DNA of 38,533 nucleotides from Oscillibacter valericigenes (lineage in GTDB: Bacteria > Bacillota > Clostridia > Oscillospirales > Oscillospiraceae): assembly GCF_021531315.1 (NCBI RefSeq), contig NZ_JAFBIQ010000020.1:1-38533 (forward strand). The letters run 5' to 3'. The notes under the pieces are model-generated. The model saw only the letters and a program-made list of their open reading frames with translations. It had not been told where the DNA came from and made no database searches. Within the stretch, counting starts at the first letter, position 1. Each line of letters starts with the position of its first letter. Position numbers and translations under genes: made by a program. Below, in pieces: positions 1 to 38,533 of the stretch.

Positions 1-30
1 TGCCCTAAGCTCTTTTGATTCCCGTTTCCC

Positions 31-1485
31 TTGTTTGTGGGCTGCTCCTTCTGCCTGTTTTGCTCATCACTTTCTAATCTCAAGTCAGGATCTGCTTCTC
101 AACAGAAGTTTAAGTCGTTACAGACCATTTTAGAGATTTCCAATGACTTCAAAAAAGATAACGACTTGGATAAGCTCGGAAGCAATGGCCAATTTAACAG
201 TGCTGATAAGATAGATTGGAAAATTGTGAGCGCGCAGTTGAAGCAGGCATATGATTTCCTTGAAAAAAACGATGGAAAGAAAATCATCAGGAAAGTTCAA
301 GACCTTTCTCAGCGTACGAGTCAACTCCACGAAAAAATAAACTATCTAAAAGTTCAACGCGAGCTGAATGTGTTTGGAGATGATTGGAATGCCAAGAAAA
401 AACTCGTTGATAGTCTGTATGAAGGACTTGAAAGCCGCAACAAGGTAAAACAATCCTACATGGCGAATTACAGTGTTCCAAAAGAACACTTTCATTGGAA
501 TGTTGCTTTTTTAGATGGTACTCAATATCGAGGAAAAGTTGACCTGTTTGTCGGAGGAAGCCCTTGCCAGTCATTTTCTCTCGTTGGCAAGCAGCGCGGT
601 CTTGACGATACTCGAGGAACGTTGTTCTACGAATATGCTCGCCTAATCGATGAAATAAAACCCAAAGTTTTTATTTATGAAAATGTAAAGGCTGTTACAT
701 CCCACGATGGAGGAAAAACATGGAAGAAAATGCAAGAAGTTTTTAATGAACTCGGATATGCATTTTCCTGGGATGTGTTGAATGCAAAGAACTATGGGAT
801 CCCTCAAAATAGAGAACGGTTATTTGTTGTTGGCATTCGTAATGACATTCTGCTTAATGAACAGTTTGTATTCCCTGAGCCGATTCCTCTAACAAAGACC
901 ATGAAGGATTTCTTAATAGATAATGCTTCTGGCGGGTATTTTCTTCCGAAGAAAGGTGTTGAATTTGTAACCTTAGAGAAGAATCTTTCTAAAAAATTCA
1001 CACAGATTGATGGCGATATTCAACTGTGCCAAAAGAAGAACCAGCAATTCAACTGGCATGGCGACTTCGTTTTTCAGTCTGAGGAAGAAGCAGAGAAAAA
1101 AGGAATCCCCGATCTTGAAAAATACTTTCTTTCTGAAAAGGTTCGAAAGTATGTTTTATCCAGCGGTACAAAAAATTTTTACAGCAAGCCCGCTGTTGAC
1201 CTTGATATTGCCCGGCCGCTGCTAACTACAATGCATAAGATGCATCGTGCTGGCGTGGATAACTATGTTACTACTCAGGGGCGTTTGCGCAAACTAACTC
1301 CGAGGGAATGTCTACGGCTCATGGGGTTTAGTGATAGTTTTAAGATTGTTGTATCAGATACTTCAATGTACCAGCAGGCAGGAAACTCAATCGTTGTCGA
1401 TGTCCTAATCTCAATTATGACATCTATCATTACCGCTTTAGGAACAAGCAATTTCCAGGAGGTAAAATATAATGAGCAAAATTGA
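31..1485 (+). CDS. DNA cytosine-5 methyltransferase, N-terminus aberrant (motif I missing)
   Basis: C5-cytosine DNA methyltransferase, probably the modification half of a restriction-modification system. Visible motifs in order: IV (GGSPCQSFS, catalytic Cys near residue 179), VI (ENVKA), VIII (QNRERLFVVGIR), a target-recognition stretch of about 150 residues, IX (LTPRECLRLMGF) and X (QQAGNSIV). The first ~140 residues do not look like this family: the SAM-binding motif I (F-x-G-x-G) and motif II are absent, replaced by a lysine-rich helical stretch. The frame opens at TTG 31 with a stop at 16-18, so the missing part is not simply upstream in the same frame. Either the 5' end was swapped by recombination or a frameshift lies just outside. 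Activity is doubtful without motif I. The 3' end overlaps the next gene by 14 bases. Confidence 0.8.
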   Translation: MFVGCSFCLFCSSLSNLKSGSASQQKFKSLQTILEISNDFKKDNDLDKLGSNGQFNSADKIDWKIVSAQLKQAYDFLEKNDGKKIIRKVQDLSQRTSQLHEKINYLKVQRELNVFGDDWNAKKKLVDSLYEGLESRNKVKQSYMANYSVPKEHFHWNVAFLDGTQYRGKVDLFVGGSPCQSFSLVGKQRGLDDTRGTLFYEYARLIDEIKPKVFIYENVKAVTSHDGGKTWKKMQEVFNELGYAFSWDVLNAKNYGIPQNRERLFVVGIRNDILLNEQFVFPEPIPLTKTMKDFLIDNASGGYFLPKKGVEFVTLEKNLSKKFTQIDGDIQLCQKKNQQFNWHGDFVFQSEEEAEKKGIPDLEKYFLSEKVRKYVLSSGTKNFYSKPAVDLDIARPLLTTMHKMHRAGVDNYVTTQGRLRKLTPRECLRLMGFSDSFKIVVSDTSMYQQAGNSIVVDVLISIMTSIITALGTSNFQEVKYNEQN

Positions 1486-1756
1486 AGTTAAGGCCATACC
1501 GTCTAGCTTCGTGGCCAAAAACATGAAGTTGTATTCTGACACGGGTGCTGGAGAGGCAAAGCTATTTGTCGGATCAACGCGCAATACGAAAGAGTTTAAC
1601 GAATTTTTTGAGTTTGAGTCTGACTACAAATACCGTTTTAGCAAAGAAAACCTTCTTCAGTATTTGGACCAAATGAAGCTTGAATATGGATTTCAAAAGA
1701 TTAATCGATATAAAAATGTTTCATTAGAAACATCTTTTCGGATTACTCGCTGCTAA
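1472..1756 (+). CDS. Short ORF after the methyltransferase, probably truncated restriction partner
   Basis: A 94-residue protein I do not recognise. It has its own ribosome site (GGAGG at 1458-1462) and starts inside the end of the methyltransferase gene, an arrangement typical of translationally coupled modification and restriction subunits. It is acidic and aromatic-rich with no visible catalytic motif. It ends abruptly in a low-GC stretch just before the iterons of the integrase element. I infer it is the beginning of a longer restriction gene whose remainder was lost when the neighbouring element inserted; an intact small protein is the alternative. Confidence 0.5.
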   Translation: MSKIEVKAIPSSFVAKNMKLYSDTGAGEAKLFVGSTRNTKEFNEFFEFESDYKYRFSKENLLQYLDQMKLEYGFQKINRYKNVSLETSFRITRC

Positions 1757-1826
1757 GTGCTGTTATTTCAATGGTTTAAGCAGTAGTAAGATGTGGTTGA
1801 AAGGGTAGAAATGTATGTAAGTCATA

Positions 1827-1877
1827 TATTATTCCTATATTATTCCTATATTATTTCTACATCGACATTCCTACACA
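1827..1877. repeat. Integrase-side iterons (TATTATTCCTA, three tandem copies)
   Basis: Three 11-bp tandem copies of TATTATTCCTA (the third with one change) at 1827-1859, followed by CATTCCTACAC at 1867-1877. The core TTCCTACA recurs at 3190-3197, and its reverse complement GTGTAGG is at 3170-3176, on the other side of the integrase gene. Inference: arm-type binding sites of the adjacent tyrosine recombinase, or its autoregulatory operator. Confidence 0.45.
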
Positions 1878-1886
1878 GAATACACC

Positions 1887-3122
1887 CTATTTTATTTTTT
1901 CGATTTCTTCCTTCAGCCAGTCGAATTCTCGCTGGGTATAGACCTTTTCGGTGATGTCGGATATCTTGTGACCGACCATGTATTTGATTGCATATTCGTC
2001 AATACCGGCTTTCTTTGCGGCTGTGACAAAGTGCTTTCTTCCGTCATGAGGACGATGCTCCGGGTTAAAATTAAGCTCGTCACGGATCATCTCAAAGCCG
2101 GCCTTATAGCGTTGATAGCTCATCATCACAGTCTTGCCGCTGCGCTTGTCTTTGCAGTTGAAGAGATACGGGCTGCCGATTTCTTTGGCTTTATTGTAAT
2201 GTCGCTCCACGAGGTAACGAATTTTTGAGTGGATGGGCACGACGCGGTCTTCACCAGCTTCGGTCTTGATGCCGCCTTTGAAAGTTCCATTCTCAAGGTC
2301 TACATTGGCAAGCTCAATTAGGCCGAGCTCTTGTGGACGCCATCCAGAATAACACTGAATGAGTATCACATCAACGAAATTCTTATCGTCGACATGCTCC
2401 CAGAGCTTTGATATTTCTTCGTCCGTAAAAGGTATGTGCTCTTTCTTGACTTTCTGGATCTCTTTGATCGTTTCGTCAGTCAGCTTGAATGTGCGCGAGT
2501 AGTTTCTATCGACGATCTCATATTCCAGAGCATAGTCAAGCATCAGGTTGAACAAGGATTTGATTTTGTTCTTCATGGATGCGCTGGCGTGTTGCTCTTT
2601 CCCTCTGACAGTGGCAACACCCTCGTCCATGCAGCCTTTCACATGGCGGGCACGGACATCCATTACTCGCATATCATAGACAGCCGAGCAATACTTCCAA
2701 GCTGAAGTAACGGCCCGTGAACTGCCATCCGATTTGAGCGTCTTAAAATACTCTTCCGACCACTTGTCGTAAAGCTCTTTGACTGTGATCGCGGCACCCA
2801 GGTCATAAGGATTCTTATTGTATTCCACAAGCGCGGCATAGGCGTCATTGTAAGTCGCGAAATATGAGTCAGGCTTGAGCGGTTTGCAAATGGGCTTGCC
2901 GTCCTGAGTCTTTCCCACCGTAACCATCGCCCGAAAGGGATTCCGAAGGTTGCGGTTTTTTATTTCGCTGATTTGGCCAAACCCGTTCGGGAGGCGTCTT
3001 CGTTTATTGTTTTTGGCTCTCGGTTTTCGCTTTACAGACGGATTCATGGGATAGCCGCAATGAGGGCAAGCCGGAGCCTTGTCGCTTACCTGCAATTCGC
3101 ATTCAGGGCATTTCACAAGCAT
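1887..3122 (-). CDS. Tyrosine recombinase/integrase with N-terminal zinc ribbon
   Basis: Site-specific tyrosine recombinase of 411 residues. Residues 5-22 form a zinc ribbon (CPEC...CPHC), followed by a basic linker, an AP2-like arm-binding region (about 45-105), a SAM-like core-binding domain (about 110-215) and the catalytic domain (about 225-400). Catalytic residues are visible: Arg in SGWRPQELG, the H-x-x-R variant HDGRKHF, His in GHKISD and the nucleophilic Tyr in EKVYTQ. The start is fixed by GGAGGTG (revcomp, 3129-3135) six bases before ATG. Because it reads toward the iterons at 1827-1877, those probably mark the element end. It belongs to a small mobile element that also includes the genes to its right. 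Confidence 0.9.
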   Translation of the reverse strand: MLVKCPECELQVSDKAPACPHCGYPMNPSVKRKPRAKNNKRRRLPNGFGQISEIKNRNLRNPFRAMVTVGKTQDGKPICKPLKPDSYFATYNDAYAALVEYNKNPYDLGAAITVKELYDKWSEEYFKTLKSDGSSRAVTSAWKYCSAVYDMRVMDVRARHVKGCMDEGVATVRGKEQHASASMKNKIKSLFNLMLDYALEYEIVDRNYSRTFKLTDETIKEIQKVKKEHIPFTDEEISKLWEHVDDKNFVDVILIQCYSGWRPQELGLIELANVDLENGTFKGGIKTEAGEDRVVPIHSKIRYLVERHYNKAKEIGSPYLFNCKDKRSGKTVMMSYQRYKAGFEMIRDELNFNPEHRPHDGRKHFVTAAKKAGIDEYAIKYMVGHKISDITEKVYTQREFDWLKEEIEKIK

Positions 3123-3156
3123 GAATTACACCTCCGTGGTTGATTTGTCCTTTGTA

Positions 3157-3185
3157 ATCATATATTATGGTGTAGGAGTTGTCAA
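3157..3185 (-). promoter_or_regulatory. Sigma-A promoter of the integrase gene
   Basis: Read on the minus strand: TTGACA (3180-3185), 17-bp spacer, TATGAT (3157-3162), close to consensus. The spacer contains CTCCTACACC, a variant of the iteron seen at 1867-1877, so the integrase may repress its own promoter. Confidence 0.65.
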
Positions 3186-3223
3186 GTTATTCCTACATTT
3201 TATTTTTTGATGGAGCGATGTAT

Positions 3224-3559
3224 ATGATTACAAATGATGTATCAACCTGCCCCAAATGCGGCGGTGATTTGAAATATTATGACCGTGTTACTCGGATTGT
3301 ACGGACGAAAGGAAGAAAGACCTGGAAGATTCCCATGCGGCGGCTTCAATGCACTCGCTGCGGTTCAGTACATAGAGAACTCCCCGAACTGATATTTCCG
3401 TACAAACAGTACGAGGCCGAAGTCATCATCGGTGTTTTGGAGGGCTTTATCACCTGCGAAACCATCGGCTTTGAGGACTATCCCTGCGAAATGACGATGG
3501 TCCGATGGCAGGCTCAGGACTGGACCACCGAGGTTGTTTTAACAAAGCGCAGTTGCTAA
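3224..3559 (+). CDS. DUF6431-like zinc-ribbon protein
   Basis: About 111 residues with CPKCGG near the start and CTRCGS about 30 residues later, a four-cysteine zinc ribbon joined by a basic strand (VRTKGRKTWKIPMRRLQ). This matches small DUF6431-type proteins seen in Firmicutes mobile elements; function unknown, nucleic-acid binding likely. The frame is open from TTG 3179, but ATG 3224 is best placed after GGAG 3212-3215 (ATG 3218 is too close). It is divergent from the integrase and shares its promoter region. Confidence 0.6.
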   Translation: MITNDVSTCPKCGGDLKYYDRVTRIVRTKGRKTWKIPMRRLQCTRCGSVHRELPELIFPYKQYEAEVIIGVLEGFITCETIGFEDYPCEMTMVRWQAQDWTTEVVLTKRSC

Positions 3560-3592
3560 CTTAGAATAGCCGTTGAAAGGAGGTAAACGCCA

Positions 3593-3844
3593 ATGAACGA
3601 GCAAGAGTTCCCTCAGGGGTCTGTCCCCGTTGCTGTTGCGGCCCGTGTTTATGGCAAAGATGCTTCATGGGTCCGTGCCGGAATTATTTCAGGGTGGCTC
3701 CCGATTGGCAAAGCCACTCGCAGCGGAAAGTTAGTCACCACCATCGAGGAGATGGATTCGCGCTACGGTCGTATCAATTTTTACATCTCCCCAAAGCGTC
3801 TCTACGAGGAGACCGGATTTTTGTGGAAAGGAGAACGACAATAA
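3593..3844 (+). CDS. Small phage-type DNA-binding protein
   Basis: 83 residues, preceded by AAAGGAGG at 3577-3584. The N-terminal part (SVPVAVAARVYGKDASWVRAG) reads like the helix-turn-helix of excisionase/MerR-type proteins, and the C-terminal part (residues on K-A-T-R-S-G-K) like a wing. Such proteins precede the next gene in many Clostridia prophage-like elements. Role inferred: excisionase or regulator for the neighbouring integrase. Its stop overlaps the next start by one base. Confidence 0.55.
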   Translation: MNEQEFPQGSVPVAVAARVYGKDASWVRAGIISGWLPIGKATRSGKLVTTIEEMDSRYGRINFYISPKRLYEETGFLWKGERQ

Positions 3845-4128
3845 TGGCAACGGAAATCCGTCCGGAGCTGTCTGAGAAAAATCCATACTGGATTGGCAAG
3901 CACCGGTATTACGAACTGAAGCATTTCTGCCTCCAGTATCCGATCTGGAAGAAAGCCTACAATGCTCTGCTTGGCCTGAGCAGCCGTCCGAACGACCTTG
4001 ATATTTTCGTCAAGAGTGGCCAAGTACGGAGCGATCCAACTGCAAGGTGTGCGGAATCCCGCGTATCCTTTGCCAAACGGATGGAACTGGTCGAGCAAGC
4101 TGCCATTGGTACGGACGGTGACCTCTAA
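3844..4128 (+). CDS. Phage-type conserved protein, C-terminus cut off
   Basis: 94 residues, translationally coupled to the preceding gene (TAATG). It is related to a family of short phage/element proteins (K-x-R-Y-Y-E-L-x-H-F-C-x-Q-Y, W-K-K-A-Y) whose members normally continue for about 50 residues past the G-T-D-G-D-L sequence where this one stops. The stop codon falls exactly at the start codon of an unrelated restriction-type ORF, so this is probably a recombination junction that removed the 3' end. Function unknown. Confidence 0.5.
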   Translation: MATEIRPELSEKNPYWIGKHRYYELKHFCLQYPIWKKAYNALLGLSSRPNDLDIFVKSGQVRSDPTARCAESRVSFAKRMELVEQAAIGTDGDL

Positions 4129-4640
4129 TGATTCTAAATTACTATGAAAACAAAATCATTAAGAATGCATTACTCCCGGCAGAATGGAAGAGTCAAGAAT
4201 CTCTTGATGAGCTATTGAATTTCTTACAGTCTAACTGGGAACAGCGTGCTATCTTCTATGATGACGGTAAAGTAAATAGTAAACAACAATTCCTGGATTT
4301 TATCGGGCAGAAAAATATTCGAACAAAGGATTATGTTGGAACTATTGTCTACAAAGGGCATCAGCTAAACATATTCCCGAAGGTTTTCAAGGAGTTTAAA
4401 GACGATGATGATCGAAAAAGTCTTGATCTTCAGCATCTGATGCACAACCTTGTAAAATGGATTGAATATACCGCAAAAATAGACTATGGAAGTGTTTTTT
4501 ATTATGCCGACCACGCCGGAAGGAAAGGCGAAACTCAGCAAGGAACTGGCCAAGTTCCATGCGGAACAAGCACTAAAGATGGTGCAGAAGTTGCCCTGTC
4601 CCGCGGAACAAAAGTTGGAGCTTATCGATGCAGTAGTTGA
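4128..4640 (+). pseudogene. N-terminal fragment of a McrC/LlaJI-like restriction subunit
   Basis: Residues 1 to about 122 resemble the N-terminal part of McrC/LlaJI-type restriction subunits (I-V-Y-K-G-H-Q-L-N-I-F-P-K-V-F then a NLVKWIEYTAKIDY helix). At about 4,500 the similarity ends and the frame runs antiphase through an unrelated small gene (4504-4662) before stopping. The endonuclease domain is therefore missing and the gene is inactive. Together with the methyltransferase at 31-1485 it suggests remnants of one 5mC-type restriction locus, now separated by a phage-like element. Confidence 0.55.
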
Positions 4641-4662
4641 ACATTTACGTTCTAAGCAATAG
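4504..4662 (+). CDS. Small phage-element protein (52 aa)
   Basis: Frame starting ATG-CCG-ACC-ACG at 4504 and ending TAG at 4660-4662. It encodes a charged helical 52-residue protein (M-P-T-T-P-E-G-K-A-K..., ending V-V-E-H-L-R-S-K-Q). Codon usage and GC change at its start compared with the McrC-like fragment, which reads through it in another frame. No good ribosome site is visible. It may itself be a 3' remnant of the same phage-like module as 3593-4128. Function unknown. Confidence 0.45.
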   Translation: MPTTPEGKAKLSKELAKFHAEQALKMVQKLPCPAEQKLELIDAVVEHLRSKQ

Positions 4663-4666
4663 TATC

Positions 4667-4698
4667 AACTTGTTTATCCGATTTGCTATAAACAAGTT
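4667..4698. repeat. Perfect 11-bp inverted repeat
   Basis: AACTTGTTTAT (4667-4677) and ATAAACAAGTT (4688-4698) with a 10-base spacer, just upstream of a terminator. It could be an antiterminator or operator; inference only. Confidence 0.5.
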
Positions 4699-4701
4699 TA
4701 A

Positions 4702-4738
4702 GCCGCCGCCCTGAGTGAAATCAGGGTGGCGACTTTTT
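4702..4738 (+). terminator. Rho-independent terminator
   Basis: GCCGCCCTGA / TCAGGGTGGC stem (one G-U pair), six-base loop, then ACTTTTT. It ends the small-gene cluster. Confidence 0.8.
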
Positions 4739-4799
4739 GCAATATAGCTTGACGTATGACAAGTAATGAAATACGATAATGGGGAGTGAGAATGTACAT

Positions 4800-4904
4800 A
4801 TGCAGCTTATGAAGGAAAAACAGGAGTTGACCCATTTGTCATGGTCTGTCCACCGTAATTCTATCGAAATTGGTGGGTCTTTTCTGAAGGCGTATGGGAA
4901 ATGA
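4800..4904 (+). pseudogene. Truncated N-terminal fragment, HipA-module-like
   Basis: 34 codons (MQLMKEKQELTHL..., ending FLKAYGK) behind GGGGAGTGAG. The L-T-H-L-S-W-S-V-H-R-N-S segment is, from memory, the conserved start of a HipA-type kinase family in Clostridia islands; the rest is missing after 4904. Inferred to be a decayed toxin-antitoxin kinase gene. Confidence 0.35.
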
Positions 4905-4925
4905 TTTGGAAAAGGTGGAGCGCAT

Positions 4926-5741
4926 ATGAAGATTTTTGCAATTCGAGATGAATCGACGCAGGAGCAGAAGGATCTGGCGTACCTCCTGTACTACGAGCAG
5001 GAAAAGCGGTTCTACATTGAGCTGCCGGAGAACGCGGACGCATGGGAGACACCGCTGCTGCTGGACTCCTTTGTGAAGCGCGGAGAAACCACAGTCAATT
5101 CCTATTGGAGCAAAATCTGGGTTCAGCAGCGGATCGTTCCGACCGACCGCCAGAACATTGGCGAGATTTTGCGCGACAATCATCTGAAGGAATACGATGA
5201 GTACGAGCTATTGATGTTGGCGATGGGACGATGCGCACAGGACGATTACTACCTCGTTCCCATTGATGAGAAGGAGCTTCCGGAAGAAATTACGAAGCGC
5301 TTCTCCAAGAGAATTGAAGATGTGCTGCCGCTGGAGGATCATTGCCTGCTGGTGTTTTTCCGGGATGGTGCGGTGAAGAAGTGCGATTTGCAGAAGCATT
5401 TTGAAAAAACAAAAGCATTTCAGATTCTTATCAAAAAGCCGGATTATTTTCAGCACGTGCAGATGCAGACGGGCGGATACGGCGTTGCGTGGGATGTGAA
5501 CATGACTGTCTCGGATGCGATGCTCTACCGGATCGGCAAAAGTGTTCCTCTGACGGCGGCTGATTTCCGGAACTTTGCCTCCCATAGAGTCATCAACGCA
5601 GCGGAAGCGGCGGAGATATTGGGCTGCTCCCGGCAGAATATCATCGACCTGACGAAACGCGGAAAGCTCCATCCGATCAAAACATCGGAAAAGAGCACGC
5701 TGTATCTCAAAAGTGAAGTCCTGAAACGAAACTGGCAGTGA
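4926..5741 (+). CDS. DUF2442-like protein with C-terminal excisionase-type helix-turn-helix
   Basis: 271 residues. Residues ~130-205 resemble DUF2442 (LVFFRDGAVKKCDL...YFQHVQ...GYGVAWDVNMTVSDAMLYRIG). The last ~50 residues form an excisionase/MerR-like HTH (INAAEAAEILGCSRQNIIDL...LHPIK...YLKSEVLKR). The N-terminal 120 residues are acidic and unassigned. Ribosome site AAGGTGGAG at 4911-4919. It is the last gene before the serine recombinase and is separated from it by a 51-bp palindrome. Possible roles are regulator or directionality factor for that recombinase (inference) or an unrelated element protein. Confidence 0.6.
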   Translation: MKIFAIRDESTQEQKDLAYLLYYEQEKRFYIELPENADAWETPLLLDSFVKRGETTVNSYWSKIWVQQRIVPTDRQNIGEILRDNHLKEYDEYELLMLAMGRCAQDDYYLVPIDEKELPEEITKRFSKRIEDVLPLEDHCLLVFFRDGAVKKCDLQKHFEKTKAFQILIKKPDYFQHVQMQTGGYGVAWDVNMTVSDAMLYRIGKSVPLTAADFRNFASHRVINAAEAAEILGCSRQNIIDLTKRGKLHPIKTSEKSTLYLKSEVLKRNWQ

Positions 5742-5745
5742 GAAT

Positions 5746-5796
5746 ACGTTATACCCCTTTATACCCTTTTGTAAGGGGTATAAAGGGGTATAACGT
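5746..5796. repeat. 51-bp near-perfect palindrome
   Basis: Two 21-bp arms with no mismatch (5746-5766 and 5776-5796) around nine bases TTTTGTAAG. Each arm itself repeats GGGGTATAA/GGGTATAAA, so the site also contains four direct half-sites. Located between the DUF2442/HTH gene and the recombinase gene. It may act as an operator array or as a transcription block. Confidence 0.8.
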
Positions 5797-5899
5797 TCTT
5801 TGGAGAACTTTTCAAAAAATCTCATTTGCACCTTTTCAAATGGGTTCCAATCCGTTACAATATATCTAACAACCTAACAATGTAATGCGAGGTGTTGCT

Positions 5900-7615
5900 A
5901 TGAAAACAACAGACCAGCCGCAGGTGAAGCAATACGTCATCTATTCCCGCAAATCCAAATTTACCGGGAAAGGCGAAAGTATTGAGAACCAGATTGAGCT
6001 GTGCCGCCAATATATTGCAATGCACTTTGGCGAAGACGAGGCGGAGCATGCGCTTGTATATGAGGACGAGGGGTTTTCCGGCGGCAATCTGGAGCGTCCG
6101 CAGTTCAAGCAGATGATGAAGGATTCCCAGAAGATTGAGTTCGCTGCTATTGTCGTCTATCGCCTTGACCGTATCAGCCGCAATATTGGTGACTTTGCAA
6201 AGCTCATCGAGGATCTGGGTGACCGGCACATTGACTTCATTTCCATCCGGGAACAGTTCGACACGTCCTCTCCAATGGGGCGTGCAATGATGTATATCGC
6301 GTCAGTGTTCTCCCAGCTGGAGCGAGAAACCATAGCCGAGCGTATCCGCGACAACATGCATGAGCTGTCCAAGACCGGACGCTGGCTGGGCGGGACGACA
6401 CCAACTGGCTACGCTTCGGAAAGCTTGTCCAGCGTAACAGTAGATGGCAAGGTTAAAAAAGCTTGTAAGCTCAAACCTATTCCGGAGGAGATTCAGCTGG
6501 TAAAGACAATTTTTTCTGTGTTCACGGAAAGTGGCTCCCTCAGTAAAACTGACCAGTACTTATTAGAGCACCGCTGTGTCACAAAGCGCGGCAAGCAGTT
6601 CACACGCTTTGCCATCCGGGGTATTCTGACAAATCCGGTTTATATGATTGCTGACGATACGGCGTATCAGTATCTCAAGGAGAACAACGTAGACCTTTTT
6701 GCTGAGCCATCGGAGTTTGACGGTGAGCACGGTATTATGGCCTACAACCGCACACTCCAACGTCCTGGCAAAGCTACTCAGATTCGCCCGATGGAAGATT
6801 GGATTGTGGCAGTGGGGAAACATCCCGGCATTATCTCCGGTGCAAACTGGGTACGAGTACAGTCTATGCTGGACGTGAACAAATCCAAGAGCTATCGCAA
6901 ACCGCGCAGCAATGTGGCGCTTTTGTCCGGCCTTCTGCGTTGTGGCGAGTGCGGTGACTATATGCGCCCGAAACTGACTGGTCGCACTAATGCTAATGGG
7001 GAGTTGATTTACACCTATATGTGCTCCACCAAAGAGCGCAGTCATGGTACTGTCTGTAGTATGAAAAACTGCAACGGCAACACTCTAGATGCTAAGATTG
7101 TTGAGGAAATACGTAAGGTTGCCACCGACAAAAAAGACTTTGGCCAGTTACTGTCAAAAACCAAGAAAGTAATCAATGACAACAAAGCAAGTTATGAAGC
7201 TGAGTTGACTTTATTAGTGAAGAACCATGCTGAAACAGAAGCCCGCATCAAACGACTGGTGGAATCTCTGTCCGTTGCCAGCGAGACCTCGGCCAAATAC
7301 GTCATGGAGCAGATCGATGAGCTGCACCGGCAGAGCGAACAGGAGCAGACAAGAATTGCTGAATTGGAAAAGCTTGCTAGGCAGAGTAATGCTCTGAGCC
7401 AAAATCTATTTTTCTATAGAGATATGATTGAGTCATTCGCCGACACGGTGGATTCGACTACTATTGAAGAACGGCGCCGCCTGCTGCGTACTATCGTCAA
7501 AAAAGTGGTTTGGGACGGCAAAAACGTCTATGTATACCTCTTTGCGGAGGATGGAGAGCTGAATTTGCCGCCCATAGGGCAGCTTATGTGTCCGTCAGGA
7601 GAGGATAGCGAATGA
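5900..7615 (+). CDS. Large serine recombinase of the skin-like element (SpoIVCA-like)
   Basis: 571-residue large serine recombinase; catalyses excision/integration through a 5'-phosphoserine intermediate. Domains: resolvase catalytic domain (about 10-155; YSRKS with Ser19 as nucleophile, YRLDRISRN, QLERETIAERI), recombinase domain (about 175-290), zinc ribbon (CGECGDYM ... C ... C, about 345-395) and a coiled coil (about 410-510). ATG 5900 is chosen because GAGGTG lies just ahead; the frame is open from 5885. Its stop codon TGA (7613-7615) sits within AATGA at 7611-7615, the boundary with the sigma exon. By position and family it should recombine this AATGA with one at the left end of the element (outside the window) to rejoin sigK. 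The region just ahead has TTACAAT at 5855-5861, possibly a -10 of mother-cell type. Confidence 0.9.
   Translation: MKTTDQPQVKQYVIYSRKSKFTGKGESIENQIELCRQYIAMHFGEDEAEHALVYEDEGFSGGNLERPQFKQMMKDSQKIEFAAIVVYRLDRISRNIGDFAKLIEDLGDRHIDFISIREQFDTSSPMGRAMMYIASVFSQLERETIAERIRDNMHELSKTGRWLGGTTPTGYASESLSSVTVDGKVKKACKLKPIPEEIQLVKTIFSVFTESGSLSKTDQYLLEHRCVTKRGKQFTRFAIRGILTNPVYMIADDTAYQYLKENNVDLFAEPSEFDGEHGIMAYNRTLQRPGKATQIRPMEDWIVAVGKHPGIISGANWVRVQSMLDVNKSKSYRKPRSNVALLSGLLRCGECGDYMRPKLTGRTNANGELIYTYMCSTKERSHGTVCSMKNCNGNTLDAKIVEEIRKVATDKKDFGQLLSKTKKVINDNKASYEAELTLLVKNHAETEARIKRLVESLSVASETSAKYVMEQIDELHRQSEQEQTRIAELEKLARQSNALSQNLFFYRDMIESFADTVDSTTIEERRRLLRTIVKKVVWDGKNVYVYLFAEDGELNLPPIGQLMCPSGEDSE
7611..7615. 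other. Recombination core AATGA, right end of element 1
   Basis: AATGA at the sigma codons for N-E of E-N-E-I-L. In B. subtilis skin, excision takes place between 5-bp AATGA copies at this same codon pair of sigK (established knowledge). GC content and reading sense change here from recombinase to sigma factor. Confidence 0.75.
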
Positions 7616-7928
7616 GATCCTGATGTATTTCCGCAGCCGCAAGAAATTGCAGGGCGAGGTCTCGCTCTCGGACGCCATTGAGACCGATCAGGACGGCAAC
7701 GCCCTCATGCTCATGGATGTGGTCGGCGTGGACGATACGATGCTTTCAGATTTGCAGGATCGCGAGGACAGCGCACTGGTCCGCCGGCTCGTGCGTGAGT
7801 GCCTGACCGACCGTGAACGCGAGATTGTCACGCTGCGCTACGGCCTCGGCGGCGGGATGCTGCGCACCCAGCGCGAGATCGCCAAGAAAATGGGCATCTC
7901 GAGGAGCTATGTATCCCGCCGGAACTAA
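7611..7928 (+). pseudogene. sigK: sigK middle exon (RNA polymerase sporulation sigma factor), interrupted on both sides
   Basis: From 7611 the frame reads N-E-I-L-M-Y-F-R, then sigma-K-like linker and region 4 (LTDREREIVTLRYGLGGG, TQREIAKKMGISRSYVS). No start and no region 2 are present: the 5' exon must lie left of the window beyond element 1. The true sigma sequence ends at 7912; beyond it the frame gives only S-R-R-N and a stop (7926-7928), inside the recognition helix of region 4.2, so this form cannot be functional. Residues GISRSYVS fit SigK better than SigE (GISQSYIS). The remaining 20 codons are at 29971-30036. Its high GC matches the right-hand backbone, not the island on either side. 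Two excisions would be needed to make the protein. Confidence 0.88.
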
Positions 7929-7934
7929 TGTAAG
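7906..7934. other. Left attachment junction of element 2
   Basis: GCTATGT (7906-7912) is shared with 29969-29975. The element-side arm GGAACTAATGTAAG (7921-7934) is the exact reverse complement of CTTACATTAGTTCC at the other end. Joining the two GCTATGT copies restores S-R-S-Y-V-S-R-I-E-K-R. Confidence 0.85.
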
Positions 7935-7938
7935 CGAT

Positions 7939-7973
7939 GCCCGGAAAGCCTTGATTTGCAAGGGGTTCCGGGC
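7939..7973. repeat. Hairpin, paired with a similar one at 9568-9607
   Basis: GCCCGGAA (7939-7946) with TTCCGGGC (7966-7973), inner pair CCTTG/CAAGG (7949-7953, 7959-7963). No U-tract follows, so not a standard terminator. The same GCCCGGAAAG-x-CTTG arm recurs after the kinase gene. Confidence 0.6.
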
Positions 7974-8074
7974 TGTAAGAAATTGTAAAAAACAGTCAAA
8001 ACAAGCCGCGCTTATTGTAAGTGGTAAAAGGCACAAAAAACCAAGCGGCCATTCATCACAAATTACAAATGCAG

Positions 8075-8102
8075 TTGACAATTTTAGTGTTTCTATTATA
8101 AT
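8075..8102 (+). promoter_or_regulatory. Promoter of the HipA-like module
   Basis: TTGACA (8075-8080), 16-bp spacer, TATAAT (8097-8102): both boxes are consensus. AT-rich sequence to 8138 before the ribosome site would suit binding by the HTH protein encoded next (autoregulation inferred). Confidence 0.75.
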
Positions 8103-8151
8103 GGAATTAAATTAAAATAATTGCATATAATTTACAAAGGGGAGAGGCGTA

Positions 8152-8757
8152 GTGAACGTGGATTATCGCAAATTATGCTTGGACTTGTTTGGAACGGACG
8201 ATGTAAATGAATTAACAAGGATCGCCCGGATATGCAAGGAAAAGAATCCTCGCAAGGCGGGCCGCAAGAAAAAATTTACTGCGGAGGATGTGCAAACGAT
8301 CCGCAGCTTGATGGAAGACGGAATGACCGTGAACGAAGTGGCGGAGCGATTCCAAACCTCCCGACAGGTGATTGGAAGGTATCTCAATGAAAAGCCGGCA
8401 GAAGGCTATACGCTGCGCTTGACTTATATGTATCAGCAGCACCCCTGTACCATTATTGATGTGGATTTTCTGAATCAAAGAATCATGGTTCAGAACAAAA
8501 CGAAGGACATGCTTCACCGAGCGTTCGGCGTCATTGAAAAACCTACATGGAATGACTTTGAGATGTTTTTAAAGGATCGCTGTTTTCCCGCTACTCGCGG
8601 CAATGCCAAGGAACTATTGAAGGAACTTCAGCTCACATCCTATGATCCCTTGCAGATCATAGAAAAAACGCGGGGTCGGACAGCTGAGGATGATATGTGG
8701 TTGAAGTTCAACTATTACCCGATGGAAGGAGCGGCGTATGGACAGAATCAATCTTGA
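8152..8757 (+). CDS. HTH protein fused to a HipA N1-like domain (HipB+HipS-like)
   Basis: 201 residues starting at GTG behind GGGGAGAG. Residues ~40-85 are a resolvase/Hin-type HTH (KKFTAEDVQTIRSLMEDGMTVNEVAERFQTSRQVIGRYL). Residues ~95-195 resemble the N-subdomain 1 of HipA kinases (AFGVIEKPTWNDFEMFLKDRCFP, LQLTSYDPLQIIEKTRGRTAEDDMWLKF). In canonical HipBA, HTH and N1 are on different proteins; in HipBST, N1 is a separate antitoxin (HipS). Here HTH and N1 share one chain and the kinase core is the next gene, whose start lies 20 bases inside this one. Inference: antitoxin and autorepressor of the following kinase. Confidence 0.65.
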   Translation: MNVDYRKLCLDLFGTDDVNELTRIARICKEKNPRKAGRKKKFTAEDVQTIRSLMEDGMTVNEVAERFQTSRQVIGRYLNEKPAEGYTLRLTYMYQQHPCTIIDVDFLNQRIMVQNKTKDMLHRAFGVIEKPTWNDFEMFLKDRCFPATRGNAKELLKELQLTSYDPLQIIEKTRGRTAEDDMWLKFNYYPMEGAAYGQNQS

Positions 8758-9550
8758 TGCTGTTGAGCAGGAACCAATCCAAGGACACACTTCGAAAGGC
8801 GACCAGCCGAAATGGCAGCTGGATGGCAAGTGGTACAAAGCTGACCACATGGGCTATGAGGCGCTGGCTGAAATTTTGGTATCACAGTTGCTGAAACAGT
8901 CCAATGTGCCCGACTTTGTAGAATATGAGCCTGTGCTGATTCAGTATCAGGGAAAAGAAACTCCTGGTTGTGTCAGCAAAAACTTTCGGAGAAAAGATGA
9001 GATGTTGGTGCCATTTGAGCGGCTGCACCGTGCCTATAAAGGTCGAGGTCTGGCGGCAGCGCTTGGCGGGATAAATGAACCGCGGGAACGGATTCGCTAT
9101 ACGGTAGACTTCATTGAACAAACTACCGGCCTGACCGGAATGGGAGAATATCTGACATTGCTGTTGGAGCTGGATTCTTTCTTTTTGAACGAGGACCGCC
9201 ATACAAACAATCTGGCTGTTATCCGAAATGAGAAGACGAAGGAATTTCGTCTCTGTCCGATTTTTGATAATGGTTTGGCCTTGCTGTCGGATCTTAATGA
9301 CTATCCTGTGGACAAGGATGTTTATGATTGCATCAGGCGCGTTCGTGCCAAGCCCTTTGATATGGACTTTGATGTGCAGGTCGAAGCTGCCGAAGAATTG
9401 TATGGAGCACAGTTAAAATTTTCATTTGTCCGGCATGATATTCCCAAAATGTTAGATGCTGTCGGAGGAGTATATTCCAGCGCGGTTATTGCCAGAGTCG
9501 AGCAGGCCGTATATGAACAGATACGAAAATATCCAGTATACTTTTTGTGA
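8738..9550 (+). CDS. Short HipA-like serine/threonine kinase (HipT-like toxin)
   Basis: 270 residues, shorter than HipA (about 440) because the N1 domain is on the preceding protein. Visible kinase features: GDQPKW...KWYKAD (Lys34, candidate ATP lysine), catalytic loop NEDRHTNN (151-158; Asp153) and metal-binding FDNG (176-179). HipA-family kinases phosphorylate aminoacyl-tRNA synthetases or similar targets and arrest growth (family knowledge); the target here is unknown. The ATG overlaps the end of the HTH gene behind GGAAGGAGCGG, so the two are translationally coupled. Followed by a strong hairpin. Confidence 0.75.
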   Translation: MDRINLDAVEQEPIQGHTSKGDQPKWQLDGKWYKADHMGYEALAEILVSQLLKQSNVPDFVEYEPVLIQYQGKETPGCVSKNFRRKDEMLVPFERLHRAYKGRGLAAALGGINEPRERIRYTVDFIEQTTGLTGMGEYLTLLLELDSFFLNEDRHTNNLAVIRNEKTKEFRLCPIFDNGLALLSDLNDYPVDKDVYDCIRRVRAKPFDMDFDVQVEAAEELYGAQLKFSFVRHDIPKMLDAVGGVYSSAVIARVEQAVYEQIRKYPVYFL

Positions 9551-9567
9551 AGAGTAATATAAAAGCA

Positions 9568-9607
9568 CTGCCCGGAAAGACTTGAAAATGAAAGTCCTTC
9601 CGGGCAG
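9568..9607. repeat. Hairpin after the HipA-like module; gap 9551-9835
   Basis: CTGCCCGGAA (9568-9577) / TTCCGGGCAG (9598-9607) with inner GACTT/AAGTC. No U-tract on either strand. Nearly the same arm sequence as 7939-7973, so the module is bracketed by two related palindromes. The rest of the gap is AT-rich with short repeats (TTAACACAAC twice, near 9757 and 9768) and no gene. Confidence 0.6.
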
Positions 9608-9835
9608 CAGCTATTTGAGGGTAACTTTCCGATTAAAAATATGCCTATGTTTAGAATATTGGTGAATCGATTAGAATAAATGAATAAGGTGCCGTCAACA
9701 GGTCCAACTCTTGATACTACCTAGCTTTTTTGATCAATTGTGCAAATACTAGCATTTAACACAACTTTAACACAACAGTCCCAAAGTCCAATAGATTTCA
9801 GGGCTGTTGAAATATCGTTGGTACAACGGACAAGT

Positions 9836-10396
9836 TTATTTTCCATGAAGAAGTTGAAGCATTTTCTCATACAATCTCATTGTTGCTTTTGCATCGCCTA
9901 AAGCAGTATGCCTTCCGTCCACAGTGATTCCAAAAAATTTGAATGCTTGGGCCGAACTATTTATTGTGTCTGTTATTATGCCGCCATCTTGCAGAAATTT
10001 TAATACAGAATAAGTATCAACAATCCTATGAAGAAAAATGTTGTCAAAACTTCTGCGATTATCCTTAAACATCTTTTTGATAAACTGTACATCAAACTGT
10101 GTGTTATGCCCAGCCAGAGGAATGGCTGTATAGTCGGCAAAATATACTTCCTTAATCTCCTCGAATTTTTTTATCACGGCTTGAGGGACAATGGCATCAT
10201 TAAAATCAGAATCTGTCAATTTGTTAATTCTCTGCGCCGTTTTGGTAATCCGGCAGTTTTCGTTTTTTAGGCGGTACTCTGCGCTGTAGCATTCACCCAG
10301 AACAGAGTCCCACACAACAAAACCGACTGATAGGAGAGAATGCTTTTCAGGGTCTAATCCTCCGGTTTCAGTATCAATAAAGAGCAATCGAGCCAT
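9836..10396 (-). CDS. DEDDh 3'-5' exonuclease (DnaQ/RNase T-like)
   Basis: 186 residues, essentially one exonuclease domain. DEDDh catalytic residues are visible: Asp8 and Glu10 (IDTETGG), Asp102 (GHNTQFD), His163 and Asp168 (HTALGDA). Such single-domain proteins degrade single-stranded DNA or RNA from the 3' end. A full polymerase subunit is excluded by the context: it follows, three bases after the stop, a membrane protein gene (10400-11185), so the two form an operon. Inference: nuclease part of a two-gene defence or toxin unit. Confidence 0.85.
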   Translation of the reverse strand: MARLLFIDTETGGLDPEKHSLLSVGFVVWDSVLGECYSAEYRLKNENCRITKTAQRINKLTDSDFNDAIVPQAVIKKFEEIKEVYFADYTAIPLAGHNTQFDVQFIKKMFKDNRRSFDNIFLHRIVDTYSVLKFLQDGGIITDTINSSAQAFKFFGITVDGRHTALGDAKATMRLYEKMLQLLHGK

Positions 10397-10399
10397 GAT

Positions 10400-11185
10400 T
10401 CATTTCTCCTTTTTAATAATCTTATTTCCATTTGCGTCAGTAGTAACAGACACGCTTACCGAGGCATCTAAAATGGCAGTTTTTTCTGATACAATATAAT
10501 CGTAAAAACTACCGGTCGATTCAGCCCTTATGTAGGGGACGGTTGCTTTTCCAGGGGAGTGCTTAAAAAAGGCCATTAGTGCAACATTATCCATCACATA
10601 ATATGTGGCTTGTAGGCTTTTATTAAAAAGATAGACTTTTGCTCCTAACTCACAGTAATCTATTATCGCATCTTTGATTAACTCTCTTGTTTTCCCGGAG
10701 TTATAATTATATCTCCGATCAAATTCAGCCATAATATCGTCGTTTTCGTAATCAGGCATAATGACCGTAAATTTGTTCTTCTTCTTTCCTGTGAATTTTT
10801 GTATTGCAACTCTATTGGAATTTCGCCAAGTCTGTGCGTATGTAAAAATCGCTGTAAAATTATGTGTCTTTGACAATTCGGCTTTCCAGTTAATACCGGA
10901 AAAGTCGGTATCAATATGGTCAACACCACTTTGCTCAATATTCTTAGAAATTTTTGCCACCTCGAATATCGATTCAGCGAATCTCTTTTTGGCAAATATC
11001 TCCCACAAGAAATTAACAAGAAATGCGGCACCAATAGTAGACACTATTGTAGTAAAGAAAAGTTGAACTTGTTCGTCACTGGTAATTATCGGAATGAGAT
11101 AAACTGCACAGACGTAAGAAACAATCGTTGCAATAAGGCTAATAATAATGGTGATCAAATTTCCTTTTGTTAAGTCATTATACAT
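10400..11185 (-). CDS. Two-TM membrane protein with degenerate PLD-like cytoplasmic domain
   Basis: 261 residues. Two N-terminal membrane segments (about 10-33 and 40-62), then a soluble domain (75-245) whose strand pattern (FTAIFTYAQTW, KFTVIMPD, GAKVYLFNKSLQATYYVMDN, and a YIRAESTGSFYDYIVSEKTAIL C-terminal stretch) resembles the phospholipase-D-like fold. The catalytic H-x-K-x4-D is absent (A-T-Y-Y-V-M-D at the expected place), so an enzymatic role is unlikely; ligand or nucleic-acid sensing is possible. GGAGAG ribosome site. Upstream gene of the exonuclease operon. I do not recognise a named family. Confidence 0.55.
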   Translation of the reverse strand: MYNDLTKGNLITIIISLIATIVSYVCAVYLIPIITSDEQVQLFFTTIVSTIGAAFLVNFLWEIFAKKRFAESIFEVAKISKNIEQSGVDHIDTDFSGINWKAELSKTHNFTAIFTYAQTWRNSNRVAIQKFTGKKKNKFTVIMPDYENDDIMAEFDRRYNYNSGKTRELIKDAIIDYCELGAKVYLFNKSLQATYYVMDNVALMAFFKHSPGKATVPYIRAESTGSFYDYIVSEKTAILDASVSVSVTTDANGNKIIKKEK

Positions 11186-11414
11186 TGTTCTTTTCTCTCC
11201 TTTATATTTTTTTAAAGAACCATCGACCGATAAATAAGTGATTATCGGTTTTTACTCTTAGACACTACGGCTCCATTATAGTTATCTGTGGAAGATTATG
11301 CAACTGAGATAAAGTACGCAGATCTGTAGCTGAAATTCGAAGAACTGCTTTTTATAGAATATCAACTTCCTCTAATTGCTATAACCCGAATTCTGTAATA
11401 TAAAAGGGCACTTG
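11186..11414. other. Intergenic, no gene seen
   Basis: AT-rich, with short imperfect repeats around ATCGACCGATAAATAAGTGATTATCG-like sequence near 11222-11247. It probably carries the promoter for the leftward exonuclease operon. No ORF with a ribosome site. Confidence 0.4.
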
Positions 11415-12401
11415 TTATTGCACCAATTTATACTTCCAATGTCCGCCCACATGTAGTTTTACAATCTTTTCTGCTGATACTAACTCAACCAAAATTCGAT
11501 TTGCCGTCGCTGCCGACACTCCACACAACTCTCGCACATCAGCGTTCATGATATAGTCGTGGGTTTTCAAATACTCCTGGATCTTGTTCCAGCGGAAAGT
11601 TGCCGTATCCACCTTTACATCGCTCATTTCATCACTTGCGTTGATGGCACCCATGAGCGATGCTTTGATGGCTGAGAGCATAAACTCGATAAACACCGTG
11701 GACCCTCCGGCGTCATTGGAGCCATTGATGGCTGCATAATACTCCTGCTGACGGTCATGGATGATGGATTCCACCGGCAGCCAGGCAAAAGCAGGATTCC
11801 ATTTAGAGAGCAGCAACGTATGCCACAGGCGACCCACACGACCGTTTCCATCAGCAAAGGGGTGGATTAGCTCAAACTCATAATGGAACACACAACTGCG
11901 TATCAACATATGCACGTTGCTGTTTTTCACCCAGTCCAGCAGCTCCATGACCAGATCCGGGACATACTGCGGCAGAGTGCCGAAATGCAGGACATGCCCT
12001 TCCTGATCCACGACGCCGACAGGCTTGGAGCGGAACACCCCGGACTCATCCACCAGCCCCCGGGTCATGATGCCGTGAGCGGTCAGCAGGTCATCCACTG
12101 AGTAGGGGTCAAGCTCGTCCAACCGCTCATAAATCTCATAAGCATTCTTAACCTCGGCAATATCCTTGGGCGGAGCCAGAACCTGCTTGCCGTTGAGAAC
12201 AGCCGTGACCTGTTCCAGCGTAAGGGTGTTCTGCTCAATGGCCAGCGAGCCATGAATTGTCCGGATGCGATTGGTGCGCCGCAAAGTAGGGTTGGCTGAT
12301 AGCTGATTCATAGAGATCAACCGTCCAACTAGCTCCGCAATTTCCGCGACATGGTCGATCATCGCATTTGTAATTTCAAAAGGAGGTTTTTTGTTCCGCA
12401 T
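11415..12401 (-). CDS. Fic family protein, class II, with C-terminal winged helix
   Basis: 328 residues. Fic motif HPFADGNGRVGR at 180-191 (catalytic His180). Inhibitory-helix motif SLAIEQN at 52-58 precedes the Fic core, as in class II Fic proteins that are self-inhibited. The C-terminal ~65 residues form a winged helix (MNADVRELCGVSAATANRILVELVSAEKIV). Fic enzymes transfer AMP or related groups to Ser/Thr/Tyr hydroxyls (family knowledge); the target is unknown. Full length and intact. It diverges from the integrase gene at 12531, separated by about 130 bases. Stress or defence role inferred only. Confidence 0.9.
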   Translation of the reverse strand: MRNKKPPFEITNAMIDHVAEIAELVGRLISMNQLSANPTLRRTNRIRTIHGSLAIEQNTLTLEQVTAVLNGKQVLAPPKDIAEVKNAYEIYERLDELDPYSVDDLLTAHGIMTRGLVDESGVFRSKPVGVVDQEGHVLHFGTLPQYVPDLVMELLDWVKNSNVHMLIRSCVFHYEFELIHPFADGNGRVGRLWHTLLLSKWNPAFAWLPVESIIHDRQQEYYAAINGSNDAGGSTVFIEFMLSAIKASLMGAINASDEMSDVKVDTATFRWNKIQEYLKTHDYIMNADVRELCGVSAATANRILVELVSAEKIVKLHVGGHWKYKLVQ

Positions 12402-12530
12402 CCTGCCACCTCATGTAAAAACTTGTTTATATTATTATATCAAACATCACTCCTTTCATCAATCATGTTTTACCGTGACTTGAGTGATGTTATTCTTATT
12501 TTGCACATCAAAAACAAAGGAGGAACCACT

Positions 12531-13754
12531 TTGGCATCAATTGTTCAGCGGGGCAAAAGTTACAGCGTGGTGTACTACACACAGGTAAACGGCATTCGCA
12601 AACAAAAGTGGGAGAGTTTTCGCACTGAAAAAGATGCACTGCACCGGAAACGTGTGGTCGAGTATTACCAACAGACAAAGAAAGAACTAGCCCATCGCCC
12701 GCAAACGGTAAAACAGCTAATTCAGGAATATGTATGGTTATATGGAAGAGCAAAATGGTCACTGTCCATGTACACATCCAGTCGGGGATTGATTCAGAAT
12801 TACATCAATCCCTACTTTGGCAGCGTTCGCTTGGAGGAACTGACGCCACGGTTGGTATCTAAACTTTACATGGAATTTCAAAAGGAATCGCGATACTGCG
12901 GGACATATCACAAATATGAGGGACAAACTGTCTCTGCCAGTACATTAAAGAGCGTACATAAACTGCTGCATAGCGCTTTTGAGCAGGCAGTTCTGTGGGA
13001 ATATGTGGATCGCAACCCCTTTCATAAAGCAGCGCTCCCTAAAACCAAATCAACACCATCGGTATTCCTATCCCCGGAGCAAATCCAACTCCTTTTGTGC
13101 CATTGCAGCGTGTCGTGGCTGCGGTTAGCGATTGAACTTTCTTTCGTATGCACACTACGCAGAGGTGAATTATTGGCGTTGACATGGGACGATATTAACT
13201 GGGAACAGAATTCATTGCAGATCAGTAAGACATTGTGCCGGGTCAGTAAAGATGCCATGCTGATGTTAGATAAGCGAGATGTTTTGCGCATATTCCCAAC
13301 TGACGCTCTCAACAAAACAGCCCTCGTTCTAAAATCGCCCAAAACTGAATCGAGCAATCGCATTGTCTATTTTCCACCATCGTTAAAGCGCTCCCTGTTT
13401 GAATGGCAAAATGAGCAGAAAAAATCAGCCATCGGTGAATTGCCGAGGCTGATTTTCGCTTATGAAGATAACCTGCCGCTGCAAGGAGGCGTTCTTACGA
13501 ATCATTTTCAAAAACTTCTGGCGAAATGCAATCTCCCGAAAGTGACCTTTCACAGCTTACGCCACAGCAGTATTACTTATAAGCTGATTCTGACAGGCGG
13601 GGACATTAAAGCAGTGCAGGGTGATTCGGGCCACTCGCAAGCAGACATGATCACAGAGATTTATGGTCACACACTGGATGCAAATCGTCGTAAAAATACG
13701 GAGAGATTTGAGAAAGAATTCTATCAAAATTGTGGCACTATTTCGTGTAATTGA
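12531..13754 (+). CDS. Tyrosine integrase A (Tn916-like)
   Basis: 407 residues from TTG 12531, which follows AAAGGAGGAACCACT; the longer open frame (from 12351) overlaps the Fic gene and has no ribosome site. N-terminal AP2-like arm-binding domain (SYSVVYYTQVNGIRKQKWESF), core-binding domain, catalytic domain with Arg (CTLRRGELLALTW), HSLRHSS, GHSQADM and Tyr in TEIYGHT. It is related over its whole length to integrase B (24016-25407). Just past its stop is a fragment (13760-13777) matching the tRNA-Arg anticodon-arm site next to integrase B, probably its attachment site. No excisionase gene is seen beside it. Confidence 0.88.
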   Translation: MASIVQRGKSYSVVYYTQVNGIRKQKWESFRTEKDALHRKRVVEYYQQTKKELAHRPQTVKQLIQEYVWLYGRAKWSLSMYTSSRGLIQNYINPYFGSVRLEELTPRLVSKLYMEFQKESRYCGTYHKYEGQTVSASTLKSVHKLLHSAFEQAVLWEYVDRNPFHKAALPKTKSTPSVFLSPEQIQLLLCHCSVSWLRLAIELSFVCTLRRGELLALTWDDINWEQNSLQISKTLCRVSKDAMLMLDKRDVLRIFPTDALNKTALVLKSPKTESSNRIVYFPPSLKRSLFEWQNEQKKSAIGELPRLIFAYEDNLPLQGGVLTNHFQKLLAKCNLPKVTFHSLRHSSITYKLILTGGDIKAVQGDSGHSQADMITEIYGHTLDANRRKNTERFEKEFYQNCGTISCN

Positions 13755-13759
13755 ACCTA

Positions 13760-13777
13760 AGAGCGTCCGCTTAGGAG
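13760..13777. other. Putative attachment site of integrase A
   Basis: AGAGCGTCCGCTTAGGAG, identical in 17 of 18 positions to 25694-25711 and sharing the 7-base TTAGGAG with the anticodon loop of tRNA-Arg(CCU) at 25614-25620. Lies six bases after the integrase stop. Confidence 0.55.
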
Positions 13778-13894
13778 TTAAGTTGTCCGCTTCGTATCGT
13801 ATGGTTCACAGTACCCGAAAATACCGAAAAATCCTTAAAAATCAATACTTTTAATCGAACTTTGTGCTGTGCAGTGGTGCCAGATATTCCGCCG

Positions 13895-13961
13895 TATTAG
13901 CCAGTTTCGGGGTAAAATCAGCCCCCGTATTAGCCACTTTATTAGCACATTTTATTAGCCA
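13895..13961. repeat. TATTAGCCA direct repeats
   Basis: TATTAGCCA at 13895-13903, 13928-13936 and 13953-13961, plus the partial copy TATTAGCA at 13940-13947. Within the 630-base gene-free gap after integrase A. Possible arm-type integrase sites. Confidence 0.5.
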
Positions 13962-14024
13962 CACACTTATCCAAGCCCGTCAAAGAACGTTTCAAATGCT
14001 CTGATTTAATCTTGAATACGCTGC

Positions 14025-14059
14025 AAGAGGGAATGTAGAAAAGCATTCCCTCTTGTTTT
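14025..14059 (+). terminator. Rho-independent terminator
   Basis: Perfect 11-bp stem AAGAGGGAATG / CATTCCCTCTT, loop of eight bases, then TTGTTTTA. Confidence 0.8.
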
Positions 14060-14168
14060 ATATATTGGCAGTTTTAGGGATTTGCATTTTGTACTAACAT
14101 TTTGAACATACCCAAACAATTACTTCTGTCATTCGATATTACTGGTTGTTTTAATAGCCTAAAAATTG

Positions 14169-14228
14169 ATAGCGTTAGGTGAAGGTGCGTGTCTTACTCG
14201 CCTATAGGCAATCAAAAAATAACGCTAT
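14169..14228. ncRNA. Candidate structured element upstream of the ATPase-protease operon
   Basis: Outer arms ATAGCGTTA (14169-14177) and TAACGCTAT (14220-14228) enclose an inner pair TAGGTGA/TCGCCTA. It sits 110-165 bases before the promoter of the IetA-like gene. Could be an RNA, an operator or a remnant; no homology claimed. Confidence 0.25.
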
Positions 14229-14334
14229 TTGTATCTCAACACGATCATATTATAACTCATCTACATTTTAATCGAATTCAAGAACGGATACTCCATATTC
14301 AATAACGATTTATTAAATATCAATAACATTTGTG

Positions 14335-14363
14335 TTGACTAATGGGCACAAACAACGTATACT
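14335..14363 (+). promoter_or_regulatory. Promoter of the IetAS-like operon
   Basis: TTGACT (14335-14340), 17-bp spacer, TATACT (14358-14363), about 25 bases before the start codon. Confidence 0.65.
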
Positions 14364-14388
14364 AATAACATAAGTGAGGTGCCTGATA

Positions 14389-15495
14389 ATGTATACTGAA
14401 ATTGTAAAAATTATTGAAGGTGGACTGGTTAATGACAAGGAGAAAGTAATTAATTATGCCACTGTCTTAGCTAACAACTTGGAAAAACAAGGTGATATTT
14501 CTTTGGCAAAGAAAATAAGATCAACATTAATTCAAAAAAAAGGAGCGCTTACAGCCCTGGATAGTTTTGCGACAAAGCCTGTCGATGCAGAAAGCAGAAT
14601 GGACATAGTTGAGGTCTCATATCCACAAGTTGATGCAGCTCAAATAGTATTGAGCAAATACACGCAGGAAGCAATATATAACTTTATTGAAAGCTATAAT
14701 CGTAGAGATGTACTACTCAAATCTGGTTTTGATGCCTCAAATTCTTTGTTGCTTTATGGCCCTCCTGGGTGCGGTAAAACCACGGTAGCTCAATTCATTT
14801 CTAGTATTACTGGACTTCCCCTAGTAACGGCCAGACTTGACGGCTTAGTATCTTCCCTACTTGGAAGCACAGCAAAAAACATTCGCAAGATATTTGATTA
14901 TGCATCAAGACGAGAGTGTATTCTATTTCTGGATGAATTTGATGTTGTCGCCAAATTGCGTGATGACAAGAATGAGCTTGGAGAGCTAAAACGAGTCGTA
15001 AATAGTTTGATTCAAAATATCGATACCTTTAGCAGCGACAGTATTTTGATTGCTGCAACCAATCATCAAGAACTGCTTGATCCTGCAATATGGCGCAGGT
15101 TTACGACTGTTATAACATTGGACAGACCACAAAAAGAAGAAATAAAGCAATTGCTTTTTGTTATTCTCAACGGAAAATCGACAAATTTTCTTGCAGTTCC
15201 TAAAAAACTAGATTTTATTGAAGCCGCACTGGTTGGACTAAGTCACTCTGATATTAAGACTATTATTTTCAATGCAATGCGCGGCGTCATCTTATCGGAT
15301 AGAGACTGCCTGACAAACTGTGATGTACTAAAAGAAATCTATTTCCATAGAAACCATACAGTTGAAGATGAAGATGAACTCATTAAGTATCTTATGGAAA
15401 ATGGTGCCACACACAAAGAAATCAACGAAAGCATGAAGATCCCTCTTCGCAAAATTCAAGGCATTTCAAAAAATGTTGACAGAAAGGAGCCGTAA
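14389..15495 (+). CDS. ietA: AAA+ ATPase of an IetAS-like defence pair
   Basis: 368 residues from ATG 14389 (GTGAGGTG ahead). Unassigned helical N-terminus (1-95), then a single classical AAA domain: Walker A GPPGCGKTT (about 124-132), Walker B ILFLDEFD (about 178-185), sensor 1 AATNH and arginine finger WRRF, followed by a helical lid and a C-terminal extension with an HTH-like stretch (ATHKEINESMKIPLRKIQGI). Paired three bases upstream of a subtilisin-like protease. AAA plus S8 protease pairs are the IetAS system, known as anti-phage defence (Gao et al. 2020) and earlier as a plasmid stability module on an Agrobacterium plasmid. The AAA protein probably remodels substrates for, or restrains, the protease (inference). 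Confidence 0.82.
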   Translation: MYTEIVKIIEGGLVNDKEKVINYATVLANNLEKQGDISLAKKIRSTLIQKKGALTALDSFATKPVDAESRMDIVEVSYPQVDAAQIVLSKYTQEAIYNFIESYNRRDVLLKSGFDASNSLLLYGPPGCGKTTVAQFISSITGLPLVTARLDGLVSSLLGSTAKNIRKIFDYASRRECILFLDEFDVVAKLRDDKNELGELKRVVNSLIQNIDTFSSDSILIAATNHQELLDPAIWRRFTTVITLDRPQKEEIKQLLFVILNGKSTNFLAVPKKLDFIEAALVGLSHSDIKTIIFNAMRGVILSDRDCLTNCDVLKEIYFHRNHTVEDEDELIKYLMENGATHKEINESMKIPLRKIQGISKNVDRKEP

Positions 15496-15498
15496 AGT

Positions 15499-17637
15499 AT
15501 GGATGTCGAGAAACTTCCGATTAAATTTTTTGCTCCGCGAGAAGTTGACGAATTAAGAGTAGAACCCGGAGGAAATTCCGAAGTACCAAACTGGGTACTG
15601 ACCGGAGATGAACTAACGCAACGAGCGGCCGAGTTAAATCAGGCATTTGCGCAGTTTTCGAAAGAAGTGAATGAACGAGCAGCGCGAAAATCGGCGGTTC
15701 CATTTACATTTGTCGCCAAGATGTGCAATGATGCGACAGCTAAATCAAGACGAGGAGATATTTCATCACTGTTTCAAGTGGGCGATAAGCCTAGTGTAAT
15801 TGGACTTACGGCATCCGATGAGTTAGTTGTTAAAATCGATTCCGTATCCCAAATGGATGAAATTTCCGCTCGACTAAAAGACTGTGAACGCAATAGTTAT
15901 GCCATTTCTTGTTTGGATACATTTTGGGAGTTTCAGCCAGAAGTTGAGTCGAGTGAAGAAAAATCTGCTTACAAAGTTAAGTTAATTGATTTTCAGGACT
16001 ACGAAACAAACATAGCTATGCAACGTTTGTTTGAACATGCGCTGACTTCGCGGAAAATTGAATATAAAAAATCAAGCTATACGAGTCAGTTTCCGGTATA
16101 TAAGATAGATATGACACCAAAGGCTATCCTTGATGCACTCTATGGTGATGATGCATATGAGATGCTTTTCTCTATTGAGCCTATGCCGAAGTATATTGTA
16201 TCGCTTGATTCGATGCAGGGTGATGCTCCCGTTGATGTTGTGAAACCACTCAAAGGAACGCGCTATGAGACGCTAGGCATTCTAGATAACGGAATTGCTG
16301 CAATTCCACATTTAACACCGTGGATGTCAGATGAGCGATGGACGGTATATCCTGATTCCGAAATTGACCCGACACACGGAACGTTTGTAGCTGGAGTTGC
16401 ACTATACGGGGACATATGTGAAAGAAAAGACTGGGTCGGACACAATGGTATTAGACTGTTTGATGCAGCCATTTTCCCGAATAATCCCAATGGCGTTGAA
16501 GAAGATGAACTTATTGAAAACATTAAAGAAGCCATCAAAGCAAATCATGAAAAAGTGAAGGTATGGAATCTTTCAATAAGCGTTGTTCGACCTATAAGTG
16601 ATACAAAATTTTCTGATTTTGCAATAGCACTTGATGATCTGCAAACCAAGTACAACATTCTTATCTGCAAGTCTGCAGGCAACTGTACGAATTTTATCTC
16701 TGGACGTCCGAAAGGGAGAATTCACGAGGGTGCGGACTCTGTTCGGTCACTGGTTGTAGGTTCTGTGGCTCAAGCCAAGGGACCTGATGATTATGCCGAG
16801 ATTGATAACCCCTCGCCATTTTCTCGTGTAGGACCTGGCCCAGAATATATTATTAAACCAGAGGTGGCGCATTACGGTGGAAATGCTGGAGTAGATAAGG
16901 ACAGAAATCTTGTCACAACTGGTGTAACATCATTCTCAAAGGACGGAAGTCTGTCGAAGAGTGTTGGAACGAGCTTCTCAACACCGCGTATTGCTTCGCT
17001 AGCTACAGGCCTGTATCAAGAATTAGATGAGGATTTTGATCCATTGCTATTGAAAGGCTTAATCATTCACTCAGCTTCATATTCTGAAAAGTTGTTAATA
17101 CCGGAAACAGAGCGTACGAATCAGCTTGGATTTGGTGTACCGAAGAGTATCCCGCAAATTCTTTATAATACTCCGTACGAAGCTACCCTTATTTTGCGCG
17201 ATACCCTTGCTAAGGGCGAAAAAATTGACATTATGGATTTCCCTATGCCCAAATCCTTGATAAGAAACGGATACTACACAGGCCAGATCATTGCGACATT
17301 GGTATATGACCCGATCCTTGACCCTTCACAAGGTATAGAATATTGCCAATCTAACATGGATATAAAGTTTGGCTCATTCGATAAGAAAAACCAACGTGAC
17401 ACAACCAAAAGGAATATTCTTAACCCCGTGGGGAGGGAAGGTGCGAAAAATCTATTTCTTAGTAATTTGTATAGCAAACGGTTGATGCGTGATAATCAGA
17501 CTGAATTTGCGTTAAGAGAACGCCTCCTAATACAGTATGCAGACAAATACTATCCTGTTAAAAAGTATGCCATTGATTTATCCGAACTGTCTGAAGCAAA
17601 TAAGCAAAATTATGCAACAGAGGACAAGCTATGGTAG
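15499..17637 (+). CDS. ietS: Subtilisin-like serine protease of an IetAS-like defence pair
   Basis: 712 residues, no signal peptide, so cytoplasmic. An N-terminal domain of about 250 residues precedes the S8 domain; catalytic triad visible: Asp263 (GILDNG), His293 (THGTFVAG) and Ser492 (GTSFSTP). The oxyanion Asn is in the CKSAGNCTNF stretch. A C-terminal beta-rich region (about 550-700) follows. Starts after AGAAAGGAG with a three-base gap from the ATPase stop, so co-transcribed and coupled. Family knowledge: the protease of IetAS is needed for phage protection; its substrate is not known. Intact. Confidence 0.85.
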   Translation: MDVEKLPIKFFAPREVDELRVEPGGNSEVPNWVLTGDELTQRAAELNQAFAQFSKEVNERAARKSAVPFTFVAKMCNDATAKSRRGDISSLFQVGDKPSVIGLTASDELVVKIDSVSQMDEISARLKDCERNSYAISCLDTFWEFQPEVESSEEKSAYKVKLIDFQDYETNIAMQRLFEHALTSRKIEYKKSSYTSQFPVYKIDMTPKAILDALYGDDAYEMLFSIEPMPKYIVSLDSMQGDAPVDVVKPLKGTRYETLGILDNGIAAIPHLTPWMSDERWTVYPDSEIDPTHGTFVAGVALYGDICERKDWVGHNGIRLFDAAIFPNNPNGVEEDELIENIKEAIKANHEKVKVWNLSISVVRPISDTKFSDFAIALDDLQTKYNILICKSAGNCTNFISGRPKGRIHEGADSVRSLVVGSVAQAKGPDDYAEIDNPSPFSRVGPGPEYIIKPEVAHYGGNAGVDKDRNLVTTGVTSFSKDGSLSKSVGTSFSTPRIASLATGLYQELDEDFDPLLLKGLIIHSASYSEKLLIPETERTNQLGFGVPKSIPQILYNTPYEATLILRDTLAKGEKIDIMDFPMPKSLIRNGYYTGQIIATLVYDPILDPSQGIEYCQSNMDIKFGSFDKKNQRDTTKRNILNPVGREGAKNLFLSNLYSKRLMRDNQTEFALRERLLIQYADKYYPVKKYAIDLSELSEANKQNYATEDKLW

Positions 17638-17690
17638 AGGGATTTACTTCCATCGCCCGACCGCAGTATTACGCCCAATAGCAATAAAAA

Positions 17691-17736
17691 CTCGCGGTGC
17701 AACGCGAAAAACATTGAAATCGCATTGCACCGTGAG
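17691..17736 (+). terminator. Hairpin closing the IetAS-like operon
   Basis: 16-bp arms at 17691-17706 and 17721-17736 (14 of 16 paired), followed by ATGCTTTTATT. Weak U-tract but strong stem. Confidence 0.6.
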
Positions 17737-17792
17737 ATGCTTTTATTCAATAAGAATTCCTGGTTGATTATGCAGAGAATGGCATCATCTGT

Positions 17793-18095
17793 ATGGTAAT
17801 GACCATCATTAGTGTGATGGGGTTGGTGCTTTTGTTCCTTTTGAAAGGAGAAAAAAGGCAGAAGCCTGTGTTTTACTTCATGGCGGTATGGGGCATGGTC
17901 ATCGCATGGATGACGGCGAATAGTTATCCTACCAATTTTATCAAGGAGCAGTTGATTTCTTGGGCATTTGGCGCTCTGGCTGTGATTGCACTGCTGGTAC
18001 AGATTTGCGACAAAAGCGAAAAATCCTTTTTGACGGCGAAGGTGTTGGCAGCGGCATCTGTTGTGCTGGGAATGGCGGCTTTGATTATAGGATAA
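17793..18095 (+). CDS. Small hypothetical membrane protein
   Basis: 100 residues with three or four predicted membrane segments (about 2-18, 25-45, 52-70, 80-99) separated by short charged loops (GEKRQK, CDKSEKS). No good ribosome site. A perfect terminator hairpin follows directly, which supports a real transcription unit. Family not recognised; could be a membrane component of the neighbouring defence operon or unrelated. Confidence 0.5.
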   Translation: MVMTIISVMGLVLLFLLKGEKRQKPVFYFMAVWGMVIAWMTANSYPTNFIKEQLISWAFGALAVIALLVQICDKSEKSFLTAKVLAAASVVLGMAALIIG

Positions 18096-18103
18096 TTCAA
18101 AAA

Positions 18104-18132
18104 ACTCCGCAGGTTTTCTGCGGAGTTTTTTT
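18104..18132 (+). terminator. Rho-independent terminator
   Basis: ACTCCGCAG / CTGCGGAGT with loop GTTTT and seven T's. Confidence 0.9.
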
Positions 18133-18150
18133 ACTTGGTGTTGATGCTGA

Positions 18151-18267
18151 AGTGATATCAAATTCACCAAAAGCAGCAACGATGTGGAGAGCGCGCTGAT
18201 GCTCTATTTTGAGAAGTTGCGGGAAAAAGAGCTGAGCCGGATGAAAAATGTCGATTCGTCCCGCTAG
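18151..18267 (+). pseudogene. 3' remnant of an unknown gene
   Basis: Open frame without a start encoding K-F-T-K-S-S-N-D-V-E-S-A-L-M-L-Y-F-E-K-L-R-E-K-E-L and ending M-K-N-V-D-S-S-R. Clear protein-like composition, helical and charged; the 5' part is missing after the terminator at 18132. Identity unknown. Confidence 0.35.
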
Positions 18268-18289
18268 ACGTTGATTCGTCCCGTATTTG

Positions 18290-18317
18290 TTGACAAATTG
18301 AGAATTTTTATTAGAAT
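18290..18317 (+). promoter_or_regulatory. Possible promoter in the gap 18268-18640
   Basis: TTGACA (18290-18295), 16-bp spacer, TAGAAT (18312-18317). The gap also has two copies of (T/C)GATTCGTCCCG 20 bases apart (18251, 18271). Nothing else is recognised before the ECF sigma gene. Confidence 0.45.
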
Positions 18318-18640
18318 AGGGTTGTAAATTTTTCATCTAACTTTTTATAACCACCGTGCGTTGTTACTAGGCCGTGTCGGATGCGGTATAATCACCAAAA
18401 AAGCATTCCAATACGAAAAATGTTGCAATTAACAGTCCCTGGAAGAACGGCAACCTAACGGAGTGCAAGATGTCCATATCAGAGCGGTGTCACCGAATCG
18501 CAATGAACTTCGTCCGTTATTTTTTCAAAATAGTTGTCACCTATCAGCGGGCTGGACCGTCTATCTATATGACCGGTCATTCGGAGACGTGATGTTTCTG
18601 TTATCACGTTCTCTGTTTCAAGGAAGGAGCAGGCCGCTGG

Positions 18641-19135
18641 ATGTTTACACCACATGAAATCTTGGATAAGGGGTCTTTCTGCACATTGGTGATTGCCTGT
18701 CAGGAGACCATGTTCCGTACGGCCAAGAGCATTCTCCGTCAGGATGAGGATGCCGAGGATGCTGTGCAGGACGCCATCTGCACAGCCTTTGCCAGTCGGG
18801 ACTCTCTGCGAGATGTTCAGCGGTTCAAGCCCTGGCTTCTGCGGATTCTCACCAACAAGTGTTATGACCTCTGCCGGAAACGGCGTCCCACCGTAGATCT
18901 GGAAGATATGGCAGACCGACTACCATCGGAGAGTCAGGACCACGATCAGCGGATGACGCTGTGGCAGGCGGTACTGTCCTTGCCGGAAGACCTGCGAGTG
19001 CCTGTTACCTTGTTTTATTACGAGGACCTTTCCGTGCGTGAGATCGGACAGGTGCTGGGGATCAGTGAAGCGGCGGTGAAAACGCGCCTGTCCCGTGGAC
19101 GGGGGCGGCTGCGCCTTCTGCTGGAAGAAAAATGA
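18641..19135 (+). CDS. ECF sigma factor (SigV-like)
   Basis: 164 residues. Sigma region 2 at about 12-75 (DAEDAVQDAICTAF, KPWLLRILTNKCYD) and region 4 at about 108-160 (LSLPEDLRVPVTLFYYEDLSVREIGQVLGISEAAVKTRLSRGRGRL). ATG 18641 with AAGGAAGGAG further upstream. Followed eight bases later by an RsiV-like anti-sigma gene. Such pairs respond to envelope stress such as lysozyme in other Firmicutes (family knowledge). High GC compared with the region to its left suggests a separate acquisition. Confidence 0.9.
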   Translation: MFTPHEILDKGSFCTLVIACQETMFRTAKSILRQDEDAEDAVQDAICTAFASRDSLRDVQRFKPWLLRILTNKCYDLCRKRRPTVDLEDMADRLPSESQDHDQRMTLWQAVLSLPEDLRVPVTLFYYEDLSVREIGQVLGISEAAVKTRLSRGRGRLRLLLEEK

Positions 19136-19143
19136 GGTGAGAA

Positions 19144-19977
19144 ATGAATCAGTTTGATGAAATTTTGAAAAAAAGAGCGAGGGAGGAACCCTTCCCCCTG
19201 CCGCAGGGTTATGCCGGGCGGGTCTTGCAGACTTGCGCTGCCTTGGAGGAGCCAAAACCTCGGAAGCGATACCCTTTTCGGCAGGTAACCTGGGCCGCAG
19301 CGGTTCTAGCACTGATGATCGTGGTGCCCAATGTGTCTCCGGCGGCAGCAGCCGCCATGGCAGATGTACCGGTGCTGGGTGCCATCGTGCGGGTGATAAC
19401 CTTCCGGAATTATGTCTATGACGACGGGTTCCACAGCGCGGACATCTCCGTGCCGGAGTTGGGGGGAGACGAAGCTGCTCAGACAGTCAATAAACAGGTG
19501 CAGGATTACACCGACCGGCTTATCAAGCAGTTTCAGGAGACCTGCGAGACCATGGAAGAGAACTACGGAGACCTGTCCGTTACCAACTCCGTGGTAACAG
19601 ACAGTGATGTCTGGTTCACCCTCCGCATTGATGCGGTGGAAACCCAGGCCAGCGGCTATCAGTTCAGTCGCTTCTATCACATTGACAAAACCACAAACCA
19701 GGTGGTGAAACTGGAAGACCTGTTCCGTGAGAATTCGGATTATTCCCGTGTGCTGACCGAGGAGGTGCAGCGGCAGATGGAGGAGCAAATGGCTGCGGAC
19801 TCTGGTGCCGCCTATTTTCCGGAGGAGCTGACAGAGATTGATCCGAACCAAAACTTCTATTGGAATGAGCAGGGTGAACTGGTGCTGGTGTTCGATGAAT
19901 ACACCGTGGCTCCTGGTTCTATGGGAATGCCCGAATTTGTCATTCCGCCGGAAATCTATGAAACATTACTAAAATGA
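19144..19977 (+). CDS. RsiV-like anti-sigma factor (DUF3298 domain)
   Basis: 277 residues. Cytoplasmic N-terminus (1-47) for sigma binding, one membrane segment (about 50-68: WAAAVLALMIVVPNVSPAA), and an extracytoplasmic domain (about 75-277) of the DUF4163/DUF3298 type (ALTSxxS replaced by VNKQVQDYTDRLIKQF; FSRFYHIDKTTNQVVKLEDLF). In RsiV of Bacillus this domain binds lysozyme and triggers proteolysis that frees the sigma factor. Same-strand neighbour of the ECF sigma gene, GAGGTGAGAA ribosome site. Confidence 0.85.
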   Translation: MNQFDEILKKRAREEPFPLPQGYAGRVLQTCAALEEPKPRKRYPFRQVTWAAAVLALMIVVPNVSPAAAAAMADVPVLGAIVRVITFRNYVYDDGFHSADISVPELGGDEAAQTVNKQVQDYTDRLIKQFQETCETMEENYGDLSVTNSVVTDSDVWFTLRIDAVETQASGYQFSRFYHIDKTTNQVVKLEDLFRENSDYSRVLTEEVQRQMEEQMAADSGAAYFPEELTEIDPNQNFYWNEQGELVLVFDEYTVAPGSMGMPEFVIPPEIYETLLK

Positions 19978-19989
19978 GGTGACATTAAG

Positions 19990-20298
19990 ATGATGAAACG
20001 GATACTCGCCTGCATGATGGCGGCGATGCTGCTGCTGGCCTGCGCCGGTTGCGGCGAAAAGAAGTCCGGAGAAGCGGCTGAGGAGAAGATCCTCACCGGA
20101 ACCCTGGACGAGGTAAAGGATTTTATGTTCGTGGTTTCAGACCAGAACGGAACCAGCTATGCCCTGAATTTCGAGAAGGAGCCTGAGGGCCTGTCGGACG
20201 TCGCTGTGGGTGACGTAGTGACGGTGACCTATACTGGAGAACTGTCGGAGATCGATCCCTTCACCGGGGTTGTCCTTCAAGTGGAACTGGCGGAATAA
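19990..20298 (+). CDS. Small lipoprotein
   Basis: 102 residues with a lipoprotein signal peptide: M-M-K-R, hydrophobic core, lipobox LACAGC (Cys near 21). The mature part is a short beta-rich domain (TGTLDEVKDFMFVVSD, VGDVVTVTYTGEL) of OB-like appearance. Twelve bases after the anti-sigma gene, so probably in the same operon. Function unknown; envelope location fits the envelope-stress context. Confidence 0.75.
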   Translation: MMKRILACMMAAMLLLACAGCGEKKSGEAAEEKILTGTLDEVKDFMFVVSDQNGTSYALNFEKEPEGLSDVAVGDVVTVTYTGELSEIDPFTGVVLQVELAE

Positions 20299-20329
20299 TG
20301 TTGAAGAATAGGGAGTAACAAACTCCTTT

Positions 20330-20422
20330 CCCGCGAAAGCCTCTCTAGTAAAACGCCGAAAATCCCTGGCAATTGCAGTTCAATATCCTGCTTTTGCCAG
20401 GGATTAGTATCCGCTTTGCGGG
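20330..20422. repeat. Nested inverted repeats
   Basis: Inner perfect 12-bp pair AATCCCTGGCAA (20361-20372) / TTGCCAGGGATT (20394-20405); outer pair CCCGCGAAAGC (20330-20340) / GCTTTGCGGG (20413-20422). No U-tract. It lies between the lipoprotein gene and the truncated SLH gene and may mark a recombination endpoint. Confidence 0.55.
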
Positions 20423-20459
20423 AAGCTAGCAGTTAGCTGACAGAGTAAGTGGATAATAA

Positions 20460-22391
20460 TGCCGTAAGGACAAGGCGAACACCGTTTGGAAGGACACCAA
20501 GAAAGCAGAGGACAGAACACTGCCGTATACCATCACCAAGGCCGCCGCTCCGGTGCTGGACGATATTTCTGTCAGGCAGAAGTACACCTTGTCCACCCAG
20601 CAGAGCAAAGACATCGGCCGCGCGGGGATGCCCGCCGACGCTGGCACCCTGAGCTATGCCAAGGGCACCGAGGATGCTATTCCCTACGTCAGCAGCTGGA
20701 GCGTGAACAACACCACCGGCGAAGTGACCTACACGCTGTCCGGCGGCACCGTTGGCGACACTGTGACCCTGCCCATCAAGATCACCTCCACCAACTACGC
20801 GGATTCCACCGTCAATGTGGTGATCACCCTGACGGATAAGGACACTCCCACGGTCAAAGCCAACGACATCACCGTGACCTACACCGGCTCTGCTGTTCCT
20901 GACAGCGCCATTACCGGCACTGCCAGCGTGGAAGGCACCGCCAGCGTGGAAGGCACCTGGAGCTTCAAGAACGCGGCTCCCGTGAATGTTGCGGACAGCA
21001 GCGACAGAGTGACCGTGGTGTTCACCCCCACGGATACGGCCAACTATGAAACGGTTGAGGATATCATCAAGGTGACCATCAACAAGGCCACCCCCACCGG
21101 TACGCCCGCTTACACCGCCATCACCACCGGTGGCAAGACCCTGGCGGACGCGGCTCTGGCCGTGGGCAGCATCACGCCCGCCGGCGGTTCCATCGCGTGG
21201 GACGTTGCCGCCGACACCGCTGTAACAGCCAACACCGCCTACAACTGGACTTATACTCCCACCAACACGGACAACTATAACAATCTGACCGGAAGTATTA
21301 CGCCCTATGTGGTGTCCTCCTCCGGCGGCGGCTCCTCCTCCAGCACCACCACCAAAACGGAGAAGAATCCCGACGGCTCCACCACCACGACGGTCACTGA
21401 CAAGACCACCGGCACCGTGACGGAGACCACCAAGAACACCAACGGCAGCACCACCGTGGTGGAGACCAAGAAGGACGGCACCGTCACCGAAACCGTCAAG
21501 GCCGCTGACGGCACCACCAGCACCGTTGTTACGGACAGCAGCGGCGAGGTCGCCGAGGTCAAGGTTTCCGTTTCCTCCGCCGCTGTCACGGAGGCCGCCA
21601 AAACCGGCGATGCCGTGACCCTGCCCGTGGAAGTCCCCGCCGCTAAGACCACCGGGGACGCTCCCGCCGTGGAAGTTTCCGTGCCCAAGAGCGCCGGCTC
21701 CGTCAAGGTGGAGATCCCCGTGGAGACCGTCACTCCCGGCACCGTGGCCGTCATCGTGAAGGCCGACGGCACCGAGGAGATCGTGTCTATCTCTATCCCT
21801 ACCGAAACCGGCGTGGTGCTGACCCTGGACGGCAGCGCTACCGTGAAGGTCATTGACAACGTCAAGGTGTTCGAGGACATTCATTCCGTCAATCACTGGG
21901 CAGAGGACGCCGTGGACTTCGCCTCTGCCCGGGGCATCACCGACGGCACCTCTGATACCACCTTCTCTCCCAACGCTTCCTGCACCCGAGCGCAGATCGT
22001 CACCTTCCTGTGGCGGGCGGCCGGGTCTCCTGAGCCCAAGGGCTTGAGCAGCCTTTCCGATGTTCCCGCCGACGCCTACTACGCCAAGGCGGTGGCTTGG
22101 GCATTGGAGAACGGCATCACGGGAGGAACCGGCAACGGTATGTTCAGCCCCGATGCCACCTGCACCCGCAGTCAGAGCGTGACCTTCCTCTATCGCGCAG
22201 CCGGGTCTCCCACGGCTTCTGATGACATCGCGTTCGGCGATGTTACCGCTGAGAGCTACTATGCCGACGCCGTGGCCTGGGCCGCGCAGAACGGCATTAC
22301 CAGTGGCATTGGCAGTGGGCTCTTTGGACCTGCCAATGAGTGCTCTCGGGCTCAGATCGTGACCTTCCTGTACCGTTGGCTGGTCGGGTAA
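20460..22391 (+). pseudogene. SLH-domain surface protein, 5' end missing
   Basis: The frame enters at 20460, after a stop, already inside a repeat domain (KDKANTVWKDTKKAEDRTLPYTITKA) with no signal peptide or ribosome site, so the 5' part is lost. It contains repeated Ig/bacterial-surface-like segments (about 30-250), a Thr/Ser/Gly-rich linker, a beta-rich region rich in TVTET repeats, and three C-terminal SLH domains (VNHWAEDAVDFASARGITDG, YYAKAVAWALENGITGG, YYADAVAWAAQNGITSG; each with TRAQIVTFLWR-type ends) for anchoring to the cell wall. Without secretion signals it cannot work as a surface protein unless rejoined. Confidence 0.8.
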
Positions 22392-22404
22392 TCTAAAAAT
22401 CGAA

Positions 22405-22483
22405 GCCGCTGTCTGACAGCGGCAGAGCAAAAGCCCATAAGAGAGGCGGCGGCTTGGAATAGAAATATTCCTTGCCGCCGCCT
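22405..22483 (+). terminator. Two hairpins after the SLH gene
   Basis: GCCGCTGTC (22405-22413)/GACAGCGGC (22415-22423), then AGGCGGCGGC (22444-22453)/GCCGCCGCCT (22474-22483) with inner GGAAT/ATTCC. GC-rich; the second is followed by TTTG only. Confidence 0.55.
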
Positions 22484-22490
22484 TTGCGTC

Positions 22491-22527
22491 ATCTCCAGCA
22501 GGAATTGGCCTGTTGGAGATTTTTTTC
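22491..22527 (+). terminator. Rho-independent terminator
   Basis: ATCTCCA-g-CAG / CTG-t-TGGAGAT followed by seven T's. Confidence 0.8.
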
Positions 22528-22630
22528 AAATTTTTTTCAAAAAACGCAAGATTTTGCCTGTTCGGATTGGGATAGAGAGTGAAAGGGGAAATAAGCCGAC
22601 CTCTCGGTGCATGAGAGGAGGTGAAAACTC

Positions 22631-23071
22631 TTGAAGCTATCGCCATCTCAAATGAAAACCGTAAGGCATCAGTTTGACAGCTTGTGCAGAAAGGTGCTGC
22701 GGGAGGAAAGCCGCAACTACAAGAAGCAGTTTGCCCGCAGAGCCGAAAAGGAAGTAAACCTTTCGGAGCTGTCAGAAACGGAACTCAGTCTGCTTTATGT
22801 GATGGACGAATACCCCTCTGACAGCACTTTCTTTGATGTGCTGGATTACCGTGTGGCAGTCAAGGATGACCGACTTGCAGAAGCGCTGGCGGCTTTGCCG
22901 AGCAAGAAGCGCGATGTACTCCTGCTGTCGTACTTCCTGGACATGAGCGATACGGAGATCGCTGAAAAGCTCAAGGTGGTCGGTTCGACCATCCATCGCA
23001 GGCGGACAAGCTCTCTCAAAGAATTGAAACTAAGATTGGAGGTTAAGGAGGATGGACAAGAAACAGAATAA
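22631..23071 (+). CDS. Tn916-type sigma-70-like factor
   Basis: 146 residues from TTG 22631 (GGAGGTG at 22617-22623). The C-terminal half is a sigma region-4-like HTH (LPSKKRDVLLLSYFLDMSDTEIAEKLKVVGSTIHRRRTSSLKELK); the N-terminal half is helical. It corresponds in position and appearance to the sigma-like regulator (orf7 type) of Tn916-family elements, which sits before the HTH, excisionase and integrase genes, as here. Regulates conjugative or excision genes in such elements; no conjugation genes are present in this window. Confidence 0.8.
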   Translation: MKLSPSQMKTVRHQFDSLCRKVLREESRNYKKQFARRAEKEVNLSELSETELSLLYVMDEYPSDSTFFDVLDYRVAVKDDRLAEALAALPSKKRDVLLLSYFLDMSDTEIAEKLKVVGSTIHRRRTSSLKELKLRLEVKEDGQETE

Positions 23072-23303
23072 CAAGCATACCCTGCTTCCGTTTTCTGTGA
23101 TCGAAGCGGCAACAACCGGCAATGTTGACGCAATTAATGCCGTCTTGAAGCATTACGAGCCGTACATCGCGGCGTTGGCAACCAGACGCCTCTATGACGA
23201 AAACGGTGTGCCGCATCTGTGCGTGGACGATGAGTTGCGTAAGACGCTGGAAATCAAGCTGATTACGAAGATCCTCAGTTTTGAACTCGTAAAGGCAGCA
23301 TAA
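23052..23303 (+). CDS. Tn916-type HTH protein (orf8-like)
   Basis: 83 residues overlapping the end of the sigma-like gene by 20 bases, behind GTTAAGGAGG. The sequence FSVIEAATTGNVDAINAVLKHYEPYIAALATR resembles the short helix-turn-helix conjugative-transposon proteins that follow the sigma-like gene; the C-terminal CVDDELRKTLEIKLITKIL helix is typical. Coupled expression with the preceding gene. Confidence 0.8.
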   Translation: MDKKQNNKHTLLPFSVIEAATTGNVDAINAVLKHYEPYIAALATRRLYDENGVPHLCVDDELRKTLEIKLITKILSFELVKAA

Positions 23304-23318
23304 CCCCGGTTCATACAC

Positions 23319-23346
23319 GGCGGCGTGTCCCCCTTTCCACGCCGCC
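23319..23346 (+). terminator. Hairpin after the HTH gene
   Basis: GGCGGCGTG (23319-23327) / CACGCCGCC (23338-23346), loop of ten bases, no U-tract. Confidence 0.5.
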
Positions 23347-23799
23347 GCTATGGGCTTTTCCTGCTTGCGGGTATCAGTTATCAATCTCTCTGTTTGATGG
23401 CTGATACGGGCCGACAGGAGCCTTAATCGCACCTTGAAAAAGAAAGCGGCTTATGGACGCAGAATACGGCAGACAGGTACATTCGTGTCAAAGTGAGCCA
23501 CGCGGCAGATCCGCCAAGACCTCTTTTTGCAGAGCGAGCGATTACGATCCAGCCGGAAAGCAGACTGGCAATCTGCCGGCCATGATCTTTGCCACCCCTA
23601 ATGATACTCCCGAATTGAACGCCCTCAAAGCATTGTTCGGCGCACCCATCAGCATGGGCCGAGGTGAAAATCCTGTGGAGCTGCTGCCAGCAGCCGTCTG
23701 TCTGTTTTCCTTTTTTATGACCTGAAAAATTTGTGAATTTGGCGGCACCGTATTACAATTTTGATTGTCGGTACGATGCTGCTTGGAAAGGAGGCTGCT
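23347..23799. other. Gap with a start-less coding remnant
   Basis: A protein-like frame without start (L-E-K-E-S-G-L-W-T-Q-N-T-A-D-R-Y-I-R-V-K-V-S-H...) runs from about 23435 to the stop at 23581-23583; it may be a decayed gene of the Tn916-like module. No other gene is supported. Confidence 0.35.
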
Positions 23800-24000
23800 A
23801 TGGACTACGAAAGCAGCACAATAAATAGTCATTCCGGCAAACGAACCTATACAGTAAAAGAAATATCTGACATCCTTGGTATCGGGAGAACTGCCGCTTA
23901 TAAACTTGTTCACTCTGGCGTATTCAAGACCGTACAGATCGGAACAACGATCAGAGTATCCAAGCAATCTTTTGATGAATGGCTTGATAGACAGATGTAA
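23800..24000 (+). CDS. Excisionase (Xis-type, MerR-like HTH)
   Basis: 66 residues from ATG 23800 behind GAAAGGAGG. Classic excisionase/DNA-binding domain: YTVKEISDILGIGRTAAYKLVHSGVFKTVQIGTTIRVSKQSFDEWL. Immediately precedes integrase B (16 bases), as in Tn916-type and other integrative elements, where it bends attachment-site DNA to favour excision. Confidence 0.88.
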   Translation: MDYESSTINSHSGKRTYTVKEISDILGIGRTAAYKLVHSGVFKTVQIGTTIRVSKQSFDEWLDRQM

Positions 24001-24015
24001 TTCAGGAGGTTTATC

Positions 24016-25407
24016 ATGGCTTCAATCAGAAAGCGTAGAAACAAATTTAATGTCGTGTATTATTACACGAATGACCAGGGCGAGCGCAAGCAGAAGTGGG
24101 AGCCCTTCGATACCGAGGAAGAAGCAAAGACGCGCAAAGCAGAAATTGAATACAAAATGAAGGTCAACACCTTTATTGCTCCCAGCAATCTGACGGTAGC
24201 TGCCTTTTTGGAGGACTTTGTTTCCCTGTATGGTGTAAAGAAATGGGGGCCTTCCACTTACGAAGCAAACTGCGGACTGATCCGAAACTATATCAACCCC
24301 TTTATTGGCGATGAGCTGATTCAGAACATAAACACCATGGCGGCGGATAAGTTTCTCACACGGTTGCAAAAGACCCCTTGCGCTGTTCGGAAAAATCGCT
24401 ATTCTTCCACGCAGTACATGACCCCTGCCGGAATCGCAAATATCAACAAACTCTTGAAATGCGCCTTTAAGCAGGCTGTACGATGGGACATTATTTCTAA
24501 GAACCCATTTGAGAATACCACCCTGCCGAAAGTAAAGCGCGAACCCCGTGCGATTTGGGATGCCGCGACGATTCGTAAGGCTCTGGATGCGTGTAAAGAT
24601 AGTAAACTCTATGTTGCTATGAACCTTTCCTTTGCCTGCTCGCTGCGGATTGGGGAGATCCTTGGCTTGACTTGGGATAACATCCATATCAGTGATGCCG
24701 ATATAGCGCGCGATGACGCCCACCTGTGCGTGGAGAAAGTCCTTTGGCGTGTCCGTGAAGATACGCTGAATATGCTGGGAACGGAGGAAATCATTAAGGT
24801 TTTCCCCAGAACCATGTATCTGGAGAATGCCAGCACGGTCATCGTTCTGAAAACGCCGAAAACGGAAAGCAGTGTTCGCAAAGTGTGGATGCCCAAAACG
24901 GTTGCTTACATTCTCCGGGAATGGAAGGCTTCACAGGACAAGCAGAAGGCGTTTCTTGGCGATGAGTATCTGGATTATGGTCTTGTCATTGCTTTGCCTA
25001 ACGGTCGTCCTTGTGAGGAAACCGTCATCAATAACGCCTTCAGACGGCTCAAGAAAGAAGCCAACCTTCCCAATGTTGTTTTTCATTCCCTCCGGCACAG
25101 CAGCACGACTTACAAGCTGAAACTGAATCACGGGGATCTGAAAGCGACGCAGGGTGACACCGGCCACTCCCAGGTGGACATGATTACAAAAATCTATGCG
25201 CATATTCTGGATGAGGATCGTAAAGTCAACGCGCAGAAGTTTGAATCCGCATTTTATGCGAACCCCGATCTGCGAAGCGTTCATGCTCCGCAGGAAGAAA
25301 AAACGCAGCCGGTGCTGGATGCGCAAACTCTTTTGTCTCAGCTTCAGCAGTCCCCGGAACTCTTGTCGAACCTGACATCGCTTATCTTGGATCAGGCGGG
25401 GCGATAA
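24016..25407 (+). CDS. Tyrosine integrase B (Tn916-like)
   Basis: 463 residues; AGGAGG ribosome site at 24004-24009. AP2-like arm-binding domain (NKFNVVYYYTNDQGERKQKWEPF), SAM-like core-binding domain (about 60-165), catalytic domain with Arg (CSLRIGEILGLTW), HSLRHSS, GHSQVDM and Tyr in KIYAHI. The C-terminal ~55 residues (PVLDAQTLLSQLQQSPELL) extend beyond the usual end. It lies 170 bases from the 3' end of tRNA-Arg(CCU), and copies of GGTGCCA on both sides of the tRNA look like arm sites. Together with the Xis this is the working integration module of the Tn916-like unit. Confidence 0.92.
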   Translation: MASIRKRRNKFNVVYYYTNDQGERKQKWEPFDTEEEAKTRKAEIEYKMKVNTFIAPSNLTVAAFLEDFVSLYGVKKWGPSTYEANCGLIRNYINPFIGDELIQNINTMAADKFLTRLQKTPCAVRKNRYSSTQYMTPAGIANINKLLKCAFKQAVRWDIISKNPFENTTLPKVKREPRAIWDAATIRKALDACKDSKLYVAMNLSFACSLRIGEILGLTWDNIHISDADIARDDAHLCVEKVLWRVREDTLNMLGTEEIIKVFPRTMYLENASTVIVLKTPKTESSVRKVWMPKTVAYILREWKASQDKQKAFLGDEYLDYGLVIALPNGRPCEETVINNAFRRLKKEANLPNVVFHSLRHSSTTYKLKLNHGDLKATQGDTGHSQVDMITKIYAHILDEDRKVNAQKFESAFYANPDLRSVHAPQEEKTQPVLDAQTLLSQLQQSPELLSNLTSLILDQAGR

Positions 25408-25542
25408 GGAGTGGTGCCAAGACGGTGCCAAACCCCAGAACGGTGCGAAAACCATTGCTATCAATTTGGGAGTGCCAAAGGCAGCGATACCGCAAAATGA
25501 GATACTCCTTATTCTGCTTTGACCTGAACTTTTTGAAAAGAA

Positions 25543-25576
25543 AAACACCGCAATTCCTTGGAATTACAGTGTTTTT
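25543..25576 (-). terminator. Terminator of tRNA-Arg (probably bidirectional)
   Basis: 15-bp arms AAACACCGCAATTCC / GGAATTACAGTGTTT (two mismatches) with T-runs on either strand. Confidence 0.75.
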
Positions 25577-25652
25577 GGTGCGCCAGAAGGGATTCGAACC
25601 CCCGGCCTCACCCTTAGGAGGGGCGCGCTCTATCCAGCTGAGCTACTGACGC
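25576..25652 (-). tRNA. tRNA-Arg(CCU)
   Basis: 77 nt including an encoded CCA end. Acceptor GCGTCAG/CTGGCGC, D-arm GCTCAGCTGGATAGAGC, anticodon stem CGCCC/GGGTG with loop CTCCTAA (anticodon CCU), T-arm with GTTCGAAT; all four arms pair. Next to integrase B, 3' end facing it, as expected for a tRNA used as an integration target. Confidence 0.93.
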
Positions 25653-25675
25653 AGATATGAAATTTTGGAAAAAAT

Positions 25676-25745
25676 GGTGCCATCGGCAGGTGTAGAGCAT
25701 CCGCTTAGGAGGCGGAAGCTCGATGTTTTAAAGTATCAGGTGCCA
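25676..25745. other. tRNA-like copy of the anticodon arm
   Basis: Terminal sequences TGGTGCC and GGTGCCA can pair with two G-U pairs. The centre is GAGC-a-TCCGC (25695-25704), loop TTAGGAG (25705-25711), GCGGA-a-GCTC (25712-25721). On the minus strand the loop reads CTCCTAA, the tRNA-Arg(CCU) anticodon loop. No T-loop consensus, so not a working tRNA; more likely a hybrid attachment site. Confidence 0.5.
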
Positions 25746-25902
25746 ATTTTCGCATTACAGGAAACGATACGATTACCACGCATACTCTCAAATTTGACAT
25801 CGCCCTCACAAGGAGAAACCCTACGGAATTGACAACAAGAAGGGGCGAAAGTCCCGGCATGAAATAAATCATCTAATTTACAAAAGGGAGGAATCAACAA
25901 AT
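25746..25902. other. Intergenic, no gene seen
   Basis: No supported gene. Contains GGGGCGAAAGTCCC (25846-25859), a small hairpin, and a purine-rich leader for the next gene. Confidence 0.3.
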
Positions 25903-26211
25903 ATGAAAGATGAGTATAAGATCTCTATCAACGATTTGTCGGGTGCGCTTGCGCTCCCACTGATTAGCGAATTGTTTGCAGAATACCAAAATGTCGAAGG
26001 GTTGAACATCTTGTTGCGGATGTTGACGATGCTCTACAACAATGGCTGCTGTGTCCGAGCATTTGATTCGATCTACACACTGTTTAGAACATCGGGAATT
26101 GCTTTGCCGCAGGAGTTTTACGACAGAATCAACGCCGAAAAAGATAAGTGTGATTTTGCAGGAGAATTCCTCGCGGATTTTTGCGAAATTCTCTCTGAAC
26201 TATCGAGTTGA
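25903..26211 (+). CDS. Hypothetical protein
   Basis: 102 residues, strong GGGAGGA ribosome site. Mostly helical (ALALPLISELFAEYQNVEGLNILLRMLTMLYNNG) with an acidic C-terminus; no membrane segment or catalytic motif that I can recognise. Stands alone between the tRNA region and tspO. Confidence 0.6.
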   Translation: MKDEYKISINDLSGALALPLISELFAEYQNVEGLNILLRMLTMLYNNGCCVRAFDSIYTLFRTSGIALPQEFYDRINAEKDKCDFAGEFLADFCEILSELSS

Positions 26212-26268
26212 TTTTTACAGGTATAATTTGTGGTGAAAGTTACATATCCTAACCGTAGGTGATCTTTT

Positions 26269-26745
26269 ATGAAGAAATCAACTTGGAAAACCTATGACTT
26301 CTGGATCGTTCTGGCGGAAGCAGTCGGCGCGCTCTCTGGCTGGCTGACGCGAAAAGGTGTCAAGGTCTACAACGCAATCGTCGAGCAGCCGCCATTGTCT
26401 CCGCCGAGCATTGTGTTCCCCATCGTTTGGGGGATTTTGTTTGCACTCATGGGTATTGGAGCTGCGCGGATCTATTTGGCTCCAGCGTCCAATGCCCGGT
26501 CACGCAGCCTGCTGCTGTTTCTCGTGCAGCTGGCATTCAATTTCTTCTGGAGCATCATCTTCTTTAATTTACAAGCCGTTGGGTTCGCGTTCCTTTGGCT
26601 GATCGCACTGTGGGTCTTAATCCTGTTGATGATTTTGTCCTTCCGGAAAGTGGATAAACCGGCTGCATGGCTGCAAATTCCGTATCTGCTTTGGGTGACA
26701 TTTGCAGCGTATCTCAATTTTGGAGTATGGTTACTCAACCGGTAA
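26269..26745 (+). CDS. tspO: TspO/MBR family membrane protein
   Basis: 158 residues with five membrane segments (about 10-25, 44-65, 80-97, 103-122, 130-152), the TspO fold. Signature stretches: PPLSPPSIVFPIVWGILFALMGIGA, FNFFWSIIFF and PYLLWVTFAAYLNFGVWLLN. TspO binds porphyrins and related ligands and is linked to stress responses. The ribosome site is weak (AGGTGAT). Position 1 of the protein begins with a KxxW leader; full length for the family. Confidence 0.92.
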   Translation: MKKSTWKTYDFWIVLAEAVGALSGWLTRKGVKVYNAIVEQPPLSPPSIVFPIVWGILFALMGIGAARIYLAPASNARSRSLLLFLVQLAFNFFWSIIFFNLQAVGFAFLWLIALWVLILLMILSFRKVDKPAAWLQIPYLLWVTFAAYLNFGVWLLNR

Positions 26746-26806
26746 AGAAATTGGAATAGCCATCTTGTGAAAACGTAAGTTAGTTCACTTTCCAGCGGAA
26801 ATCATG

Positions 26807-26812
26807 TATAAT
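26807..26812 (+). promoter_or_regulatory. -10 element ahead of the VbhA-like gene
   Basis: TATAAT at 26807-26812; a weak -35 TTCACT at 26784-26789 is 17 bp upstream. The start codon is 24 bases downstream. Confidence 0.55.
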
Positions 26813-26835
26813 ACCTCTGCAGGGAGGTGCATCTG

Positions 26836-27042
26836 ATGAAGATAGATTACTCAATCAAAAACCGGAGAATACAAGCGGGCAAATTAGCAGATGCACTCAA
26901 TACCATAGAGGGAGTCCCTGTTTCGGATTATGCCAAAGAGCTTTCGCAGCAATGGGAAAACGGAGAAATATCCGGAGAAGAGATGAAATCCTTATTGCTG
27001 GAGCACCATCGAAAGATTGCGTCTGAAGAAGATTTCGTTTAA
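26836..27042 (+). CDS. VbhA-like antitoxin (orphan)
   Basis: 68 residues from ATG 26836; the upstream GTG (26827) overlaps the GGGAGGTG ribosome site and is not the start. The sequence RRIQAGKLADALNTIEGVPVSDYAKELSQQWENGEISGEEM follows the VbhA antitoxin pattern (helix, E-G, then W/Y-x-x-G-E-I-S/T-x-E-E). VbhA-type proteins inhibit Fic toxins by placing a glutamate in the active site. No Fic gene is adjacent; the only one in the window (11415-12401) has its own inhibitory motif. Orphan antitoxin or remnant of a lost pair. Confidence 0.65.
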   Translation: MKIDYSIKNRRIQAGKLADALNTIEGVPVSDYAKELSQQWENGEISGEEMKSLLLEHHRKIASEEDFV

Positions 27043-27080
27043 AAATGCCGGTCGCGACTGGCAAATTGAATACACTGCAT

Positions 27081-27115
27081 TATGAGCACTTTGTCACAGC
27101 GACAAGGTGCTCATA
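27081..27115 (+). terminator. Hairpin after the VbhA-like gene
   Basis: TATGAGCAC / GTGCTCATA plus TTGTC/GACAA, loop of five bases; no U-tract. The rest of 27116-27335 shows no gene. Confidence 0.5.
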
Positions 27116-27335
27116 TCATAAATAAGATATGGACAACCAATCACGCTGTTACCAGAGGACATTCTTATCGATCTTACGAACGCATTGCTCAATATGCTTA
27201 AAAAAACTTTGCGATACCGCATAGCGTGTACATCCATTTACCAGAATCCAAAATATTTCCTGCAAATAAGGGTTTTTGTCATTCTGAGAATTGAGTGGAT
27301 ACCCCTGCGCGACCGTACCAAAGGGGTGATGAATC

Positions 27336-28028
27336 ATGATTGATCACAGCGACTTACGCTTTAACGGGACAAGCTATTCCATAGAGCGATCGTCTTTGCT
27401 TCAGTCAGGCCGGGTGGATTTTATACCGGCATACATTGCATTTGATATTCTGGAGAAAGCCCTAAACCCTGCACCAACCAGATTGACATCAACATGGTCC
27501 TGTTTCGATGAAATACCGGTTTATTGTGAGTGTGGTTTAAAAATGTTTGCGGAGGAAGCTGCCTTCCGTTGTCCGCGCTGCGGCAGTGATAATTGGGTTG
27601 CCCATGAAGAATTGATGATGATTCTTCAATCTGAACTTCACATGTTCTTGGAAACACTTCAGGGGGAACTATCTGCTTTGCAGAATCGTGGAATTGAAGG
27701 CCGTGAAGAGTATATAAGTGAATATCAGAAAATGTTTGATGCAAATCTGAATGAGCAATTGAACATATCCTTGCAGAACTGTAAAAAAGCGGGTGATGTT
27801 TCAGATTTTCAAATTGATGCTTTACTGGATCAGGCATCTGCGTTTCAATGTGCTGTAACGAAGATCTCCCCCATATGGTGGCAGTCTCAGTTTAACAAGC
27901 GGTTAGAGAATTTGATAGCGTATGCAATCAGTGATGAGTTGATTGAGATGCAGGTTCGCTGCGTGATGGTAGGTAGAGTGTGTAATCACCGAAGATTAAT
28001 AAAAATAGCATACAGCTTACCATTCTGA
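27336..28028 (+). CDS. Hypothetical zinc-ribbon protein
   Basis: 230 residues. A four-cysteine zinc ribbon in the first half (CECGLKMF...CPRCGS, about 67-86), then a long helical region (about 95-200) with acidic and Gln-rich character. No family recognised. Possibly nucleic-acid or protein binding. The ribosome site is poor (AAGGGGTG). A perfect terminator follows. Confidence 0.6.
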   Translation: MIDHSDLRFNGTSYSIERSSLLQSGRVDFIPAYIAFDILEKALNPAPTRLTSTWSCFDEIPVYCECGLKMFAEEAAFRCPRCGSDNWVAHEELMMILQSELHMFLETLQGELSALQNRGIEGREEYISEYQKMFDANLNEQLNISLQNCKKAGDVSDFQIDALLDQASAFQCAVTKISPIWWQSQFNKRLENLIAYAISDELIEMQVRCVMVGRVCNHRRLIKIAYSLPF

Positions 28029-28031
28029 GAA

Positions 28032-28068
28032 GAAAAGCGATGAGTCCATGTGACCCATCGCTTTTCTT
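28032..28068 (+). terminator. Rho-independent terminator
   Basis: GAAAAGCGATG / CATCGCTTTTC, then TTAT; the A-rich start also makes it usable from the other strand. Confidence 0.8.
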
Positions 28069-28133
28069 ATAAGCAAAAGCAAATTTACCTGCATTGCCGC
28101 ATAGTCTGTACCAATTCATGAAGGAGGTGTGCC

Positions 28134-28274
28134 ATGAAAGCACAGGAACTGGTAATCAGCTGTTTTTACGATAATGATGGGGAGTCCATACGGGACTTGC
28201 TATATTCATCCTTCGCTGCCTTCCTCAAGCGGGAGCTTGGAAAATTTGCGCCCGCACAGGAACATCCTGTATGA
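28134..28274 (+). CDS. Small protein upstream of the element-2 recombinase
   Basis: 46 residues (MKAQELVISCFYDNDGES..., ending AQEHPV) with an excellent AAGGAGGTG site seven bases before ATG. Forty bases upstream of the recombinase gene, so probably co-transcribed. No family assigned. By position it could be a directionality factor for the recombinase or simply a leader peptide; this is inference. Confidence 0.6.
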   Translation: MKAQELVISCFYDNDGESIRDLLYSSFAAFLKRELGKFAPAQEHPV

Positions 28275-28314
28275 TAGACGGGATGAATGGCCGCTTATCT
28301 CAGGAGGTTAGAGT

Positions 28315-29892
28315 ATGTATCAAGAGATAAGCAACCCTATGGATTATCATGTGGCATTATACATCAGACTATCAAAGGAGGATGAGAGCGAAGGACCATC
28401 GCAGAGCGTGACCAATCAGAAGTCTCTTTTAGATGAATTTGTCCAAAAGCACCGTTTACAAGTTTATGACACCTACATTGACGATGGCTGGAGCGGAACC
28501 AACTTTGACCGTCCGGATTTTCAGCGAATGATCGGCGATATTGAGGCCAAGAAGGTCAACATGGTCATTACCAAGGACTTGAGCCGTCTGGGACGTGACT
28601 ACATCATGACCGGTCACTATATGGAGCGGTACTTCCCGGAGCATCGGGTGCGCTACATTTCCCTCTTGGACGGTATTGACACCGGCGTGGAGTCCAGCGC
28701 CAATGATATTACGCCCTTCCGCGCCATTATGAACGACATGTACGCCAAGGACATTTCCAAGAAGATCAAGTCCGTCAAGCGGGATAAGCAGCGCAAGGGG
28801 CAGTTTATCGGCGGCAAACCGGTATATGGCTACAAAATGCACCCGACTGAAAAGAACAAGATCATCATTGATGAGGAGGTTGCGCCCATAGTGCGGCGGA
28901 TCTTTGCCATGGCGCTGGACGGCGTTAGCTGCCGCCAAATTGCCGCTACGCTGAACGAGGAGGGCGTCCTCACACCGGCCACCTACTGCGGCTGGAACAT
29001 GGGCCGCAAAGGACCCTATGCGGGGCTGTGGAGCAGCGAGCGCATTTCCAATATGCTGCAAAATGAGACCTACATCGGCAATATGGTGCAGGGGCGGCAA
29101 GTGAAGATCAGCTACAAGTCTAAGAAGTGTTTGCATCAGGATCGTAATAATTGGGTTGTGGTTGAAGATACCCATGAGCCACTGATCGACGCTGAGAGTT
29201 TCCGCAAGGTGCGGATGCTGGTGAACAGCCGCAAACGCACCCGAAGCCGTACCTATGATTTTCTGTTGAAGGGCTTGATTTTCTGCCACGAATGCGGTCA
29301 TCCCTTGGGCGTGCTGAATCGCCCCAACGCCAAGGGAGAAGAGACACTGTATTTCGTCTGCCGTACCTATCAGCGTTTTACCAAGAACAGTGCCTGCACC
29401 ACACATTATATCAAGGAAAAAACGGTAACGGATGCAGTGATTGCCAAGGTTCGAGAGGTCTGCGAAGGGTATTTGACCGCGGAAGCATTGCTTCCCGCTG
29501 CGGAAAAGGCGGTGAAGGAGGCGTCGCAGGAGAACAAGTCGGCGGCGGAGATCAGCGCTCTGCAAAATAAGAGTGCCAACCTTACAGAGCACCTTGACCG
29601 AATGTACACCGACCGTCTTTCCGGTTTGCTGCCGGAGGAGGACTTTCAGCGTATCTTCACCCGTATCAAGGATGAACGGGCACAGCTGGAGGAACGAATC
29701 AAGGAACTTCAACAGCAGCAAAAGAACCCTATCAGCCAAACAGAGCGAGCAAAAGATTTGGTACAAAGATACCTTGATACGGCATATGCCAACCGGGAGC
29801 TGCTGGTCAGCCTCATTGACCGGATCGAGCTGACCGAGGAGAAGCGGGTCATCATCAAATTCCGTTTTGCGGAGCTTGATGAAGCGGGATAA
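28315..29892 (+). CDS. Large serine recombinase of element 2
   Basis: 525 residues, CAGGAGGT ribosome site. Resolvase catalytic domain (about 13-160; LYIRLSKEDE with Ser20 as nucleophile, TKDLSRLGRDYIMTG, DISKKIKSVKRDKQRKG), recombinase domain (about 175-285), zinc ribbon (CHECGHPLG ... C ... C, about 325-365) and coiled coil (about 410-480). Different from the element-1 recombinase (low resemblance outside catalytic motifs), so the two elements have separate origins. It ends 60 bases before the inverted arm of the right attachment site, the usual position for an enzyme acting on these ends. Expected role: excision joining 7912 to 29976 and restoring sigK; timing unknown. Confidence 0.92.
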   Translation: MYQEISNPMDYHVALYIRLSKEDESEGPSQSVTNQKSLLDEFVQKHRLQVYDTYIDDGWSGTNFDRPDFQRMIGDIEAKKVNMVITKDLSRLGRDYIMTGHYMERYFPEHRVRYISLLDGIDTGVESSANDITPFRAIMNDMYAKDISKKIKSVKRDKQRKGQFIGGKPVYGYKMHPTEKNKIIIDEEVAPIVRRIFAMALDGVSCRQIAATLNEEGVLTPATYCGWNMGRKGPYAGLWSSERISNMLQNETYIGNMVQGRQVKISYKSKKCLHQDRNNWVVVEDTHEPLIDAESFRKVRMLVNSRKRTRSRTYDFLLKGLIFCHECGHPLGVLNRPNAKGEETLYFVCRTYQRFTKNSACTTHYIKEKTVTDAVIAKVREVCEGYLTAEALLPAAEKAVKEASQENKSAAEISALQNKSANLTEHLDRMYTDRLSGLLPEEDFQRIFTRIKDERAQLEERIKELQQQQKNPISQTERAKDLVQRYLDTAYANRELLVSLIDRIELTEEKRVIIKFRFAELDEAG

Positions 29893-29913
29893 ATCCAGTC
29901 ATATCAATGGTTT

Positions 29914-29937
29914 GCGCCGTTAGGAGCGGCGCGATTT
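29914..29937 (+). terminator. Terminator of the recombinase gene
   Basis: GCGCCG / CGGCGC with loop TTAGGAG, followed by GATTTTC. The short stem and U-run fit a terminator. Confidence 0.7.
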
Positions 29938-29951
29938 TCAAGACGAAATCA

Positions 29952-29975
29952 CTTACATTAGTTCCCGCGCTATGT
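29952..29975. other. Right attachment junction of element 2
   Basis: Arm CTTACATTAGTTCC (29952-29965) is the reverse complement of 7921-7934; core GCTATGT (29969-29975) equals 7906-7912. The reconstructed circular site has 14-bp arms with 18 bases between them and GT at the exact centre, the layout of serine-recombinase attP sites. Confidence 0.85.
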
Positions 29976-30036
29976 CTCGCGCATCGAGAAGCGGGCGCTG
30001 GAAAAGCTTGAGCAGGCGCTCGGCTCGCGCGGCTGA
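29969..30036 (+). pseudogene. sigK: sigK 3' exon
   Basis: From 29971: Y-V-S-R-I-E-K-R-A-L-E-K-L-E-Q-A-L-G-S-R-G, stop at 30034-30036. It is the missing end of sigma region 4.2 and the C-terminus. No start, no ribosome site. Joined after T7912 it gives an in-frame GISRSYVSRIEKRALEKL, the normal SigK ending. Confidence 0.88.
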
Positions 30037-30039
30037 GCC

Positions 30040-30068
30040 TTGCGATTCCGCGCCGCAGCGGGTATAAT
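30040..30068 (+). promoter_or_regulatory. Promoter of the glucokinase gene
   Basis: TTGCGA (30040-30045), 17-bp spacer, TATAAT (30063-30068). Starts just after the sigK stop. Confidence 0.7.
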
Positions 30069-30104
30069 ACAACTGAAAAATCTGCCGACGAGGAGGCTTA
30101 TTTT

Positions 30105-31046
30105 ATGTACTATATCGGCATCGACCTCGGCGGGACGAACATCAAGGGCGCGCTCGTGAACGAGGCGGGTGAGATCCTGCGCGAGGAGAGCCGCCCGACG
30201 CGCGCTGCGCTGGGTGCGGAGACCGTCTGCGACGGCATCGCCGCAGTCATCACGGCGCTTGCGGAGGGTACGGACGCTATCGGCGGCGTCGGCATCGGCT
30301 GCCCCGGCACGGTGGATGACGCGAGCGGACGGGTGGTCTATGCCCCAAACCTCGGCTGGAGGGACTTCGACCTGCGCGCCGCAGTGAAGGAGCGCACGGG
30401 CTTTGCCCTGCGCCTTGGCAACGACGCTAACGCGGCGGCGCTGGCCGAAACGCTCGTCGGCTGTGCAAAAGGCGCGCAGAGCGCCGTGATCGTCACGCTC
30501 GGCACGGGCGTCGGCGGGGGCGTGGTACTGGGCGGCAGGCTGCTCACGGGCTGCACCGGCGCCGCGAGTGAGCCGGGTCACATGGTCATTCACAGCGGCG
30601 GCGAGAAGTGCGCCTGCGGGCGCGAGGGCTGCTTCGAGGCCTACGCAAGCGCGACCGCACTCATCCGCGAGACAAAGCGCGCGATGGCCGCGCAGCCCCA
30701 GAGTCTGCTGCACACTGTCGCCAAGGAGAATGGCACAGTGGACGGCCGCACGGCCTTTGTCGCCGCGCAGCGCGGCGATGCCGCGGCGCGCGCGGTCGTG
30801 GAGCGATACACGGACGATCTTGCCTGCGGCCTTGCGAACCTCGTGAACATCTTTTTCCCGGAGGTCATCGCACTCTCCGGCGGCATAGCCGAGCAGGGCG
30901 AGGCGCTGCTCGTCCCCCTGCGGGAGAGGGTGCGTTCGCTGAGTTACGCCTCGGACTGTGCCGCGCGCCACACGCGAATTGAGCGATGCACGCTCGGCTA
31001 TCGCGCGGGGGTCATCGGCGCGGCGCTGCTGGCGCGCCAGCCGTAA
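30105..31046 (+). CDS. glcK: ROK family glucokinase
   Basis: 313 residues. Phosphate-binding GIDLGGTNIKGA near the N-terminus, GTGVGGG and the ROK zinc motif (GGEKCACGREGCFE, about 165-180), LSGG in the last quarter. Phosphorylates glucose (or a related hexose) with ATP at the head of glycolysis. AGGAGG ribosome site, own promoter and terminator, so monocistronic. ROK repressors are excluded by the absence of an N-terminal HTH; substrate could be another sugar. Confidence 0.9.
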   Translation: MYYIGIDLGGTNIKGALVNEAGEILREESRPTRAALGAETVCDGIAAVITALAEGTDAIGGVGIGCPGTVDDASGRVVYAPNLGWRDFDLRAAVKERTGFALRLGNDANAAALAETLVGCAKGAQSAVIVTLGTGVGGGVVLGGRLLTGCTGAASEPGHMVIHSGGEKCACGREGCFEAYASATALIRETKRAMAAQPQSLLHTVAKENGTVDGRTAFVAAQRGDAAARAVVERYTDDLACGLANLVNIFFPEVIALSGGIAEQGEALLVPLRERVRSLSYASDCAARHTRIERCTLGYRAGVIGAALLARQP

Positions 31047-31066
31047 AAGCTTATAGAGACATAAAA

Positions 31067-31102
31067 GGAGGGCGGCCGCGCAAAGCAGCTGCCCCCCTTT
31101 TT
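31067..31102 (+). terminator. Rho-independent terminator
   Basis: GGAGGGCGGC / GCTGCCCCCC (one mismatch, one G-U) followed by TTTTT. Confidence 0.85.
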
Positions 31103-31155
31103 CGGTGTCGGACGGTAAATTTTATCCCGCGCGGCGCAAAAACACGCCGCCGTCC

Positions 31156-31184
31156 TTGACGCGGGCGGCGGGAGACGGTATAAT
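31156..31184 (+). promoter_or_regulatory. Promoter of the MATE gene
   Basis: TTGACG (31156-31161), 17-bp spacer, TATAAT (31179-31184). Confidence 0.75.
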
Positions 31185-31248
31185 CAAATATGCCTCCGCC
31201 TCTGCGGCGGGGGGCGGACAGAGAAAGGAATGCACCTGTGCTTTTATT

Positions 31249-32622
31249 ATGAGTGAACAGATGTCTCCGCTCACGGGGAAACAGAATGTTACATTTACCA
31301 ACCGCCAGCTCACGGCGCTGATCCTGCCGCTGCTGGCCGAGCAGCTGCTCGGCATCACGGTGGGCCTTGCGGACTCGCTGATGGTCTCGACCGTGGGCGA
31401 CGCGTCGATCTCGGCGGTGTCGCTCGTGGACAGTGTCAGCGCGCTGATGATCTACATTTTCTCCGCCATGGCTACCGGCGGTGCGGTCGTCGCCGGCCAG
31501 TATCTCGGGCGCGGCGAACGGGAGGAGGCCTGCCGCAGCGCGCAGCAGCTCATGGTGCTGCTCGGCGTCGTGTCGCTGAGCGTGACGGCGCTGCTGTATG
31601 TCTTCAAGAACTTCCTCATCACACACCTCTTCGGCCACATCGAGGCAGATGTCATGGCGGCGACGAACACCTATTACAGCTATGTCATGGCCTCCATCCC
31701 GGGCATCGCGCTCTACAACGGCGGCGCGGCGCTCTTCCGCACGATGTCGCGTTCCGATGTGTCGCTCAAGGTGTCATTGCTGATGAACGGCATCAATGTG
31801 GCGGGCAACGCCATTTTGATCTTCGGCTTCGGCTTCGATGTGGCGGGCGTCGCCATCCCCACGCTCGTTTCACGCACGGTGGCGGCGGGCGTGATCGTGT
31901 GGCTGCTCTTTAATGAAAGGCTCGAGCTGCATCTTGCCGACATCCGCGCCTTCCGCTTTGAAAAGCGCGTGATGCACAATATCTTCCGCATCGCCGTTCC
32001 CAGCGGCGTGGAGAACGGCATGTTCCAGTTTGGCAAGCTGATCCTCTTCAGTCTCATTTCCACCTTCGGCACGGCGAGCATCACGGCCAACGCCATCGGC
32101 AACACGATGGGCAACTTTCATGTGTCTGCCGGCGTGGCCATCAGCATGGGCCTCACAACGGTTGTGAGCCAGTGCGTCGGCGCGGGCGCCTATGACCGCG
32201 CGCGTTACTACATGAAAAAGCTGACCGTTGTCGCCTACACGGTCATGGGCATAGTCAACCTCACGCTCATCCTCTGCATCCCGCTGATCCTGTGCGTGTA
32301 CGATGTTGCGCCCGAGGCTGCCGTGCTGGCGCGCAAGGTCATGCTGCTCCACGGCGGCAGTTCTATCGTGCTGTGGATGCCCTCGTTCATGATCCCGTAC
32401 TTCCTGCGCGCCGCGGGAGACGCGACCTTCACGATGGTCGTGAGCATGATCACCATGTGGCTCGTGCGCGTGTTGGGCGCCTATGTCCTCGGCCGCTACC
32501 TCGGCTTCGGCGTGGTCGGCGTGTGGTTTGCCCACGCCATCCTCGACTGGGCATCGCGTAGCGTCATCTTCATCGTGCGCTACCGCGGCGGGCGATGGGA
32601 GCGCAAGGCGATCCGATCATAG
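31249..32622 (+). CDS. MATE family efflux transporter
   Basis: 457 residues from ATG 31249 (the frame is open from 31105, but the promoter lies inside that part). Twelve membrane segments in two six-helix halves; signature stretches include ILPLLAEQLLGITVGLADSLMVS near the start, AGQYLGRGE, and IGNTMGNFHVSAGVAISMGLTTVVSQCVGAG in the second half. Exports cationic drugs or metabolites by Na+ or H+ antiport (family knowledge). Start site somewhat uncertain: AGAAAGGAA is 20 bases ahead. Bidirectional terminator follows. Confidence 0.9.
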   Translation: MSEQMSPLTGKQNVTFTNRQLTALILPLLAEQLLGITVGLADSLMVSTVGDASISAVSLVDSVSALMIYIFSAMATGGAVVAGQYLGRGEREEACRSAQQLMVLLGVVSLSVTALLYVFKNFLITHLFGHIEADVMAATNTYYSYVMASIPGIALYNGGAALFRTMSRSDVSLKVSLLMNGINVAGNAILIFGFGFDVAGVAIPTLVSRTVAAGVIVWLLFNERLELHLADIRAFRFEKRVMHNIFRIAVPSGVENGMFQFGKLILFSLISTFGTASITANAIGNTMGNFHVSAGVAISMGLTTVVSQCVGAGAYDRARYYMKKLTVVAYTVMGIVNLTLILCIPLILCVYDVAPEAAVLARKVMLLHGGSSIVLWMPSFMIPYFLRAAGDATFTMVVSMITMWLVRVLGAYVLGRYLGFGVVGVWFAHAILDWASRSVIFIVRYRGGRWERKAIRS

Positions 32623-32632
32623 CAGAATAGAA

Positions 32633-32668
32633 AAAAGAAAAGCCGCGCAGCACGGCTTTTCTTTTTTC
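32633..32668. terminator. Bidirectional terminator
   Basis: AGAAAAGCCG / CGGCTTTTCT flanked by A- and T-runs, between convergent genes. Confidence 0.9.
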
Positions 32669-32673
32669 TGCAC

Positions 32674-33081
32674 TTACATTTCAACGGTGATGTTGTCGGT
32701 CCCATGCTGCTCAAATTCGCCTAAGTACACATCCATGCGCTCACGCAGCTCGTCGTAGTTTTCCGGGGTGGGCGCGTCGGAGTCCATGTCGCGCAGGGCA
32801 AGCTCCTGGGCGAGGATCTCAAAGAACATCGTGTCCTCATAGGCTAAAATGGCCTCGTGGATGCCGCCCTCGGCGAAGGCGCGCGAGGGGATCAGCTCGC
32901 CCTGATAGGCTTCGACCAGCGGCACCATGCCATGGTTGATGCAATTGGAGAATACGGTGCTCTCCACCTCGTCGTACTCGCGGATGCGGTCGTCACCGCG
33001 TGTGGAGTTGAGCACCCAGTTGCCGATATAGACCAGATCAAGAAGACGGCGGAACTGCTTTTCCGTCAATTCGATTTTCAT
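32674..33081 (-). CDS. Hypothetical protein
   Basis: 135 residues from the ATG at 33081 (AGGAGG at 33087-33092 on the minus strand); an upstream start at 33117 is less likely. Sequence begins MKIELTEKQFRRLLDLVYIGNWVLNSTR and is acidic and helical towards the end. Homologues of this kind occur widely in Clostridia as conserved hypothetical proteins; I know no function. Convergent with the MATE gene. Confidence 0.7.
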   Translation of the reverse strand: MKIELTEKQFRRLLDLVYIGNWVLNSTRGDDRIREYDEVESTVFSNCINHGMVPLVEAYQGELIPSRAFAEGGIHEAILAYEDTMFFEILAQELALRDMDSDAPTPENYDELRERMDVYLGEFEQHGTDNITVEM

Positions 33082-33191
33082 GCTGCGCCTCCTGTGATGC
33101 AGAATTGATATTTTCATGATGATAGCACACTCCGCGCAAAAAAGCTATAACAAAAACAGGCAGAATGTGAAAAAGAAAGGGGAGAGGCTTT

Positions 33192-33605
33192 GTGAAAGAG
33201 CTCGTTTCCGTCCGCGTGCGCGGCGTACAGCGCTGCGGCGGTGGGGAAGAGGTCACGGAGCTGGCGTGTGAGGGCGTTTTCAGGAAGACCGCGGACGGCT
33301 GGCTGCTCGCCTACGATGAGCCCTCAGCAGAGGGGAGCGTGAAGGCTCTGCTCCGCTTTTCAGACGGCCGCCTCATTCTCACGCGCCGCGGCACGGTGCG
33401 CAGTGAGATGACCTTCGCGGCGGGGGAGTGCCACAGGGTATCCTATGCGCTCTCTGCCGGCAGCTTGACGATGGAGGTGAATACCGACAGCCTTCGCGCC
33501 TCGCTCGACGGTGCGCGCGGCACGCTGGAGCTGCGCTACCGTCTCATCCTGCATGGTGAAACGCTGAGCGAAAATCGACTCACGGTCGACCTCCTTCCGC
33601 GCTGA
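33192..33605 (+). CDS. DUF1934 family protein (YwiB-like)
   Basis: 137 residues from GTG (GGGGAGAGG ahead). A calycin-like beta barrel is expected: alternating strands (VSVRVRGVQ, ELACEGVFRKT, GSVKALLRFSDGRLILTRRG, SLTMEVNTDSLRASL, LELRYRLILHGETLSENRLTVDL). In many Firmicutes it lies next to argS or rpoE-type genes; function unknown. Confidence 0.8.
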   Translation: MKELVSVRVRGVQRCGGGEEVTELACEGVFRKTADGWLLAYDEPSAEGSVKALLRFSDGRLILTRRGTVRSEMTFAAGECHRVSYALSAGSLTMEVNTDSLRASLDGARGTLELRYRLILHGETLSENRLTVDLLPR

Positions 33606-33912
33606 TGCTTCGGCGGATTCTGCCAAAGAACCAAAATAGGGCCTGTCAATGTGGTCAATCTGCCCTGGCGGGGCAAAAAAATAAGCGGAAAAGCCAAAAA
33701 TAGGCAGCTTATTTTTTGCAAAATACACATAAAAATTAACAAAACGCCGAAATGGGGAAAACTGGTATGCGTTTTGGAAAACGAACTGGTACTTGCGAAC
33801 TCGCTGATTTCAGGTAAAGTAGTAAATGACAGCGAATTGACCAAAAAAATCCGGGAAGGGAGATCGGTTTTTGGTTCTCGCGTTAATCTAACATTTAAGG
33901 AGAGAGAAGAAA
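33606..33912. other. Leader region of the transporter gene
   Basis: 307 bases with no gene. It is AT-rich in the middle (33680-33750), unlike the flanks, and includes near-repeats ACTGGTATGCGTTTTGG / ACTGGTACTTGCG (33760, 33784), candidate regulator half-sites for the MocR-type gene downstream. No clear promoter pair. Confidence 0.35.
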
Positions 33913-35286
33913 GTGGAAAACAACACCACCAAGAGCAGGGGCAGCCTGAAGGCTCTGTTCCTCATCCCCTCGATCATCGGCGTTATCCTGTTCATGATCC
34001 CCGTCAAAAACGCGGACGGTGATTGGACGGTCGTCGTCAAGATCATCGCGGACATCATCTCCGGCGCCATCGGCGGCTTCCTGCCCCTGCTGTGCGTCAT
34101 CATCCTGACGGTCTCCGCCGTCATGTGCCTCATCGCACTGGGCAAGCCCAAGTTCATCATGGATAGCCCCATCCTCAAGGAGTGCTTTGCCTGCGGCCCC
34201 ATCTGGGTCGTCATCCGTGTGCTGGCCGCCATCTTCGTGTGGCTGACCTACCTCGGCGTGGGCTCTGAGGGCACCGGCCTTGTGAGCCTCATCACCAGCG
34301 GCGATCAGGGCGGCTTCGTGCTCTACGACCTGCTCACCACCCTCGTCATCATCTTCGTTATCGCAGCCATCCTGCTGCCTCTGCTGCTCGACTTCGGCCT
34401 GCTCGAGTTCGTTGGCGCCAAGCTCACCAAGGTCATGCGTCCGCTCTTCAAGGTCCCCGGCCGTGCCGCGGTCGACTGCATCACCTCTTGGATCGGTGAC
34501 GGCACCCTCGGCGTCATGCTCACCTGCAACCAGTACGAGGGCGGCTACTACACCGCCAAGGAGGCGAGCATCATTGCGACGCTCTTCTCCGCTGTTTCCA
34601 TCACCTTTACCCTTGTCGTTCTCGATACGGTCGGTATGCTCGACAAGTTCGGCATCTACTACCTGATCGTCTGCCTCGTCGGTATCGTCTGCGCCATTAT
34701 CTGCCCCTACCTCTATCCGCTGCGCAGCAAGCCCGAGACCTATCTCGTTCCCGGCAAGGCCGCGCCCGACACGCTGCCCGAGGGCTACAAGAACTCCACT
34801 GAGTACGGCATGGACCTCGCGCTCAAGCGCGTTGCTCAGCACAAGGGCATCGGCGAGTTCTTCGCCAGCGGCGCCAAGAATGCCTGCAGCATGTGGTTCG
34901 GCGTTCTGCCCACCGTTATGGCTGTCGGTACCGTCGCTTTAATCCTTGCCAACCACACCCCGATCTTCACCTGGCTGGGCCTGCCCTTCAAGCCCCTGCT
35001 GGAGCTGCTCGGTGTGCCCGAGGCCGGTGCGGTCGCCTCCACGATGATCGTCGGCTTCACCGATATGCTCACACCCGCCATCCTGATCGCGGAGTGCGCC
35101 AGCGACATGGCCCGCTTCATCGTCGCGGTCGTCTCCGTCACGCAGGTCCTCTATCTCTCCGAGGTCGGCGGCCTGATCCTCGGCTCCAAGCTGCCCCTCA
35201 ACATTTGGGAGCTGTTCGTGATCTTCCTGGAGCGTACCATCATCAGCCTGCTGATCGTCTGCCCCATCGCACATCTGCTGTTCTGA
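33913..35286 (+). CDS. YjiH-type transporter (nucleoside-recognition/gate domain)
   Basis: 457 residues from GTG behind AAGGAGAGA. About ten membrane segments; gate-domain stretches FSAVSITFTLVVLDTVGML and STMIVGFTDMLTPAILIAECASDMARFIVAVVSVTQVLYLSEVGGLIL are characteristic of the YjiH/YjiG-like group. Substrate not established; in Clostridia these genes often lie near arginine or peptide catabolic genes. Next to a MocR-type regulator and arginine deiminase here, so uptake of arginine/ornithine-related compounds is a reasonable guess, not shown. A terminator-like hairpin follows. Confidence 0.8.
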   Translation: MENNTTKSRGSLKALFLIPSIIGVILFMIPVKNADGDWTVVVKIIADIISGAIGGFLPLLCVIILTVSAVMCLIALGKPKFIMDSPILKECFACGPIWVVIRVLAAIFVWLTYLGVGSEGTGLVSLITSGDQGGFVLYDLLTTLVIIFVIAAILLPLLLDFGLLEFVGAKLTKVMRPLFKVPGRAAVDCITSWIGDGTLGVMLTCNQYEGGYYTAKEASIIATLFSAVSITFTLVVLDTVGMLDKFGIYYLIVCLVGIVCAIICPYLYPLRSKPETYLVPGKAAPDTLPEGYKNSTEYGMDLALKRVAQHKGIGEFFASGAKNACSMWFGVLPTVMAVGTVALILANHTPIFTWLGLPFKPLLELLGVPEAGAVASTMIVGFTDMLTPAILIAECASDMARFIVAVVSVTQVLYLSEVGGLILGSKLPLNIWELFVIFLERTIISLLIVCPIAHLLF

Positions 35287-35322
35287 GATAAGGCGGTCAA
35301 GACCATCGTTACATAGTCAACG

Positions 35323-35355
35323 AGAGCCGGAGTACCGTACAGGTTCTCCGGCTCT
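35323..35355 (+). terminator. Hairpin between transporter and regulator genes
   Basis: AGAGCCGGAG / CTCCGGCTCT followed by TGCTCC; strong stem, poor U-tract. Confidence 0.55.
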
Positions 35356-35390
35356 TGCTCCGCAAGAGCCGCGGCGTGAAAGGAGAACGC

Positions 35391-36884
35391 ATGGACATCA
35401 AGCTGGACAAGCAGAGCAAAATACCTGTCTATCTGCAGATCGCGGATCAGCTCCGCGCGCAGATCATGTGCGGCGCGCTGCCGACAGGCAGCGTCCTGCC
35501 CTCCGAGCGCGGCCTTGCCCAGATGCTTGAGATCCACCGCAACACGGTCGTCAAGGCCTACGGCGAGCTCAAGAGCGACGCATGGATCGAGTCCCGTCAG
35601 GGCAGCGGCTATGTGGTCGCCGAGCCGGGTACGGCAGACAGCGACAAAGCGCCGCAGGACACTGTGCGGGCGGGACGCCGCGTCAACTGGGTCAGCGAGA
35701 TCAAGGACCGCTGCCTCGACATGGAAAAGACCTTCGATGATCTCTTTCAGCGATTCACGGATAGGAGCAAATACTCCCTCGGCAGCGGCATCTCCTCCAA
35801 CGAGGTGTTCCGCCCCGAGCAGGTAGCGCACGACATTGCGCCGCTGATGGCGGATGCGGGCTGCTGCCAGTATTTTTACAGCCCCTACAAGGGCGACAAA
35901 TTCCTGCGCCAGAAGCTCGTATCTTTCCTCAGCACCATGGGGATCAAGGCGTCCACGGGCGAAATTCAGATCTTGTCCGAGACCAATCAGGCGCTCGACT
36001 TCATCGTGACCCTCCTCGTCCGCCCCGGCGATGCCGTGATCATGGAGGAACCGGTACACCCTGATATGTCCCGCGCGATGGAGCTGGCCGGCGCGAAGAT
36101 ATTCACCGTACCGGTCGACCGCGACGGGATGCGCTGCGATCTGCTGGAAAAGCTGATCGTCCACAAGCACCCTCGCTTCATCTTCGTCAACTCCAGCTTT
36201 CACGACCCCACCGGCAATATCCTCTCGCTTGAGCGGCGGAAAAAGCTCATTGAGATCTCCAACACCTACCGTGTGCCTATCGTCGAGGAGGATGCCGCGA
36301 GCGAGCTGGTGTATGAAGGGGAGAAGCTGCCGCCCATCAAGGCTTTCGATACCTGCGAAAACGTCATTTATATCTACTCCTTCTCGCTGACCTTTGTTAC
36401 GGGGTTGAGCATCGCGCTCGTCGTGGCGAACGCCGACTTTATCCGCAGCCTGAGCTATCTGGTCTCCGTGCGGCTGATGGCGTCCGACTGGATGACGCAG
36501 AAGCTGCTGGGCAAGTATCTCGACGACGGCACCTACTACAAAGCGCTCGACGAATTCCGCGCGCTATACAGCCGCAAGCAGCAACTCGTGTGCGAAAGGC
36601 TCGACGAGCTGGCCCCTCTCGGCGTCTCCTATGAGCGCCCGCACGGCGGCGTGTACATCTGGTGCCGTCTGCCCGACGGGATCGACTGCAAGGAGTTCAT
36701 CAGCAGGGCCTACAACAAGGGCCTCATCCTCATCCCGGGCCATGTGTTCTACCCGTTCAAGAACGGCGGACGGAACCATGTCCGCATCAACTACTCCTAC
36801 GAATCCGACGAGCGCCTGCTCGCCGGCATGGACATTTTCCGCGCCACGCTGGAGGAGATGCTGGCCTCCGTGACTGGCACATGA
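35391..36884 (+). CDS. MocR-type regulator (GntR HTH + aminotransferase-like domain) without the PLP lysine
   Basis: 497 residues from ATG 35391 (GAAAGGAG ahead). N-terminal GntR winged helix (about 1-72: IPVYLQIADQLRAQIMCGALPTGSVLPSERGLAQMLEIHRNTVVKAYGEL) and a fold-type-I aminotransferase-like domain (about 110-490). The usual S-F-S-K-x-x-x-P-G-L-R motif reads SFSLTFVTGLS: the lysine that forms the PLP aldimine is Leu333 (CTG) and the following Arg is Ser. The N-P-T-G motif reads D-P-T-G. The C-terminal R-x-N-Y-S Arg (HVRINYSYES) is retained. So it probably senses a ligand without covalent PLP. Likely regulates the flanking transporter and/or arcA. Confidence 0.85.
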   Translation: MDIKLDKQSKIPVYLQIADQLRAQIMCGALPTGSVLPSERGLAQMLEIHRNTVVKAYGELKSDAWIESRQGSGYVVAEPGTADSDKAPQDTVRAGRRVNWVSEIKDRCLDMEKTFDDLFQRFTDRSKYSLGSGISSNEVFRPEQVAHDIAPLMADAGCCQYFYSPYKGDKFLRQKLVSFLSTMGIKASTGEIQILSETNQALDFIVTLLVRPGDAVIMEEPVHPDMSRAMELAGAKIFTVPVDRDGMRCDLLEKLIVHKHPRFIFVNSSFHDPTGNILSLERRKKLIEISNTYRVPIVEEDAASELVYEGEKLPPIKAFDTCENVIYIYSFSLTFVTGLSIALVVANADFIRSLSYLVSVRLMASDWMTQKLLGKYLDDGTYYKALDEFRALYSRKQQLVCERLDELAPLGVSYERPHGGVYIWCRLPDGIDCKEFISRAYNKGLILIPGHVFYPFKNGGRNHVRINYSYESDERLLAGMDIFRATLEEMLASVTGT

Positions 36885-36988
36885 AAAACAAAAAACGCTG
36901 ATACTACCATTTTTCGCGCAAAAGCGTATACTGATTTTAGTAAAAACCAATGAGAAACGCAAGAATATAAATAAATAAATTGTTAAAT

Positions 36989-37027
36989 CTGAATAACGCG
37001 GCTGGAGCGTTTCCAGATGTTATTCGG
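36989..37027 (+). promoter_or_regulatory. Structured leader of arcA
   Basis: CTGAATAAC (36989-36997) pairs with GTTATTCGG (37019-37027), enclosing CTGG/CCAG (37002-37005, 37013-37016). Preceded by an AT-rich run (36963-36982). It lies 50 bases before the arcA start; a protein-binding or RNA control site is possible. Confidence 0.5.
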
Positions 37028-37077
37028 GCCGTCGGGAGAGTTGCGCGCTGCGCTGCTGTCCCGGGAAAGGAGCAAGT

Positions 37078-38298
37078 ATGTATCCCGGTATCCATAATTT
37101 TTCAGAGATCGGTAAACTCAACAAGGTCCTGCTGCATCGCCCCGGCAAGGAGCTCGAGGCGCTGACGCCCGCCACGCTCGAACGCCTGCTGTTCGACGAT
37201 GTACCCTACCTCAAGATCGCGCAGGAGGAGCACGACAACTTCGCCCGCGTCCTGCGTGAGAACGGCGTCGAGGTCATCTACTATGTGGATGAGGTCGCCA
37301 AGGCGATCGCCGACCCCGCCCGCCAGATCCAGCTTGTGAACGACTTCCTGAACATCAGCAAGATCCACGCCAAGGGCCTGCGCGCGTCCATGACGAGCTA
37401 CCTTCTCAATATGCCGCCGAAGGAGATGGTTGCCGAGCTGATCGCCGGCATCAAGCGCAGCGAGGTCAGTACCGGCGAGGTCACCTCCCTCATGGACCTC
37501 GTTGAGGACGACTATCCCTTCGTCTCCGACCCGATGCCCAACCTCTACTTCACCCGCGACCCCGGTGCCTGCGTCGGCAACGGCATCAACATCCACCGTA
37601 TGCACACGCCTGCCCGCAAGCGCGAGAGCCTGCTTTTGAAGTATATGTACCTCTACAACCGTGACTTTGCCACGGAGGAGAACAAGCAGTGGTACGACCT
37701 TTCTGACAGCTACTCCATCGAGGGCGGCGATGTGCTCGTGCTCTCCAAGGATATTGTGGCGATCGGACTCTCTCAGCGCACCACCGTTTCCGGTGCCGAG
37801 AATTTTGCCCGCAATCTGCTGCAGAACTCCGACTTCAAGAAGGTCCTTGCCTTCGATATCCCCGAAACGCGCGCCTTCATGCACCTTGACACCGTCTTCA
37901 CGATGGTCGATTACGACAAGTTCACCATCCATCCCGAGATCGAGGGCCCGCTGAGCGTTTACGAGATGATGCTCGACGAGCACGGCGAGCTGAAGTTCAG
38001 CGCCCTCAAGGACGAGCTGAAGGACATCCTCGCTCTCGAGCTCAAGCTGCCCGCGGTCGACCTGATCCGCTGCGGCGGCGGCGACCTGTTGGCCGCACAG
38101 CGCGAGCAGTGGAATGACGGCTCGAACACGCTCTGTATCGCGCCGGGCAAGGTCATCACCTATGACCGCAACTATGTGACCAACGAGCTGCTGGTCAAGA
38201 AGGGCATCAATGTTATCTCCATCCCGTCCGCGGAGCTTTCCCGCGGCCGCGGCGGTCCGCGCTGTATGTCCTGCCCCGTCAACCGCGACGACCTGTAA
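37078..38298 (+). CDS. arcA: Arginine deiminase
   Basis: 406 residues, full length. Hydrolyses arginine to citrulline and ammonia, first step of the ADI pathway that yields ATP and helps acid tolerance. Guanidino-group motifs: LYFTRDPG, EGGDVLVL, HLDTVF, and the catalytic Cys396 in GRGGPRCMSCP. ATG follows AAAGGAG. No arcB or arcC in the window; they may lie to the right or elsewhere. The upstream MocR-type regulator and YjiH-type transporter are plausible partners. Confidence 0.95.
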   Translation: MYPGIHNFSEIGKLNKVLLHRPGKELEALTPATLERLLFDDVPYLKIAQEEHDNFARVLRENGVEVIYYVDEVAKAIADPARQIQLVNDFLNISKIHAKGLRASMTSYLLNMPPKEMVAELIAGIKRSEVSTGEVTSLMDLVEDDYPFVSDPMPNLYFTRDPGACVGNGINIHRMHTPARKRESLLLKYMYLYNRDFATEENKQWYDLSDSYSIEGGDVLVLSKDIVAIGLSQRTTVSGAENFARNLLQNSDFKKVLAFDIPETRAFMHLDTVFTMVDYDKFTIHPEIEGPLSVYEMMLDEHGELKFSALKDELKDILALELKLPAVDLIRCGGGDLLAAQREQWNDGSNTLCIAPGKVITYDRNYVTNELLVKKGINVISIPSAELSRGRGGPRCMSCPVNRDDL

Positions 38299-38316
38299 GA
38301 AAAATGCATCGAAAAA

Positions 38317-38351
38317 CAGGGGGCGGTGGTATATCTCACCGCCGTCCCCTG
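38317..38351 (+). terminator. Hairpin after arcA
   Basis: CAGGGGGCGGTG (38317-38328) / CACCGCCGTCCCCTG (38337-38351) with a two-base bulge; no U-tract. Confidence 0.6.
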
Positions 38352-38423
38352 CATAAATTACCGAAATACAGGCCGCACCCCGGTATATTCAAGCAAAATG
38401 CGGAAAAAATCTTGAAAAAGGGC

Positions 38424-38452
38424 TTGCATTTTGCTGCGGACAGTGCTATACT
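38424..38452 (+). promoter_or_regulatory. tRNA promoter
   Basis: TTGCAT (38424-38429), 17-bp spacer, TATACT (38447-38452). Confidence 0.7.
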
Positions 38453-38475
38453 GCCGTTGTTGTCTGAAAGGACAC

Positions 38476-38533
38476 GCGCCGTTAGCTCAGCTGGATAGAG
38501 CGTCTGGCTACGGACCAGAAGGCCGGGGGTTCG
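38476..38533 (+). tRNA. tRNA-Arg(ACG), cut by the window end
   Basis: Acceptor GCGCCGT, D-arm GCTCAGCTGGATAGAGC, anticodon arm TCTGG-CTACGGA-CCAGA (anticodon ACG), start of the T-arm GGGGGTTCG. The 3' part is outside the window. Confidence 0.9.

Follow-up and report, generated by a model that had tools for sequence, protein, structure and literature searches.

Two large serine recombinase elements divide sigK of an Oscillibacter-like genome into three pieces, one of them at codons that are interrupted repeatedly in relatives

Can a sigK gene that is broken at two places still give rise to a sigma factor? The question is raised by a 38,533-bp contig (C35, hereafter the window) of an Oscillibacter-like draft genome of 2.48 Mb in 122 contigs. 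An earlier sequence-only reading of this DNA had proposed that sigK is divided into three parts by two unrelated recombinase elements, that both would have to leave for the gene to be restored, and that this arrangement, apparently without a described parallel, was either a two-key control of sporulation or the mark of a permanently asporogenous strain. Coordinates below refer to the window, and features lie on its plus strand unless stated otherwise.

The sigK gene of this genome is indeed in three pieces, split by two unrelated recombinase elements. Exon 1 was found on a different contig from exon 2 (C67:14072–14410, minus strand of C67), confirming the upstream interruption by element 1. 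Exon 2 spans 7611–7912, from the site-1 core AATG (7611–7614, with a second copy at the end of exon 1 on C67) to the site-2 crossover, after which the frame reads S-R-R-N and stops, as originally described. Exon 3 (29976–30036) provides the last 19 codons and the stop; the proposed continuation, SRIEKRALEKLEQALGSRG followed by a stop, ends at 30036 and begins ~80 bp behind a serine recombinase gene at 28315–29892. Joining the pieces at AATG and GCTATGT restores an unbroken reading frame without any base change and gives a SigK of 232 residues, with a start codon chosen by us. SigK profiles gave this product its best call, at 287 bits under NCBIfam NF004471 (cut-off 252), while its score under TIGR02846 (281.6) is below that model's cut-off of 298.65. 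Profile and sequence searches of the contigs found no second complete sigK in the draft genome; the strongest other sigK-like match is SigE (380.8 bits against an NCBIfam cut-off of 339), and we therefore found no spare copy. The view that both elements must leave to restore sigK is thus upheld for this draft.

Element 1 encodes the large serine recombinase LSR1 (5885–7615), which overlaps the start of exon 2, has the Pfam domains Resolvase, Recombinase and Zn_ribbon_recom, and matches its counterpart in Oscillibacter sp. ER4 at 89%. Over exon 2, the named relatives among the best matches included Oscillibacter sp. MSJ-31 (93%) and ER4 (73%). Near the start of the contig, a methyltransferase-like open reading frame (31–1485), which from its motifs we take to be DNA cytosine methyltransferase-like, is seemingly also carried by element 1.

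Element 2 (7913–29973; core-to-core unit 22,063 bp) interrupts sigK within its recognition-helix codons; the GC content of the element is 0.47, against 0.61 in exon 2. The repeat GCTATGT is present at both junctions (7906–7912 and 29969–29975), as the sequence-only reading had it, but the exchange itself is probably confined to the GT within it (7911–7912 and 29974–29975). This follows from the right sides, which vary among relatives (GCGAT-GT, GGAAA-GT, CCGAG-GT and others), and from some relatives having in common only GT and the codon bases that come after it. On the left, the relatives shown have TAYGT. Just inside the ends, the left attP arm GGAACTAATGTAAG (7921–7934) is an inverted copy of the right arm CTTACATTAGTTCC (29952–29965), and similar arms are found in relatives. 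About the GT, the element-side arms are near-palindromic, 15 of 16 positions agreeing in the best stretch of that length, a value reached by none of 10,000 shuffles. A GC-rich hairpin that by eye resembles a terminator follows the left arm (7939–7973), and its left side is conserved in many relatives. The attP pattern had no matches in viral contigs, and no excised form was seen. Two relatives differ at this point: in L018 (G003:C29), the site-2 cut in sigK has another arm sequence (S-Q-R-A-Y), and the 19 kb of surrounding DNA compared contain no LSR2 match, and in L101 the gene is broken right after S-R-S-Y at an unrelated junction, possibly by another element.

The recombinase of element 2, LSR2 (28315–29892), has the three large serine recombinase domains, by which it is complete, and is ~20% identical to LSR1. 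Directly upstream lies a 46-aa open reading frame (28134–28274) with no family match in NCBIfam, PHROGs or Pfam. A profile built from eight such frames recovered a homologue before LSR2 in 38 of the 42 loci, out of 51, that had enough upstream DNA, and gave a weak match in L190. On the basis of this position and recurrence, the 46-aa protein is perhaps the directionality factor of element 2. LSR2 is preceded by a sigma-A-like promoter, TTGCGC-18-TATGAT (28246–28275), and across the 18 of 51 loci, the window included, in which our script delimited the small frame, sigma-A-like boxes scored 8.89 against 7.76 (sd 0.19) in shuffles. A sigma-E promoter before the small frame was weakly indicated (8.56 against 8.17, sd 0.18). 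LSR2 has one internal stop each in G095, where it is TAG, and in G154. In the named-phage collection, 187 records matched LSR2, all at <60% identity and at ≤37% among the 25 listed, so no close phage carrier was found there. The attP of Alicyclobacillus phage MMB025 has the core TCTC; we make no claim that it shares the sigK site.

Between its ends, element 2 carries a varied cargo. An HTH protein (8152–8757; Pfam HTH_7; 68.5% in L189) is paired with a gene at 8738–9550, whose product we presume to be HipA-like and which weakly matches the PADLOC candidate PDC-M03A; the pair (8152–9550) is also present in the L189 element. On the minus strand follow a DEDDh-type exonuclease (9836–10396; profile matches including PADLOC) and a Fic protein (11415–12401; PADLOC SoFic), which recurs more widely than any other cargo gene in the comparison, with homologues in loci of six other genomes. 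A nested tyrosine integrase (12351–13754; Pfam), presumably of the Tn916-like type, probably starts further downstream than annotated. Both parts of an IetAS anti-phage system come next, the AAA ATPase IetA (14374–15495; PADLOC E = 5e-133) and the subtilisin-like protease IetS (15499–17637; E = 1e-288). Beyond them, profile matches identified an ECF-type sigma factor (18641–19135) and a protein with S-layer homology domains (20553–22391), and Pfam an integrase module (22631–25407) composed of a sigma-like regulator, an HTH_16 protein and a tyrosine integrase (24016–25407). The last is a TspO/MBR protein (26269–26745). No virion structural gene was assigned when 10 element-2 open reading frames were compared with PHROGs, one HTH protein matching a small-terminase profile, and the selected frames scanned for a relaxase gave no match. 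From three other elements, 6 of 7 chosen proteins had PADLOC matches (AriA/OLD-like, CARF and PDC candidates), and several elements are thus predicted to carry anti-phage genes.

How widespread are elements at this site? LSR2 relatives (E ≤ 1e-140) are present in 51 of 400 family genomes and 33 of 106 genera, those of the window included. We inspected all 51 and found LSR2 beside the end of a sigma gene in 44: in 42, the sigma C-terminal piece lies within ~100 nt behind the recombinase, and in 2 the element is inverted and a truncated sigma gene adjoins the recombinase. Among the 7 non-adjacent cases, three (G104, G286 and G164) have a truncated sigK on the same contig as LSR2, while the remaining four (G272, G113, G378 and G040) show no positional link between LSR2 and a cut sigma gene, although sigK is nonetheless cut at site 2 in the first three of these. 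An exon-2 search (E ≤ 1e-24) gave matches in 37 of the 50 other carriers; G018, G040 and G199 were left out, and the 34 that were read make 35 with the window genome. In all 35, sigK is cut at site 2, and in 8 also at site 1; G140, which reads TYAGRCIQ, was scored by eye as intact at site 1, giving 8 double cuts and not 9. Scored against the window genome's own sigma factors, each of the 35 pieces fits SigK better than SigE, which speaks against SigE being the gene cut in distant carriers. Extending the search to the class (E ≤ 1e-120) added 11 of 391 genomes, 8 of them with the recombinase at the same kind of site.

For 14 elements, the window's included, both ends are known, and all join in the same phase. 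They range in size from 2.4 to 103 kb, as obtained by subtraction with nine of the 14 re-measured. The smallest family member (L190, in G288; 2.4 kb) holds little beyond the recombinase and a TspO gene, a homologue of the one in element 2. In L088, L189, L194, L195 and L196 the recombinase gene is inverted with respect to sigK, in several of them near the left end, implying that attP is flipped relative to the gene.

These elements have moved horizontally. LSR2 of the window genome is 97% identical to that of ER4, while exon 2 of sigK is 73% identical; the corresponding dS values are 0.20 for LSR2, 0.51 for LSR1 and 1.1 for sigK. Against MSJ-31, dS is 1.42 for LSR1 and 0.59 for exon 2. Some pairs have LSR2 at 92–97% identity and sigK at 49–60%, and across the 35 genomes LSR2 and sigK distances correlate weakly, with a Mantel r of 0.25 (11 of 2,000 permutations as high). 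The histories of the recombinase and of sigK thus disagree, as expected of mobile elements.

Interruption of sigK has parallels, and the following comparisons draw on portions of the cited papers. In B. subtilis skin, as here, a large serine recombinase element with a short core and a small open reading frame before the recombinase lies inside sigK, and its removal restores the frame; the 64-aa directionality factor Skr is encoded directly upstream of spoIVCA (PMC6957869). The AATG core of element 1 resembles the skin core, AATGA (PMC10745906). Element 2 likewise lies inside the sigK frame beside a large serine recombinase, with a short core and frame-restoring removal, and is skin-type in these respects; it sits ~300 bp downstream of the AATG core and not at the AATGA site, and is not skin proper. 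Unlike B. subtilis skin, it is near the 3′ end of sigK, has GT as its likely crossover and an LSR ~20% identical to LSR1, contains no recognized virion genes in the frames scanned, and shares sigK with another element. In C. difficile skinCd, the recombinase CD1231 is expressed from a sigma-A promoter, similar to that before LSR2, and a separate factor, CD1234, gives direction (PMC5025042). The account of skinCd describes one element per sigK, and the consulted portions of PMC5025042, PMC4430133 and PMC3789822 give no position for it within the gene; it could coincide with site 2, and the novelty of that site is therefore not absolute.

Insertions at different places in sigK are known (PMC10745906, PMC13141910). 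In the B. cereus group, island IV, a 22-kb non-phage element excised in sporulation, lies at position 195 and the AH820 and J7/J62 insertions at 423 (PMC10745906); this group, too, has more than one insertion point, but as described there only one insertion per strain, both positions being upstream of site 2. Other sporulation genes from which elements are excised, or into which they are inserted, include gerE (gin, a non-prophage element driven by a large serine recombinase), spsM (SPbeta), spoVFB (vfbin) and yabG (yin) (PMC5595907, PMC10747680), and none of these is described in those portions as sharing its gene with a second element. Nothing in the open PMC literature, to the extent consulted, described two elements in one sigK or an element family at its 3′ end. 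Among the genomes compared, the doubly cut gene proved not to be unique: there are ten double cases of LSR2 type (8 of the 35 genomes, L062 and L088), and relatives of element 2 are widespread.

Two further loci show other combinations. Oscillibacter sp. MSJ-31, which we take to be G011, also has sigK in at least three pieces (L236/L238 at G011:C2:255135, L266 at G011:C21:10258, and L029), made by another pair of elements: exon 1 is cut after A-H-I-V-K-K beside a third recombinase (554 aa), and the middle piece is on a different contig. This third cut point falls close to where island IV is reported in B. cereus, at position 195. In L147, an IMG/VR contig of 4,460 bp, sigK exon 2 meets the end of an LSR1-type recombinase gene, and immediately upstream the opposite strand encodes an LSR2 relative (88% over 362 residues), which suggests that one element is inside or beside the other.

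Taken together, our preferred reading, to which we give a probability of about 0.72, is that element 2 is a horizontally acquired integrative element at the recognition-helix codons of SigK and that each element is excised in the mother cell. In this reading, LSR2 attaches at these highly conserved codons, with the exchange probably falling at GT, and the classical skin site of the same gene houses an unrelated recombinase element. The sequences themselves show the anatomy, the in-frame join, the site specificity, the recurrence and the horizontal movement; excision, when it takes place and the part played by the small frame are inferred. For skin, skinCd and gin, the portions consulted establish excision in the mother cell with a directionality factor (PMC6957869, PMC5025042, PMC5595907), and two independent excisions would accordingly be expected here. 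Each element would probably be excised in the terminal mother cell by its own recombinase and directionality factor, reconstituting sigK without a base change, whereas the forespore chromosome would keep both.

That the junctions were created by joining unrelated contigs, or a minority form, in assembly is very improbable. The draft is in 122 contigs with exon 1 apart from the rest, but the same junctions occur in many independent assemblies, among them the 4.3-Mb one-contig genome G095, where the three exons follow in order, the first at 1133858, the second at 1144944 and the third near 1167010. A more serious alternative, which we nevertheless judge unlikely, is that the insertion destroyed sigK for good, leaving a lineage that has ceased to complete its spores. 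Exon 2 is under purifying selection, slightly weaker in interrupted than in intact genes (median dN/dS 0.107 against 0.066, p = 0.017; 37 of 48 and 59 of 85 loci usable), a difference that fits such decay; these values also cover the time before insertion and are therefore no proof of use after it. Stops consistent with decay are present in G286, where the stop is in the junction codons and no right end was found, and in G018, as a TAG inside the matched sigK piece. Against loss of function, none of the 48 interrupted loci compared, which do not include G018, has an in-frame stop before the junction, and all 42 right ends keep V-S-R-I/L-E-K and the reading frame. LSR2 is itself under purifying selection (dN/dS about 0.1 against the ER4 copy), and the window genome has spoIVA, spoIIID and one SASP gene above cut-off, as well as sigE. 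The permanent asporogeny once suggested for this strain is thus disfavoured, with the slightly weaker constraint as a reservation.

Retention of both elements as a co-evolved pair, acting jointly as an AND gate that times sigma-K, appears distinctly less probable than loss of the gene. Double cuts do recur, in the ten cases above, and the joined SigK keeps a leader sequence that we take to be like a pro-sequence, so that the cell would need two excisions in addition to processing. If the elements were a joint lock, however, double cuts should be enriched. In the best 80 of 140 exon-2 matches in genomes with titles, a second sample selected for its resemblance to the query, both sites were cut in 6 loci, site 1 only in 46, site 2 only in 7 and neither in 19, with 2 at a contig edge. 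Site 2 was therefore cut in 6 of 52 loci with site 1 cut and in 7 of 26 with site 1 intact (Fisher p = 0.11), making doubles if anything fewer than expected. One of the 6 is L101, with a junction that is not of LSR2 type, and the samples overlap: L030 is ER4 (G001), and junction peptides only were used to equate L076 with G107 and L084 with G041. The conflicting histories of the two elements relative to ER4 also argue against joint retention, and the two-key control proposed earlier is not borne out.

Independent excision of horizontally acquired elements has a broader implication, which we advance tentatively and at slightly less than even odds. The 3′ end of sigK may be a standing attachment site for Clostridia-wide mobile elements that carry defence genes and survive because the mother cell excises them while the forespore keeps them; together with an element at the skin site, sigma-K would become an AND gate of two independent recombinases and two directionality factors. 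With the alleles described here, sigK interruption is no longer confined to a few model cases and becomes a recurring trade in which mobile elements and sporulation take part. The LSR2 homologues, their matched att sites and the candidate directionality factor form a ready set for recombinase biochemistry, and the natural single, double and empty alleles of related genomes make it possible to test whether sporulation is regulated by such elements or merely shelters them.
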